51,867 bases of DNA from an uncultured Bacteroidia bacterium (GTDB taxonomy: Bacteria; Bacteroidota; Bacteroidia; Bacteroidales; Prolixibacteraceae), in the NCBI GenBank assembly GCA_903918045.1, contig CAIXCY010000143.1:1-51867 (forward strand). The letters run 5' to 3'. The position numbers and the translations under genes were made by a program. Position 1 is the stretch's first letter. Each line of letters opens with the position of its first letter. The notes below the pieces were generated by a model. The model had not been told where the DNA came from and ran no database searches. It saw only the letters and a program-made list of their open reading frames with translations. Of the stretch, positions 1 through 51,867 are shown piece by piece.

Positions 1-533
1 AAATTTTGGGTAAAGATTTATAAAATAATTAGATGCAGTGTTTTATCTAATGTAGTTTATTATTATTATACTGCTTCTTAATTTTGTTTTGTAATGTCGG
101 TATAATTATTTTAAGCGTTATTATTATCACATCTTCCGTGGGCGCCAACGGTAAATATCGATGTCGGAATTGAATTTTCCGCATTAGAGCTATTTACTTA
201 ATCTGCGCTTTCATTTTAACCAGTTGGACCTTTCCAGATTTTAATCCTTCGTGATTTTACGAATCCGGCTTTTAACGGTTTAACGTTTATTGCTGATCAC
301 TTTGAGCTTTGGATTCATTATATTCCAATAGTGCACTTATTAGCTTATTGGGCACACTTATTGCCAAAATCTTGACACCTGCCAAGTCAAGACAAATTAT
401 TGATCAAATTCATTTTATAGTTCAGTAATTTTAATGAAATTTGAAACAGTGAAACCATTGGAGATTATTGAAAATTCAAATGAATTTCAGGCTATTGATT
501 TGGTAAACAGAACTAACCTTCTAAACTATTATT
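1..533. other. AT-rich intergenic stretch, no gene recognised
   Basis: No convincing coding region on either strand. A 48-codon open frame from about 434 overlaps the next gene and has no recognisable features, so it is not called. No clear Bacteroidota promoter box or terminator was found. Confidence 0.5.
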
Positions 534-1322
534 ATGAAAGGCCGAATTTTATTCAGTATTTTAATCATTTTCGCGTTTGAATTTTGGTCATGTTCCAAGC
601 ATGATGACAGTAGCTCGGGCACTCTGAACCAGGCAACTGTTAGCGCAAAGTGGGTGATCTCCGGGACAGGAATCGGATACCGCTCTTTTGAATTTAATAA
701 AAGTGGAAATTATATTGTAGTGGCAGATGACGGCACCAAATCTACTGCAGCCCAGATTGTGCTCTTTGGTACCTATCAAATAACAGATAATCAAACGATT
801 GTGCTTTCTGATTTAGGAACGCTGAAAATGTCCTCCATTAGTAGCAGTAGTTTTAGCTTTACTTTCACACCATTAAATGATGCAAGTGGGAAAATCAGCC
901 TCACTTCTGTAAAAGCTGCCATCACAGCAACCTCAGCTAAAACAGATTTGTTATGCAGAACCTGGTCGCTGGTTACGATGGACGGTGAGAGTGTTGCCGG
1001 AACTGAAAATGAACTTACTGTCTTGTTTTCAAATGCTGGAACCTATTATGTAAATCGGATTAATATTCCCGAAGATAGTGGTTTAGCTCAGTGGGGCTGG
1101 AAAGATAATGCCCAGTCAACACTCTGTTATTCCTGGGAGGGGGCTCCAACCTGTGACGGGACTAATGAAGTTTTAATTACAGAGGTAACAGGAACCTCCC
1201 TGAAAATGGATGAAGAGGGTGAAATTTTTATCCTGAAACCTGCGACAACGAAATCGGCCTCAGTAAAATCAATAAATAACGTTAAATCAGGTGTTGTAAA
1301 ATCCAAATGGTTCAGACCATAA
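534..1322 (+). CDS. predicted lipoprotein with two lipocalin-like repeats
   Basis: A 262-residue protein starting with a hydrophobic signal segment that ends in FWSC, giving a lipidated Cys at residue 20 and placing it in the outer membrane or periplasm. The mature part seems to hold two similar beta-rich units, roughly residues 38-125 and 140-235. Each opens with a W-containing strand (KWVISGTG; RTWSLVTMDGE) and runs through alternating polar strands, as in the lipocalin-like domains common in Bacteroidota lipoproteins. No catalytic motif is visible. It stands alone, with the next gene 126 bp downstream. Function unknown; the lipoprotein assignment is firmer than the fold. Confidence 0.75.
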   Translation: MKGRILFSILIIFAFEFWSCSKHDDSSSGTLNQATVSAKWVISGTGIGYRSFEFNKSGNYIVVADDGTKSTAAQIVLFGTYQITDNQTIVLSDLGTLKMSSISSSSFSFTFTPLNDASGKISLTSVKAAITATSAKTDLLCRTWSLVTMDGESVAGTENELTVLFSNAGTYYVNRINIPEDSGLAQWGWKDNAQSTLCYSWEGAPTCDGTNEVLITEVTGTSLKMDEEGEIFILKPATTKSASVKSINNVKSGVVKSKWFRP

Positions 1323-1448
1323 CGTGTTAATTTTTGTTCAATCGGCTAAATATTTAAATCAGATAAGGAGGTTCCCGAAAATCCAACTCAGAGTAGGGAG
1401 TGTGTGCCGAAAAACTCAAGAGTAGGCTAATTAATTAATTTTAAATTT

Positions 1449-2066
1449 ATGAAAGCAAAACTTATCTATTTTGTAGCTTTAATGCTATTGGTTCAGATTG
1501 TTAATGCACAAACATTTGGAATTAAAGGGGGTATTAATTTTGCGAATATTGCCTACTCCGGAGGCGGAACCACAGTAACAGAAAAGTCAATTACAGGAGT
1601 TCATTTTGGTCCGATCATGGACTTTCCATTACAGGAGAATCTCTCTTTGAACACTGGTTTACTCTTTTCCATAAAAGGGTCTAAAAGCGAAGACTCCTAT
1701 GCAGGTATGTCTTATACTACTACTACAACTCTTAATTACCTTGTGGTTCCGATAAATTTAGGTTATAAATTTCCTATCGACAAATCAACCAAGTTATTAA
1801 TACAGGCAGGACCCTATCTTGGATATGCATTAAGTGGAAAAGTTAAAGATTCAGGCGGAAGTACCGATATCAAATTTGGAGAAAAGGGTGGAGCTAAAAG
1901 ATTGGACATGGGTCTGGGATTTGGCGCTGGAGTTGAATTAGGATCTTTAGTCGTAAGTTTAAATTATGAACTCGGATTGGCAAACATAGAGGATTCCTCT
2001 GATTACAAAGTAAAAAATAAAGTTCTTCAGATCTCTTTAGCCTATATGTTCGGTGGATTAAAATAA
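1449..2066 (+). CDS. outer membrane beta-barrel protein (PorT/OMP_b-brl_2-like)
   Basis: A 205-residue protein with a clear cleavable signal peptide (residues 1-21, ending VNAQ). The rest alternates hydrophobic and polar residues, begins with the TFGIKGGINFAN pattern seen at the start of Bacteroidota small-barrel porin-like proteins, and ends in an aromatic-rich strand (LQISLAYMFGGLK). This fits an 8-stranded outer-membrane barrel. Substrate unknown. It is followed by a good rho-independent terminator, so it is probably monocistronic. Its 5' leader shares short motifs with the leader of the lipoprotein gene at 7015. Confidence 0.85.
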   Translation: MKAKLIYFVALMLLVQIVNAQTFGIKGGINFANIAYSGGGTTVTEKSITGVHFGPIMDFPLQENLSLNTGLLFSIKGSKSEDSYAGMSYTTTTTLNYLVVPINLGYKFPIDKSTKLLIQAGPYLGYALSGKVKDSGGSTDIKFGEKGGAKRLDMGLGFGAGVELGSLVVSLNYELGLANIEDSSDYKVKNKVLQISLAYMFGGLK

Positions 2067-2088
2067 ATTAAATTGATACAGTTGTTTC

Positions 2089-2126
2089 CTAAAGCCGCTG
2101 CACCAAACTGCAACGGCTTTAGTTTT
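2089..2126 (+). terminator. rho-independent terminator after the beta-barrel gene
   Basis: CTAAAGCCG (2089-2097) pairs perfectly with CGGCTTTAG (2114-2122), extended by TGCA/TGCA inside, and is followed by TTTT. It ends the transcript of the 1449-2066 gene. Confidence 0.85.
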
Positions 2127-2284
2127 AACATAAATTCTTCCTTTAGAATATGGCTAATCTAATCCGAAGAATAATCTGCTTTATAACATATAAAATATAC
2201 TTTAAACATATTGATAATACCCTAAAAAAACTTTATTATTGTAAAGCATAAGAATTTTCTTGCTCAATCCTTTAATCTAAATTT

Positions 2285-2782
2285 ATGAAACAATTTTTTC
2301 TAAAAGCATTCAGCGTGTTTTTTGCAGTGTTATTATTTGGTATGCAAACTTTTGCCTTTTCGCTTAAGGCAGCTTCCCCTATCACAGAGAATGAGATTCA
2401 GGCAGTTTCAACGTTCAATGATTCTGAGATTTATGATGCCTTTGCCGGGGTAGCTGATCTCGATCAATACCTTGCTTCGAACGCAGACAAAACCTACACC
2501 GAAGTAAGCAAGGATAACAGTGCACTTCTTACCGGAGTCTCTGCAACGACTTCACTCCCTTTAAGCGCTTCATCGGACCAGGAGGCATTGGGAATACCTT
2601 CATTCCTTTGGGGATGCGTTTTTGGGATTATCGGTTTGTTGGTCGTTTATCTGATGACTGACAATAACAAGGAACAGACCAAGAAAGCCCTTTACGGGTG
2701 TATCGTAGGTACAGTTGTAAGTATTGGTTTATATGTTCTTGTAATTGCTGCTGCGTCAACATCGGCGGCGACGAATTACTAA
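2285..2782 (+). CDS. hypothetical protein with signal peptide and two C-terminal membrane helices
   Basis: 165 residues. Residues 1-25 form a signal peptide or first helix. Residues 30-100 are polar and Ser/Thr/Ala rich. Two hydrophobic helices follow at roughly 107-124 (WGCVFGIIGLLVVYLM) and 137-158, separated by a short charged loop (DNNKEQTKK). This architecture recurs in Bacteroidota near YidD, which lies two genes downstream here, suggesting an envelope role. I do not recognise a named family. A hairpin with a T tract follows, so it may be transcribed separately from the next cluster. Confidence 0.7.
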   Translation: MKQFFLKAFSVFFAVLLFGMQTFAFSLKAASPITENEIQAVSTFNDSEIYDAFAGVADLDQYLASNADKTYTEVSKDNSALLTGVSATTSLPLSASSDQEALGIPSFLWGCVFGIIGLLVVYLMTDNNKEQTKKALYGCIVGTVVSIGLYVLVIAAASTSAATNY

Positions 2783-2801
2783 TTTTTAAAAGAAATCTGA
2801 T

Positions 2802-2847
2802 CTGATTAGTCGGTAATTCTTCCTGGATTACTGACTAATTAGTTTTA
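2802..2847 (+). terminator. hairpin terminator or attenuator
   Basis: Arms 2802-2817 and 2827-2842 pair at 14 of 16 positions around a 9-nt loop, followed by TTTT. Only 10 bp separate it from the next start codon, so it could end the 2285 gene or attenuate read-through into the yidD cluster. Confidence 0.65.
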
Positions 2848-2856
2848 TAGCCCACC

Positions 2857-3543
2857 ATGGTACGAAAAATCCTACTCCTGTTCTTTCTGCTTCTCCTCTT
2901 TGTTGCAGGAAACTCACAAAGATCCTACCGGTTTAAGTGTGAAATTACCCTTAAAGCTAAGTCTAAGAGCGGGGAATTTCAATATACAAAAGGAGTTGTT
3001 CATTATGACCTCAGAAATAAGAAACTCCTGTTTAATATCACCTTTCCACAGAAAGAGTTCTACGTTTCGGAGGATACCCTTATCTATAAATATCAAGACA
3101 ATAAACTATTGTCAGTTCAGAATAATCCGATTAAACCTGAGTTCTCGATTTTTCAATTTATCTTAAATAACGATCTCTCCGATTTTGGATTAAAAAACTC
3201 AAGCTTTTCCATATCAAATATTGAAAAAAGTAATGGACTTATAATCACAAAATGGGCGCCCCCAGCAATTGCGAATTTCCCAATAGGCAATATTTTGATT
3301 TCAACTAAGGATAAGCGGCTTCAATCGGTTTTAATTTACAACAAAAAAGGCGAATTGTTAAGTCGTCAGATTTACAAAGATTATTCTATGATTAACGGTG
3401 TTGGGATCCCTTCTGAAATACTTTCTGTAAGTTATTTCGGCAATTCAAAGAGCTATCAGATTATGAAAATTACCAATCCACTTGTTAATGAGCAGGGAAA
3501 TGATTCAGATTATGATTTTAAGATTGAAGAGCATAAAAAATGA
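2857..3543 (+). CDS. periplasmic LolA-like outer-membrane lipoprotein-sorting homologue (tentative)
   Basis: 228 residues with a signal peptide (hydrophobic residues 5-17, cleavage near NSQ). The mature protein is a run of beta strands with the pattern seen in LolA-like proteins: a reduced or remodelled protein laid out as strands that read TLIYKYQDNKL, then NDLSDFGL, then ILISTKDKRLQSVLIYNKKGEL and a final strand MKITNPLV. The last region resembles the part of LolA/DUF4292-type proteins that describes how a lipid-binding sheet closes. It overlaps yidD by 4 bp (ATGA) and opens the cluster of five overlapping genes. The family assignment is from pattern only; the envelope location is more secure. 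Confidence 0.6.
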   Translation: MVRKILLLFFLLLLFVAGNSQRSYRFKCEITLKAKSKSGEFQYTKGVVHYDLRNKKLLFNITFPQKEFYVSEDTLIYKYQDNKLLSVQNNPIKPEFSIFQFILNNDLSDFGLKNSSFSISNIEKSNGLIITKWAPPAIANFPIGNILISTKDKRLQSVLIYNKKGELLSRQIYKDYSMINGVGIPSEILSVSYFGNSKSYQIMKITNPLVNEQGNDSDYDFKIEEHKK

Positions 3544-3950
3544 ACAGGGTCTTATTTATTTTAATTATTTCATGGCTGTTAATTGGAAGGACATGCAGCT
3601 GCCAGGGGCAAATATTTAAGAATATTCATCGCCTTGATTCGCTGTTTGAACCCGAAAAAAAGGTTGATTTCACGGTTTTTACCCGGGGAAGTAAGAATGA
3701 AATTGAGAGTACCTTCTCCGCAATGTTTCTTTTTTACAAAAAATTCATTTCATCCCAGGATATTGATGCCTGTGTTTTTCAGCCATCGTGCTCCGTTTAT
3801 GCCATTGAATGCCTCCATCATGAAAAAAATAAATTGGTGGCATTCATGAAAATTTCTGACCGGTTGATGCGATGTCATGGGCTTGCGTCACCAAAGTCCT
3901 ACAAAATAGATAAACTAACCGGAAAATATTCTGATCCCTGTGAAGACTAA
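3540..3950 (+). CDS. yidD: YidD-domain protein (membrane protein insertion efficiency factor family)
   Basis: 136 residues. The C-terminal 75 residues carry the YidD/DUF37 signature: FYKKFISSQDIDACVFQPSCSVYAIE, with the paired Cys (CVFQPSC) and conserved Y, then a helix and RLMRCHG. In YidD the equivalent reads YKxxISPxxxxxCRFxPTCSxYAxxA. An N-terminal signal/anchor segment plus about 45 extra residues makes it longer than the usual 70-90-residue YidD, which is encoded beside rnpA in most bacteria. Here it sits in an envelope cluster instead, overlapping the genes on both sides. This is probably a secreted or membrane-anchored paralogue rather than the housekeeping YidD. Confidence 0.85.
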   Translation: MNRVLFILIISWLLIGRTCSCQGQIFKNIHRLDSLFEPEKKVDFTVFTRGSKNEIESTFSAMFLFYKKFISSQDIDACVFQPSCSVYAIECLHHEKNKLVAFMKISDRLMRCHGLASPKSYKIDKLTGKYSDPCED

Positions 3951-4752
3951 TCTTTTACTGTTTTTACTCCTCGCTTCAATTGATCTGTTTTCGCAGGATT
4001 TATACAATCATGAAAATTCGGTTAAATTTGGTGAATATCTTTATAATTCGAATCAATACGATCTGGCAGTACGGGAATTTGAACGGTCTGTGTTTTTAAA
4101 GCCGGATGACCAGAAATCATACTTATACCTGTTTAAAATATACCGGAAGACAAATGCCTTTGATAAAGCGATCGATTGTTATGGCAGATTTTCGGGGAGT
4201 TTCAGGTTTGAGGATATGAACAAGGAATTTGGATCAGAATATCTTAAACTTCTGGTTCAGAAGAGCAGCTACCAGGAGGCTGAACGTTTCGTAAACAGCA
4301 GCTTGTATTTGAAGGAGAATGACAATTATAGGCTCGCAACGATTTTATTATTAAAAGATTGGAAACGGGCAGATAATTTTAGGCAAGGGGTCAATTCAAC
4401 AATTAATAAGTCGCTAATCGGTATTACTGCCGAGGGGGCTGCGTTTAAAAGGAAGAGTCCGGCTTTGGCAGGAATGCTGTCAGCAATTCTTCCGGGGTCA
4501 GGCAAAGCCTATGCCGGAAGGTGGAAAGACGGAGTTATTGCGTTTATAATGACCTCTTCCACGGCATTTATATCGGCCAGAGGTTTCAATAAGAATCCGA
4601 GCAGTATTTATCCCTGGATTATGGGCTCCTTTGCCGTGGCATATTACTCAGGGAATATCTATGGAAGTGCCCAGGCAGCATTAAAATATAATAAAAAGAG
4701 AGAAGATGAATGGGTCGATAAAACGCGTGCTTATATTCTTGATGATAACTAA
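3940..4752 (+). CDS. TPR protein with C-terminal glycine-rich membrane domain
   Basis: 270 residues from a GTG start that overlaps yidD by 11 bp. Residues 1-19 are a signal peptide ending FSQ. Residues 25-130 form TPR-like helical pairs (GEYLYNSNQYDLAVREFERS). Residues 165-250 form a hydrophobic module beginning LPGSGKAYAGRWKDG, with two membrane-type helices, resembling DUF5683-like domains in Bacteroidota. The next gene has the same architecture and the same LPGSG motif, so the two are paralogues. Probably part of an envelope complex with YidD and the LolA-like protein. Exact function unknown. Confidence 0.75.
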   Translation: MKTNLLLFLLLASIDLFSQDLYNHENSVKFGEYLYNSNQYDLAVREFERSVFLKPDDQKSYLYLFKIYRKTNAFDKAIDCYGRFSGSFRFEDMNKEFGSEYLKLLVQKSSYQEAERFVNSSLYLKENDNYRLATILLLKDWKRADNFRQGVNSTINKSLIGITAEGAAFKRKSPALAGMLSAILPGSGKAYAGRWKDGVIAFIMTSSTAFISARGFNKNPSSIYPWIMGSFAVAYYSGNIYGSAQAALKYNKKREDEWVDKTRAYILDDN

Positions 4753-5611
4753 TTTCTCTCCTGCTCAGAGGTCGTTTGGTCAGAATCTGAAAGAATTGGT
4801 GGTTTTTTCAAACCTGCAATATGAGAAAGGGAATTTTGAATTAGCAGCCAATGAATACAACCGTGCGTTGTTCTTTGGGTATAAGTCTGAAGATCGGGTA
4901 TGCCTTAAAATTGCCAATTGCTATTTCAATCTGAATAAACTTGAGCTAAGTGAACAGTTTTACGACCGGGCTTATTTTGGCACCCATTCTGACAGCATAA
5001 AAGCGGAAGCCGTTTTAGGGAAATCATTTTCACTTATTCTTGAAAAGAAGTTTATTGTCGCCTTATCCGAATTAATGAACCTCGATACGTTAAGCCTGAA
5101 ATCTCAATCCATTAAATTAGATTTTCTGAAAGGGATTGCCTATTTTGGTTTGCATCAGGATAAGCTTGCTGAAGAGTCCTTTTTAAGGTGTGCAAATGGG
5201 TTTGCCGATGCGCAGGGGAAGCAGGTTATTTCCGGGGATTTTGAACGTCTAAAACGGGTGGAAAACCGATTTAAGCCTGGCACTGCCTGGAGATTAAGTT
5301 TGGTTCTTCCTGGATCGGGCCAGGTTTATTCAGGCAATTACAGGGAGGCTGCCAATTCAGCACTGCTTATGGGTGGGTTTGCTTACTTAACGGTCTCAAT
5401 AGCTCTTGAATATACCTTCCTTGAATCACTGGTTGTTGCAGCCTCGTTTTTTCAACGGTATTGGATTGGCGGAGCGAATAAGGCTGAGAAATTAGCCTTT
5501 GAAAGACAAAATAGGGAAAGGAATAGCGCATACTTATCAATCATGAAAATATTGGAGGATGCAGATAAGAAAAATTCAAAGAATCCAGATTGTGATGCCA
5601 TTGCTAATTAG
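4706..5611 (+). CDS. TPR protein with C-terminal glycine-rich membrane domain (paralogue of the preceding gene)
   Basis: 301 residues, overlapping the previous gene by 47 bp. I kept the long start because residues 1-26 then form a signal peptide (KR, then VLIFLMITNF, then a cut near SFGQ), which a start at Met13 would destroy. Residues 30-150 contain TPR-like repeats (LQYEKGNFELAANEYNRALFFG). Residues 190-260 hold LPGSGQVYSGNYREA followed by hydrophobic helices, matching the domain in the upstream paralogue. The shared motif suggests an old tandem duplication. Partner and substrate unknown. Confidence 0.75.
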   Translation: MNGSIKRVLIFLMITNFSPAQRSFGQNLKELVVFSNLQYEKGNFELAANEYNRALFFGYKSEDRVCLKIANCYFNLNKLELSEQFYDRAYFGTHSDSIKAEAVLGKSFSLILEKKFIVALSELMNLDTLSLKSQSIKLDFLKGIAYFGLHQDKLAEESFLRCANGFADAQGKQVISGDFERLKRVENRFKPGTAWRLSLVLPGSGQVYSGNYREAANSALLMGGFAYLTVSIALEYTFLESLVVAASFFQRYWIGGANKAEKLAFERQNRERNSAYLSIMKILEDADKKNSKNPDCDAIAN

Positions 5612-6368
5612 ACTGAACCTGAAATATCTGTTTACTATTTTACTGGCGGCTTTGTTCCTAAGTTTACAAGGACAATCTTTAGCTTCTGTAGATGATATTA
5701 CCAATAAAATTTTCAATCAGGATTTTGAGGGTGTCCCTGCTGAAATTGATCTTCTTCGCAAAACATCACCACAGCAGGCAAAATATGTTAAAGTTGATTA
5801 TTTGTGGTGGAAAATGATCACCGACAATACCAAGGCGGCAGAAGCCTCTTTTTTGTCGGAACTCGATTCCGTTGTTATTGAAAAAGTGAGAACCGGAGAA
5901 ACAGAATATGACCGTCTGCTCTATTTTACATACCAGATCAGGTACGATAATTTAAGGAAAAAGAGCTTCAGCAAATATTTAAACTTAATTAAACTTCATC
6001 TTTTTTTAGAAAAAATGAACCCTGAAGAGGTGAAAAATTCAGATCCATTTGTGGTGAGCTTATTTAATCTGATGATTGAGATGGATCTCTTTATGAAATA
6101 TAAGTTCTTGTCTAATAACGGTATTCAGCCAGAAATTAACCGGTCGAAATGTCAAACCAGCCTTACTCTGATCGAAAACCTGCATGAGCCTTGCAACAAA
6201 ACATTTGGAATTTGTAAGACCTACCTGTTGGGTAAAATATACCTTGATATTGAAAACGACTACACAAAAGCTAATTTGAAGTTTGTGGAACTTTCAGGAA
6301 TGTTCCCCGGAAATTTAATATTTAAAAAGAGTGTTGATTACTGTAAGGCCCATTTATCTGCTGAATAA
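5595..6368 (+). CDS. hypothetical secreted alpha-helical protein, last gene of the yidD cluster
   Basis: 257 residues from the ATG at 5595. That start gives a normal signal peptide (MPLLIRLNLKYLFTILLAAL... cut near LQGQ), whereas the longer frame from 5559 adds 12 polar residues in front. The mature protein is helical, rich in Lys, Glu and aromatic residues, with no motif I recognise; it has a few Cys (CQTSL, CNKTFGIC). It overlaps the previous gene by 17 bp, so it is translationally linked to the two TPR proteins. Function unknown. Confidence 0.65.
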   Translation: MPLLIRLNLKYLFTILLAALFLSLQGQSLASVDDITNKIFNQDFEGVPAEIDLLRKTSPQQAKYVKVDYLWWKMITDNTKAAEASFLSELDSVVIEKVRTGETEYDRLLYFTYQIRYDNLRKKSFSKYLNLIKLHLFLEKMNPEEVKNSDPFVVSLFNLMIEMDLFMKYKFLSNNGIQPEINRSKCQTSLTLIENLHEPCNKTFGICKTYLLGKIYLDIENDYTKANLKFVELSGMFPGNLIFKKSVDYCKAHLSAE

Positions 6369-6503
6369 GTTCAATGAATAGTCGTAAGATAAGACTTAAG
6401 TTGCATTAAATTTAAACAATCTGTTTATAGTCATTTTTATTTAATTTTTATTTAATTTAGAATTCTGTTTAACCAATATTCTTTTTGTCTAAAACCTAAC
6501 AAT

Positions 6504-6866
6504 ATGGCCGAAACTATCTCCAGATTTGTTAATTTTATATTAGATACTTTAATCTATTTCACCTTTCTGGTTATACTTTTATTCCTTTTCAGAGATACTA
6601 TTGGAATTGAAAATGTAAAATGGGTTTCAGCTATAATATATTTTTTGTACTATTTTCTGTTTGAATATTTCATAGGCAAAACAATAGGAAAGATTGTGAC
6701 AAAATCCAAGGTTGTTTCTTTAGCTCCTAACAGCGGTTATTTTTTCCTGCAGATCTTTCTCAGAACATTGATGAGGTTCATTCCTTTAGATATCATTTCT
6801 TATCTTTTTACAACCCGGGGATTACATGATTGGATTTCCAAAACTACGGTTGTTAAGGCTGAATGA
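6504..6866 (+). CDS. RDD family membrane protein
   Basis: 120 residues, almost all membrane helix. It begins RFVNFILDTLIYF, the RDD-type opening (here R and D are spaced along helix 1). Helix 2 is around residues 38-55 (VSAIIYFLYYFLFEYF), followed by GKTIGKIVTKSKVVS, the conserved RDD loop, and a third helix at roughly 78-105. The length is normal for the family. RDD proteins are multipass proteins of mostly unknown function, some linked to ion transport. It stands alone between AT-rich gaps. Confidence 0.8.
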   Translation: MAETISRFVNFILDTLIYFTFLVILLFLFRDTIGIENVKWVSAIIYFLYYFLFEYFIGKTIGKIVTKSKVVSLAPNSGYFFLQIFLRTLMRFIPLDIISYLFTTRGLHDWISKTTVVKAE

Positions 6867-7014
6867 AAGGAGTTTATCGGTTAATTGGAACTTAAGTTTA
6901 GATCACTTAATTCTATTTAAATTAGCTGGATATTAATATAGTGGAGTCCAGAATCACTTAAAAAACGGGGCGAAACCGAAAGGCCATAAGAGTAGGAAAA
7001 TAATAAAAAAGCGT

Positions 7015-7251
7015 ATGAAAAAACAATTATTAAGAATTTCGACAGTTGTACTTATTGTTTTGACTCTAAGTTCTTGTGCTACAGTTTTTGGCGGAAAGGT
7101 GAGCCAGTGTCAAAAAACCAAACCGGTAGCTGGTCAGCCTTCGCGATCTGTCAGAGGCGGTGCTTTAGTTGCTGATATTTTATTATTTTGGCCGGGAACT
7201 CTTGTTGACTTTGCAACAGGGGCCATCTATAAACCTTGTAATAAGAAATAA
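7015..7251 (+). CDS. small lipoprotein
   Basis: 78 residues with a signal peptide and an LSSC lipobox (lipidated Cys21). The mature part begins ATVFGGKVSQCQ, has a Gly/Arg-rich turn and one hydrophobic segment (ALVADILLFWPGTLVDFATGAIYK), similar to small YceK-like or phage-type lipoproteins. Two more Cys are present (residues 33 and 76). It ends at a bidirectional terminator. Function unknown. Confidence 0.75.
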   Translation: MKKQLLRISTVVLIVLTLSSCATVFGGKVSQCQKTKPVAGQPSRSVRGGALVADILLFWPGTLVDFATGAIYKPCNKK

Positions 7252-7256
7252 ATTTA

Positions 7257-7289
7257 TTAAGGGCCGAAAATCAACTTTCCGGCTCTTAA
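7257..7289. terminator. bidirectional terminator between convergent genes
   Basis: TTAAGGGCCG (7257-7266) pairs with CGGCTCTTAA (7280-7289) with one G-T pair. It lies between the end of the small lipoprotein gene and the convergent GNAT gene, whose stop codon falls inside the right arm. T-rich sequence follows on both strands. Confidence 0.6.
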
Positions 7290-7846
7290 TTTCTCTTCTG
7301 AAGGCTTGAGTTTTGCTCCTTCTTCAGTAAACTAAACACCTTGAGATCGAGAAACAGATCTTTAAACCGTTCACCGCTCCGTTCAATTCCCTCAAAAGTA
7401 AATCCAAGACGTTGGGCAACTCTTTCACTTGTCCAATTTCCGATTGCGCATCTTATTGTGATTCTGTTCATCCCCATTTTTTCAAAGGCAATCTCTGTCA
7501 GCTTGTTGCAACATTTTGTTACTATCCCTTTACCGGTCATCTCACGGATAAGCCAATAACCAATCTCGGTCTTTTCGTTTACTCTGTCGGTGTTATGAAA
7601 ACCGATGGTCCCTGCGAAATCACCTTTAAACCAGATCGTATAAACCTCGTTTAAGGTCTCTTCCCGATTTAAAATTATCGTTTGGATAAAGGTTTCACTA
7701 TCCCCGATCGCTTTGGTATAGCTGACAAAAGGGAGCCATTTTCCAAGGTGGGAACGGTTTTGATCAATGGCTGTAAAAATGGCTTCAGCATCCCTCATCC
7801 CGATTCGTTCGAGCAATATCTCATTCGAAACTACAATACTCTCCAT
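7286..7846 (-). CDS. GNAT family N-acetyltransferase (RimJ/RimL type)
   Basis: 186 residues matching the RimJ/RimL/SpeG-like GNAT fold. An N-terminal strand (LLERIGMRDAEAIFTAID) is followed by GTIGFHNTDRVNEKTEIGYWL, where the GYW strand is typical of ribosomal-protein and amino-acid acetyltransferases. Next is the acetyl-CoA-binding region GKGIVTKCCNKLTEIAFEKMGMNRITIRC and the C-terminal NWTSERVAQRLGFTFEG. It likely acetylates a protein N-terminus or small amine in the cytosol; the substrate cannot be told. It lies 65 bp downstream of pgk with a terminator between, so it is probably transcribed separately. Confidence 0.9.
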   Translation of the reverse strand: MESIVVSNEILLERIGMRDAEAIFTAIDQNRSHLGKWLPFVSYTKAIGDSETFIQTIILNREETLNEVYTIWFKGDFAGTIGFHNTDRVNEKTEIGYWLIREMTGKGIVTKCCNKLTEIAFEKMGMNRITIRCAIGNWTSERVAQRLGFTFEGIERSGERFKDLFLDLKVFSLLKKEQNSSLQKRN

Positions 7847-7854
7847 TTTTAAAG

Positions 7855-7890
7855 TGTAAAAAAACCCGGACTTGATTTATCCGGGTTTTA
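7855..7890 (-). terminator. rho-independent terminator of pgk
   Basis: AAACCCGGA (7862-7870) and TCCGGGTTT (7880-7888) form a strong stem with T runs on both sides. It lies just past the pgk stop in the direction of pgk transcription. Confidence 0.85.
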
Positions 7891-7911
7891 ATTTTAATCT
7901 GATGGTTGAAT

Positions 7912-9105
7912 TTAGTCCAATACCGCTGCAATACCCGGAAGAACCCTGCCTTCGAGATATTCGAGCATCGCTCCACCGGCAGTTGAGATGTAGGAAACCT
8001 TATCTGCAATGCCGAACTTATTTACAGCTGCAACAGAGTCGCCTCCTCCAACGAGCGAAAAGGCACCCTTGCTTGTTGCTTCAACGATTGCATCGCCGAT
8101 GGCTTTGGTTCCGTTGGCAAATTTTTCCATTTCAAAAACGCCAACAGGGCCGTTCCAAAGGATCGTATTTGATTCACTGATTACTTTCTTAAATAGTGCG
8201 ATGGTTTCAGGACCAACATCAAGACCTGACCAGCCGTCGCTTATATTGTTGGCAGGGACAATGCGGGTATTTGCAGTTTCTGCAAATGCGTCTGCCTCAA
8301 GAATATCGGTTGCCAGGATAATTTTGACCCCTTTCTGTTCTGCTTTTTTCAAAATTTCAAGTGCGAGGCTCAGGTAATCATCTTCACAAAGCGAACCGCC
8401 GATTTTTCCACCCTGAGCTTTTACGAAGGTGTAGGTCATCCCTCCTCCAATAATCAGATTATCAACGCTGTTCAGTAGATTTTCAATAATTGTAATCTTG
8501 GAGGATACTTTTGAACCACCCATGATGGCCGTGAATGGGCGTTTAGGAGCTTTCAATACTTTGTCAAGACTCTTAACTTCACTATCGACAAGGTATCCAA
8601 ATAATTTGTCATTTGGAAAGTACTGTGCAATTACTGCAGTAGAGGCGTGAGCGCGGTGGGCAGTTCCAAAGGCGTCGTTAATCCAGCAATCGCCGTTTTG
8701 GGCAAGCTGTTTGGCAAATTCAGCATCTCCCCCCTCTTCTTCAGGGTGGAAACGGAGGTTTTCAAGGACCAGCACTTCACCTGGTTTGAGGGCGTCTGCC
8801 AACGCTTTTGTTGCTTCTCCAATGCAATCAGGAGCAATCTTAACTGCTATCCCACCAAGTAATTCAGAGAGATGAGGGACAAGATGCCTCATTGAAAACT
8901 TATCTTCGGGACCTTTTTTCGGACGACCCAGATGCGACATGATAATTGCGGCACCTCCGTTTTCGATCACCTGACGGATTGTGGGAAGAGCGGCTGTCAT
9001 CCGTGTATCGTCTGTAATCACGAAATTTTCATCGAGTGGAACATTGAAGTCAACGCGGATCAGGGCTTTTTTGCCCGAAAAGTCATAATTTTCTATCGTC
9101 TGCAT
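7912..9105 (-). CDS. pgk: phosphoglycerate kinase
   Basis: Converts 1,3-bisphosphoglycerate and ADP to 3-phosphoglycerate and ATP in glycolysis, in the cytosol. The 397-residue protein has the N-terminal substrate-binding motif [23 protein letters not shown], the mid-protein MGGSKVSSK and the C-terminal nucleotide motif [12 protein letters not shown] chose the ATG at 9105 over the longer frame from 9135 because Bacteroidota Pgk begins MQTI-, and AGGA lies just upstream. Adjacent genes are unrelated, and it has its own promoter and terminator. Confidence 0.97.
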
Positions 9106-9132
9106 TTTTCCTGCTTTTAATAATTTGTTCTT

Positions 9133-9140
9133 CAAAGATA
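9133..9140 (-). promoter_or_regulatory. predicted -7 box of the pgk promoter
   Basis: On the minus strand TATCTTTG matches the Bacteroidota TAnnTTTG box, about 28 bp upstream of the chosen pgk start. No clean TTTG is present at -33. Confidence 0.5.
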
Positions 9141-9215
9141 GATAAAAATGCGTTTTGAAACATCAGGAGTGAATAGATTTTTAAGTCAATTTAATCCTTT
9201 GTTAACAAATCTTCC

Positions 9216-9223
9216 TACTTTTG
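9216..9223 (+). promoter_or_regulatory. possible -7 box upstream of holB
   Basis: TACTTTTG matches TAnnTTTG. A TTTG occurs 14 nt upstream, shorter than the usual 19-20 nt, so only the -7 half is well supported. Confidence 0.35.
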
Positions 9224-9285
9224 AAACTTTAATGAGCGCCCGAAAATAAATGATAACCTTTTTCAAAATTTTATAAGCTTAGCCG

Positions 9286-10410
9286 ATGCAATTCAAAGAC
9301 GTAATCGGTCAGGAGAGTACCAAACAAAAGCTGATCCAGGCAGTGGCTGAGGATCGGATTCCTCATGCTCAATTGCTTGTCGGACCGCAGGGAAATGGTA
9401 AGCTGGCACTCGCTGTGGCCTTTGCCCAATATATCAACTGTACTCATAAAATTGGCAATGATTCGTGCGGGGAGTGCAGCTCTTGCAGGAAGTATTCCAA
9501 ACTGATCCATCCGGATCTTCATTTTACGCTTCCTGTGATTAAAACATCGGCCATTGACAAGCCGACCAGCAGTGATTACATGACTAAATGGCGATCTTAT
9601 TTCCTGGAGAACCCATATCCTCAATACGAAAAATGGATGCAACTCATTGCCGATGAGAATAAACAGGGGGCAATTTATGTTGACGAGGCGCGGGATCTGA
9701 TCCGTAAACTGAACCAGAAGTCATACGAGGCTGAGTATAAGGTTTCGATCATCTGGCTTCCCGAAACCATGAACATCACCTGTGCCAATAAAATTCTCAA
9801 AATACTGGAGGAACCGCCTGAAAAAACCTTGTTTATACTGATCTCCGAGGCGGAGGAAAAATTACTCACTACAATTCGGTCAAGGTGCCAGTTCATCCGT
9901 ATTCCAAAAATATCAGACTACGATTTACAGGTTGCGCTTGCCCCGATGGCGGCATCGACCGACACTAATCCCGCCACTATTGCAAGGCTTTCAAGAGGAA
10001 ATTATTTCCTTGCGATGGAGCTGATGCAAAGCGATGAAATGCGCAGGTTCAACCTTCTTCAGTTTATCTCTTTAATGAGGAACGGTTATGGGCGGAAACT
10101 TGCTGAAATCCTCTCCTGGTCTGAGGAGATGGCCACAATCGGAAGGGTGCGGCAAATGAGCCTTTTGAAATACTGCGGTGAACTGCTCCGTGAGAATTTC
10201 CTGCATAACCTTAAAGAACCTGACTTGATCTACATGGATGATCAGGAGTTGGAGTTTTCAAAAAAATTCTCCCCTTTTATCAATGAAAAAAATGTGATGC
10301 TACTTTTCCGGGAGTTTGAAAGCGCCTATACTGATATTTCATCGAATGGAAATGGAAGACTTGTTTTCACCGACCTGGGTTTGAAAGTATCGAAATTAAT
10401 CCGGCTTTAA
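9286..10410 (+). CDS. holB: DNA polymerase III delta prime subunit
   Basis: 374 residues of the clamp-loader AAA+ family. It opens FKDVIGQESTKQKLIQAV with RIPHAQLLVGPQGNGKLALA. The Walker A has Leu where ATPases have Thr/Ser, in keeping with delta prime being a non-hydrolysing subunit. A zinc module CGECSSC follows (residues 64-70), then NAANKI-like TCANKILKILEEPPEKTLFILI, the sensor-like helix typical of HolB. It loads the sliding clamp with DnaX at the replication fork. It is the first gene of the Bacteroidota holB-ricT-gldH order. Confidence 0.93.
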   Translation: MQFKDVIGQESTKQKLIQAVAEDRIPHAQLLVGPQGNGKLALAVAFAQYINCTHKIGNDSCGECSSCRKYSKLIHPDLHFTLPVIKTSAIDKPTSSDYMTKWRSYFLENPYPQYEKWMQLIADENKQGAIYVDEARDLIRKLNQKSYEAEYKVSIIWLPETMNITCANKILKILEEPPEKTLFILISEAEEKLLTTIRSRCQFIRIPKISDYDLQVALAPMAASTDTNPATIARLSRGNYFLAMELMQSDEMRRFNLLQFISLMRNGYGRKLAEILSWSEEMATIGRVRQMSLLKYCGELLRENFLHNLKEPDLIYMDDQELEFSKKFSPFINEKNVMLLFREFESAYTDISSNGNGRLVFTDLGLKVSKLIRL

Positions 10411-10453
10411 AACATCCATTCTTTTTTTACCTTTAATATAGAAATAGAATCAC

Positions 10454-10461
10454 TATTTTTG
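10454..10461 (+). promoter_or_regulatory. predicted promoter of ricT
   Basis: TATTTTTG matches TAnnTTTG, with TTTA 18 nt upstream as a weak -33 element. It lies about 70 bp before the ricT start. Confidence 0.5.
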
Positions 10462-10531
10462 TGAGATTCCTTTTTTTTACATGGATGGTCCAACGCGGCT
10501 GTTGTGTTATAAATAATTATAGATCAATTAT

Positions 10532-11668
10532 ATGGGTAATCCAGATAAAATAGCACGCGGATGTCCCGCCAATGACAGGGTCGGAAGCTGTGCCAAATTA
10601 AATGTTTACGACTGGCTTTTTGATGTTAAAAATACCGCCAATACAGATGAAATTGTAGAAGTGCGTTTTAAAAATACACGGAAAGATTATTTCAGAAATG
10701 TCAATGGTCTGGTTCTTAAGCCCGGGGAGATGGTTGCAGTTGAGGCAAGTCCCGGTCATGATATTGGGATGGTATCGTTAGTTGGTGATCTGGTTTTGAA
10801 ACAGATGAAACGGCACAAGGTAACAATTGTTGACGGTGAAATGAGGAAAATTTACCGGATTGCCAAAGCTGTGGATCTTCAAAAATGGGAGGAGGCTATT
10901 GCAAGCGAACATTCAACAATGCTTAAAGCACGAAAACTTGCCGAAGAACTTCAATTGAACATGAAAATCGGTGATGTTGAATTTCAGGGGGATAAGACGA
11001 AGGCTATTTTTTATTATATTGCAGATGAGCGGGTTGATTTTCGACAGTTAATCCGTTTATATGCTGATACTTTCAGGATCCGTATAGAGATGCGGCAAAT
11101 TGGGGCACGACAGGAAGCAGCTCGAATCGGTGGAATTGGTCCTTGCGGAAGGGAACTTTGTTGCAGTTCATGGATTACCAACTTTGTTTCCGTAACTACC
11201 AATGCAGCGCGTTATCAGGAGATCTCCCTAAATCCCCAAAAACTTGCAGGTCAATGCGGTAAGCTGAAATGTTGCCTGAATTATGAACTTGACGGATATA
11301 TTGATGCCCAGAAAAATTTCCCTCCCACCCATCTTCAGCTTGAAACTGAGAAAGGAAATTACAACTATTTGAAAGCTGATATTTTCAAAGGGATATTTTG
11401 GTATGTGAAGGAGAATAATCAGCCTGGAGGGATGATAGCCGTTTCGGTTGAGAAGGTTAAAGAGATTCAGCTGCTTAACAGGAGTGGCAAAAAAATTGCA
11501 CAATTGACAAGCGAAAACGTTGTAGTTGCTGAACCGGAAGCTCATAACTACCACAATTCAGTTGGAGTGGAGAGCATAGAGCGTTTTGACCAGGAATTCA
11601 AGAATCGTCGTAAGAAGAGGCATAAGCCTGTATTAACACGAAAACCGAATCCGCAAAATGAAGGTTAG
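10532..11668 (+). CDS. ricT: PSP1-domain protein (RicT/YaaT family)
   Basis: 378 residues. The centre is a PSP1 C-terminal domain with the typical AKAVDLQKWEEA and KIGDVEFQGDKTKAIFYYIADERVDFRQLIRLYA, the latter leading into the Cys-rich segment GPCGRELCCSSW and CGKLKCCLNYE. In Bacillus, RicT with RicA and RicF carries Fe-S clusters and steers RNase Y processing; the Cys of this region bind the cluster. Only RicT is encoded here. The C-terminal 60 residues are basic and variable. The gene overlaps gldH by 11 bp, an arrangement conserved in Bacteroidota. Confidence 0.9.
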   Translation: MGNPDKIARGCPANDRVGSCAKLNVYDWLFDVKNTANTDEIVEVRFKNTRKDYFRNVNGLVLKPGEMVAVEASPGHDIGMVSLVGDLVLKQMKRHKVTIVDGEMRKIYRIAKAVDLQKWEEAIASEHSTMLKARKLAEELQLNMKIGDVEFQGDKTKAIFYYIADERVDFRQLIRLYADTFRIRIEMRQIGARQEAARIGGIGPCGRELCCSSWITNFVSVTTNAARYQEISLNPQKLAGQCGKLKCCLNYELDGYIDAQKNFPPTHLQLETEKGNYNYLKADIFKGIFWYVKENNQPGGMIAVSVEKVKEIQLLNRSGKKIAQLTSENVVVAEPEAHNYHNSVGVESIERFDQEFKNRRKKRHKPVLTRKPNPQNEG

Positions 11669-12161
11669 GGAAAACTTAGGCCGAAGAAAAGGTAATGATC
11701 TCCTTCTTATCGCTACGCTTACCTTTTTAATTATCTTGTTGACAACTTCCTGCTTGAAGAAGTCTGTTATTGCTGATTATCGCAGGTTAAAACACTCAGA
11801 ATGGAATCAGGATACTATTCTGGTTTTTGAGATGAATATTCCCGACCCCAAAAAAGTTTATAACCTCTCGTTTACTGTTCGAAATGAGGGGAGATATGCC
11901 TTTAGTAATCTGTGGTTATTTGTAACAATAGCCCCCCCCCAAGGGAAAGAGTTGACCGATACTGTCGAGTTAACCCTGGCAAAACCTTCGGGGGAATGGG
12001 TTGGAAGCGGGCTTGGCGATCTGTATGACAGGAAATATCCCTATAAGCAAACTGTATTTTTTCCCGAGGTTGGGAAATATACAATTTCAGTCAGACAAGG
12101 TATGCGCACTCAGAATGGGGTCCTTAAAGGGATTCATGATTTTGGAATTGCTTTGGATTAG
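11658..12161 (+). CDS. gldH: gliding motility lipoprotein GldH
   Basis: 167 residues with a membrane-targeting segment and TTSC lipobox (Cys32). The mature domain shows the GldH pattern W-x-FxMNIPDPKKVYNLSFTVRNEGRYAFSNLWLFV, then GEWVGSGLGDLYDRKYPYKQ and IHDFGIAL. GldH is an outer-envelope lipoprotein of the gliding/type IX secretion apparatus, and in non-gliding Bacteroidota it is retained with the secretion genes. The coding sequence contains a run of nine C (11932-11940), where slippage would shift the frame after about residue 95. The gene order ricT-gldH supports the call. Confidence 0.9.
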   Translation: MKVRENLGRRKGNDLLLIATLTFLIILLTTSCLKKSVIADYRRLKHSEWNQDTILVFEMNIPDPKKVYNLSFTVRNEGRYAFSNLWLFVTIAPPQGKELTDTVELTLAKPSGEWVGSGLGDLYDRKYPYKQTVFFPEVGKYTISVRQGMRTQNGVLKGIHDFGIALD

Positions 12162-12193
12162 GCAAACAACATTATACATCAGATTGATATCGA

Positions 12194-12955
12194 ATGAGTA
12201 AAAAGAAACTGGTCAAATTTGCAGATTTAAATACCTTTGATCATGTTATTCAGTTTTCATATAGCAAGTTAATAAGCGAAGGGTTCGCGTTAAAGGGGAA
12301 TTGGAGGGGCAATTTTTTTAAAAATGACAATCCCATCGTACTTGAACTTGGCTGCGGCAAAGGGGAATATACGGTAGGTCTTGCACGATTGTTTCCAAAT
12401 AAAAATTTTATCGGGGTCGATATTAAGGGTTCAAGGATGTGGTCCGGGGCAAAAGAGGTTCACCTGGAGGAGCTGCGCAATTGTGGCTTTATCCGCACAA
12501 ATATTGAATTGCTATCTCACTTTTTTGCGAAAGGTGAAATTTCGGAGATCTGGATCACCTTTCCGGATCCTCAAATGAAGCGTACCAATAAAAGGCTTAC
12601 GGCAGTGCGGTTTTTAAACCAGTATTGCGAAATGCTTCAGCCGGAGGGGATCATTCATTTAAAGACAGACAGCGAATTTCTGTACCAATATACGCTGGCG
12701 ACAATTGAGGCAAATCATTTTGATATTCAGGTGAATACTCCTGATTTATACGCATCCGGAATGGCAGATGATATTCTTGGAATTAGAACCTATTATGAGC
12801 AGCAATGGCTGGATCGGGGGAAAACGATTAAATATTTACGATTTATTCCGCATGGAATAGATCTGGCAGAACCAGAAGTGGAAATTCCTTTTGATGATTA
12901 CCGGAGTTTCGGACGTAATTCTACGAACAGGGATAATATTGAAACGAAGCGATAG
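12194..12955 (+). CDS. trmB: tRNA (guanine-N7)-methyltransferase
   Basis: 253 residues. SAM site VLELGCGKGEYTVGLA at about 53-68, then NFIGVDIKGSRMW. The TrmB signature FPDPQMKRTNKRLT (WITFPDP) follows, plus HLKTDSEFLYQYT. It methylates G46 of tRNA in the cytosol using SAM. It follows gldH by 32 bp and overlaps the next gene by 1 bp, so it is likely in the same transcript. Confidence 0.95.
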   Translation: MSKKKLVKFADLNTFDHVIQFSYSKLISEGFALKGNWRGNFFKNDNPIVLELGCGKGEYTVGLARLFPNKNFIGVDIKGSRMWSGAKEVHLEELRNCGFIRTNIELLSHFFAKGEISEIWITFPDPQMKRTNKRLTAVRFLNQYCEMLQPEGIIHLKTDSEFLYQYTLATIEANHFDIQVNTPDLYASGMADDILGIRTYYEQQWLDRGKTIKYLRFIPHGIDLAEPEVEIPFDDYRSFGRNSTNRDNIETKR

Positions 12956-13284
12956 TGGAATCAGACTTTTATCAGAATGTCTTTGAGGTTGTCAGACAAA
13001 TACCGGCAGGGAGAGTGACAAGTTACGGTGCAATAGCCCGCTACCTGGGTACCGCCGGATCATCGCGGATGGTAGGTTGGGCGATGAATCTGTCTCACCA
13101 TCAACAGATTTATGTTCCTGCACACCGCGTTGTTAACCGTAACGGATTACTTACAGGAAAGATTCATTTCGGATCGCCGGTTATGATGCAGGAACTGCTT
13201 GAAAATGAGGGTGTGGCAGTTAAGGACGATTGTGTGACCGCATTCAGGGAACTCTTTTGGGATCCTATGATTGAATTGGAATGA
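12955..13284 (+). CDS. MGMT-family alkyltransferase-like protein lacking the active-site Cys
   Basis: 109 residues from a GTG that shares one base with the trmB stop. It has the C-terminal DNA-binding domain of O6-alkylguanine transferases: VFEVVRQIPAGRVTSYGAIARYLG, SSRMVGWAMN (Arg finger), then VPAHRVVNRNG. The catalytic motif PCHRV reads PAHRV, so Ala replaces the acceptor Cys and no methyl transfer is expected. Such ATL proteins bind alkylated bases and recruit nucleotide excision repair. The length matches stand-alone ATLs (about 100-110). Confidence 0.88.
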   Translation: MESDFYQNVFEVVRQIPAGRVTSYGAIARYLGTAGSSRMVGWAMNLSHHQQIYVPAHRVVNRNGLLTGKIHFGSPVMMQELLENEGVAVKDDCVTAFRELFWDPMIELE

Positions 13285-13371
13285 ACAATTGAGTGATTGT
13301 GACGTTTCGTGAGAGTTCGGTAGGATCAGATTTTAAAATTATTATTCAGCTTAAGGTTTAAAACAGAGATA

Positions 13372-14463
13372 ATGGCAGTAATACCAAAAACAATTACAGA
13401 TATCCTTCGAAATGTTAATTTCCCAGGAACAAATGACAATATTGTTGATCTGGAAATGGTTCAGGAGATCAGGACGGCAGGAAGCCGCATCACGTTTACG
13501 CTGGTTTTTGGACGTGATGACGATCCAAATATTCAAGCTCTTTCAGAGGCATGTGCAACAGCGATTGAGAATGTTCTTGGTGCCGAATACGACCTTCTGA
13601 TCACCCCCAAGGGCATGCACCGAATGAAGGCCCCGGTTTTGCCGGGTGTTAAGAATATCATTGCTGTTGCCTCAGGCAAAGGCGGGGTGGGAAAATCAAC
13701 TGTAGCGACGAACCTTGCAGTGGCAATGGCCAAGACGGGTGCAAAAGTTGGATTAATTGATGCCGATATTTTCGGCCCTTCAATTCCAAAGATGTTTGGA
13801 GAGGAGGATTCACAACCTTTTATGGAGTCAATTGATGGTCGTGAAATGATTATTCCGATTGAGAAATACGGAGTAAAAATGCTCTCAATCGGATTTTTCG
13901 GGAATAAGGACAACGCACTGATCTGGCGAGGCCCTGTAGCATCAAATGCCCTTAAACAGTTGATTATTCAGGGACAATGGGGTGAGCTGGACTATTTGCT
14001 GATCGACCTTCCTCCAGGGACGAGCGATATTCATCTCACTATTGTTCAAACCCTGCCTGTAACGGGGAGTGTCATTGTTACAACACCACAGGATGTGGCT
14101 TTAGCGGATGTTATCAAGGGGGTTTCAATGTTCAGGAGTAAATCCATTGAAGTTCCGGTTCTTGGTATTGTTGAAAATATGTCATGGTTTACACCGGAAG
14201 AACTTCCTGATAATAAATATTATATCTTTGGTAAAGACGGAGGGAAAGATCTTGCGCGTACGATGAATATCCCATTTTTGGGTCAGATTCCAATTATAAT
14301 GAGTATTCGGGAAGGGGGTGATCTTGGAATCCCGGTAGCATGGAATGAGGAAACAGCAACAGGAATGGCATTCAGGGAACTGGCAGCTAATGTTGTTGAA
14401 CAATTGGACTTACGAAACGCAAATTTAAGACCCACTGAGCGGGTAAGGATAAAAAAATCATAA
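13372..14463 (+). CDS. mrp: Mrp/ApbC family iron-sulfur cluster carrier ATPase
   Basis: 363 residues. An N-terminal DUF59/MIP18-like domain (1-85) is followed by a deviant Walker A, ASGKGGVGKSTVATNLA (about 101-117), then GLIDADIFGPSIPKM, DYLLIDLPPGTSDIHLTI and ENMSWF. It carries and delivers Fe-S clusters in the cytosol. The CPxC pair usual in many Mrp proteins is absent after ENMSWF, where the sequence reads TPEELPDNKYYIFG; this variant is common in Bacteroidota as I recall it. It sits 45 bp ahead of porW. Confidence 0.93.
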   Translation: MAVIPKTITDILRNVNFPGTNDNIVDLEMVQEIRTAGSRITFTLVFGRDDDPNIQALSEACATAIENVLGAEYDLLITPKGMHRMKAPVLPGVKNIIAVASGKGGVGKSTVATNLAVAMAKTGAKVGLIDADIFGPSIPKMFGEEDSQPFMESIDGREMIIPIEKYGVKMLSIGFFGNKDNALIWRGPVASNALKQLIIQGQWGELDYLLIDLPPGTSDIHLTIVQTLPVTGSVIVTTPQDVALADVIKGVSMFRSKSIEVPVLGIVENMSWFTPEELPDNKYYIFGKDGGKDLARTMNIPFLGQIPIIMSIREGGDLGIPVAWNEETATGMAFRELAANVVEQLDLRNANLRPTERVRIKKS

Positions 14464-14508
14464 CTGCATTATTACTCTTTGTATCTTTAGAAAGTTATTT
14501 AAGCGCTG

Positions 14509-17500
14509 ATGAAACAGACAGGAAGAAATATTCTGTTATTTTTTTGGTTAACCATTATCTTTATGGGATGTTCTACAAAAAAGAACACTCCCTTTTCGCG
14601 CGCTTATCATAATCTGACCGCTCATTATAATGTCTACTTTAATGCCAGGGAGAGTCTGAAATCGGGGCTGAAGCGGATAAATCAGGCCATTCCTGATGAC
14701 TATACCCATACGCTCCCGATATTTAAGAACACCTTACCTGAAGCTGCGAGTACAGCAACTTCAGAAATGGACCTTGTCATCACTAAGTGCAACAAACTAA
14801 TCTCACTCCATTCCATTACAAAGAGTCCTGTAAGAAAAACCAATGATCTGGAGCTCTACAAGAAATTTGCTTCAAAGGGGGAGTATAACAAGTGGGTTGA
14901 TGACAGTTATATTCTGATGGGGAAAGCCAGTTATTACAAGCATGATTACCACCGCGCAATTGAAAATTTCAATTTTGTAATCCGGAAGTTCTCAGATCAG
15001 CCGACTCATTATGATGCTTTTCTTGGTATGGCAAGATCGTATATTGAAACTGGTGATTATCCGCAGGTACTTGAAATTTTTAATACCCTTTCGCGTGATG
15101 CAGGTTTTCCCAAACGGCTTATTCAGGAGTTTAACCTCGTACAGGCGCAGTATTATCTGAAGAATAACGAAGCTGATTTAGCGATTCCCTTTTTAAAAAC
15201 CGCCTTGTCCACTTCCCTGCCACGTCAGGATAAACTTCGGCTTAATTATGTATTGGCTCAGTTATTGGTAATTACAAACCAACCACAGGAGGCTGCAAAG
15301 CAGTATCAACATATTCTTCGCATGAGACCCCCTTATCAAATGGCCTTTAACGCCAGGATATCACGGATGGAGATTATTGGAGGGGCAGACAAGGAGATTG
15401 AACATCAGCTGGCAAAGATGCTTAAGGAAGAGATCAATCTGGAATATCGCGACAGGATCTATTACGCCAGGGCCAATATTGCACTTAAGGAGGGGAGAAA
15501 ACGGGATGCGGTCGATGATTTGAAAAGTTCTGTCCGTTGCAGTGCTGCAAACCCTAAACAACGGGCCATATCCAGTCTTGATCTGGCCCGGCTATATTTT
15601 GAGGAGAATAACTATCTTCAGTCAGCATGTTATTATGACAGTGCTGTGGCTGTAATTGATGCCAATTATCCCGGCTATCCTGAAATTATGATCCGTGCAT
15701 CCGGGTTGAAAAGACTTGCAAAGGACATTAATACAATTCAAAGGGAAGACAGCCTTCAAAAACTTGCCAGAATGTCTGAGAATGACCGGAATACACTGAT
15801 CAATAAAATTATAACCGATCTGCAAAAGGAGGAAGCACGTAAGCTGGCCGAGGCAAACGCAGAAAAATCAAATCAGAATTATTTCAGATCACAACAGTTC
15901 AGACAACAGCAGGCAATCAATTCGACGAACAATCAGAGTCAGTGGTATTTCTATAATCCGCTAACAGTTGGAATCGGAAAATCAGATTTTCAAAGAATAT
16001 GGGGCAAACGGATACTGGAAGATAACTGGCGTCGAAAAAATAAGCAGAATATGTTGGAGTCAGAAACCGAGCAGGCCGCTGATACTGTTGCGTCACCGGC
16101 TGTAGCTGAGGCTAAAAAGAAAGTGAGTGATCCCAAAAAACCGGAGTTTTACCTTCAGGATATTCCGCTGACAGATTCTCTGATCCAGGTGTCGAATGAG
16201 CTGATTAAGAATGCCTTGTTTGGTGCGGGCCGGATTTACAGAACAGAATTCAATGACTTCCCCCGCTCCATTGAAATGCTTCTGGAGTTAAACCGCCGGT
16301 TCAAGGGAAGTATTTATGAATTACCCGCCTATTTTGAACTCTATCAGTTATATAAAGAGGGTGGTGATGGTTCGGATAGTGAAGCCTATAAACTAAAGAT
16401 CATTGGAGAATACCCCGATTCAAAATATGCGAAATTTCTCCAGAATCCTAACTACTTTGCTGAAATTGAAGCGCGGAAAGGGGCTATTGAGAAAAAATAC
16501 GGTGAAACATTGAGATTGTTCCAGGCCTATGATTTTCCCAAAGCGGGAGAGGAGGCAACAGCTACCTTGGCGATGAATCCCGACAGTACACTTCTCTCAA
16601 AAGTAAAATTTATTGAAGTAGCCGCACGGGGTGCAAATATGGATAGTAAACTTTTTACAGCAAATCTTGATCAGTATATACAAGCTTTCCCCAGAAAGCC
16701 AACCACTGCAATTGCCACACACATTAAGGAGCTTATAGCATCAAATACATTAGCTGATTATAAGCAGCTCCTGGCAAAAGGATATATCAAAGAAGAGATT
16801 GCAAATGAAGAACTTAAAAGCGGAAGAGACCATTCAAATGATGAGTTTGGAGGTAAATTTTCCTATGATGAGAACCTTTTTCATTATTATGTGATTGCCT
16901 TTTCCAAAGAGGCAAAGGTGGATGTCAACCGGTTAATTTATGATATTGCAAATTATAACCTCGACTATTATACGACAACAGATTTTGACATAGAGGCCAT
17001 GAATCTCGATTCCAAAACCCAGTTAGTTACTGTCCGGAGTTTTCCGGATAAGGTGGAAGGGTTGATTTATTTCAGATCAATTATTCGAAAAAGACCTGTT
17101 TATCAGTCGCTTAAAGGGATAGAGTACGTTAATTTTATTGCCTCATCCACAAACTTCCGGACACTGATTGCGGAGAAGGATTATATTTCCTATCTCCCAT
17201 TCTTTCTGAAGAATTACAGTACGTATATAAGTTCAGATATTCCGGCTGATCAATTACCGAATCCGATGGAATTACTGGCAAAAGTAAGAAAAGAGGAAGA
17301 GAGCACTGCCAAGGGGAAATTTGTAGTCGTTCAACCTGTTCAGATAAACGATACAGTTGCAAAGGTGTTATCACCAGTTGCACCTGTTTATAGCGGTCCC
17401 TATAAGCAAAAGCCAGCCACGGCCTATTGCTATTCATTAATCTATCTTAAAACACAGGCCGACGAACCAGGTCTGGTCAGAGCATTTGAAGCATTCAACA

Positions 17501-17760
17501 GTTCTAATTTTGGATCACCTTCGATTAAGGTGACGGTGGAATCACTTGATGCAAAAAGGGGTATCCTTATCGTTTCAGGATTAGGGGAGAAAACCTCTGC
17601 ATTAGCCTATATGCAAAAATCGGTTTCCGATAAATCCTTGCTTGAAGCGTTAAAGGGGATTAACTTTCGCAACTTTATAATTAGCAGTGAAAATTTAAAA
17701 ATTTTCAGAACAGAAAAGAATGTACTTCAGTATAACGAGTTTTATAACCTCTCAAAGTGA
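14509..17760 (+). CDS. porW: PorW/SprE-like TPR lipoprotein of type IX secretion
   Basis: 1083 residues. A signal segment and FMGC lipobox (Cys21) are followed by STKKNTPFSRAYHNLTAHYNVYFNARESLKSG, the conserved PorW/SprE opening. Several TPR repeats follow (residues about 120-400, for example GKASYYKHDYHRAIENFNFVI), a low-complexity Glu/Gln/Lys linker (about 430-480), a second TPR block (about 550-730) and a long C-terminal region with DUF-type beta units. PorW/SprE is an outer-membrane lipoprotein that links the PorLM motor to the translocon and is needed for protein secretion and gliding. The length is slightly above the 800-900 residues of SprE but normal for Bacteroidales homologues. Confidence 0.85.
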   Translation: MKQTGRNILLFFWLTIIFMGCSTKKNTPFSRAYHNLTAHYNVYFNARESLKSGLKRINQAIPDDYTHTLPIFKNTLPEAASTATSEMDLVITKCNKLISLHSITKSPVRKTNDLELYKKFASKGEYNKWVDDSYILMGKASYYKHDYHRAIENFNFVIRKFSDQPTHYDAFLGMARSYIETGDYPQVLEIFNTLSRDAGFPKRLIQEFNLVQAQYYLKNNEADLAIPFLKTALSTSLPRQDKLRLNYVLAQLLVITNQPQEAAKQYQHILRMRPPYQMAFNARISRMEIIGGADKEIEHQLAKMLKEEINLEYRDRIYYARANIALKEGRKRDAVDDLKSSVRCSAANPKQRAISSLDLARLYFEENNYLQSACYYDSAVAVIDANYPGYPEIMIRASGLKRLAKDINTIQREDSLQKLARMSENDRNTLINKIITDLQKEEARKLAEANAEKSNQNYFRSQQFRQQQAINSTNNQSQWYFYNPLTVGIGKSDFQRIWGKRILEDNWRRKNKQNMLESETEQAADTVASPAVAEAKKKVSDPKKPEFYLQDIPLTDSLIQVSNELIKNALFGAGRIYRTEFNDFPRSIEMLLELNRRFKGSIYELPAYFELYQLYKEGGDGSDSEAYKLKIIGEYPDSKYAKFLQNPNYFAEIEARKGAIEKKYGETLRLFQAYDFPKAGEEATATLAMNPDSTLLSKVKFIEVAARGANMDSKLFTANLDQYIQAFPRKPTTAIATHIKELIASNTLADYKQLLAKGYIKEEIANEELKSGRDHSNDEFGGKFSYDENLFHYYVIAFSKEAKVDVNRLIYDIANYNLDYYTTTDFDIEAMNLDSKTQLVTVRSFPDKVEGLIYFRSIIRKRPVYQSLKGIEYVNFIASSTNFRTLIAEKDYISYLPFFLKNYSTYISSDIPADQLPNPMELLAKVRKEEESTAKGKFVVVQPVQINDTVAKVLSPVAPVYSGPYKQKPATAYCYSLIYLKTQADEPGLVRAFEAFNSSNFGSPSIKVTVESLDAKRGILIVSGLGEKTSALAYMQKSVSDKSLLEALKGINFRNFIISSENLKIFRTEKNVLQYNEFYNLSK

Positions 17761-17762
17761 TT

Positions 17763-17825
17763 TAGGTGAAGCGGTCGTTTCGACTCCGCTCAACGTCCGT
17801 TGTAGTCGAATAGCCGAATCACCTA
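17763..17825. terminator. nested inverted repeat between porW and the convergent transposase-like gene
   Basis: TAGGTGA (17763-17769) pairs with TCACCTA (17819-17825), and inside it TTCGACT (17779-17785) pairs with AGTCGAA (17804-17810). It could be a bidirectional terminator or one end of a degenerate mobile element; no T run follows on the plus side. Confidence 0.4.
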
Positions 17826-18278
17826 TTTCCCCAGCATCTTCTCAATGGCACCCTTCTCATAATCGGTGAGGGTATCCATCGTTTTAAGTGCTGTCTGAAT
17901 TTTAGTCTTGAAATTCCAGCAGGTCATTTGCCGCAGTGCCAGACGGCGGGCAAATTCATAGCTTGAAATCTCCTCTTCCCCTTTGCAGACGTTATAAGCG
18001 ATAAAAAAGGCCTTATGAAGGGGAAACCTGCAGTGGTGAAAGATGGTTCCCGAAGTAGCTGACTCTTCAGCTTTACATTTTGTACAACGACGTGAAAATG
18101 GGGATTTTCCACTGCACGAGTTTTCATTCCCGCACTTACGACACGAGTACCCATCCGTCCATTTGAGGTTGGCCAGAAATTCAAGACATTTCTCGTCGCT
18201 GCTAAAAAGCTCTTTAATTTCTGATTCAGAAATATCCTTTGTGAAAATCGATCCCATAAACCTTTTAATTCTAAACAA
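17823..18278 (-). CDS. stand-alone zinc-ribbon domain of an IS1595-type transposase
   Basis: 151 residues. It shows the N-terminal zinc ribbon of IS1595/IS1016 transposases: DGYSCRKCGN at about 42-51, then CTKCKAEESATSGTIFHHCRFPLHKAFFIAY. The following helix block (YEFARRLALRQMTCWNFKTKIQ) is the usual HTH-like continuation. The DDE catalytic domain that normally follows is absent; the protein simply ends at LTDYEKGAIEKMLGK. No terminal inverted repeats or target duplication are clear. It is either a truncated insertion-sequence remnant or a domesticated DNA-binding protein. It is divergent from the DUF6132 gene. Translation could also start at Met8. Confidence 0.75.
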   Translation of the reverse strand: MFRIKRFMGSIFTKDISESEIKELFSSDEKCLEFLANLKWTDGYSCRKCGNENSCSGKSPFSRRCTKCKAEESATSGTIFHHCRFPLHKAFFIAYNVCKGEEEISSYEFARRLALRQMTCWNFKTKIQTALKTMDTLTDYEKGAIEKMLGK

Positions 18279-18301
18279 AAGTATAAAAATAGCGAAATAA
18301 A

Positions 18302-18346
18302 ATAAGTGATACTAATACGATTTATTAATTTTATTGTATAGCTTTG
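18302..18346 (+). promoter_or_regulatory. activator-type promoter with palindrome A, upstream of the first DUF6132 gene
   Basis: ATAAGTGATACTAAT (18302-18316) is an imperfect copy of ATTAGT-N3-ACTAAT. The -7 box TAGCTTTG is at 18339-18346. No TTTG is found at -33 with 19-20 nt spacing. The palindrome centre lies about 41 bp before the predicted start of transcription. The same arrangement precedes the second DUF6132 gene. Confidence 0.55.
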
Positions 18347-18368
18347 CATAATTATAAAACCCGAAATA

Positions 18369-18611
18369 ATGGATGGTACATGCGAAATAATTATCGAGCC
18401 AAAAGGTTGGAGGGCACTCCTTAAATCATGGTATTTCTGGAAGCCGGTAGCCGGCTTCATTGCCGGGGCAGTTGCAGGTGCACTTTACTTTCTGTATATC
18501 GGTTCGACCTCAGGAAGTTCACCTGTCACGCATGATATTATCTCCAACGGATTATTCGGCGGGATGATCGGGTATTTTTTTGTACGAAGGCCTTGCCGGG
18601 CATGTTGTTAA
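18369..18611 (+). CDS. DUF6132 family small membrane protein
   Basis: 80 residues with a cytoplasmic N-terminal stretch, the block SWYFWKPVAGFIAGAVAGALYFLYIG (first helix), a GSTSGSSPVTHD loop and a second Gly-rich helix FGGMIGYFFV. It ends RRPCRACC, a Cys-rich tail. The paralogue at 28317 shares the FWKP, YxG and SxxGSxxxT blocks and ends SPCSNGKC. Proteins of this type sit beside rhodanese, thioredoxin and methyltransferase genes in Bacteroidota; function unknown. The terminal Cys cluster suggests metal or thiol binding, which is inference. It leads a three-gene unit with the methyltransferase and the Cys-rich peptide. Confidence 0.8.
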   Translation: MDGTCEIIIEPKGWRALLKSWYFWKPVAGFIAGAVAGALYFLYIGSTSGSSPVTHDIISNGLFGGMIGYFFVRRPCRACC

Positions 18612-18629
18612 CCTATATTTTTCAATAAG

Positions 18630-19274
18630 ATGGACTATTCAGCAATAAATATCAGATACGGTAAACTGGCAAGCTCCGACTGTTGCCTTTCATGTGGTGG
18701 AGCCATCAATTATGCGAAAGCTAAAATTGGAGAAGTGTGTGTCGATTTAGGTAGTGGTCGCGGTACCGATGTGCTTAGAATGGCTGATGAAGTTGGAGAG
18801 ATAGGATTCGTATACGGAATAGATATCTCGGAAGGGATGCTTGAGAAGGCAAGGCAAAGTGCATTGCGGTTAGAGGTTCAGAATGTCCGGTTTATCCAAA
18901 GCGAACTCGAACATATTGAATTGGCTGATAACTTAGCCGATCTTGTGATCTCAAATTGCACCATCAATCATGCCACCAACAAAGAGGGTGTTTGGAGTGA
19001 GGTATTTCGAATTCTCAGGAAGGGGGGACGGTTTGTTGTAAGCGATATCTATGCTACAACACCCATAGCGGATGAATATCGCAACGACCCTGTTGCGGTG
19101 GCGGAGTGCTGGGCCGGGGCTGTTACCCGCAATGAGTACCTTGCGACCTTAACCAAACTTGGATTTACCGCCATTGAGATTATTGAAGAATCGAAACCAT
19201 ATCAAAAAGGGAAAGCAGAGGTAGCAAGCCTAACTATTGCAGGGAAAAAACCTTCGGGAGGTTGCTGCTGCTAA
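18630..19274 (+). CDS. ArsM-like SAM-dependent methyltransferase with CCC tail
   Basis: 214 residues of the arsenite methyltransferase-type family. It starts NIRYGKLASSDCCLSCGG (Cys18, 19, 22), similar to the YGxxxxxxACC opening of ArsM. SAM site VCVDLGSGRGTDVLRMA with GIDISEGMLEKAR. The family motif SNCTINH carries Cys110, and AECWAGAVT carries Cys160; these correspond to the two As-binding Cys of ArsM. The Cys that usually follows GSGxGRD is replaced here (RGTDVL). The protein ends GGCCC. No other arsenic gene (arsB, acr3, arsC, arsR) is in the window, so the substrate may be arsenic, selenium or a thiol compound. Shorter than typical ArsM (about 240-350 residues). Confidence 0.8.
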   Translation: MDYSAINIRYGKLASSDCCLSCGGAINYAKAKIGEVCVDLGSGRGTDVLRMADEVGEIGFVYGIDISEGMLEKARQSALRLEVQNVRFIQSELEHIELADNLADLVISNCTINHATNKEGVWSEVFRILRKGGRFVVSDIYATTPIADEYRNDPVAVAECWAGAVTRNEYLATLTKLGFTAIEIIEESKPYQKGKAEVASLTIAGKKPSGGCCC

Positions 19275-19281
19275 CGATAAA

Positions 19282-19306
19282 CCTTCTCGTCTGCCAATTG
19301 AGAAGG
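19282..19306 (+). other. small hairpin between the methyltransferase and the Cys-rich peptide
   Basis: CCTTCTC (19282-19288) and GAGAAGG (19300-19306) form a 7-bp stem with an 11-nt loop. No T run follows, so it is more likely a processing or stabilising stem than a terminator. Confidence 0.4.
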
Positions 19307-19336
19307 CTGTAACAACAACGCGTTAAAACAATTTTT

Positions 19337-19435
19337 ATGAAGAGTCTGATTAAGAAGAAAGAGGAGCCCAAAGTGGCAAAAATTGCCCAGTGTTGTGCAA
19401 AAACCTCAAGTACAGTTGTTGGTTGTCACGATTAG
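19337..19435 (+). CDS. 32-residue Lys/Cys-rich peptide
   Basis: A short open frame, MKSLIKKKEEPKVAKIAQ followed by CCAKTSSTVVGCHD. The first half is charged and helical; the second holds Cys19, Cys20, Cys30 and a final His-Asp. It lies 62 bp after the CCC-tailed methyltransferase and ends 15 bp before a strong terminator, so it is probably the last gene of the DUF6132-methyltransferase unit. The pattern (charged leader, Cys/Ser/Thr core) could fit a metal-binding peptide or a modified-peptide precursor. No database family is recognised and translation is unproven. Confidence 0.45.
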   Translation: MKSLIKKKEEPKVAKIAQCCAKTSSTVVGCHD

Positions 19436-19450
19436 TTCGGGGCAATTGAT

Positions 19451-19490
19451 GGGGAGTGATAGGTTTCTAATCTATCACTCCCCTGTTTTT
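19451..19490 (+). terminator. rho-independent terminator
   Basis: GGGGAGTGATAG (19451-19462) pairs perfectly with CTATCACTCCCC (19472-19483), followed by TGTTTTT. It closes the DUF6132-methyltransferase-peptide unit. Confidence 0.9.
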
Positions 19491-19565
19491 AAACCCTTTA
19501 AACACTGCAAGTATAGCCTGGTGATTTGCTCTGATATGTAAAATCGTTTGATTCTTCACTTTAAA

Positions 19566-19597
19566 TTTGATTAATGAGCATATGTTCATTACATTTG
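19566..19597 (+). promoter_or_regulatory. promoter with palindrome B between the boxes
   Basis: TTTG (19566-19569), 20 nt, TACATTTG (19590-19597) is a full Bacteroidota promoter. The palindrome AATGAGCATATGTTCATT (19573-19590) fills the spacer, the classic place for a repressor. Further copies lie at 20863, 26135 and 26161. Confidence 0.7.
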
Positions 19598-19704
19598 TGA
19601 ATTCGTAAAGGAAGGGGTAATCAAAATTAAATTTTTATCACAGTACAATTCCAGAATGAATGACAATCAATAGTCTAAATATTGATCTATTTAAACATCA
19701 AATT

Positions 19705-20079
19705 ATGAAATTAGCAGTTCCTACCAGGGGAAATCTGGTAGACGATCATTTTGGCCATTGTGAAGCTTACACAATTTTCACAGTTGATTCAAACAACCGT
19801 ATTGAAGCTTCAGAGATATTACCTTCACCGCAAGGTTGTGGGTGTAAAAGCGATATTGCAAGTGTACTTCAAAAAATGGGGGTGACTGTTATGCTATCGG
19901 GAAATATGGGCAACGGGGCTTTAAATGTCCTTACCAGCCACAGTATAGAAGTTTATCGCGGTTGTTCGGGTAATGTGAGACACCTTGCAGAACTCTATTT
20001 GCAGGGAGATATAGCCGACACAGGTCTTGGATGTAAGAGCCACGAACTGCACGGTGAGGAGCATAAATGTAACCACTGA
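19705..20079 (+). CDS. NifX/NifB-type dinitrogenase cofactor-domain protein
   Basis: 124 residues from the ATG at 19705; the longer frame from 19660 adds unrelated residues in front of the conserved start MKLAVPTRGNLVDDHFGHCEAYTIF. This is the Fe-Mo cofactor domain (PF02579) opening, with the HFGHC motif. GCGCKSDIASVLQKMGVTVMLSGNMGNGALNVL completes the fold, and GCKSHELHGEEHKCNH gives a metal-binding tail. The window has no nitrogenase, so this is one of the many stand-alone members that bind an unknown metal cluster. It is followed by DUF1847 4 bp away. Confidence 0.88.
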   Translation: MKLAVPTRGNLVDDHFGHCEAYTIFTVDSNNRIEASEILPSPQGCGCKSDIASVLQKMGVTVMLSGNMGNGALNVLTSHSIEVYRGCSGNVRHLAELYLQGDIADTGLGCKSHELHGEEHKCNH

Positions 20080-20083
20080 TATT

Positions 20084-20563
20084 ATGGAATCAACAGATAT
20101 AAAGGCACTCTATAATGATGATTCACTTGTTATTATGCAGACAGCTGAAGATGCCTTTCAGCGGGGTTCAAACCGCATCGAGGAGATTAAAAATTTTGCA
20201 CTCAAGGCAGGAATAAAAAGGATCGGTATTGCACATTGTGTAACTTTTCCCAATGAGGTTAAAGCTGTAACACAATTTCTTTCCGACGAGTTTCAAGTCT
20301 TCAGTGTTGATTGTAAATGCGGAAAGGTTACGAAGCACGAAATGCTTGGTTGTGAGGGTAAAAGTATAATGTGTAATCCTGCCGGTCAGGCCAAATATCT
20401 GGAAGACAACAAAACAGAACTTAATATTTCAATGGGTTTGTGCGTGGGTCATGATATGGTATTTAATCAAAAATCAGATTCCCCGGTAACAACTTTAGTG
20501 GTCAAGGACCGCCCCAGTAACCATAACCCTGTTGCAAGTATTAATCAATTAGTTGTGATTTAG
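20084..20563 (+). CDS. DUF1847 Cys-rich metal-binding protein
   Basis: 159 residues from the ATG at 20084, just after the NifX-like gene. A helical first part (NRIEEIKNFALKAGIKRIGIAHCVTF) leads to SVDCKCGKVTK, LGCEGKSIMCNPAGQA and then GLCVGHDMVFNQKS, TTLVVKDRPSNHNPVASI, which is the DUF1847 C-terminal signature. Cys at several conserved spots suggest a bound metal centre. DUF1847 proteins are frequent in anaerobes, function unknown. The tight spacing makes it a partner of the NifX-like protein. Confidence 0.87.
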   Translation: MESTDIKALYNDDSLVIMQTAEDAFQRGSNRIEEIKNFALKAGIKRIGIAHCVTFPNEVKAVTQFLSDEFQVFSVDCKCGKVTKHEMLGCEGKSIMCNPAGQAKYLEDNKTELNISMGLCVGHDMVFNQKSDSPVTTLVVKDRPSNHNPVASINQLVVI

Positions 20564-20571
20564 CGGGAAGT

Positions 20572-20727
20572 ATGGATTCTCTTAAATTAAGATGTAAACA
20601 ATGCACTTGGACCGGTAGCCCAACTGAAGTGGATTGGGAAACTGTGGAGACCTGCATGGGATCTGATAAAATTGAAATTTGCCCACTCTGCGGAAGCATG
20701 GAGGTTTCTTCACTATCTGAGGACTAG
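20572..20727 (+). CDS. 51-residue zinc-ribbon protein
   Basis: A small open frame 8 bp after DUF1847. LRCKQCTWTG and later CPLCGSMEV give two CxxC pairs, a zinc-ribbon or rubredoxin-like fold; another Cys lies at METCM. It is short, acidic and cytosolic. It closes the NifX-DUF1847 unit and is followed by an exceptional hairpin. Role unknown; a redox or metal-handling partner is plausible. Confidence 0.65.
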   Translation: MDSLKLRCKQCTWTGSPTEVDWETVETCMGSDKIEICPLCGSMEVSSLSED

Positions 20728-20748
20728 CATACTGTAGGGTTTTTCCCG

Positions 20749-20803
20749 AGTTTAATAGCCGTAATAATTTAAACTAAGTTTAAATTATTACGGCTATTAA
20801 ACT
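20749..20803. terminator. 26-bp perfect inverted repeat with a 3-nt loop
   Basis: Arms 20749-20774 and 20778-20803 are exact reverse complements around TAA. It follows the zinc-ribbon gene, so it probably ends or protects that transcript, but no clear T run follows. The stem is unusually long for a terminator. Confidence 0.6.
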
Positions 20804-20862
20804 TTAAAATGCATTCAATTAGATCTTTATGGATAAAAAAATATTTTTAAACACATAATAAT

Positions 20863-20913
20863 AACGAGCAAATGCTTATTACATTGCCACGAATTGATAT
20901 ATCTGTATATTTG
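20863..20913 (+). promoter_or_regulatory. promoter of the octaheme cytochrome operon with palindrome B
   Basis: ATTG (20883-20886), 19 nt, TATATTTG (20906-20913) fits the Bacteroidota promoter. Palindrome AACGAGCAAATGCTTATT (20863-20880) ends 2 bp upstream of the -33 element. It matches the copies at 19573, 26135 and 26161. Confidence 0.65.
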
Positions 20914-20972
20914 CATGTCTTTTTTAAATGAACTATTGCTCATAACGATTGAGATATAATTGATGATATGCC

Positions 20973-22580
20973 ATGTATAGGACCTTGCTAATTGTAATCT
21001 TCAGCACTGTAGTTGCTTTGATTCTGGTTAATATTCTTCATCAGGAAGATAACTACAATCTTAAACTGGAGACTCTCCGGCACAAGTATGCCTTAAAAGC
21101 TATTCCTTCTGTTAGTCACAGTAAACTTCCTGCGTTGCAACGAAATTTTAAGACACCTCAGGAGGTGACCGAAGCTTGTCTTTCATGTCATACTGAAACG
21201 CATAAAGAGGTGATGGCCTCCTCACATTGGAATTGGGAGCGTGTTGCTTATGTCGAAGGTCGCGGAATTTCTTCAGCAGGGAAGAAAAATGTGATGAATA
21301 ATTTTTGTCTCGGAACAAATTCAAACCAACAATCATGTGCAAAATGCCATATTGGTTATGGTATGTCGAGCAGTCATTTTGATTTTAACAATGCCCGAAA
21401 TGTCGATTGTATGGTTTGCCATGATAACAGTGATGAGTACCTTAAGGGAGCTTCCATGGCAGGCTATCCCGACCGTACCGTAAATCTTGAAAACGTAGCA
21501 CAGAGTGTCGGCTCACCGCGCAAAAGTAATTGCGGTTCATGCCACTCCTTTGGCGGTGGTGGAAATAATGTGAAACATGGAGACCTTGAGGTAGCCTTAA
21601 ACTCCTGTAGCCGTGAAGTTGATGTTCACATGGGGGCAAACGGAATGAACCTTGAGTGCGTGGCATGTCATACCGCTAAAAATCACAATATTATTGGCAG
21701 GTTGTATTCCGTTTCTTCCGATAATACGAACAGGGCTACCTGTGAACAGTGTCATTCAACTACTCCTCATCTTCGGGATGTCCTCAATCGTCACGGTTCA
21801 CGAGTATCGTGCCAGGCATGTCATATTCCTCAATATGCCAAGGTGAATTCAACAAAAATGTCCTGGAAATGGTCTGATGCCGGAAAACTGAAAGATGGTA
21901 AGCCCTATGAGTTGGAGGACTCCCTGGGAAACCATAATTATATGTCGATTAAAGGCTCTTTCGTTTGGGCACGAAATGTCAAACCCGACTACATCTGGTT
22001 TAACGGAACAGCTGATCACTATATTCTGGGAGATTCAATTAAATCGGTACCGGTGCAAATGAACACTTTAAACGGCTCATACAGTGACCGGCGCTCAAAA
22101 ATTATTCCGGTAAAGATTCATGTGGGAGACCAGATTTACGATAAGGTTTACAATCGACTGGTTCAGCCAAAACTATATGGAGAGACTGAGGGGGATAGCG
22201 CCTACTGGAAAGATTTTAAGTGGGACGATGCTGTGGCAGCCGGGATGAAAGAGTCTGGCCTTCGTTACAGCGGAAAGTATGGTTTTGTCAAGACTAAAAA
22301 AATGTACTGGCCTGTAAATCACATGGTTTCACCTAAGGGGGAAGCGGTTGGCTGTGCAGAGTGTCATACCCGTATTAATGGGCGTCTGGCTAAATTGTCC
22401 GGGTTTTATCTGCCAGGGCGGGATCAGAATAAATCACTCGATTTTGTGGGTTACTGGATGTTTATTCTCACTTTAGTTGCTGTTTTCGGCCATGGTGCAA
22501 TTCGCATTTCAATGGATATTTCCAGAAATAAATACGAAAAGCAGATCATCAACTATGACGAGGATAAACCTGCCGAATAA
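20973..22580 (+). CDS. octaheme c-type cytochrome (OTR-like)
   Basis: 535 residues with eight CXXCH haem sites: His73, 126, 150, 191, 233, 261, 284 and 465. An N-terminal helix (residues 3-21) and a C-terminal helix (492-510) anchor it to the membrane with the haems outside. The eight-haem count, the wide gap before the last haem and the YLK/Lys-rich region suggest the octaheme tetrathionate reductase family, known from Shewanella to reduce tetrathionate, nitrite and hydroxylamine in vitro. It is first in a tight operon with a cytochrome b (25 bp) and two YeeE/YedE genes, so a sulfur oxyanion substrate is likely. Haem attachment genes are not in the window. Confidence 0.85.
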   Translation: MYRTLLIVIFSTVVALILVNILHQEDNYNLKLETLRHKYALKAIPSVSHSKLPALQRNFKTPQEVTEACLSCHTETHKEVMASSHWNWERVAYVEGRGISSAGKKNVMNNFCLGTNSNQQSCAKCHIGYGMSSSHFDFNNARNVDCMVCHDNSDEYLKGASMAGYPDRTVNLENVAQSVGSPRKSNCGSCHSFGGGGNNVKHGDLEVALNSCSREVDVHMGANGMNLECVACHTAKNHNIIGRLYSVSSDNTNRATCEQCHSTTPHLRDVLNRHGSRVSCQACHIPQYAKVNSTKMSWKWSDAGKLKDGKPYELEDSLGNHNYMSIKGSFVWARNVKPDYIWFNGTADHYILGDSIKSVPVQMNTLNGSYSDRRSKIIPVKIHVGDQIYDKVYNRLVQPKLYGETEGDSAYWKDFKWDDAVAAGMKESGLRYSGKYGFVKTKKMYWPVNHMVSPKGEAVGCAECHTRINGRLAKLSGFYLPGRDQNKSLDFVGYWMFILTLVAVFGHGAIRISMDISRNKYEKQIINYDEDKPAE

Positions 22581-22605
22581 CAAGAGTGTCAATTAAATAA
22601 TAAAT

Positions 22606-23265
22606 ATGCAACAAAATATGCACAAGGTATATATTTATAAACGATTTGAACGATTCTGGCATTGGGTTCAGGCCTCCCTGATCATGTTTCTGGCGTTAAC
22701 TGGTTTTGAGGTTCATGGTACTTTTAAGATATTTGGTTTTGAGAAAGCTGCCGAATTTCATCGGACAGCCTCCTGGATGCTGATCGGACTAATCATTTTT
22801 GCTATTTTCTGGCACCTCACAACTGGTGAATGGCGACATTATATCCCAACGACCAAACAATTGAAGGAGCAGGTCATCTATTACATCTCAGGAATATTCA
22901 AAGGGGAACATCACCCGACTGAAAGAACCGGACTTAGTAAATTGAACCCATTGCAACGAATTGTTTATTTGGGTTTTAAACTGATACTTGTCCCAATAAC
23001 CATTATCTCGGGGATCCTTTATTTGCTGTATAAAACCTTTGATCAAAACAACATAATTATTATCGAAGATTATCCTTTGGCATCTATCGCATTCTGGCAT
23101 ACGCTTGGAGCCATACTGCTTATGATATTTCTTGTCGTTCATGTCTATATGACAACAACCGGCAAAACTCCCACCTCAAATATAAAGGCGATGATCACCG
23201 GATATGAAGAGCTTGAAGATGATCAGGAGGAGGTTAAAGTCGAAAACGATTCAAAACATAATTAA
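22606..23265 (+). CDS. membrane cytochrome b561-type electron donor
   Basis: 219 residues with four membrane helices and the His pattern of di-haem cytochrome b subunits: RFWHWVQ (helix 1), EFHRTASW and IFWHLTTG (helix 2), then AFWHTLGAILLMIFLVVHVY (last helix). It should take electrons from menaquinol and pass them to the octaheme cytochrome. The C-terminal 20 residues are acidic and cytoplasmic. The start could also be Met5 (MHKVYIYKRFER). It lies 2 bp ahead of the next gene. Confidence 0.85.
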   Translation: MQQNMHKVYIYKRFERFWHWVQASLIMFLALTGFEVHGTFKIFGFEKAAEFHRTASWMLIGLIIFAIFWHLTTGEWRHYIPTTKQLKEQVIYYISGIFKGEHHPTERTGLSKLNPLQRIVYLGFKLILVPITIISGILYLLYKTFDQNNIIIIEDYPLASIAFWHTLGAILLMIFLVVHVYMTTTGKTPTSNIKAMITGYEELEDDQEEVKVENDSKHN

Positions 23266-23267
23266 TC

Positions 23268-23786
23268 ATGAAGGGACAGAAATATATGAACCCTTACCTG
23301 GCTGGATTTTTATTAGGTCTGGTTTTATTGGGAACAATCTATGTTACAGGGCGAGGTCTGGGAGCCAGCGGTGCAGTAAAAAGTGTCGTTCTCTCAACTG
23401 TTGTAAAAGTAGCTCCCCGACATGTAGCCAATACCCCTTTCATTAAATCTTATAGCGAGGAGCATCCTGATGGCCCTTTGAAAGACTGGCTTGTTTTTGA
23501 AGTGATAGGCGTGATTATCGGTGCTTTTTTCTCAGGTGTAATTTCAAATCGGGTTGGTATCAAGTTGGAAAGGGGACCTAATATTACCAATAGAACCAGG
23601 ATTATTGCCGCTATCATCGGTGGTGCATTCTTTGGGTTTGGATCTCAGTTAGGTCGAGGCTGTACCAGCGGTGCCGCCCTTAGCGGGATGGCTGTGATGT
23701 CGTTTGGGGGGCTGATTACGATGGTTGCAATTTTCGGATCGGGTTATGCATTTGCCTGGTTCTTCAGAAAACTTTGGTTAAAATAA
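23268..23786 (+). CDS. YeeE/YedE family transporter subunit (first half)
   Basis: 172 residues with about four helices. It carries the YedE/TsuA signature GRGCTSGAALSG near residues 140-151; the Cys is the one needed for thiosulfate passage in characterised TsuA. The loop between helices is longer than usual (VVKVAPRHVANTPFIKSY). It is half the length of a full YeeE and pairs with the next gene, which has the second Cys motif. The location after an octaheme cytochrome suggests thiosulfate or a related oxyanion as substrate; this is inference. Confidence 0.85.
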   Translation: MKGQKYMNPYLAGFLLGLVLLGTIYVTGRGLGASGAVKSVVLSTVVKVAPRHVANTPFIKSYSEEHPDGPLKDWLVFEVIGVIIGAFFSGVISNRVGIKLERGPNITNRTRIIAAIIGGAFFGFGSQLGRGCTSGAALSGMAVMSFGGLITMVAIFGSGYAFAWFFRKLWLK

Positions 23787-23791
23787 GTGAT

Positions 23792-24988
23792 ATGGGACCA
23801 TTAGTACCTTTTATGATCAGCAATGAGTTTAATCTGATCATTGCTTTGATTGCCGGAATCGGGTTCGGTTTTGTACTCGAACAGGCAGGATTCTCCTCTA
23901 CCAAAAAACTTGTCGGGTTGTTTTACGGGTATGATTTTACCGTGTTAAAAGTATTTTTCACAGCTGGTGTAACTGCCATGATTGGTGTTTTATGGCTCGC
24001 CCATTGGGGATTACTCGATTTAAGCCTGATCTATATCAATCCAACGTTCCTGTGGTCTGCACTCCTCGGAGGTGCAATTATGGGCATCGGATTTATTATC
24101 GGCGGATTTTGCCCCGGTACCAGTATCTGCGCAGCATCAATCGGTAAACTTGATGGTCTGGCTTTTGTTTTTGGAGGCGGTCTGGGGGTTATTTTCTTTG
24201 CCGAAGGATATCCACTGGTTAAGAATATATACCTTTCAGAAGCCTGGGGCGGCGTTCTGATGAACGAAATGCTCGGTATGTCGAAAATCATGTTTGCCGT
24301 TCTTCTTACTGTAGTAGCATTCATCGCTTTTTATCTAACCGGACTCTTGGAGAATCGTGTGAACAGAGTACCTACTGCTGTTAATAAAAGAAAAAGAGCT
24401 ATCTATGCTTCAGCTATTGGATTTGCTCTCCTTTTATTAGCAGTAATTGCATTTTTCCCGGATAGTAAAAACCGGATGGAGGCCCGTATTAACAAAACAG
24501 TCATTCAAAAAGATTTTACCTCTGCTTCTGTTCCTGCTGATCAACTCGCAAGTGACATTGTAAATAACTATTACCGGATCAATATAATAGACGTAAGAGA
24601 TACAGCTGCATTCAGGGCCTACCACCTCCCATTTGCAATCAATATTCCCTATGAGATAATGGCTGACAGGCGGTGGGGTAAAATTCTGGATCAGAAGCAC
24701 AAGGTCAATTATTTTTATGCCGATGATAAACAGATTGCAGCAAAGGCCTATTTATTGGCCGGCTATTTGGGTAATGCTGAAAATTATATTCTTAACGGAT
24801 CGGCAGTTAACTTTCATAAATTGTTTTCCAATCTGACCCCTCCCGGGGTGGAGGCCAATAAAAGTGAAATCGACACCTACAATTTCAGGCAGAAGTCGGC
24901 CACAGAAATGAAGATACTGGTTGATGCGCTTAAGAACTCATCAGAACCTGTAATCGCGAAAACCACAAAGATTAAGGGGGGGTGCTAG
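23792..24988 (+). CDS. YeeE/YedE transporter half fused to an inactive rhodanese-like domain
   Basis: 398 residues if started at the ATG after the previous stop (23792); a start at 23774 would overlap the previous gene by 13 bp. Residues 1-230 are a membrane transporter with GGFCPGTSICAAS, the second conserved Cys motif of the YeeE/YedE family. Residues about 255-370 form a rhodanese-like domain (NIIDVRDTAAFRAYHLPFAINIPYE) whose active loop reads YADDKQIA in place of a Cys loop, so no sulfur transfer is expected. The two genes together equal one full transporter. Confidence 0.85.
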   Translation: MGPLVPFMISNEFNLIIALIAGIGFGFVLEQAGFSSTKKLVGLFYGYDFTVLKVFFTAGVTAMIGVLWLAHWGLLDLSLIYINPTFLWSALLGGAIMGIGFIIGGFCPGTSICAASIGKLDGLAFVFGGGLGVIFFAEGYPLVKNIYLSEAWGGVLMNEMLGMSKIMFAVLLTVVAFIAFYLTGLLENRVNRVPTAVNKRKRAIYASAIGFALLLLAVIAFFPDSKNRMEARINKTVIQKDFTSASVPADQLASDIVNNYYRINIIDVRDTAAFRAYHLPFAINIPYEIMADRRWGKILDQKHKVNYFYADDKQIAAKAYLLAGYLGNAENYILNGSAVNFHKLFSNLTPPGVEANKSEIDTYNFRQKSATEMKILVDALKNSSEPVIAKTTKIKGGC

Positions 24989-25129
24989 ATCTCCCTCATA
25001 TTCTATTAATTACAATTAAGTACAAATCGGGAGGAAATTTTCAAACCGTTCAGACCTGTTACAACAACGATTTTCTTAATCATTTGTGAGTAATGCGTTT
25101 TGCCCAATATATTATGAGATTCCAAAAAT

Positions 25130-25690
25130 ATGACGACAATGAATAATTCCCCAAAATTCAAAGGATTTACTCTAATTGGAATGCCAACGATAAAGAATCC
25201 GATAATTATTAGTAATGAAGAATATGAAGCAATTCGATTGTGCGATTTGGCGCTTTTGAATCAGGTTGAAGCGGCTAGAATAATGAAGATCTCTCGCCCG
25301 GCTTTTACCCGAATTTATCGAAGTGCAAGGCGCAAAATTGCCGAGACATTTGTTTTGGGGAAAAGCCTTCTTTTTCAGGGTGGGAGTGTTCACATCGACA
25401 GCTATTGGTATTCTTGCCGGGGTTGTGGGAGTTTTTTTAACCAGATTGAAAAAGAAGGGGTTATAAAAAATTGCACCTTGTGTGGATCGGCAGATATTGA
25501 ACAATACAAAGAAAATTCAACTCGAAAAAAGGTAGTGCAGATCTGTGTTTGTCCAAAATGTGGTTTTGAAAAGATTAAATCACTTGGTATTCCATGCAGA
25601 AATGAAATATGCACTGATTGTAATTGTCAGATGATGCGAAAAGGAACATCGCATTATAACAGAATTATAAATTCGAAAAAAAAACAATAG
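25130..25690 (+). CDS. DUF134 regulator (first copy)
   Basis: 186 residues. Residues 15-85 are the DUF134 domain with a sigma-70 region-4-like helix-turn-helix (EEYEAIRLCDLALLNQ, EAARIMKISRPAFTRIYRSARRKIAE), which binds DNA. Residues 100-180 add two zinc-ribbon-like Cys groups (CRGCGSFFNQ... CTLCGS, and CVCPKCGF with CRNEICTDCNCQMM). The basic N-terminal RPK motif of the second copy is missing. DUF134 proteins sit with NifX-like and MBL genes in anaerobes and are probably regulators. The second copy is at 26184. Confidence 0.83.
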   Translation: MTTMNNSPKFKGFTLIGMPTIKNPIIISNEEYEAIRLCDLALLNQVEAARIMKISRPAFTRIYRSARRKIAETFVLGKSLLFQGGSVHIDSYWYSCRGCGSFFNQIEKEGVIKNCTLCGSADIEQYKENSTRKKVVQICVCPKCGFEKIKSLGIPCRNEICTDCNCQMMRKGTSHYNRIINSKKKQ

Positions 25691-25723
25691 GAATAAGTAT
25701 TAGCTCACTCAGAAGTTAATTTT

Positions 25724-25745
25724 AATACTTTTATGGAAAGTATAT
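25724..25745 (+). terminator. weak AT-rich hairpin after the first DUF134 gene
   Basis: ATACTTT pairs with AAAGTAT across a TATGG loop and is followed by ATTTT. Short and AT-rich; only tentatively a terminator. Confidence 0.3.
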
Positions 25746-25843
25746 TTTAGTATTTTTATACTTGCGAAATAGTCCACCGGGGGATTATTACTTTTCAGTT
25801 GAATTAATTAGGGGCAACTAATAAACGACTGTTATTTTCCCGT

Positions 25844-26059
25844 TTAAACATGATGGATACCATGTTTAAACATTAAAACAACAAGTAATACAAATGAACT
25901 AATTACCAGAATGATCCCGAAATAGGAATAAAATGTGTTAAAATAAGCGGCGCTGGCATTACAATAATTTGAAATACAGCCAAGTACAACCATAATTAGC
26001 CAATCAATAAAAAGGAGAATCGGAAGAAAAACCAGAAACCGTAAAATTATTTGTTTCAT
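25844..26059 (-). CDS. small two-helix membrane protein
   Basis: 71 residues with a basic start (MKQIILRF), a first helix at about 8-28, a loop (NYCNASAAYFNTFYS) with Cys28 and Cys33, and a second helix at 46-64, ending KHGIHHV. It is divergent from the second DUF134 gene, whose control region it shares. No family recognised, so the function is unknown; the two His near the end and the Cys pair could bind a metal. Confidence 0.6.
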   Translation of the reverse strand: MKQIILRFLVFLPILLFIDWLIMVVLGCISNYCNASAAYFNTFYSYFGIILVISSFVLLVVLMFKHGIHHV

Positions 26060-26134
26060 AGTAAGAAGGTATTAAGTGCTTTTAAATTTCAATACTCATC
26101 AATTCTTACAAATATAAGGTATAGCAATAATAAT

Positions 26135-26178
26135 AACAAGCAAATGCTCATTATTATTTTAACAAGCAAATGATCATT
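26135..26178. promoter_or_regulatory. two copies of palindrome B in the DUF134 control region
   Basis: AACAAGCAAATGCTCATT (26135-26152) and AACAAGCAAATGATCATT (26161-26178) are 26 bp apart centre to centre. The second ends 5 bp before the DUF134 start codon, over its ribosome-binding region. This suggests autoregulation by the DUF134 protein. Confidence 0.65.
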
Positions 26179-26183
26179 ATAAA

Positions 26184-26759
26184 ATGCCCAGACCGAAACG
26201 CATACGCAGAATGAATAATCCCCCGCATTTTAAGGGATTCAGCCCTATGGGGATAAGTGAAGAGAACCATCCGGTAGTTATAAATTTTGAAGAGTATGAA
26301 GCCATTCGTTTGAGCGATTTTGAGTTTCATGGCCATGTTGAAGCCGCCCAAATCATGGGGGTTTCGAGACCCACCTATACCCGTATTTATGAAAGTGCCA
26401 GGCGCAAAGTGGCGGAGGCATTTGTGCAGGGAAGAACGATTGTTTTCGAAGGTGGGAAAGTCTATTTTGATAGTGAATGGTATTCGTGCAACAGTTGTGG
26501 CTGTTGGTTTAATCATACCGAAAAGGGGCAGAAGATTGATCAATGTACCCTTTGCGGTTCAACGGATATTGAGCAATATTTCGATAATTCGCAAAATCCT
26601 GTGAATGAGGATCGGTGTGTTTGTCCAAACTGCGGAAGCGAAACTGTCCATCTCCCGGGAACACCATGTAAAAATGAAATTTGTCCCGCCTGTAAATGTC
26701 AGATGATTCGAAGGGGGGCACCTTTTAATCAGGGATCAGGAAACAATAATTGCAATTAA
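26184..26759 (+). CDS. DUF134 regulator (second copy)
   Basis: 191 residues with the basic opening MPRPKRIRRMNNPPHFKGFSPMG, then the DUF134 HTH (EEYEAIRLSDFEFHG, EAAQIMGVSRPTYTRIYESARRKVAEAF). Downstream are zinc groups CNSCGCWFNH, CTLCGS, CVCPNCGSE and CKNEICPACKCQMIRRG. It is a close paralogue of the 25130 gene, with conserved spacing throughout. It is the first gene of a four-gene unit with a NifX-like protein, a ferredoxin and an MBL hydrolase. Two palindrome B sites precede it. Confidence 0.88.
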   Translation: MPRPKRIRRMNNPPHFKGFSPMGISEENHPVVINFEEYEAIRLSDFEFHGHVEAAQIMGVSRPTYTRIYESARRKVAEAFVQGRTIVFEGGKVYFDSEWYSCNSCGCWFNHTEKGQKIDQCTLCGSTDIEQYFDNSQNPVNEDRCVCPNCGSETVHLPGTPCKNEICPACKCQMIRRGAPFNQGSGNNNCN

Positions 26760-26774
26760 CGAAATTAATGAGCT

Positions 26775-27092
26775 ATGAAAATTGCTATCACTTCAACAGG
26801 AAATAGCCCGGAGGCAAAATTAGACAGTCGCTTTGGCCGGTGTTCGTTTTTCGTCATTTACGACACCGTAAGTCACTCCACCGAATTTATTCCCAACCCA
26901 TACATTGAAAATATTGAAGGGGCTGGACTGGCTTCTGCAAACTTAATTGCATCCAAAGGTGCTGAAAAAGTAGTTTCCGGTGAGTTTGGCGCAAAAGTCA
27001 AATCACTTTTCGACAGTATGAAAATTAAGCTGGTCATATTAAAAGACCCGGAAAAAAGGATAAATACAATTATTGAATTATTGAACCATTAA
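26775..27092 (+). CDS. NifX/NifB-type cofactor-domain protein (second copy)
   Basis: 105 residues, starting MKIAITSTGNSPEAKLDSRFGRCSFFVIYD with the RFGRC motif of the Fe-Mo cofactor fold, then GAGLASANLIASKGAEKVVSGEFG. It is a minimal single domain with no Cys-rich tail, unlike the 19705 copy. It follows DUF134 by 15 bp and precedes a ferredoxin by 10 bp. It likely binds or carries a metal cluster; the client is unknown. Confidence 0.88.
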   Translation: MKIAITSTGNSPEAKLDSRFGRCSFFVIYDTVSHSTEFIPNPYIENIEGAGLASANLIASKGAEKVVSGEFGAKVKSLFDSMKIKLVILKDPEKRINTIIELLNH

Positions 27093-27102
27093 AATAAGGG
27101 GT

Positions 27103-27312
27103 ATGTCGCAAGCATCAGGAGTTAACTGGATCGCAGGTAACTGCATTTCGTGCCAGGCATGTTTACTTGTTTGCCCTTCTGAAGCCTTGCATCTTCAGGA
27201 CGGGAAAGTAACCTTTGATGGGAGTAAATGTGACTCCTCTTTCTTTTGTATTCAGATATGTTTTACCAATGCCTTGGAAAAGATTGACAGCGGAGTTGGG
27301 GGTGAAGTATAA
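27103..27312 (+). CDS. small 4Fe-4S ferredoxin with a degenerate second site
   Basis: 69 residues. CISCQACLLVCPSEAL is a normal 4Fe-4S motif. The second half, SKCDSSFFCIQICFTNAL, has Cys at altered spacing (CX5CX3C), so the second cluster is likely missing or different. It lies between a NifX-like protein and the MBL hydrolase, suggesting electron delivery within this unit. Confidence 0.8.
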   Translation: MSQASGVNWIAGNCISCQACLLVCPSEALHLQDGKVTFDGSKCDSSFFCIQICFTNALEKIDSGVGGEV

Positions 27313-27383
27313 CCTATTGAAAATAAGAATGGGCAAAATTAAAAATATGCGTTGTTCCCCCCAATTTCAGGTAAATAACAGAA

Positions 27384-28184
27384 ATGAAAATCGTTACATT
27401 AATTGAGAACCTTGTCTATAAGAAAGAATTGTACGCCGAACATGGTTTGGCTATCTATATAGAAACCAAAAGTAAAAAGATTCTTTTTGATACGGGTCAG
27501 AGCGGGATGTTTCTTCAAAATGCCAAAACTCTGGGGATTCGTATTGAGGATATCGACCTCCTGATTTTATCCCATGGACATTATGACCGTACCGGGGGAC
27601 TTTACCCATTTCTTGAAGCAAACAGCAAGGCTAAGGTTTATGCCAAAAAATATTTGTTCGCACCCAAATTCAGTGGTCGAAGCCGTTTTATTGGTACATT
27701 ATTTAATCCGGAACTTCTTAACGACAGACTAATTTGTGTTGAAGAAATAACAGAAATAGCTGAAGATGTATTTATTATGCCTGATATAGCCATCGTAAAT
27801 TCAAATGACACTCATTTTAAAGGGTTGAATATAAATGTGGATGGTAAATTTATTCAGGACGAGTTTGACGAAGAACTTTTTCTGGCCATTAAAAAGGACG
27901 AGAAGATCAATATAGTTACTGCCTGTTCCCACAGGGGTATCACCAATATTTGTACCGCTGCAACGAATCATTTCAGACTTCCGGTGGGTTTAATTCTCGG
28001 CGGCTTTCATCTGAAAGATTGTACCAACAAACAATACATTCAGATCTCTGACTACCTCCGGATTCTAAAACCTGAATCAATTGGTGCCTGCCATTGCACA
28101 GGAGTTGAAAAATATGCCAGGATGAGCGCCGATTTGAAGACTCACCTGTTTTATCATCGCACAGGTGATGTTTTGATCCTTTAG
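27384..28184 (+). CDS. MBL-fold metallo-hydrolase with a His-to-Arg change in the metal motif
   Basis: 266 residues of the metallo-beta-lactamase fold. The motif reads ILSHGHYDRTGGL (His64, His66, Asp68, Arg69), where the family has HxHxDH. Further metal residues appear in ACSHRGITN and GGFHLKDC, and the tail has SIGACHCTG. The overall layout matches the DHPMRAP-synthase-like MBL group that is frequent beside NifX and DUF134 genes. The change at position 69 may leave only one metal site. The substrate is unknown. Confidence 0.83.
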   Translation: MKIVTLIENLVYKKELYAEHGLAIYIETKSKKILFDTGQSGMFLQNAKTLGIRIEDIDLLILSHGHYDRTGGLYPFLEANSKAKVYAKKYLFAPKFSGRSRFIGTLFNPELLNDRLICVEEITEIAEDVFIMPDIAIVNSNDTHFKGLNINVDGKFIQDEFDEELFLAIKKDEKINIVTACSHRGITNICTAATNHFRLPVGLILGGFHLKDCTNKQYIQISDYLRILKPESIGACHCTGVEKYARMSADLKTHLFYHRTGDVLIL

Positions 28185-28225
28185 CTGGTAGAGCTATTTC
28201 GGATTGACTTTCGCTTTTTGAATAA

Positions 28226-28291
28226 ATTAGTGCCACTAATGAGATTTAAGTGTTACTAATGCGATTTATAATAATTCTTTTAATATCTTTG
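28226..28291 (+). promoter_or_regulatory. activator-type promoter with two copies of palindrome A
   Basis: ATTAGTGCCACTAAT (28226-28240, exact inverted repeat) and TTAAGTGTTACTAAT (28246-28260) precede the -7 box TATCTTTG (28284-28291). The inner site is centred about 42 bp before the predicted transcription start, the same as upstream of the first DUF6132 gene, and again no -33 box is present. Confidence 0.6.
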
Positions 28292-28316
28292 CCGCAAACA
28301 ATTTTGGAGCAAAACT

Positions 28317-28562
28317 ATGGAAGATAATTTGGAAGTAAAGGAAAAGCCATCAACAGGAAAAGAGTTTCTTAAATCATCGAATTTTTGGAAACCATTTTTG
28401 GGAATAGCCCTCGGAGGTATCGGGGGATTTTTGTATTATCACTATGTGGGATGCTCATCCGGCAGTTGTGCCATCACCGGGAATCCTTTTATGAGCACGG
28501 CTTATGGGAGTATGCTGGGTCTTTTTCTGGTGAAAAGCCCGTGTAGCAATGGCAAATGTTAA
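28317..28562 (+). CDS. DUF6132 family small membrane protein (second copy)
   Basis: 81 residues: a charged start, SSNFWKPFLGIALGGIGGFLYYHYVG (first helix), CSSGSCAITGNPFMS loop and second helix YGSMLGLFLV, ending SPCSNGKC. Unlike the first copy it has extra Cys in the loop (Cys50 and Cys55 approximately). It opens a unit with a thioredoxin lipoprotein (19 bp away), radical SAM and thioredoxin reductase genes, so a role in thiol or metal redox chemistry at the membrane is plausible. Function unknown. Confidence 0.8.
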   Translation: MEDNLEVKEKPSTGKEFLKSSNFWKPFLGIALGGIGGFLYYHYVGCSSGSCAITGNPFMSTAYGSMLGLFLVKSPCSNGKC

Positions 28563-28581
28563 ATCTTTAATTTATCATAAA

Positions 28582-29049
28582 ATGAGAACGATTATTCTGT
28601 CATTAACTCTTGGCTTTTCACTACTTTTGAGTGATTGCAGCGCCGGGAATCCCGATAAAACAAAAGAGAGCAGCGGAACCCCTAAATCCGAAGCTGTAAT
28701 TGTGATGACCAACGAAATTTTTAAACAAAAGGTTTTCAATTACGAAGTCAATAAGCAGTGGAAGTTCGAAGGGAATTTGCCTGTCATCATTGATTTTTAT
28801 GCAACCTGGTGTGGCCCTTGCCGGCAACTATCCCCCCGGGTTGAGGAAATTGCGAAAGAGTATGCCGGAAAAATAGTCGTTTACAAGGTTGATACCGATA
28901 AGGAGCAAGCATTGGCGCAGAGCATGGGAATTTCAAGTCTCCCAACGTTATTGTTTATCCCTGTTAAAGGGCAACCTCAGGCTTCGATGGGTGCTGTGCC
29001 TAAAGAGACATTGGTCAAGGCTATAAGTGATATTTTATTAGTTAAATAG
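28582..29049 (+). CDS. lipoprotein thioredoxin
   Basis: 155 residues from the ATG at 28582, which gives a lipid signal (LLLSDC, Cys19); the longer frame from 28549 only adds polar residues and overlaps the upstream gene. The thioredoxin domain has ATWCGPCRQL with the CGPC active pair, the GISSLPTLLF cis-Pro loop and a standard fold. It is exported, so it acts on proteins or small disulfides outside the cytosol. The radical SAM gene starts 4 bp later. Confidence 0.88.
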   Translation: MRTIILSLTLGFSLLLSDCSAGNPDKTKESSGTPKSEAVIVMTNEIFKQKVFNYEVNKQWKFEGNLPVIIDFYATWCGPCRQLSPRVEEIAKEYAGKIVVYKVDTDKEQALAQSMGISSLPTLLFIPVKGQPQASMGAVPKETLVKAISDILLVK

Positions 29050-29053
29050 TTGC

Positions 29054-30379
29054 ATGTATTTCTCTAAACACAATATTTTCTCCAAAATAAAGGATTCTGA
29101 CAATTTCTTCATTGTCAACTCCCTGAGCGGGAATGCTGATATTCTGACACCGGAGGATGCTGAGAAAGTATTGAAAATTAAGAGTGGTGGAGTTGTTGCA
29201 GACGACCGTTTAACCGTCGAATTACAGGAGAAAGGTTACATCGTTGATGAAGCCGAGGAGCGGAAACTCTTCAGGCTCAAATATCTTGATTTTCTTGATA
29301 CCCGTGATCAGGATGAGATCCAACTGTTTTTCGTACCCAATTACAGCTGCAATTTCGCATGTTCCTACTGTTACCAGGACGAATATGCCCCCTCGAAAGG
29401 GGAGTTAACAACCGAAATCATCGATTCATTCTTCGATTATATCGGCAAAGAATTTGCCGGCAAGAGGAAATATATCACCGTTTTCGGCGGTGAACCGCTG
29501 ATGAATTCTCCGCGTCAGAAAGAGAGTATTTCTTACCTTCTTAAAAAGGCAACTGAAGCCAGGCTTGAGGTATGTTTTGTTACCAATGGTTATACATTGG
29601 TCGAATACATCGATATTCTCCGGCAGGGAATCATCCGCGAAATTCAGATTACCATGGATGGGACCGCTTCGGTTCATAATGCCCGCCGGTTCCTTAAAGG
29701 GGGAGGTGGGACTTTCGATAAAATTGTTGCCGGTGTTGATGCCTGCCTTGAAAATAACCTCACGGTTAATTTGCGAATGGTCATTGACAAAGAGAATATT
29801 GGAAACCTTTCTGATTTAGCCCAATTTGCCAGTGATAAAGGGTGGAGTTCAAGCCCATTCTTCAAAACCCAGATCGGCCGAAATTATGAATTACACCATT
29901 GCCAGTCGGCAGAAAATAAGCTTTTTAGTCGTATTTCGCTCTATGAGGAGTTGTATGCCCTAACGAAATCCAATCCTCACATCCTCGAATTTTATAAACC
30001 GGCCTATTCAATCTCGAAGTTTCTTGCTGAGAATGAGAGCATGCCTGATCCGCTGTTTGACTCCTGTCCTGCCTGTAAAACAGAATGGGCATTCGATTAT
30101 ACCGGCAAAATTTATCCCTGTACGGCTACTGTAGGTAAATCAGACGAAGAATTAGGTACCTTTTATCCGGAGATCACCCTCAAAAAAGATCTGGTCGATA
30201 TGTGGGAGGTGCGCGACGTGACCTCAATTCCCGAATGCAAAGCATGCAGTATGCAATTAGCCTGCGGTGGCGGTTGCGGGTCAGTGGCAAAGAATACGCA
30301 TGGAACGATTTGTTCAACAGACTGCCGACCCATAAAGGAGTTACTCGAACTGGGTTTTGGGGCTTATTTTAATGAATAG
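29054..30379 (+). CDS. radical SAM/SPASM protein, peptide-maturase type
   Basis: 441 residues. Residues 1-85 are a small alpha/beta region that could be a peptide-recognition (RRE-like) domain. The radical SAM motif C99-X3-C103-X2-C106 (YSCNFACSYCYQ) is followed by a GGEP-type motif (TVFGGEPL). The C-terminal SPASM domain has CPACKTEWAFDYTGKIYPC, and CKACSMQLACGGGCGSV, then CSTDCRP, for two more 4Fe-4S clusters. Such enzymes modify peptides or proteins (sactipeptide, quinohemoprotein or sulfatase types). No classical precursor follows. It lies between two thioredoxin genes. Confidence 0.88.
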   Translation: MYFSKHNIFSKIKDSDNFFIVNSLSGNADILTPEDAEKVLKIKSGGVVADDRLTVELQEKGYIVDEAEERKLFRLKYLDFLDTRDQDEIQLFFVPNYSCNFACSYCYQDEYAPSKGELTTEIIDSFFDYIGKEFAGKRKYITVFGGEPLMNSPRQKESISYLLKKATEARLEVCFVTNGYTLVEYIDILRQGIIREIQITMDGTASVHNARRFLKGGGGTFDKIVAGVDACLENNLTVNLRMVIDKENIGNLSDLAQFASDKGWSSSPFFKTQIGRNYELHHCQSAENKLFSRISLYEELYALTKSNPHILEFYKPAYSISKFLAENESMPDPLFDSCPACKTEWAFDYTGKIYPCTATVGKSDEELGTFYPEITLKKDLVDMWEVRDVTSIPECKACSMQLACGGGCGSVAKNTHGTICSTDCRPIKELLELGFGAYFNE

Positions 30380-30455
30380 AATTGTAGAATAATATTTAAT
30401 GCCTACGGCACAAACTAGAAAAAGTGCAATTACTTTTTTTAAAAATTATACAGAC

Positions 30456-31724
30456 ATGAAAGAGATCGTAAGTTCCGAATTTGAACAGGAAGTTTTGAAG
30501 GGTGGGAAAGTCGTTCTTGATTTTTATTCTTCAGAGTGCCCTCCATGCGAGGCATTGGCCCCCAAATTTGAATCACTGGCCAAATTGTACGGTAATGACA
30601 TTAAATTTCTGAAGATCTTTCGCCAGCAAAACCGTGAACTGGCCGATCAACTGGGCGTAAAATCGTCACCAACACTGCTGTTTTTCGACGATGGGAAAGA
30701 GGTTGGCCAGGTTTTAACCGGAGGAGTAAAACGGAAAGATATAATTGCCAATCTTGACCAGTTAATTTCAGAAGAAGAAATAGCGATCATTCACGATAAA
30801 ATTAAACCCTCAGTATCCGAATATGATGTGATGATCCTTGGAGCCGGCCCTGGAGGTCTTACAGCCGGGCTCTACCTCTGCCAGGCCAAAATAAATACAG
30901 TGCTGATTGATATCGCATTACCCGGCGGTCATGTGGCAACAACCCATGAGGTATCGAACTATCCGGGGTTTATTGAGCCGCAGGCGGGTTATATGCTTTC
31001 ACATAATATGTCGGAGCAAACCAAGCTTTGCGGTACGGCCTACAAGGTTGCTGTCGATGTATCGAAGGTGGACCTTGATAAACGGGAGGTGATCCTCGAT
31101 GAGTATGAAACCGTGAAGGCAAAGAAGATCATTATTGCAACAGGGACCTCTCCTAACCTGATGGGGATACCCGGCGAGAGAGAGTTGAAGGGTAAAGGAA
31201 TTTCCTATTGTGCCACCTGTGATGCCAAATATTACGGCGATAAGGAGGTCGTTGTAATCGGCGGGGGAAATTCAGCCGTTGAGGAGTCCGATTTTATCTC
31301 AAAATTCGCCAGTAAGATCACACTTGTTCACCAGTTTGATACCCTTACCGCCAATAAAACAGCCCAGGAGAAGCTACTGGCCAATCCCAAAATCACCACA
31401 ATGCTCGAACATGAACCCCGGTCGTTTAAACGTGACGGAGATAAGATAATCACGGAGGTTGAAGATCTTAAAACAAAAGAGATTAAAACGTTAGTGAGTG
31501 ACGGTGTATTTATCTTTATCGGAATGAAACCTAATGTACAGCTATTTAAGGATAAGCTCACATTTGACCAATGGGGTTATATTAAAACTGATGAGGATAT
31601 GCGCACCAGCATGCCTGATATATTTGCCGTAGGTGATGTGATAAGCAAGAAATACAGACAGATTACAACGGCTGTCTCTGATGGCACGATTGCCGCAATA
31701 GCGATTGCCAAAGAACTAAATTAA
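30456..31724 (+). CDS. thioredoxin-thioredoxin reductase fusion
   Basis: 422 residues from the ATG at 30456, where the thioredoxin fold begins; the longer frame from 30399 adds 19 residues with no homology. Residues 1-105 are thioredoxin with an unusual SSECPPCEAL active site (CPPC). Residues 125-422 are a low-molecular-weight thioredoxin reductase: FAD motif GAGPGGLTAG, the CATCD redox pair, NADPH motif GGGNSAVEE and the final FAVGDV. The fused pair makes a self-contained NADPH-driven reductase. It follows the radical SAM gene by 76 bp. Confidence 0.88.
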   Translation: MKEIVSSEFEQEVLKGGKVVLDFYSSECPPCEALAPKFESLAKLYGNDIKFLKIFRQQNRELADQLGVKSSPTLLFFDDGKEVGQVLTGGVKRKDIIANLDQLISEEEIAIIHDKIKPSVSEYDVMILGAGPGGLTAGLYLCQAKINTVLIDIALPGGHVATTHEVSNYPGFIEPQAGYMLSHNMSEQTKLCGTAYKVAVDVSKVDLDKREVILDEYETVKAKKIIIATGTSPNLMGIPGERELKGKGISYCATCDAKYYGDKEVVVIGGGNSAVEESDFISKFASKITLVHQFDTLTANKTAQEKLLANPKITTMLEHEPRSFKRDGDKIITEVEDLKTKEIKTLVSDGVFIFIGMKPNVQLFKDKLTFDQWGYIKTDEDMRTSMPDIFAVGDVISKKYRQITTAVSDGTIAAIAIAKELN

Positions 31725-31779
31725 AGGCAGATAATTCACACTCATCAACATCTTATCGATTTTTCATTTATTCAATATA

Positions 31780-32790
31780 ATGACTATATTTTTTTTAGGC
31801 TTCCTGTTTGGTGCCATATTGCAATATGCTAAACTGAATAGATTTGATACTATCAGTGGTCTCGCAATGTTGAAAAACTTTGCCGTTATCAAGGCAATAT
31901 TGGTGGCAATTGGTGTTGGTGCAATTTTAATCAGTATTGAAATAGGCTTGGGATTTGCATCTTATCATACAAAACCACTGATACTTAGTGGAATTATGAT
32001 GGGTGGTCTTATTTTCGGAACCGGAATGGCCATATTAGGTTACTGCCCGGGAACACTTCCCATTTCATTGGGCGAAGGTTCTTTGGACGCCTTAATTGGC
32101 ATTTTGGGTGGATTAGTGGCCGGATTTTTATATACAATTCTTTTGCCCTCTTTCCATGGAATTTTGGGTCCTGATTTTGGAAATATCACGCTAAGGTCAT
32201 CATTAGCCGGGAATACGACACTGTTTTTTATCCTTGTTTTCCTGATTGCCACAATCTTTATTGCCTTCTCCCTCTGGATCCATCGATTTGAAAAAACAAA
32301 AGATTTTAAATGGCTTTATGCGGGAATTGCCTTAGCGATCCTCAATGGTATTATTTTCCTGACAGCCGTAACTGACCGGATACTGGGTGCTTCAACCGCA
32401 TATCCCTATGTGAGCGACTTAATTACGGGAACCACGGTGAACGATTACTTTTTCAAAATTAAAGGTCCCGGACAATGGGAACTCATATTTCTGACTGGTT
32501 CATTTTTCTCAGGTCTGGTGCTCTCCGTGATCAGAAAGGATTTTAAAGTGGTTCTAATCCATCAGAATTGGAAAAAATATAAGGGTGACTCTAAATACAA
32601 ACGAATTATCTGGTCGTTCGTCGGTGGATTTCTGATCATTATTGGAGCGCGAATGGCTGGCGGATGTACAAGCGGACATATTATCTCGGGAGGGATGCAA
32701 CTTGCTGCCAGTAGCCTTCTTTTTGCATTCTTTGTTTTTACCGGGTTGCTGGTAACAGGGAGACTTTTTTACAGAACTGTGAAGGACTAA
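31780..32790 (+). CDS. full-length YeeE/YedE family transporter
   Basis: 336 residues with about ten helices and both Cys motifs in one chain: GYCPGTLPISLGEGS at about 87-101 and GARMAGGCTSGHIISG at about 287-302. In characterised TsuA these Cys pass thiosulfate, and in other YedE proteins selenium is proposed. It is the second YeeE/YedE transporter of this region, the first being the split pair at 23268-24988. It lies 55 bp after the thioredoxin reductase fusion, so it likely shares its transcript. Confidence 0.87.
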   Translation: MTIFFLGFLFGAILQYAKLNRFDTISGLAMLKNFAVIKAILVAIGVGAILISIEIGLGFASYHTKPLILSGIMMGGLIFGTGMAILGYCPGTLPISLGEGSLDALIGILGGLVAGFLYTILLPSFHGILGPDFGNITLRSSLAGNTTLFFILVFLIATIFIAFSLWIHRFEKTKDFKWLYAGIALAILNGIIFLTAVTDRILGASTAYPYVSDLITGTTVNDYFFKIKGPGQWELIFLTGSFFSGLVLSVIRKDFKVVLIHQNWKKYKGDSKYKRIIWSFVGGFLIIIGARMAGGCTSGHIISGGMQLAASSLLFAFFVFTGLLVTGRLFYRTVKD

Positions 32791-32821
32791 ATAATGTCGA
32801 ATTTATTTTTCTTCGTTTGAC

Positions 32822-32951
32822 GAGGTTGTATCAAAAGTGTTTTTACCGCGGAGAAACGCAAAGAGGGCGCAAAGTTACGCAGAGATATTCTGCTTTATTT
32901 TAATGCTTAGCGATCCTCTGCGGTTAAATTTATTACTTTTGATACAGCCTC
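32822..32951. mobile_element. 130-bp MITE-like element
   Basis: The ends form an imperfect inverted repeat: GAGGTTGTATCAAAAGT on the left and ACTTTTGATACAGCCTC on the right. The interior holds ACCGCGGAGAAACGC and the complementary CTCTGCGGT. It has no coding capacity. It sits between the YeeE gene and DUF4492. Confidence 0.55.
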
Positions 32952-33071
32952 TAAGCATTTCATTATGAATACAAAATGTCTGCCGTTTGGGAAGATTTAG
33001 AGGGATCGAAAATGTTAAATATGAATTTTATTTTAGTACATTATACCTTTCCGATTACTTAGTTCCGGAAT

Positions 33072-33281
33072 ATGAAACTAATTTTTAAAAATATTTTCCA
33101 GTTCTATTACCAGGGCTTCAGAGGGATGACCGTTGGGAAAAGGCTGTGGCTAATCATTATCATAAAATTAATATTGATGTTTTTAGTGTTGAAACTTTTC
33201 TTCTTTCCCGATTTTTTAAAGACACATTTTAAGACAGATGCTGAACGCAGCAATTATGTTATAGAACAATTAACTAAATAA
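33072..33281 (+). CDS. DUF4492 small protein
   Basis: 69 residues: an amphipathic start (KNIFQFYYQGFRGMTVGKRLW), one hydrophobic helix (LIIIIKLILMFLVLKLFFF) and a polar end (FKTDAERSNYVIEQL). This protein is typically encoded directly upstream of cydAB in Bacteroidota, as here (6 bp before cydA). It may be an accessory of the bd oxidase, possibly equivalent to CydX, though this is not shown. Confidence 0.85.
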   Translation: MKLIFKNIFQFYYQGFRGMTVGKRLWLIIIIKLILMFLVLKLFFFPDFLKTHFKTDAERSNYVIEQLTK

Positions 33282-33287
33282 AAGAGG

Positions 33288-34841
33288 ATGGAACACATTG
33301 ATTTTTCGCTTGTTGATTGGTCGCGGGCACAATTTGCCCTAACGGCGCTTTACCATTGGCTTTTTGTCCCGCTGACGCTGGGACTTTCGTTTATTATTGC
33401 ATTTATGGAGACCCTCTATTACCGGACGGGGAATCCTGAATGGAAACGGATTACCAAATTCTGGATGACCCTTTTTGGCGTTAATTTTGCCATAGGGGTG
33501 GCTACCGGCATCATTCTGGAATTTGAATTTGGCACTAACTGGTCCAATTATTCGTGGTTTGTTGGGGATATCTTTGGCGCTCCGCTGGCCATCGAAGGGA
33601 TTATGGCCTTCTTTCTGGAGAGTACCTTTATTGCCGTGATGTTTTTCGGATGGAATAAGGTTAGTAAGCGGTTTCATCTGGCCTCAACCTGGCTTGTGGC
33701 AATTGGCTCAAACCTCTCAGCGCTATGGATACTTGTAGCAAATGCCTGGATGCAGTATCCTACCGGGATGCGTTTTAATCCCGACACGGCCCGCAACGAG
33801 ATGGTCAATTTCTGGGATGTCCTGTTTTCACCCGTTGCCATAAATAAGTTTCTGCATACTGTCTTTTCAGCCTATATTTTGGCTGCCATCTTTGTTGTTG
33901 GCGTAAGCGCCTGGTTTCTGCTTAAAAACAGAGAGCAGTTATTTGCAAAACGAAGCATGAAGATTGCAGCAATCTTCGGTCTGGCAGCATCATTTTTAAC
34001 AATAGTTACCGGCGACGGATCGGCCCGGAATATGGCGAAGTACCAGCCTATGAAATTTGCCGCGATGGAAAACCTGTATGTCGGACAGCAGAGTGCGCCA
34101 CTTGTTGCCATAGGATTACTTAAAGAGGATAGTAAAGAGACGCTACATAAAAAACAGGATTTTCGGTTTGAAATAGAGATTCCAAACATGCTCTCTTACA
34201 TGGCTTTTCTGGATCCAAATGCGTATGTGCCTGGCATTAAAGATCTTGTTCATGGGAATCCCGAGCGGAATATTTTATCCATTAAGGAGAAAAGCGAGAA
34301 GGGGAAGATTGCCATCCAATCGCTTGCGGCTTACAGGAATGCTAAAAAGGCCAATAACGATACACTTGCAAAGAGCTCATTGGCCAGTTTTGAAATTAAT
34401 TACCCCTATTTTGGTTACGGTTATTATGCAGGAAGGGATGAGCATGAATTGATCCCCAATATCCCGTTAACTTTTTATTCGTTCCGGATTATGGTTGGTT
34501 TGGGATTCCATTTTATTGCATTGTTACTGGTTGTTTTGATTCTGATTCGAAAGAATTTACTTGAGAAAAAACGATTTATCCTTTACACGGCACTCTGGAC
34601 AATTCCTTTGGCTTATATTGCCTCTGAACTGGGTTGGATAGTCGCCGAAGTGGGGCGTCAACCCTGGGTGATCCAGGATATCTTACCCACCATTGCGGCC
34701 GTTTCCCAAATACAGCCTGCTTCGGTTCAAATCACTTTCTGGCTCTTCTTTGTGCTGTTTACCGGTTTGCTGATTGCAGAAATTAAGATTATGATTTCGC
34801 AGATCAAAAAAGGACCTGCTCCTGAATCTTCTGAAATTTAG
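33288..34841 (+). CDS. cydA: cytochrome bd ubiquinol/menaquinol oxidase subunit I
   Basis: 517 residues, multipass. The start RAQFALTALYHWLFVPLTLG has the haem b595 His (His23). GWIVAEVGRQPW is the Q-loop/haem motif region, and the protein ends in a membrane helix. With subunit II it reduces oxygen to water with quinol electrons at high affinity. This oxidase type is resistant to sulfide. The Q-loop is short, as in Bacteroidota. Confidence 0.95.
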   Translation: MEHIDFSLVDWSRAQFALTALYHWLFVPLTLGLSFIIAFMETLYYRTGNPEWKRITKFWMTLFGVNFAIGVATGIILEFEFGTNWSNYSWFVGDIFGAPLAIEGIMAFFLESTFIAVMFFGWNKVSKRFHLASTWLVAIGSNLSALWILVANAWMQYPTGMRFNPDTARNEMVNFWDVLFSPVAINKFLHTVFSAYILAAIFVVGVSAWFLLKNREQLFAKRSMKIAAIFGLAASFLTIVTGDGSARNMAKYQPMKFAAMENLYVGQQSAPLVAIGLLKEDSKETLHKKQDFRFEIEIPNMLSYMAFLDPNAYVPGIKDLVHGNPERNILSIKEKSEKGKIAIQSLAAYRNAKKANNDTLAKSSLASFEINYPYFGYGYYAGRDEHELIPNIPLTFYSFRIMVGLGFHFIALLLVVLILIRKNLLEKKRFILYTALWTIPLAYIASELGWIVAEVGRQPWVIQDILPTIAAVSQIQPASVQITFWLFFVLFTGLLIAEIKIMISQIKKGPAPESSEI

Positions 34842-34867
34842 CTATAAACAATTTAAAAATATGAATC

Positions 34868-36040
34868 ATGTTTGAAACATTTTCACATATCCTGCTTCAG
34901 CAATACTGGTGGATCATCGTATCGCTGCTTGGAGCAATTCTCGTTTTCCTGATGTTTGTTCAGGGTGGTCAAACCCTTATTTATACCCTTGGCAAAACAG
35001 AGGACGAACGGACTATTTTAGTTAATCTTCTTGGGAGAAAATGGGAGTTTACCTTCACAACACTGGTTACCTTTGGCGGAGCCTTCTTCGCCTCGTTTCC
35101 ACTGTTTTACTCCACAAGTTTTGGGGGAGCTTACTGGGTCTGGATGCTGATTCTGATTGCATTTGTTGTTCAGGCTGTTTCGTATGAATACCGTCAGAAA
35201 CCCAATAATTTTCTGGGGAAACGAACCTATGAAACCCTTTTGTTTATCAATGGCTTATTGGGTACGGTCCTGATTGGTACTGCGGTCGCAACTTTTTTTA
35301 CCGGCTCCGAATTTTCAGTCGACAAAATGAATCTGACCTTGCTCACCGGAAATAAAATGCCAATAATTTCAGAATGGAAGGGGCTCGCAAATGGTTTGGA
35401 AGCGGCATTCAATCTCCAAAATCTGAGTTTGGGATTAGCAGTCTTCTTTTTGTCAAGGGTTTTGGCTTTACTTTATTTTATGAACAGAGTCCGAAATACT
35501 GAGATTATGGTCAGGGTGCAGAAACACCTGCTATATAATGCCATCCCATTTGTTGTTTTCTTCCTCACATTTGTAATCTGGCTGATGTTATCTTCAGGGT
35601 TTGCAGTTGATCCTGCAACAGGCATCGTTTCCATGGAGTCGTTCAAATATTTTCATAATCTGATTGCAATGCCTGTTGTGGCTGTTCTTTTGCTACTGGG
35701 TGTTGCAATGGTACTGGTGGGAATCATCCGGCCGCTTACCTGTTTTGTAAAGTGCGGAACCAAAGGGATCTGGCTTTCGGGAATCGGGACCATTCTTACA
35801 GTTTTTTCATTGCTGCTTTTGGCAGGATTTAATAATACAGCTTATTACCCATCGACATTTGATCTGCAGAGCTCCTTAACGATTCAGAATAGTTCATCGA
35901 GTCATTACACCTTAACCGTGATGAGCTATGTGTCGTTAATGGTTCCATTTGTGATTGCCTATATCTTTTATGCATGGCGATCAATCGACAACAAAAAAAT
36001 GGATATTGAGGAGATTCAATCAGAGTCGCATGTTTATTAA
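34868..36040 (+). CDS. cydB: cytochrome bd oxidase subunit II
   Basis: 390 residues with about nine helices. The N-terminal QQYWWIIVSLLGAILVFLMFVQGGQTL contains the pattern typical of CydB; GGAYWVWMLILI lies near the middle. The length matches the family (about 340-390). It is 26 bp after cydA and makes the second half of the heterodimer. It is followed by a convergent terminator. Confidence 0.92.
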   Translation: MFETFSHILLQQYWWIIVSLLGAILVFLMFVQGGQTLIYTLGKTEDERTILVNLLGRKWEFTFTTLVTFGGAFFASFPLFYSTSFGGAYWVWMLILIAFVVQAVSYEYRQKPNNFLGKRTYETLLFINGLLGTVLIGTAVATFFTGSEFSVDKMNLTLLTGNKMPIISEWKGLANGLEAAFNLQNLSLGLAVFFLSRVLALLYFMNRVRNTEIMVRVQKHLLYNAIPFVVFFLTFVIWLMLSSGFAVDPATGIVSMESFKYFHNLIAMPVVAVLLLLGVAMVLVGIIRPLTCFVKCGTKGIWLSGIGTILTVFSLLLLAGFNNTAYYPSTFDLQSSLTIQNSSSSHYTLTVMSYVSLMVPFVIAYIFYAWRSIDNKKMDIEEIQSESHVY

Positions 36041-36047
36041 TAAATAA

Positions 36048-36114
36048 GGAACACAGATGACACTTATTTTACAGATCTTCACTGATTATTAGAAAATCAG
36101 TGTTATCAGTGTTC
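36048..36114. terminator. nested hairpin between cydB and the convergent regulator gene
   Basis: CACTGATT (36080-36087) pairs with AATCAGTG (36095-36102), and GAACAC (36049-36054) with GTGTTC (36109-36114). AT-rich sequence follows on both sides, fitting a bidirectional terminator. Confidence 0.5.
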
Positions 36115-36129
36115 TAATTTATTATTATA

Positions 36130-36819
36130 CTACCCTTTCCTGCTTATTTCAACCAACCCGTTTCGGTTAATAACCAGGATATCTTTCTCATGCAGTTCAA
36201 TCAGTCCGTCTTTTTCAAAACTCTTAAGCAATTTCACGGCACTCTCGGTCGAAATACCTGCAAAATCGGCAATGTCTTTTCTGGAAAGTAATTGAAAAAT
36301 TGCTGGATTCTCAGGTTTGAATTCATCGATATAAAGGAGCGTTTCTGCGATGCGCCCGTTCATCTGTTTATAAATCACTGTCCTTAGCGTATCGAAAAGG
36401 TTTGAATTTTGATCGCTGTACCGTTTCACCATATTAAAGGCAAACATTCCATTTTGCTTCATCACGGTGGTGATGGCATCTTTTTCAATCAAAAAAACCT
36501 GGCAGTCGGTCAATGCAATCGATGAATAGTTAAATGTGTTTTTTGTGAATACTGCCGAAAGACCCACAAATTCGCCCGGTTTGATAATCCTGAGATTATA
36601 ATCCCGCTCACCCTCCACATATTGCCGGGCAAGACCACTGATTATAAATAAAACATACGAGGCAAAGGCACCTTGCTTGGTCAGATGGTCACCTTTGCGA
36701 AACCGCACCTGCGTCTTGCTTTCCCGCACCAGTTCCACCTCCTCGGGTGAGAGCATTTGAAAACAGGGCGCCTGGATGTCACAGATAAAGCCATTATCCG
36801 TTTCAAGAATAGTCTTCAT
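36130..36819 (-). CDS. Crp/Fnr family transcription regulator
   Basis: 229 residues from the ATG at 36819; a short duplicated copy of the start upstream has its ATG at the same place, supporting this choice over the frame from 36834. N-terminal FICDIQAPCFQML carries two Cys six apart. Residues 30-140 are a cyclic-nucleotide-type effector domain (GDHLTKQGAFASYVLFIISGLARQY). The HTH reads RKDIADFAGISTESAVKLLKSFEKDGLI; the recognition helix has Glu where Fnr and Crp have Glu, but Val and Lys at the next contacts. It could sense redox or oxygen. It is convergent with cydAB, which it may control. Confidence 0.88.
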   Translation of the reverse strand: MKTILETDNGFICDIQAPCFQMLSPEEVELVRESKTQVRFRKGDHLTKQGAFASYVLFIISGLARQYVEGERDYNLRIIKPGEFVGLSAVFTKNTFNYSSIALTDCQVFLIEKDAITTVMKQNGMFAFNMVKRYSDQNSNLFDTLRTVIYKQMNGRIAETLLYIDEFKPENPAIFQLLSRKDIADFAGISTESAVKLLKSFEKDGLIELHEKDILVINRNGLVEISRKG

Positions 36820-36830
36820 ATACTTATTTC

Positions 36831-36932
36831 TCAATTAACAGACAAAGTTAAACAAAACAGTGAAAGCATTTGAAAACAGGGGGCCTGGATGTCGCAGATA
36901 AAGTCGCTATCTGGTTCAAGAATTGTCCTCAT
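36831..36932 (-). pseudogene. duplicated 5' fragment of the Crp/Fnr gene
   Basis: An open frame of 33 codons begins MRTILEPDSDFICDIQAP, then CFQMLS. Over the first 24 residues it matches 20 of the start of the intact gene (MKTILETDNGFICDIQAP...). After residue 24 the frame ends in unrelated sequence. It lies just upstream of the intact gene and in the same direction. This is a partial tandem duplication that keeps the start, the leader TAAGAAATAACTTA and the Cys-containing motif. Confidence 0.75.
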
Positions 36933-37202
36933 TAAGTTATTTCTTAGATAAAAACCCATTTCCATTTAAAGCAATGTTGTGCATTACTAAAATACGAAAG
37001 TGTATATTAGTAAAATAAATAACTGGAATATAGCTATAAATCAGCTTATTACGAATGAAGGTTTAATTTACTTGAATTTTCTAAATCAATAAAAAAGTTG
37101 TCGCAGTTCAATTCAGGAACCGCTTTGCTTTAACCTTCGGATTTTTATCTGCTTTAGTAAAGTAAGTAGTTTTGTAATAAATAATTCACAAACAGAAAGG
37201 CC
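36933..37202. other. intergenic region with an inverted repeat
   Basis: No gene. TTACTAAAATAC (36984-36995) and GTATATTAGTAA (37002-37013) are complementary except for one base, around GAAAGT. Its location between the Crp/Fnr locus and the 37203 gene suggests an operator. A promoter is predicted at 37167. Confidence 0.45.
37167..37174 (+). promoter_or_regulatory. predicted promoter of the thioredoxin-fold gene
   Basis: TAGTTTTG matches TAnnTTTG, with TTTA 19 nt upstream in place of TTTG. It is 28 bp before the start codon. Confidence 0.5.
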
Positions 37203-37679
37203 ATGTTGTACACAAATCTGAAACATATCGAAAGCGCGGCTCAGCATGTTGAACTTATTAACGGAGGTCAGAATAGTATGGTCATTTGGGGCCGCATGGA
37301 TCCCGGGAGTATCGCTGTTTATCGGATTGCAGAAGAACTGGAAGCTGAGTATCCAAACGTGACATTCTATGATCTGGAATATGATAATCCCGGGTTGAAT
37401 ACGGTTTGCAATCTACCTGAATTTAGTATTTTCACAGAAATCCCATATAATGTTTATTATAAAAATGGGAAAGTGGTTAAAGCCACATCGGGAATTCAAT
37501 CCAAAATGCAAATAATGGACATTTTAGACAAAGAGTTTGCCGCATCAGATAGCGAGGAGGCAGTTTTTCATGATTTGAGTATTCGTGATTCATTTCAGTT
37601 CGGATGTGATTTTAAATCTGATGTTACTATTAGAACTTTTGACCTGGATGGGGCTGACCGTGACGCCTTCCGGTGGTAA
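37203..37679 (+). CDS. thioredoxin-fold protein without CxxC
   Basis: 158 residues. The region VIWGRMDPGSIAVYRIAEELEAEYPNVTFYDLEYD follows the thioredoxin beta-alpha-beta layout, but the WCGPC position reads GRMDPGS. The cis-Pro loop is TEIPYNVYYKNGKVV. A Cys remains at residue 69 (TVCNLP) and another at about 138 (FGCDFK). The C-terminal 40 residues are acidic and unlike thioredoxin. It may bind a redox partner without doing thiol chemistry. It is alone, with a thioredoxin gene 120 bp downstream. Confidence 0.6.
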   Translation: MLYTNLKHIESAAQHVELINGGQNSMVIWGRMDPGSIAVYRIAEELEAEYPNVTFYDLEYDNPGLNTVCNLPEFSIFTEIPYNVYYKNGKVVKATSGIQSKMQIMDILDKEFAASDSEEAVFHDLSIRDSFQFGCDFKSDVTIRTFDLDGADRDAFRW

Positions 37680-37799
37680 TGCCTTTCAATGGTAAGCTTT
37701 TCATTTTGCGTGATCTGCTTTGGAGCTTTACCAGGTCTGGGTGCCTCAAAGTAGCTGGAATAAACAAAAACAACCAATAGAAATTTAATAAAAAGTAAT

Positions 37800-38219
37800 A
37801 TGCAAACAACATTAATTGTAATAGGCGTTTTAATCACCTCATTTATCATTTTCCGCTACATCGCGATGGCGAAAATAAAGAATACCCCATTGGTCGCTGA
37901 CCATGCGAACGTCTTGACGCTAACAGAACAAAATTTTACGCAGCAGACTAAAAATAAGGTAGTATTAGTTGATTTTTGGGCCACCTGGTGCGCCCCTTGT
38001 CGCATGATGGCACCTGTCTTAAATGATGTCGCCTCCGACCTTTCTGGAAATTCAAAGGTTGGAAAAGTAAATATTGAGCAATTTCAATCGCTCGCCCAAA
38101 AATTTAAGGTGCGCAGTATTCCAACTTTAATCCTTTTTAAGAACGGTGTTGAGATAAACCGTTTCGTTGGGATCAAATCAAAGGAATTTTTATTAAAAGA
38201 GATTGCAAAGGTTGGATAG
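37800..38219 (+). CDS. membrane-anchored thioredoxin
   Basis: 139 residues. An N-terminal helix (TTLIVIGVLITSFIIFRYIA) anchors a thioredoxin domain with the active site ATWCAPCRMM (CAPC) and the loop RSIPTLILFKNG. By the positive-inside rule (residues KIKN after the helix) the domain is likely cytoplasmic, but this is uncertain. It probably provides thiol reduction next to the rhodanese flavoprotein gene 141 bp later. Confidence 0.85.
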   Translation: MQTTLIVIGVLITSFIIFRYIAMAKIKNTPLVADHANVLTLTEQNFTQQTKNKVVLVDFWATWCAPCRMMAPVLNDVASDLSGNSKVGKVNIEQFQSLAQKFKVRSIPTLILFKNGVEINRFVGIKSKEFLLKEIAKVG

Positions 38220-38243
38220 AAGTTCAATCAGGGCTAGGTTGTA

Positions 38244-38265
38244 GAGACGCACGGCCGTGCGTCTC
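38244..38265. repeat. 22-bp perfect palindrome
   Basis: GAGACGCACGG followed directly by its reverse complement (38244-38265), then AATTTTA. It may act as a terminator of the thioredoxin gene or be an intergenic repeat unit; similar GC-rich palindromes are common between genes in some bacteria. Confidence 0.6.
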
Positions 38266-38360
38266 AATTTTATGGTGTATATGGATTCATAATGACAAGG
38301 TCGTTTTTAATGAGTGGGAATAGGTAACAAAATAGATTTATAAGAGACTAAAATAAGAAC

Positions 38361-40637
38361 ATGGAAAAAATTATAATCATTGGTGGGGTTGCCGCCGGAG
38401 CAACAGCAGCAGCAAAGGTAAGACGTATTTCGCCGACTGCTGAAATCATCATGCTTGAAGCGGGACCGGATATCTCGTTTGCGAATTGCGGGTTACCCTA
38501 TTTTATCGGGGGGGATATCAAGAGCCGGTCGAAACTGATCCTCCAAAGCCCCGAAAGCTTTAAAGAACAGTACGATGTTGAAGTACACATCCATACCATT
38601 GTATCGTCAATTGACAGGATGGCTCATCAGGTGAAAACCATGGACACACGTAGCGGAGAGCAGAAGACTTTTGAATATACAAAGCTAATCATGGCTCAGG
38701 GTGGCCGGCCCATTACGCCAACCTTGCCCGGAGCAGATCTTGATCATGTCTTCACCCTCTGGACGCTTGAGGATATGGATAAGATCTCATACCATCTGAA
38801 CGAGAAAAAACCCAAAACGGCAGTAGTCGTTGGTGGCGGATTCATTGGTCTTGAGATGGTTGAGGCCTTGGTTAAACGAGGTCTGAAAGTAAATGTGGTT
38901 GAGATGATGCCTCATGTAATGGCCCTTATGGAAGCTGAGACTGCCGGATATATTGAGAATGAACTCCTTTCATATGGTGTCGGTATCCATACCGGCGCAG
39001 GAGTAACCCAGATCATGCCCCATTCGGTAAAACTGGACAATGGAAAGATCCTTGAAGCTGATATGGTCCTCCTTTCGATAGGTGTTCGCCCAACACTCCA
39101 GCTTGCAAAAGAGGCGGGACTCGAAATTGGGGAAGCGGGTGGTTTGCTGGTCAATTCACAATTACAGACCTCTGATCCAGATATTTTTGCCGCTGGAGAT
39201 ATGGTTGAAATTGAACACCGCGTGAATGGTAAGAAAGTCCGTATTCCATTGGCTGGACCTGCAAACCGTCAGGGTCGTATTGCAGCTGAAAATGCCCTTG
39301 GCGGAAATCACAATTATAAAGGGGCCATTGGAACTTCAGTGGTTCGCGTTTTTGAAGCTGTGGCAGGAACTACCGGGCTTTCGCTCAAGCAAGCCCGCGC
39401 TGCCGGAATGGATGCAGATGCAGTCGTTGTCCATAAGGAACACCATACTTCTTATTATCCCGGTGCCGAAACGGTTACTACAATGCTGATTTACGACCGC
39501 AATACAGGAATTATTCTCGGTGGTCAGACTGCCGGATATAAAGGTGCAGATAAACGACTGGATGTAATAGCAACTGCAACTGCGGCAAAATTGACGATCA
39601 GTGATCTGGCAGATATTGATTTTGCCTATTCACCCCCAATTGGAACGGCAAATGACGCAGTGAATATGGCGGCTTACACCGCCGAAAACCGGATTTCGGG
39701 TTTCAGCCCTTCGGTTACCGTTACTGAACTGGATGATTTCATCGATGGAAAGAATCCCGTCTTTGTGGATGTGCGTGATGTTTTTGCTTTTCAGAAAAGC
39801 CATGTCAAGGGTGCAGTCCACATACCTCTTGAAGTGTTGCCGCAACAAATCAAAACCATACCTGCCGGTCATCCGGTAATCATTTACGATGAAACCGGAA
39901 AAAAAGGGCATCAGGCGCTACGTACCTTATTGGGTGCAGGTTTTAAAGAGGTTACCAATATTTCGGGAGGGCATACCTCCTTACAACGGCAGGCACGCAC
40001 GACTGGATTTAAACATTTGAAAATAGATCTCTTACCTGTTGTGCTGAAAACGTTAGAGGAAGAAGTATCAAAGGAAGCAGATAAGACTACAGAAAAGGCG
40101 GTTGCTGATAATTCCCCAATTATTGTCGATGTGCGTACTCCACATGAATTTCAATCAGGCGCTTACCCTGGAGCGGTAAATATTGAGCTTGATGAATTAA
40201 TGGAACGGTATGGTGAACTGGGAACTAATAAATCACGTGATATCGTAGTTTATTGCGCCTCGGGTGCCCGTTCGGCTTATGCCCAGCGGATGCTGGCTCA
40301 GATAGGTTACGCCAATGTTCGGAATGGCGGTGGTATCGCGGCAATGATGGCCCAGCGAACCACAAAGCCTGTTGCACCAACAGTTTCAAATGAACCAATC
40401 ATTGTAGATGTCCGCTCAACAGAGGAATTTTCTGGGGGTGCTTACCCAGGGGCAATTAATATTCCGGTGGATGAACTTCAGCATCGGATTGGTGAACTGG
40501 GTAGTAAGTCCAGAGAGATCACGCTCTATTGTGCTTCCGGGGCACGATCGGGTTACGGTCAGCGGGTGCTGCAACAGTTTGGTTTTACAAATGTAAAAAA
40601 TGGTGGGGGATTGATGCAGATGATGATGCGCAGATAA
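38361..40637 (+). CDS. CoA-disulfide/persulfide reductase-like flavoprotein with three rhodanese domains
   Basis: 758 residues. Residues 1-450 are a FAD/NAD(P)H flavoprotein with FAD motif IIGGVAAGATAAAK and Cys43 in FANCGLPYFIGG, the redox Cys of CoA-disulfide reductases; NAD motif AVVVGGGFIGLEM; then AAGDMVEI. Three rhodanese domains follow: about 455-545 (VDVRDVFAFQKSH, active loop YDETGKKG, no Cys), about 585-665 (YCASGARS) and about 675-758 (YCASGARS). The last two are alike and probably arose by tandem duplication. Known relatives carry one rhodanese domain and reduce CoA-persulfide or polysulfide. It heads a five-gene unit. Confidence 0.9.
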   Translation: MEKIIIIGGVAAGATAAAKVRRISPTAEIIMLEAGPDISFANCGLPYFIGGDIKSRSKLILQSPESFKEQYDVEVHIHTIVSSIDRMAHQVKTMDTRSGEQKTFEYTKLIMAQGGRPITPTLPGADLDHVFTLWTLEDMDKISYHLNEKKPKTAVVVGGGFIGLEMVEALVKRGLKVNVVEMMPHVMALMEAETAGYIENELLSYGVGIHTGAGVTQIMPHSVKLDNGKILEADMVLLSIGVRPTLQLAKEAGLEIGEAGGLLVNSQLQTSDPDIFAAGDMVEIEHRVNGKKVRIPLAGPANRQGRIAAENALGGNHNYKGAIGTSVVRVFEAVAGTTGLSLKQARAAGMDADAVVVHKEHHTSYYPGAETVTTMLIYDRNTGIILGGQTAGYKGADKRLDVIATATAAKLTISDLADIDFAYSPPIGTANDAVNMAAYTAENRISGFSPSVTVTELDDFIDGKNPVFVDVRDVFAFQKSHVKGAVHIPLEVLPQQIKTIPAGHPVIIYDETGKKGHQALRTLLGAGFKEVTNISGGHTSLQRQARTTGFKHLKIDLLPVVLKTLEEEVSKEADKTTEKAVADNSPIIVDVRTPHEFQSGAYPGAVNIELDELMERYGELGTNKSRDIVVYCASGARSAYAQRMLAQIGYANVRNGGGIAAMMAQRTTKPVAPTVSNEPIIVDVRSTEEFSGGAYPGAINIPVDELQHRIGELGSKSREITLYCASGARSGYGQRVLQQFGFTNVKNGGGLMQMMMRR

Positions 40638-40682
40638 AATTATTAAAGAACGGATTATTCAAAGGACCAATATTTATTCAAA

Positions 40683-41849
40683 ATGAAACAAGTTTTAATT
40701 TTAGGAGGTGGTTTTGCGGGCATTCAAACAGCCATCGAATTGCAGAAAAGCGGTAATTTTAATGTGACGCTTGTTTCTGAGAGGGATTATCTCTATCTCT
40801 TTCCGATCTCTATCTGGATTCCGGTCCATAAGAAGGAGTTAGACGATGTGAAGGTTCCAATCGCAAACATTCAGAAAAAGTACCCTTTTAAACTGATCGT
40901 TGATAAAGTTAGTCAGATTAAGGGTGGTGAAAATACGGTTATCTGTGAAAATCATACTTTAAGCTTTGATTATTTAGTGGTTGCCTTTGGTTCTGAGAAG
41001 ATGGTTCATAAAGGAATTAGTAACACCTTGTCAATCTGTGCTAAGCCTGAAATGGCTCTGGAGATCCGTGCTAAAATTGATGCATTGGTTCAAAAAGGGG
41101 AGGGGCGGATTGCCATGGGTTTTGGTGGAAATCCGAAAGAGAAATCAGCCGTGCGTGGCGGCCCTGCCTTTGAGTTGATGTTTAACATTCACAATTACCT
41201 GAAGAGTAAAAAGATCAGGCAGAATTTTGAGCTTACCTTCTTTGCCCCGATGGATGAGCCGGGGGCAAGAATGGGCAAGGGGGCGCTGGTAATGCTCGAT
41301 AAGATGTTTACTAAATATGGGATCAATAAGAGGTTCGGTAAAAAGATTAAAGAGTTCGAAAGTGACGGGGTTGTTTTTGAAGATGATTCAAAACTGGAAT
41401 CCGATTTTACGATGTTTATCGCCGCGGGTGCAGGTCCCGTTTTATTGAAAGAATCAGATCTCCCATTATCCGAAGGTGGATTTATTAAGATCGATAATTT
41501 TTGCCAGGTAAATGGCTACCCGAATATTTTTGCCGTTGGCGATATTGCAGCCTTTGAAGGGCCGGAATGGATAGCCAAGCAGGGCCATATTGCTGAACTA
41601 ATGGGGCGCAACGCCGCTTTTAATATCCTCGGCATGGAAAATGGAACACCGAAACGGAAAGGGTATCAGGAGCATCTGAATATTTTATGTGTGATGGATA
41701 CGGGTGATGGGGCTGCCTTTGTTTTCAGAAATGGTACAAAGGCGTTTATTATCCCTATGCCTGTTGTAGGGCACTGGATGAAAAAAGGTTGGGGAGTCTA
41801 TTCAAAGCTCACCAAAGTGGGGAAATTCCCACGGTTACCTGGGTTATAA
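40683..41849 (+). CDS. SQR-like FAD-dependent oxidoreductase
   Basis: 388 residues. FAD motif LILGGGFAGIQTAIEL at the start, the second FAD motif region YPNIFAVGDIAAFEGP, and a C-terminal membrane-binding tail (MKKGWGVYSKLTKVGKFPRLPGL). Cys lie at LSICAKP (about 118), NFCQVN and NILCVMDTGDGAAF. The layout resembles sulfide:quinone reductases and related NDH-2-like enzymes, but not all three catalytic Cys can be placed. It is 9 bp ahead of a membrane ferredoxin, so it may pass electrons to the quinone pool or ferredoxin. Confidence 0.75.
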   Translation: MKQVLILGGGFAGIQTAIELQKSGNFNVTLVSERDYLYLFPISIWIPVHKKELDDVKVPIANIQKKYPFKLIVDKVSQIKGGENTVICENHTLSFDYLVVAFGSEKMVHKGISNTLSICAKPEMALEIRAKIDALVQKGEGRIAMGFGGNPKEKSAVRGGPAFELMFNIHNYLKSKKIRQNFELTFFAPMDEPGARMGKGALVMLDKMFTKYGINKRFGKKIKEFESDGVVFEDDSKLESDFTMFIAAGAGPVLLKESDLPLSEGGFIKIDNFCQVNGYPNIFAVGDIAAFEGPEWIAKQGHIAELMGRNAAFNILGMENGTPKRKGYQEHLNILCVMDTGDGAAFVFRNGTKAFIIPMPVVGHWMKKGWGVYSKLTKVGKFPRLPGL

Positions 41850-41858
41850 TTAATAGGG

Positions 41859-42356
41859 ATGAGAAACGTACTTAAATTTCTGGTCAATAGCCGGATGATT
41901 ATCCTTTCGGTTTTAGGTGTTTCTCTCTACCTTGCTATTTCAGAATATCATATTTCGCTCTGGTATATTCTGGCTGCAGGTACAGTGATGGGGGTGGTCT
42001 TCGGGAAGGTATTTTGCCGGTGGGTCTGCCCGATGGGATTAATCATGGAGATGCTGATGGGGTTGAGCCCTGACGGAAAGATCAGGCAGATGTACCAGTA
42101 CCATAAAGTAGGTTGCCCAATCGCATGGATCTCGGGATACCTGAATAAATATTCAATTTTCAGGATTAAACTTAATGAAGACACTTGTAAAAATTGTGGA
42201 ATTTGCGATAAGAAGTGCTACATTGTAGCGATGGAACCGCAGAAATATAGCCTTTATAAACCTGTGCTTGAAAAACCGGGAAGCAGTTACACCTGCTCCA
42301 AATGTCTGGAGTGTGTCGCCTCCTGCCCCAATGGCAGTTTAACCTATAAAATATAA
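41859..42356 (+). CDS. membrane 4Fe-4S protein (NapH/NosR-like)
   Basis: 165 residues. Two helices (residues 13-30 and 33-50) are followed by CRWVCPMGLIMEM, the NapH-type Cys motif. Further on are two 4Fe-4S motifs: CKNCGICDKKCYIV and CSKCLECVASCPNGSL. The N-terminal half is membrane-bound and the clusters are most likely cytosolic. It sits between the SQR-like flavoprotein and a secreted rhodanese, so it likely shuttles electrons across this system. Confidence 0.85.
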   Translation: MRNVLKFLVNSRMIILSVLGVSLYLAISEYHISLWYILAAGTVMGVVFGKVFCRWVCPMGLIMEMLMGLSPDGKIRQMYQYHKVGCPIAWISGYLNKYSIFRIKLNEDTCKNCGICDKKCYIVAMEPQKYSLYKPVLEKPGSSYTCSKCLECVASCPNGSLTYKI

Positions 42357-42390
42357 GATCAGAGTATTAATTATTAACAAATTACAAATA

Positions 42391-42840
42391 ATGAAAACAA
42401 AATCTTTAACATTTTTACTTCTTTTAGTTGTAACTTCGGTGTTTGCAACCACTGAATTTTCCTGCCAGGGTCAGAGTGATCCGTGGACACCGCAGCAGTT
42501 ATTGGCTCCGGCTGATCTTGCTAAAGTTTTGAATAATCCCAAAGCTGCCCAGCCAATTATTTACAGTATCGGCATGCAGGCAATTGTCAAAGGTTCTATC
42601 GATATCGGACCTGCGATGCGGGCTGAGAACCTCAATACATTAAAGCAAAAGCTTGGCAAACTGCCAAAAAATTCTCAGATTGTAGTTTATTGCGGATGCT
42701 GCCCGTTCTCAAGATGCCCCAATGTCAGGCCCGCCATGGAACTTTTAAAAAGCATGCAATTCACCAATTACAAATTGTTAAACCTGCCTCAAAATGTAAA
42801 GGTTGACTGGATTGACAAGGGTTATCCTATGTCGGAATAA
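42391..42840 (+). CDS. secreted rhodanese-like protein with Cys-rich active loop
   Basis: 149 residues with a signal peptide (residues 1-20; a Cys25 at FSC could instead be a lipobox). The rhodanese-like domain has DLAKVLNNPKAAQPIIYSIG, and the loop reads VVYCGCCPFSRCPN: Cys101, 103, 104 and 109 replace the single Cys of normal rhodanese. The extra Cys could bind a metal or carry polysulfide. It is exported and encoded between the membrane ferredoxin and a TlpA-like thioredoxin (18 bp). Confidence 0.82.
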   Translation: MKTKSLTFLLLLVVTSVFATTEFSCQGQSDPWTPQQLLAPADLAKVLNNPKAAQPIIYSIGMQAIVKGSIDIGPAMRAENLNTLKQKLGKLPKNSQIVVYCGCCPFSRCPNVRPAMELLKSMQFTNYKLLNLPQNVKVDWIDKGYPMSE

Positions 42841-42858
42841 TTTATTAATCATTTAGTT

Positions 42859-43377
42859 ATGAGAATTTTTGCATTGGCTTTCGCGCTGCTGTTAATGGGT
42901 GGTATTCATTCTGCCTTGATGGCCCAGCCAACCGGTCTTGTGCTTGGGAATAAGTCTCCTGAGATAAAGCTAACCACGACTAAAGGGGATACAATTACCT
43001 TATCTTCCTTAAAAGGTAAATTAGTGTTGATTGACTTCTGGGGAACTTGGTGCGCTCCGTGCGTTGAGGAGCAGGTTGATTTAGCACGGTTGTACAAAAA
43101 ATACAAACTTGCCTCGTTTACTAATGGGAAGGGTTTTGAAATCTATGGAGTTGCACTGGAAGCAAAAAAACCGAACTGGGAAACTTTTATAACTAAAAAT
43201 AAAATCAACTGGATCCAGGTAAGCGATCTGAAATTCTGGAGATCTCCGGTTGCCAAGGCTTACAACATTCAGGAATTGCCATTCAACGTTTTAATTGATG
43301 GTAAGGGTGTCATTCTGGCAAAAAACCTGCATGGGAAAGAGCTGGAGATGGAGATTGGAAAGAATCTGATCAAGTAG
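42859..43377 (+). CDS. TlpA/ResA-like secreted thioredoxin
   Basis: 172 residues with a signal peptide ending MAQ (residues 1-23). The TlpA-type domain has WGTWCAPCVEEQ (CAPC) and the cis-Pro loop YNIQELPFNVLIDGKG. It reduces disulfides in the periplasm and probably keeps the secreted rhodanese reduced. It is the last gene of the unit that starts at 38361. Confidence 0.88.
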   Translation: MRIFALAFALLLMGGIHSALMAQPTGLVLGNKSPEIKLTTTKGDTITLSSLKGKLVLIDFWGTWCAPCVEEQVDLARLYKKYKLASFTNGKGFEIYGVALEAKKPNWETFITKNKINWIQVSDLKFWRSPVAKAYNIQELPFNVLIDGKGVILAKNLHGKELEMEIGKNLIK

Positions 43378-43397
43378 AGAACGAATCTGCAAATCGA

Positions 43398-43578
43398 AAA
43401 AGGTACAGCGTACCGCAAGATTTGTAGAAAAGATGAACTACCGTTGTTTGGAGGTACAGCGTACCGAAATATTATTCCTACTTAAACATATCATCAAAGA
43501 AGATATTGCGGTGCGCTGTACCTGCTTCGAATACAATTTATTCCAGTTCTACAAATATAAACGGTGCTCTGCACCTTT
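43398..43578. mobile_element. MITE-like element with nested GTACAGCGTACC repeats
   Basis: Four copies of an inverted-repeat unit: AGGTACAGCGTACCG at 43401 and 43455, and its reverse-complement forms GGTGCGCTGTACC (43510) and GGTGCTCTGCACC (43563). The outer ends are complementary over about 30 bp, including TTGTAGAA at the inner side. No gene. It explains most of the 311-bp gap 43378-43688; the rest is AT-rich. Confidence 0.55.
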
Positions 43579-43688
43579 GAAACTTTAAAGTCAATTTAAA
43601 AGTGTAATAAAGGAGTTTTAATGCCACATCATGCAGCATATTAATTTCAGTGCACTTGCCCTGCAATCCTCCTAAATACGATATATCC

Positions 43689-43988
43689 ATGAAAGCAACT
43701 TTTGAATCAATCATAAACGACACGAAGCCGGTCATCGTTGACTTCCATGCCTTATGGTGCGGCCCCTGTAAAGCACAGTCCCCCATTCTAAAGGAGGTTG
43801 CGGCAGAATATGGGGAGCGTGTCCGGGTCATAAAAATTGATGTCGATCAGAACCCGGTGGTTGCTGGTCAGTATCGCATTCAGAGTGTTCCTACCCTGAT
43901 TGTTTTTAAGAGTGGACAAATCGTCTGGAGGCAATCGGGCGTTGTAAGTAAAAGTCAGCTGGCTGGCATTTTAAAACAACAACTATAA
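43689..43988 (+). CDS. thioredoxin
   Basis: 99 residues from the ATG at 43689; the 43650 start adds residues not seen in thioredoxin. Standard cytosolic thioredoxin: ALWCGPCKAQSP, KIDVDQNPVVAGQYRIQSVPTLIVFKSG and a normal length. It is preceded by a MITE-like element and is 37 bp before the methyltransferase. Confidence 0.92.
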   Translation: MKATFESIINDTKPVIVDFHALWCGPCKAQSPILKEVAAEYGERVRVIKIDVDQNPVVAGQYRIQSVPTLIVFKSGQIVWRQSGVVSKSQLAGILKQQL

Positions 43989-44025
43989 TTTTATCCGGAG
44001 ACGAACCTAAAAATCAACAACAACG

Positions 44026-44643
44026 ATGGCCGAAAATAAAAATCATTGGTATGACGGGTGGTTCTACGACAGGATCATTGCCCCCAATCAGGATGAGTTA
44101 TTCGCTCAAATAAAAGGGCTTATTGCTCCTCAATCAACAGTTATAGATATCGGTTGCGGAACGGGACGGCTGGCATTTGCTTTGGGCGGGCATTGCGCAT
44201 CGGTTTTAGGGATTGACCTGTCAAAACGTAATATTGACAGGGCGCAAATATTGCTGCAAAGACTACCTAATGATAAAATCTCGTTTCAACATCTCAACGT
44301 TAGTGACACAAAGTATGGAGGTAAGAAACCTTTTGATTATGCAATTCTGACTTATGTTATTCACGAAGTCAATAAAGAAGAGCGGATCAAACTTTTAAAT
44401 GATGCATCTCAGATTGCCGATCAGATAATTATCGGTGACTACCTGTTTCCCCGGCCAACCGGTTTATCCGGATTTATCAGTAAAACGATTGAATTTCTGG
44501 CAGGGAAAGAACATTACCGAAATTACAGGAGCTATATGGCTGACGGAGGAATCCATCATCTTGCAGGCGAGTCTGGATTACGGATTATTACTGAAGTTAA
44601 AAGCCGGAGATCGGTTGATCAGCTGGTTGTTTTATCGAAATAA
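44026..44643 (+). CDS. class I SAM-dependent methyltransferase
   Basis: 205 residues. SAM site TVIDIGCGTGRLAFAL at about 38-53 and VLGIDLSKRNIDRA. The later motifs DYAILTYVIHEV and IIGDYLFPRPTG follow class I methyltransferases of the UbiE/generic type. No Cys-rich features, unlike the ArsM-like protein at 18630. Substrate unknown; it follows a thioredoxin gene. Confidence 0.83.
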   Translation: MAENKNHWYDGWFYDRIIAPNQDELFAQIKGLIAPQSTVIDIGCGTGRLAFALGGHCASVLGIDLSKRNIDRAQILLQRLPNDKISFQHLNVSDTKYGGKKPFDYAILTYVIHEVNKEERIKLLNDASQIADQIIIGDYLFPRPTGLSGFISKTIEFLAGKEHYRNYRSYMADGGIHHLAGESGLRIITEVKSRRSVDQLVVLSK

Positions 44644-44721
44644 TGTGATCTTCAGAAACGAAGAGAACAACATAAGAAGTTAAAGCTGAGAATTATAATT
44701 AATCACTAAAAAAAAGAGAAA

Positions 44722-44922
44722 ATGAAAAAGAACATGGGGACTATTGACAAGGCAATCCGGATCGTGGTTGCAGTCGTAATTGGAGTTTTATTCTATACCG
44801 GGGTTATTGCGGGCGTATTGGGAATTGTACTGCTTGTATTGGCGGCGGTGTTTGTACTAACAAGTCTTGTTAGTTTTTGTCCGCTTTATTTGCCTTTTGG
44901 GATTAATACCGGCAAAAAATAA
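44722..44922 (+). CDS. DUF2892 small membrane protein
   Basis: 66 residues: KKNMGTIDKAIRIVVAVVIGVLFYTG, then a second helix AGVLGIVLLVLAAVFVLTSLVSFCPLYLPFGINT. This is the DUF2892 pattern, with the SFCPLY motif that is frequent in proteins linked with rhodaneses and YgaP. It likely forms a two-helix membrane module, possibly linked to sulfur transfer. It is followed by a hairpin. Confidence 0.87.
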   Translation: MKKNMGTIDKAIRIVVAVVIGVLFYTGVIAGVLGIVLLVLAAVFVLTSLVSFCPLYLPFGINTGKK

Positions 44923-44935
44923 ATTACGTCGATGT

Positions 44936-44967
44936 GGGGTAGTGTAAATGCGATCACACACTACCCC
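44936..44967. terminator. hairpin after the DUF2892 gene
   Basis: GGGGTAGTGT (44936-44945) pairs perfectly with ACACTACCCC (44958-44967) around a 12-nt loop. No T run follows, so it could be a terminator or a stabilising stem. Confidence 0.55.
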
Positions 44968-45122
44968 TCATTCGCAAACTAACAGGCTTAGATAACCTGA
45001 ATAGTTTAAAAACGAGTCGAAAATAAATGGGAATTATAATGAATAAAGGGTAGAATTCACTTTCATAAATCATTGTAATTGCCACAGAAATGGGTTAACT
45101 TTACATATTTAATAACTTCAGG

Positions 45123-45521
45123 ATGGAGACAAAACAATTAATTATCGAAAGAGTAAGTCCATGGGATTTCGATAAAACTGTTCTATTATTAACAGAGGAA
45201 GCAGAGCGTCGTAATTGGCTGATCCCTGCGACTCATGATCTTCAGGCATCCCTGGCAAAATCGGGTAAAGCTGTGAGGTCAGTAAAAGTTCTTGAGGTTT
45301 GTAAGCCTGAGTATTCGGGTCAGATGCTGGAGCGCAGCGATGAGCGGATCGTTTCAGTTATTATGCCTTGCCGGATTTCGGTTTATCTCAAGGAGGACGA
45401 TAAGACGTATGTTGCATACCTCGATGGTGCGGGATTGTCTGCTGGTTTACCTGCAAATACGCGCGAGGTTGTTTTTGCAGCCTCTGAGGAGGTGAAGGAA
45501 ATAATCGATTCGGTATTCTAA
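45123..45521 (+). CDS. DUF302 domain protein
   Basis: 132 residues. The beta-alpha-beta layout SPWDFDKTVLLLTEEAERRNWLIPATHDLQASL, then VLEVCKPEYSGQML and SVIMPCRISVYL, matches DUF302. The conserved Cys in EVCKP and MPCR are typical of the family. Such proteins are often beside rhodaneses and sulfur carriers. Function unknown. It is followed by marC 21 bp later. Confidence 0.85.
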   Translation: METKQLIIERVSPWDFDKTVLLLTEEAERRNWLIPATHDLQASLAKSGKAVRSVKVLEVCKPEYSGQMLERSDERIVSVIMPCRISVYLKEDDKTYVAYLDGAGLSAGLPANTREVVFAASEEVKEIIDSVF

Positions 45522-45542
45522 GCTGACACGTTTCTGCAAATT

Positions 45543-46196
45543 ATGATTCTATCCGAAACGATCTTTTCCTTTAATACAGCCTATTTTATCAGTGCCTTCA
45601 TTACGCTGTTGGCGCTAGTCAATCCCGTTCAGAAAATATTTCTGATCAATTCGCTCAAGGGGCAGCTGAATGACAGTGAGTTGCGCTATGTTTCAATTAA
45701 ATCATCCCTGACAGCCTTCATCATTCTGCTGCTGTTCCTTTTTCTTGGGAACCTGATTTTTACCTATGTCTTCAGAATTCAGCTTTATTCGTTTCGCGTA
45801 ACGTGCGGAATGGTTCTCGTATACAGTGGCTGGATTGCATTGCATCAGGGTGTCCTGATCAATATCGGGAAAGATATGCGGATTCAGGATATATCCTCTG
45901 TTCCAATTGCAATTCCAATGATTGCAGGTCCCGGAACCATTACAGCAACAGTAACCTTCCCGGCACAGTATGGATCTCTGGTGACTATAATTGCCGTGTT
46001 TGCTGCTCTTGGCGTTAACCTTATCATTATGCTTTTTGCAAAGAAGATTGGAGATGTGATGATAAGACTCAATATCTTGTCACCCTTTATCCGGATCATT
46101 GGTTTAATTATAGCAACGATCGGCATCCAAATGATTTTTGATGGAGGAGTTGAGTTTCTTAAAATGCACGGGTTAATAAAAATGGGTTTGTTGTAG
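45543..46196 (+). CDS. MarC family integral membrane protein
   Basis: 217 residues with six hydrophobic helices and the MarC pattern ITLLALVNPVQKIFLI, SVPIAIPMIAGPGTITATV (central NP and AGPG motifs), LIIMLFAKKI and FIRIIGLIIATIGIQMIFDGG. MarC proteins are membrane proteins of unknown transport role. The stop codon falls in the arm of a hairpin that also leads into the convergent terminator with sucD. Confidence 0.88.
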   Translation: MILSETIFSFNTAYFISAFITLLALVNPVQKIFLINSLKGQLNDSELRYVSIKSSLTAFIILLLFLFLGNLIFTYVFRIQLYSFRVTCGMVLVYSGWIALHQGVLINIGKDMRIQDISSVPIAIPMIAGPGTITATVTFPAQYGSLVTIIAVFAALGVNLIIMLFAKKIGDVMIRLNILSPFIRIIGLIIATIGIQMIFDGGVEFLKMHGLIKMGLL

Positions 46197-46225
46197 AGCC
46201 GCAGTGCGCTACGGCTCTACAACAA
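46188..46225. repeat. 14-bp inverted repeat overlapping the marC stop
   Basis: TTGTTGTAGAGCCG (46188-46201) pairs with CGGCTCTACAACAA (46212-46225). The marC stop TAG (46194-46196) is inside the left arm. It may be a repeat unit that supplied the end of the gene. Confidence 0.6.
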
Positions 46226-46234
46226 ACAACAATA

Positions 46235-46260
46235 AAAAACCCGGCATTAACCGGGTTTTT
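46235..46260. terminator. bidirectional terminator between marC and sucD
   Basis: AAAAACCCGG (46235-46244) and CCGGGTTTTT (46251-46260) form a strong stem with T runs in both directions, between the convergent genes marC and sucD. Confidence 0.9.
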
Positions 46261-46304
46261 GTAAATTAAATCTATCTTTTTCTTTTCTTCCTTTTCAATT
46301 ACAA

Positions 46305-47177
46305 TCAAATTTTCAGTAGTTTTTTTAGTAGTTCCGGAATTTCGGATGGTTGTTTTGCCACTGGCACTCCCACCGCTTCGAAGGCTGCAATTTTTTCGGC
46401 ACCTGTTCCTGTTCCGCTGGAGATGATTGCCCCGGCGTGACCCATTCGTTTTCCCGGAGGGGCAGTAAGGCCTCCGATAAATCCAACAACTGGTTTTGTA
46501 ATATGCTTTTTGATATATTGTGCTGCCCGCTCCTCAGCATCGCCGCCAATTTCGCCAATTAATACAATTGCATCTGTTTCCGGATCTTCTTCAAACATCT
46601 GGAGTAACTCCTCATAATAGAGCCCTGCAACAGGGTCACCACCGATTCCGACGCATGTACTTTGACCTAATCCGCTGTGGGTTAACTGATAAACCATTTC
46701 GTAGGTCAATGTTCCGCTGCGGCTCATCAACCCGATATTTCCCTTCATAAAGATGCCGCCCGGAAGAATTCCGACCATTGCTTCACCCGGAGAGATTAAT
46801 CCAGGGCAATTTGCTCCCACCAGTTTAGTCCCTTTTTTCTTAAGGTAAGGGGTTATCCTGACCATATCGAGTGTTGGAACACCCTCTGATATAATAATTA
46901 CAAGTTCAATACCTGCCTCCGAAGCTTCGAGGGCTGCATCAGCAGCATAAGGAGCAGGAACGAAAATAACTGAAGTATTGGCACCTGTCGCTTTTATCGC
47001 ATCAGCTACTGTATTAAATACGGGAACACCATGAACCGATTGTCCCCCTTTACCCGGAGAGACACCGCCTACGATATTAGTTCCGTAATCGATCATTTTT
47101 TGGGTGTGAAAACCACCGTCCCGGCCTGTAATTCCCTGAACCAGCAATTTTGTATTCTTGTTAATTAAAATGCTCAT
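46305..47177 (-). CDS. sucD: succinate-CoA ligase alpha subunit
   Basis: 290 residues. CoA site [16 protein letters not shown] at the start, GGVSPGKGG, then [12 protein letters not shown], and the phosphohistidine motif [11 protein letters not shown] near the end. With SucC it makes succinyl-CoA from succinate, ATP and CoA, or the reverse, linking the TCA branch and propionate metabolism. It lies 18 bp downstream of sucC on the same strand. Confidence 0.96.
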
Positions 47178-47195
47178 ATTTATTGCTTTATTAGA

Positions 47196-48338
47196 TTATC
47201 TTAAAAAATCGACACTGAGAGCAATCGCCTTCTCTGCAGCCTCACTCATTGTTTCAACTATTGGAAGATTGGCACTCTTTAAAATTTCGAGACCCTCTTT
47301 CGAATTGGTTCCTGAGAGCCTTATCACGATAGGGATCGTAATTTTTATTTGTTCAAGTGCAGCAATTAACCCTTTGGCCACATCATCGCAACGTGTAATA
47401 CCTCCAAAGATATTGATCATCACAACCTTTACATTTTTATCTGAAATGATCAGGTTCATTGCATCGATTACTTTCTGAGGGTTAGAACTTCCACCGATAT
47501 CTAAAAAGTTTGCCGGTTCGCCGCCATATAACTTAATCATGTCCATCGTAGCCATTGCAAGTCCTGCTCCATTGACCATGCAACCAATTGAACCATCGAG
47601 ACGGATATAGGAGAGCCCTTTATCTTTGGCATCGATCTCTTTTTTCTCATCTTCAGAGGGCTCGTTAAGCGCCAGAATTTCAGGTTGGCGAAAAAGGGCA
47701 TTGTCATCAAAAGTCATTTTACCATCCAGGGCAAGAAGTTTACCGTCAGAGGTGATCACCAGTGGATTGATTTCGACCAGTGAGGCATCGGTTTCAATAA
47801 ATACCTTATAAAGTTTTGTAAACAGGTCAACGGCCTGATTAACCAATCTGACATCCTCAAATAAGGCAAATGCAATTTTACGGGCAAAGAACGGAGCCAT
47901 CCCAAGATCAGGATCAACGGCAAATTTGAGAATGGCTTCAGGATTATCTTTGGCAACCTCCTCAATTTCAACACCACCCTCTTTACTTGCCATAAATACG
48001 GCGGATTTTGTATTCCTGTCGATCGTCAGACCGACATATATTTCGCTTACGAAGGAGACCCCTTCTGCAACAAGTACTTTTTCTACGGTGTACTCTTTGA
48101 TATTCATGCCAAGAATCTGCCCGGCAGCGGCAGTTGCCTGTTCTGCATTACGCACCAGTTTTACACCGCCGGCTTTACCTCTGCCGCCGGTAAGAACCTG
48201 GGCTTTTACGACTGCGGGGTATCCTAATTGTTCCGCAGCTGTTTCAACCTCAGCCGTAGTATAACAGAGTATTTCTTTTGTTACCGGTATCTCATAGCGT
48301 GCTAAAATCTCTTTAGCCTGATATTCATGAATTTTCAT
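47196..48338 (-). CDS. sucC: succinate-CoA ligase beta subunit
   Basis: 380 residues. The opening MKIHEYQAKEILARYEIPV and ATP-grasp features (VVKAQVLTGGRGKAGGV), VEINPLVITSDGK and the later NFLDIGGSSNPQKV, VMINIFGGITRCDDVA identify it. It is the ATP-grasp, substrate-binding subunit partner of SucD. A start at 48338 agrees with the family. Confidence 0.96.
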   Translation of the reverse strand: MKIHEYQAKEILARYEIPVTKEILCYTTAEVETAAEQLGYPAVVKAQVLTGGRGKAGGVKLVRNAEQATAAAGQILGMNIKEYTVEKVLVAEGVSFVSEIYVGLTIDRNTKSAVFMASKEGGVEIEEVAKDNPEAILKFAVDPDLGMAPFFARKIAFALFEDVRLVNQAVDLFTKLYKVFIETDASLVEINPLVITSDGKLLALDGKMTFDDNALFRQPEILALNEPSEDEKKEIDAKDKGLSYIRLDGSIGCMVNGAGLAMATMDMIKLYGGEPANFLDIGGSSNPQKVIDAMNLIISDKNVKVVMINIFGGITRCDDVAKGLIAALEQIKITIPIVIRLSGTNSKEGLEILKSANLPIVETMSEAAEKAIALSVDFLR

Positions 48339-48573
48339 TTCGAGATTAATTTGTTATGTATGTTTCTTATTAGATTTGACGTGAATCGGTTATAATACAT
48401 TGTTCCATAAAATTATGAATAATGTGGTTCCAAAAATAGTGTTAAATTTGGTTACCTGATTTAAAATAATGGAACAAAAAGATAAATTTTCCAAAAACGG
48501 ATAAAATCTGTTATATCTCAGCTTTTTAAAGGGTTATAATTTATTCTTTTGCGGCAAAAACCGGCTTTTAATT

Positions 48574-49431
48574 ATGAGTTCAAAATTGTTAATGCAAATC
48601 CGTTCTTATACGGTGATGGTGATTGGGTTGGCGCTCTATGCCTTTGGAATAACCGCTTTTCTTATTCCCCTGAAAATTGCAGGGGGTGGTGTGACCGGAA
48701 TTTCGATGTTAATTTTCTATGCTACAGGATTTGGGACCGGATATACCTATTTTATTATAAACATCTTCCTTGTATTGATCGCAATTAAAGTGCTGGGGGT
48801 CAATTTTGGGATAAAGACCATCTTCAGCATGTCGATTATCGCCATTTTGCTAACTGTAATGCAACGGTTTGTAACAGAGCCGATTCTGAAAGATATGTTT
48901 TTGTCCTCTGTTCTAAGCGGAATCCTTGGAGGCGTTGGTATTGGCCTGATCTTTAACGAAGGGGGAAGCACCGGAGGGACTGATATTATTGCCATGATTA
49001 TCAATAAATATCGCAATATCAGTCCAGGACGGATAATCATGTATTGTGATGTGATCATCATTGCCTCCTCGTTTCTCGTACTACGCTCCGCCGAAAAGCT
49101 GGTCTATGGCTATGTTTCCATGTGGGTGGTCTCCTATTCGATAGATGCCTTTCTGACAGGCGCCCAGCAATCGGTACAACTGTTTATCGTTTCAGATAAG
49201 TATGAACAGATTGCAGATTTTATAAATAAGGAATCGCGGCGCGGGCTTACAGTTTTTGAAGGAACAGGGTGGTATACCCGGCAAAATGTAAAAGTGATTA
49301 TGACGGTCGTCCGGCAACGAGAGTCGCCTGAGATATTTCAGAAGATCAAACAGATAGATCCTGAGGCGTTTATATCGTTAAGTAAGGTGATGGGTGTTTA
49401 CGGGAAGGGGTTTGATAAGTTGAAGTATTAA
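48574..49431 (+). CDS. YitT family membrane protein (DUF161/DUF2179)
   Basis: 285 residues. Helices in the first 190 residues (YTVMVIGLALYAFGITAFLIPLKIAGGGVTGISML is the YitT opening), with GGVGIGLIFNEGGSTGGTDIIAMI, then a cytoplasmic DUF2179 domain at about 220-280 (RGLTVFEGTGWYTRQNVKVIMTVVRQRE). YitT proteins are predicted membrane transporters of unknown substrate. It is followed by a REP-like array. Confidence 0.9.
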   Translation: MSSKLLMQIRSYTVMVIGLALYAFGITAFLIPLKIAGGGVTGISMLIFYATGFGTGYTYFIINIFLVLIAIKVLGVNFGIKTIFSMSIIAILLTVMQRFVTEPILKDMFLSSVLSGILGGVGIGLIFNEGGSTGGTDIIAMIINKYRNISPGRIIMYCDVIIIASSFLVLRSAEKLVYGYVSMWVVSYSIDAFLTGAQQSVQLFIVSDKYEQIADFINKESRRGLTVFEGTGWYTRQNVKVIMTVVRQRESPEIFQKIKQIDPEAFISLSKVMGVYGKGFDKLKY

Positions 49432-49451
49432 TTGGTTGTGGCGAATGGGTC

Positions 49452-49605
49452 GGGCGAATTGCATTCGCCCAGGGAATAATCTAAGCGCGGTTGAAAACCG
49501 CGGGACCCGGGTCGGTTTATTTTTAATCGCCCCATGATAATCTCTACGCGGTTGCAAACCGCGAGACCCGATCGCGGGACCCGGGTCTGGCGAATTGCAT
49601 TCGCC
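49452..49605. repeat. REP-like palindrome array upstream of the RAYT gene
   Basis: Two unit types alternate. Unit 1 is GGGCGAATTGCATTCGCCC (49452-49470, and 49589-49605). Unit 2 is GCGCGGTTGAAAACCGCGGG followed by ACCCGG (from 49485), with a variant from 49546. Each unit forms a hairpin. The same units occur inside and after the RAYT gene. Confidence 0.85.
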
Positions 49606-49657
49606 GTTTTATTATCCTGAATTTTTCGTATATTTCCTTTATGCAAAATTCACCAGG

Positions 49658-50431
49658 ATGGAAAAGAAAGAATTTTACCGTCACTATCTTCCCCATTTTC
49701 AGCAACCTGGACAAGCCTATTTCGTAACCTGGTGTTTAAAAGATGCGGTGCCACCTAAAGCACTGCACACTTACACTTTAAAATTGGAGATGCTGAAATC
49801 GCAAATTTTAGCACTGGGTGGGGAAAATGGGTCGGGCGATGGGTCGGGCGAATTGCATTCGCCACAGGATAATCCCAGCGCGGTTACAAACCGCGGGACC
49901 CGGACGCAGAACCCGGGAGAAGAGAATCATCCATCTGAACTGGCGAATCTTAAAAGAGAATATTACCTCGTAAGAAAGAAATACCTTAAAGCTTTTGATG
50001 ATTTGCTGGGTGCTGAGAGAAATCCTATTATCAATCTATCAAAGCCAGCGAATACTGAAATACTTATCGAGTCGTTAAAATTTTGGGATGGGAAAAAGGT
50101 TGTAAATTACGGTTTTACAATTATGCCTAATCACGTACATTGGGTTTTTGAGGTAAAGGAAAAAGATGAAAATGGGATAGCTGTTTATCTGCAGGATGTT
50201 TTACAGTCGGTAAAGCGGTTTTCAGCCAACCGGATTAACAAATCGGAGAATAGACAAGGGGTTTTATGGCAGAAGGAGAGTTTTGATACCACTATTCGGG
50301 ATGATACTCATTTATATAATGCCATTAAATACACGTTGAAAAATCCCGTTGCCGCTGGTCTGGTTTCTGATTGGACCCTTTGGCCTGGCACATGGTGCGG
50401 GTTTGGCGATTTGCACTTGCCCCTGGGATAA
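49658..50431 (+). CDS. REP-associated tyrosine transposase (RAYT, Y1_Tnp)
   Basis: 257 residues from the ATG at 49658; an earlier ATG at 49595 would add residues from the repeat. The HUH motif is PNHVHWVF and the catalytic Tyr is in HLYNAIKYTLKNPVAAGL. YFVTWCLKDA at the start is the family opening. Residues about 63-82 are coded by a REP copy lying in frame (GSGELHSPQDNPSAVTNRG), and the last codons are also repeat-derived. RAYTs nick REP hairpins and spread them. Confidence 0.88.
   Translation: MEKKEFYRHYLPHFQQPGQAYFVTWCLKDAVPPKALHTYTLKLEMLKSQILALGGENGSGDGSGELHSPQDNPSAVTNRGTRTQNPGEENHPSELANLKREYYLVRKKYLKAFDDLLGAERNPIINLSKPANTEILIESLKFWDGKKVVNYGFTIMPNHVHWVFEVKEKDENGIAVYLQDVLQSVKRFSANRINKSENRQGVLWQKESFDTTIRDDTHLYNAIKYTLKNPVAAGLVSDWTLWPGTWCGFGDLHLPLG
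49846..49903 (+). repeat. REP-like units inside the RAYT coding sequence
   Basis: Unit 1 at 49846-49863 and unit 2 at 49878-49903 keep the reading frame open, adding a linker between the first and second structural parts of the transposase. Confidence 0.8.
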
Positions 50432-50600
50432 TCTCAACGCGGTTGCAAACCGCGGGACCCGGGTTGGGCGATTTTTAATCGCCCATTTTAATTTTTTTAA
50501 TCGCGGTTGCAAACCGCGGGTCCCGAATGAAAGATCAGGGTCGGGCGAATTGCATTCGCCCAGGGGATAAACAATCCGCGGTTAAAAACCGCGCCACCCG
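50404..50600. repeat. REP-like array downstream of the RAYT gene
   Basis: A degenerate unit 1 at about 50404-50422 overlaps the end of the RAYT gene. Others follow: unit 2 near 50438, a unit 1 variant near 50465, unit 2 near 50502, unit 1 near 50543 and unit 2 near 50576. They match the units upstream of the gene. Confidence 0.85.
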
Positions 50601-50659
50601 AATGCTCCGCTTATTATATTATTCATTACTTTAGCGGATCATCATTTTAAATATACTCA

Positions 50660-51867
50660 ATGAATATTCGCCGCAAGTATATAATAAGAGGGGTAGTTAT
50701 CGCATCGGTAGTCTTTATTCTGACCTTTATTGCAATCCGATATTTTCAGAGGATCCCACCCCTTGGTGAAGATTTGGTCGTTCATGTTCCTGAACCCAAG
50801 ATGCTCTATGGCTTAAAGGCCGATTCGTTTCATATTGAAGAGAATAGAGTTTTAAGGAACCAGAACCTTTCCGATATTCTTATTGACAGGGGTGTCTCTG
50901 CTCAGAGTGTCGATCAGCTTGCAAAAAATTCGGTCACTGTTTTTGATGTCCGGAAAATGAGGGCGGGAAACCGTTACACGATATTTTACTCGACCGATGC
51001 CAGCCGTAAGCCACTTTATTTAGCCTACGAGAATAATAATGTTGATTATTACCTCTACTCACTCACCGGCTCTCTGACAGTTTCCGCAGGGAAGCATGTG
51101 GTTACCTCGAAAAGACAGACCGCATCGGGGGTAATCACAAGTTCTCTTTGGAATGCGATGAAAGAGAGTAATATAAGCCCCCTGTTAGCCGTTCAGCTAT
51201 CCGATATTTATGCCTGGACCATCGACTTCTTTGCCATTCAGAAGGGGGATAAATTTACTGTAATTTTTGATGAGGATTTTGTAAACGGCGAGTCAATCGG
51301 TATTGGGAAGATCTATTCGGCATCGTTTAATCAGGGTGGGACCGAATTTTATGCGATCCGGTTTACCCAGGAAGATGGCGATAGCTTCTTCGACCAGAAG
51401 GGGAACAGTCTGAGGAAATCGTTCCTTAAGGCTCCCTTGAAATTTTCACATATCAGTTCCCGGTTTTCAAATAACAGAATGCATCCTGTTCTGCGTATTG
51501 TCAGACCGCATCATGGGGTCGATTATGCTGCTGCGACAGGCACACCGGTTTATACAATAGGAGACGGTGTTGTCATTCAAAAAAGCTATCAGCCGGCAGG
51601 TGGAGGAAATTATGTAAAGATCAAACATAACTCGGTTTATACGACAAGTTATATGCATTTATCGAAATTTGCGGCAGGTCTCAGAGCAGGATTGCATGTC
51701 AGACAGGGTGAGGTAATTGGTTATGTTGGAGCTACGGGACTGGCATCGGGGCCTCACCTCGATTTCCGGGTTTATATGGACGGTACCCCTATTGATCCGC
51801 TGACAGTTAAATCACCACCTGCTGAACCGGTCAAAGCTGCCAATCTTGCGAAGTTCAATATGCTGCG
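50660..51867 (+). CDS. M23 family metallopeptidase (partial, runs off the window)
   Basis: 402 residues visible, with no stop before the window end. An N-terminal membrane anchor (VVIASVVFILTFIAI) is followed by a helical linker region and the LytM/M23 domain. SSRFSNNRMHPVLRIVRPHHGVDYA carries the zinc His and Asp (HHGVD), SYMHLSKF the general-base His, and GPHLDFRV the last zinc His. It should cut cross-links in the cell wall or act as an EnvC/NlpD-like activator. The 3' end is unknown. Confidence 0.9.
   Translation, partial: MNIRRKYIIRGVVIASVVFILTFIAIRYFQRIPPLGEDLVVHVPEPKMLYGLKADSFHIEENRVLRNQNLSDILIDRGVSAQSVDQLAKNSVTVFDVRKMRAGNRYTIFYSTDASRKPLYLAYENNNVDYYLYSLTGSLTVSAGKHVVTSKRQTASGVITSSLWNAMKESNISPLLAVQLSDIYAWTIDFFAIQKGDKFTVIFDEDFVNGESIGIGKIYSASFNQGGTEFYAIRFTQEDGDSFFDQKGNSLRKSFLKAPLKFSHISSRFSNNRMHPVLRIVRPHHGVDYAAATGTPVYTIGDGVVIQKSYQPAGGGNYVKIKHNSVYTTSYMHLSKFAAGLRAGLHVRQGEVIGYVGATGLASGPHLDFRVYMDGTPIDPLTVKSPPAEPVKAANLAKFNML

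Follow-up and report, generated by a model that had tools for sequence, protein, structure and literature searches.

An octaheme cytochrome operon of an uncultured Bacteroidia bacterium encodes a split YeeE channel and a Cys-less rhodanese with a Gly-Gly-Cys tail

What does an octaheme cytochrome c of the tetrathionate reductase family (OTR) reduce when it is encoded beside a sulfur channel and a rhodanese, and how would the sulfur reach it? In our judgement, neither what OTR does in the cell nor the route of elemental or polymeric sulfur to respiratory reductases is well settled, and OTR in metagenomes tends to carry a tetrathionate or nitrite reductase annotation. The question is raised by a stretch of 51,867 nucleotides from an uncultured member of the Prolixibacteraceae (contig CAIXCY010000143.1; hereafter the window), in which a sequence-only reading had described positions 20973-43988 as a single sulfur/persulfide island. 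The features considered are summarized in Table 1.

Table 1. Features of the window, with coordinates, strand and supporting matches
Feature	Coordinates	Strand	Basis and remarks
ArsM-like methyltransferase	18630..19274	+	PRK11873 185 bits (cut-off 263); second module, not OTR
OTR, octaheme cytochrome c, tetrathionate reductase family	20973..22580	+	TIGR04315 557.6 bits (cut-off 375)
Cytochrome b561-type protein, PhsC-like	22606..23265	+	PF01292 87.9 bits; PRK15006 112 bits, below cut-off 204
YeeA, split YeeE/YedE half	23268..23786	+	C-terminal part of PF04143, positions 175-307
YeeB-Rho, other YeeE half with rhodanese domain	23792..24988 (start perhaps TTG 23774)	+	PF04143 positions 4-193; PF00581
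Rhodanese domain of YeeB-Rho	24521..24931	+	About residues 250-386; pLDDT about 90 (AF2)
Tail of YeeB-Rho ending Gly402-Gly403-Cys404	24932..24985	+	Invariant in alignment; low pLDDT
Radical SAM/SPASM enzyme	29054..30379	+	Family match; second module
Thioredoxin-thioredoxin reductase (Trx-TrxR) fusion	30399..31724	+	Family match; second module
Full-length YeeE/YedE, separate from split pair	31780..32790	+	PF04143 103 bits
Cytochrome bd oxidase subunits I and II (cydAB)	33288..36040	+	Family match
CoA-disulfide/persulfide-reductase-like enzyme	38361..40637	+	TIGR03385 426 bits (cut-off 578.8); three PspE-like rhodanese stretches
SQR-like flavoprotein	40683..41849	+	PF07992 (Pyr_redox_2); type III SQR model 75.8 bits (cut-off 525)

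The core operon (20973-24988) has the order OTR, cytochrome b, split YeeE, rhodanese, which is kept in 67 of 80 related loci. Cultured relatives that carry the module include Sunxiuqinia dokdonensis DH1 (L088), Labilibacter marinus Y11 (L056), and Plebeiobacterium (L062 and L067). The close spacing reported earlier was confirmed, with gaps of 25 bp, 2 bp and, if the second YeeE half starts at its conserved Met (23792), 5 bp; from the upstream TTG (23774), this half would overlap the preceding gene instead. The operon contains no ORF besides the four named genes. Scanning the region in front of OTR for promoters (5 hits, 2.4 expected) led nowhere, and a search for Fnr-type boxes gave two matches (36006 and 38074) versus 2.5 expected by chance.

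The TIGR04315 score and eight CxxCH motifs place the first gene in the OTR family, in agreement with its earlier description as an octaheme cytochrome c. The protein has a hydrophobic stretch at each terminus. Its sole PDB relative at E 0.001 was 1SP3, the OTR of Shewanella oneidensis, with which it shares the eight hemes, the Lys-ligand motif and the equivalents of N61, C64, and K153. The Lys, which we take to be the distal ligand of the active-site heme, is K in all 107 distinct OTR sequences aligned (window included; sequence position only), and the N61 and C64 equivalents are likewise present in 107 of 107. Asp150, a pocket residue of the Shewanella enzyme, is not kept: the window has Asn at the equivalent position, as do 98 of the 107 sequences, against 7 with Asp, and the residue was not counted as family-defining. 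The window OTR also differs from that of Shewanella in its fixed neighbours, namely cytochrome b, split YeeE, and tailed rhodanese. The cytochrome b, with its below-cut-off match to the thiosulfate reductase cytochrome B subunit, presumably acts as the quinol dehydrogenase.

Shewanella OTR is reported to be active on free tetrathionate, nitrite, and hydroxylamine, which counts against the carrier reading set out below. The reduction of the latter two in vitro would fit a nitrite or hydroxylamine reductase whose location beside a sulfur channel is incidental, and the window's genome, in which no NrfA match was found, leaves room for a nitrite role. We give this reading scarcely any credence, as the b subunit is PhsC-like and the position of OTR in the module is taken elsewhere by an enzyme resembling polysulfide/thiosulfate reductase, as described below.

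The split YeeE/YedE transporter of the sequence-only reading was recovered as two ORFs matching opposite halves of PF04143, the second of which also carries the rhodanese domain. Each half contains one conserved Cys, Cys132 of YeeA being invariant in a 33-row alignment and C113 in that of YeeB-Rho, as is the case for the PmpA/PmpB pair (PMC11582611). In that report, PmpA and PmpB comprise about 130 aa each; the window halves are longer, include a fused tailed rhodanese and are tied to a respiratory reductase.

Foldseek matched the rhodanese domain, which is probably periplasmic, to rhodanese-fold entries. The AF2 model of YeeB-Rho (mean pLDDT 73.4) was poor in the membrane half, and residues 395-404 were modelled as disordered (pLDDT <50). 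The model of a separate rhodanese (mean pLDDT 63.7 from 8 rows; residues 153-209 <50) is weak but consistent with a disordered tail. The catalytic Cys was missing in 64 of 64 fused tailed rhodaneses, where Ala, Gly or Ser is found instead, and in 138 of 146 separate single-domain ones, both sets having been picked by presence of the tail; the fused proteins lack the mark of a catalytic rhodanese. G402, G403, and C404 were invariant in the alignment of the window with 41 of 64 candidate rows, an invariance that is slightly overstated because L052, which has no GGC, was among the rows left out. Across the 80 loci, 74 end in GGC or GGC plus one residue; four of the remaining six are cut by a contig end, L107 shows the tail in another frame, and L052 is without it. 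In a first round (L119-L247), the tail was present in 158 and absent in 33 of 191 rhodanese-like ORFs, compared to 1 of 1,090 other ORFs. A looser second round yielded 159 with and 128 without tail, and many of the added ORFs were membrane proteins of the YeeB type, picked up because of the fusion. Neither the Gly-Gly-Cys C-terminus nor the lost catalytic Cys had been mentioned in the earlier reading.

SoxY is a sulfur carrier with a C-terminal GGCGG swinging arm. The tailed rhodanese resembles SoxY in having Gly-Gly-Cys near the C-terminus, a presumably mobile arm and a putative role in periplasmic sulfur chemistry; it differs in the rhodanese fold, in the Cys being last or next to last, and in the reductive setting. 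Pfam gives only PF04143 and PF00581 for YeeB-Rho, and the tails have at most one residue after GGC, so the protein is not a SoxY. Our interpretation is that the tail acts in the periplasm as an arm that carries sulfur and serves both reductase and channel.

Comparison across 295 genomes of the host's order revealed that the YeeE/rhodanese half is constant and the reductase is swapped. Among 126 copies of YeeA, 33 are no more than 8 kb away from OTR, another 80 are accompanied by molybdoenzyme genes of the PsrABC/PhsABC-like kind, and the other 13 are without a detected reductase nearby, three of the latter on contigs that stop just upstream. The molybdoenzyme search covered the 93 YeeA copies away from OTR, excluding the 33 near it, and accepted any one of MoA, FeS or NrfD at any place in the fetched stretch; 77 of the 80 copies have all three. 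Of the thiosulfate or tetrathionate reducing system proposed earlier, the sulfur-compound reductase is supported by these 80 of 93 copies, with tetrathionate or thiosulfate as a possible substrate. A quick tree of YeeA plus YeeB, in which 47 of the 147 inner branches are open, shows at least three partner changes. Its rows as typed were 63 OTR, 81 Mo, 9 none, and 2 "both" (L040 and L042, relabelled OTR), with duplicate rows from the window's genome (L113, L115, and L173; L114 and L116). Split YeeE was found in 55 of 63 OTR genomes versus 119 of 295 overall (OR 18, p 4.5e-18; kinship ignored), a co-occurrence above chance. As many loci stem from MAGs, binning errors are possible.

The window's genome contains both versions of the module, the Psr-like operon being located on contig C82. 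The molybdenum partner of the latter scored 660.8 bits against PDB 2vpw, deposited as thiosulfate reductase (next best 178.4 bits), and the PhsA model matched in this genome on C82 only, so that the window itself has no Psr/Phs molybdoenzyme. PhsA was the best NCBIfam model for the molybdenum copy of L090 (468.5 bits, cut-off 694).

In classical tetrathionate or thiosulfate respiration, OTR would reduce the free ion, YeeE would import thiosulfate, and the pseudo-rhodanese would only bind thiosulfate and pass it to the channel. The OTR family name, the relationship to 1SP3 and the thiosulfate importers among YeeE relatives are in line with this. We nevertheless regard it as rather unlikely: a tailed protein is encoded beside OTR in four genomes in which no YeeA was found at E 1e-15 (G104, G202, G226, and G287), and most module copies have a PSR/Phs-like partner, a rhodanese-fed sulfur supply having been proposed for Psr. 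Against the carrier reading, no tailed protein was found in the fetched stretch (some stretches being short) for 20 of the 36 OTR copies that are not close to YeeA, which suggests that OTR is not always dependent on the tail.

Where several tailed rhodaneses occur in one operon, their tails are alike and their bodies have a median identity of 32%. Tails matched in 53 of 71 within-operon pairs (shuffled mean 2.6, maximum 11), with a within-operon identity of 0.90 one residue before GGC that reached background level by -25. Recent duplication or gene conversion was rejected as the source of this likeness by the low body identity and by differing codons, identical tail residues having the same codon in 0.57 of cases within loci and 0.49 between loci. 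The 70% filter of the tail-body comparison used the first tailed protein per locus only and left all 45 in place, and closely related loci, for instance L207 and L208, may therefore both be included. As the window operon has one tailed protein, the tail-matching evidence comes from relatives, nearly all of them not OTR-linked.

Some other proteins bind metals through a Cys tail at the C-terminus, and the Gly-Gly-Cys end might accordingly be a sorting, anchoring or metal-binding signal and no sulfur arm. If a signal served the whole cell, all operons should show the same one. The tails agreed in 9 of 14 comparisons within operons and in 2 of 25 across operons of the same genome, on which ground a genome-wide sorting signal was rejected as less likely; with hardly any tails outside rhodaneses in these loci, the signal reading as a whole is very improbable.

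On balance, the core operon probably encodes a sulfur-reducing respiratory module in which the sulfur is carried by a protein. This sulfane sulfur, from polysulfide or from the outer atom of thiosulfate or tetrathionate, would be bound in the periplasm as a persulfide on the C-terminal Cys of the tail. The tail would then dock and swing the sulfur into the reductase, that is, into the Lys-ligated heme pocket of OTR here and the Mo site of a PsrA-like enzyme elsewhere, and the reductase would cleave the S-S bond with menaquinol electrons delivered via cytochrome b (or NrfD), releasing sulfide. As rhodanese and split YeeE are either fused or encoded by adjacent genes, the same arm may also offer sulfur to this channel for entry into the cytoplasm, where the CoA-disulfide-reductase-like protein is a possible sulfur user. 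More tentatively, and with somewhat less than even confidence, we propose that GGC-tailed dead rhodaneses form a separate class of sulfur carriers, convergent with SoxY but reductive, which serve OTR, molybdenum PSR, and split YeeE with a tail that in each operon fits its own reductase; the substrate of this OTR clade would then be carrier-bound sulfane sulfur and not free tetrathionate or nitrite.

Related systems have been described in part. In Desulfurivibrio dismutans (PMC12142623), periplasmic sulfurtransferases feed a quinone-linked reductase, PsrABC/PhsABC, and YeeE channels, much as proposed here; the C82 operon is of this kind, whereas the reductase of the window is a cytochrome. The available portion of that paper makes no mention of a C-terminal Gly-Gly-Cys, a lost catalytic Cys or a YeeE-rhodanese fusion. 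Clusters 5-T and 4 of Dethiobacter alkaliphilus (PMC10376724) encode a SirA/Otr-like octaheme together with rhodanese-domain proteins, and the multiheme cytochrome was put forward for thiosulfate reduction; these octahemes are distantly Otr-like (20-23% identity), and the accessible text mentions neither split YeeE nor tail. For Caldithrix abyssi, which has OTR, growth tests are reported not to have supported the predicted sulfur, polysulfide or thiosulfate respiration, which counts against the reading proposed here. The YTD cluster of sulfur disproportionators likewise combines a YeeE-type channel with sulfur-transfer proteins, TusA and DsrE-like; the window operon differs in having no TusA-like match, the sole TusA match of the genome being on contig C273.

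The module points to a little-known route by which sulfur atoms are handed to respiratory enzymes. A tail common to channels, rhodaneses, and two unrelated reductases offers one testable answer to both opening questions, and a C-terminal GGC on a Cys-less rhodanese is a simple sequence mark for candidate sulfur-respiring bacteria in metagenomes.

The genes of the 23-kb stretch are at least two things and not one system. Around the radical-SAM gene, which was present in 34 of 295 genomes at E 1e-60, an ArsM-like gene was found within about 4 kb in 20 of 20 fetched loci and the Trx-TrxR fusion in 18 of 20, versus OTR in 1 of 20; genomes with the radical-SAM gene showed no OTR enrichment (8 of 34; OR 1.15, p 0.82; kinship ignored). 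The single island was therefore abandoned. Several family matches among the neighbours fall below curated cut-offs. The full-length YeeE/YedE, cytochrome bd and, below its cut-off, the CoA-persulfide-reductase-like enzyme were all retrieved as family matches. Two of three claimed rhodanese-bearing proteins held (YeeB-Rho and the CoA-disulfide-reductase-like protein); that at 42391 had no Pfam match and a single NCBIfam match of 19.7 bits (cut-off 115). Among the thioredoxin-fold proteins, the Trx-TrxR fusion was substantiated, but the protein at 37203 had no match in Pfam or NCBIfam.

The SQR-like flavoprotein is a Pyr_redox_2 protein that scores weakly as an SQR, and OTR was present in 11 of 16 genomes with this gene (OR 9.6, p 3.5e-5; kinship ignored). 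This association, and the proximity of cydAB in the window and in three of the 80 loci (L032, L035, and L046, the only ones with cydA in the covered stretch), would suit the reverse direction, as in sulfur oxidation or disproportionation: the tail would be the site at which sulfide or sulfane sulfur loses electrons to the quinone pool, and cytochrome bd and the SQR-like protein would be its neighbours. Such a direction appears quite unlikely, given that no DsrA match was found in the window's genome, that the characterised PSR and OTR relatives carry reductase names, and that the radical-SAM/Trx-TrxR part of the neighbourhood belongs elsewhere. More of the block occurs together in a few close relatives (L032 and L039).

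The four core genes encode an octaheme cytochrome c of the tetrathionate reductase family (OTR), a cytochrome b561-type protein (CYTB), and the halves of a split YeeE/YedE channel, YeeA and YeeB, the latter fused to a rhodanese domain (YeeB-Rho). YeeA and YeeB-Rho matched PF04143 over opposite halves, and at a threshold of E 0.001 the sole PDB relative of the OTR was 1SP3. As the sequence-only reading had seen, the genes are closely spaced, with successive gaps of 25, 2, and 5 bp. Its longer gene list was borne out by family matches, except for a small rhodanese (42391), a thioredoxin-like protein (37203), and the SQR-like protein (40683), whose matches were weak. The window is contig C143 of a genome that comprises 5.36 Mb in 281 contigs (completeness 98.8%, contamination 3.99%); judged by YeeB-Rho identity, the nearest named relatives of the window are Prolixibacteraceae/Bacteroidia MAGs.

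Positions of the features discussed (window, unless contig C82 of the same genome is named)
Feature	Position	Remark
ArsM-like gene	18630-19274	Separated from the rest of the second module by the OTR block
Flanking proteins	19660-20563, 25130-27092	Two DUF134, two NifX/FeMo-co-type, one DUF1847
OTR	20973-22580	TIGR04315, 557.6 bits
Cytochrome b	22606-23265	Core gene 2
YeeA	23268-23786	Core gene 3, YeeE half
YeeB-Rho	23792-24988	Core gene 4, YeeE half with rhodanese domain at the end
Radical SAM/SPASM and Trx-TrxR fusion	28549-31724	Second module
Small methyltransferase	44026-44643	
FadL/TodX-type protein	C82, 10558-11850	Pfam Toluene_X; locus L173

A scan for YeeB-Rho with one genome per species gave 112 confirmed candidates, the best 80 of which were used as loci. 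These 80 include Bacteroidota, Ignavibacteria, Neomarinimicrobiota, KSB1, Acidobacteriota, Armatimonadetes/Chthonomonadia, one Leptospiraceae MAG, and one Caldithrix MAG. OTR was present in 68 of them, and 67 of these shared the order OTR-CYTB-YeeA-YeeB-Rho, cytochrome b being last in L055. The core is a real and widely conserved sulfur module, and what makes it interesting is a C-terminal tail and a swapped reductase rather than the number of genes listed. The cytochrome b-YeeA gap was ~1.1 kb in seven loci (L095, L101, L106, L108-L111), filled in all four inspected (L095, L101, L106, L108) by a double-rhodanese gene ending in Gly-Gly-Cys (GGC). Among the 12 of the best 80 loci without OTR, L038, L045, and L086 begin within the YeeE genes; in the other nine (L089-L092, L096, L097, L100, L102, L105), genes of a PsrABC/PhsABC-like molybdoenzyme, found as ORFs or matches, replace it.

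This exchange recurred across 295 genomes of the order, where OTR was found above the cut-off in 69 copies (63 genomes) and YeeA at 126 places (119 genomes, E 1e-15). Both occurred in 55 genomes (odds ratio 18, p 4.5e-18, uncorrected for kinship). OTR lay within 8 kb of YeeA at 33 of the 126 places; the two genes shared their orientation at 28 (with OTR within 2.3 kb at 26) and were on opposite strands at five. All 93 remaining places were inspected: at least one of the Psr/Phs-kind subunits MoA, FeS, and NrfD was encoded in the stretch at 80, and all three at 77. None of the three was found in the stretches around the other 13; the contig stops just upstream in L138, L149, and L185, and a double rhodanese lies near several of the remaining ten. 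A quick tree of YeeA plus YeeB (155 rows, many open forks) required at least three switches between the two partners. The own genome carries both versions, the second split YeeE being located on C82 downstream of a molybdoenzyme and accompanied by two GGC rhodaneses. In the PDB, this enzyme best matched 2vpw, together with 2vpx-2vpz, at 660.8 bits versus 178.4 for the next; the deposited name is thiosulfate reductase, and we take the 2vpw structure to be the Thermus polysulfide reductase. Judged from these gene neighbourhoods, the reductase partner of the channel/rhodanese half is exchanged between OTR and a Mo-type enzyme. The C82 operon is followed by a FadL/TodX-type outer-membrane protein through which polysulfide or sulfur might enter. 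L040 and L042 carry, on the contig of their OTR-type module and ~4 kb beyond its end, a second YeeA with Mo-type genes nearby.

YeeB-Rho of the window ends in KIKGGC. A fused or separate rhodanese ended in GGC, or GGC plus one residue, in 74 of the best 80 of the 112 loci; of the other six, L081, L084, L092, and L103 are cut by the contig end, the tail of L107 lies in a different frame, and L052 has none. G402, G403, and C404 were invariant in an alignment of the window and 41 loci (L052 left out), in which P286 was the sole invariant residue of the rhodanese domain. GGC was also invariant in 20 separate rhodaneses picked from tailed ones. L119-L247 contained 1,281 closed ORFs with a length of at least 100 aa, 159 of them tailed: 158 of 191 rhodanese-like ORFs versus 1 of 1,090 others, or, in a looser second round that drew in YeeB membrane proteins, 159 of 287 versus 0 of 994. 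In the 64 fused tailed copies, the position of the catalytic Cys was occupied by Ala (42), Gly (12), or Ser (10). The Cys was kept in 8 of 146 separate single-domain tailed rhodaneses, and 28 of 29 double-domain proteins had at least three Cys after residue 30. The AF2 model placed the rhodanese at ~90 pLDDT and the final ten residues below 50, the membrane half being poor; Foldseek matched the domain to entries with a rhodanese fold, the best at E 7.7e-4. Visual inspection of the sequences showed a Lys/Arg cluster ahead of the final membrane helix in YeeB-Rho and a hydrophobic anchor at the start of the separate versions, which would put rhodanese and tail on the periplasmic side. Small lipoprotein-like single rhodaneses (L224, L226, L227, L229, L230, L234, L238, L240) lie near OTR copies without neighbouring YeeA; they have 167-187 aa and VGGC or AGGC at the C-terminus, and most retain the catalytic Cys.

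Tails matched within operons. In 45 loci that encode at least two tailed rhodaneses, 53 of 71 within-locus pairs were identical in the dipeptide preceding GGC and in any residue following it (shuffled mean 2.6, maximum 11). Tail identity at positions -1, -2, -10, and -25 was 0.90, 0.86, 0.37, and 0.10 within loci and 0.26, 0.20, 0.13, and 0.10 between loci. Bodies from the same locus were 21-38% identical (median 32%), and the same codon was used for identical residues at 0.57 within loci versus 0.49 between (0.37 versus 0.31 for the two Gly). It is thus mainly in the protein sequence that the likeness is kept. Across 14 genomes carrying two operons of this kind, tails agreed in 9 of 14 pairs within an operon and in 2 of 25 between operons (both G016); in the own genome, IKGGC of the window differs from AGGGC of the other operon. 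Agreement within and difference between operons are best explained by a putative shared partner specific to each operon. Among 36 OTR copies lying apart from YeeA, a tailed protein occurred in the stretch of 16 and none in that of the other 20; four of the 16 (G104, G202, G226, G287) belong to genomes without a YeeA match (E 1e-15), which favours the reductase as one tail partner.

From these observations we infer a possible chemistry, direction, and substrate. The tail Cys would carry sulfane sulfur in the periplasm and the loaded tail would dock into the reductase, where the sulfur would be reduced with electrons from quinol through cytochrome b; the same tail may instead feed sulfur to the split YeeE pore. 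N61, C64, and K153, which like D150 belong to the OTR pocket, were conserved in all 107 distinct sequences; the D150 position held Asn in 98 and Asp in seven. Neither DsrA nor NrfA had a match in the own genome, and TusA had one, on contig C273.

The module belongs to a known kind, quinone-linked sulfur reductases with sulfur-transfer proteins. Cooperation of periplasmic rhodaneses, Psr, and YeeE has been proposed (PMC12142623); the excerpts of that paper mention no C-terminal GGC tail for its system. SirA/Otr-like octahemes encoded with rhodanese-domain proteins have been linked to thiosulfate reduction, according to excerpts of PMC10376724, so the multiheme-rhodanese pairing is not new in itself. 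Of 5.39 million open-access papers, a single one names octaheme tetrathionate reductase, rhodanese, and YeeE, in excerpts that place them in separate contexts, and two name polysulfide reductase, rhodanese, and YeeE, PMC12142623 being one of them. Among the papers listed for a C-terminal Cys arm on rhodaneses, no title or abstract opening describes one; subscription literature may hold one.

The sequence-only reading of the 23 kb as one system was not supported. The radical-SAM/SPASM gene occurred in 34 of the 295 genomes (E 1e-60), which were not enriched for OTR (8/34). Twenty loci from 20 of these genomes, chosen by hand and excluding the own genome, contained ArsM-like genes (20), the Trx-TrxR fusion (18), TRX1 (7), TRX3 (6), DUF1847 (4), and OTR (1). 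The SQR-like gene was enriched with OTR (11/16 genomes), and near relatives (L032, L039) keep more of the block together. The ArsM-like/radical-SAM/Trx-TrxR set, conserved mostly without nearby OTR, resembles a pathway for methylation or modification of the arsenic type that would supply its own reductant. A thioredoxin sometimes sits inside this set, and most ArsM-like proteins of the compared loci have Cys-rich C-termini. Relatives of some of the DUF134, NifX, and DUF1847 proteins flanking the OTR block recur near it in close relatives. The small methyltransferase has an 86% identical relative (matched stretch) near L064, an Ignavibacteria OTR locus, and a 50% identical one near L080.
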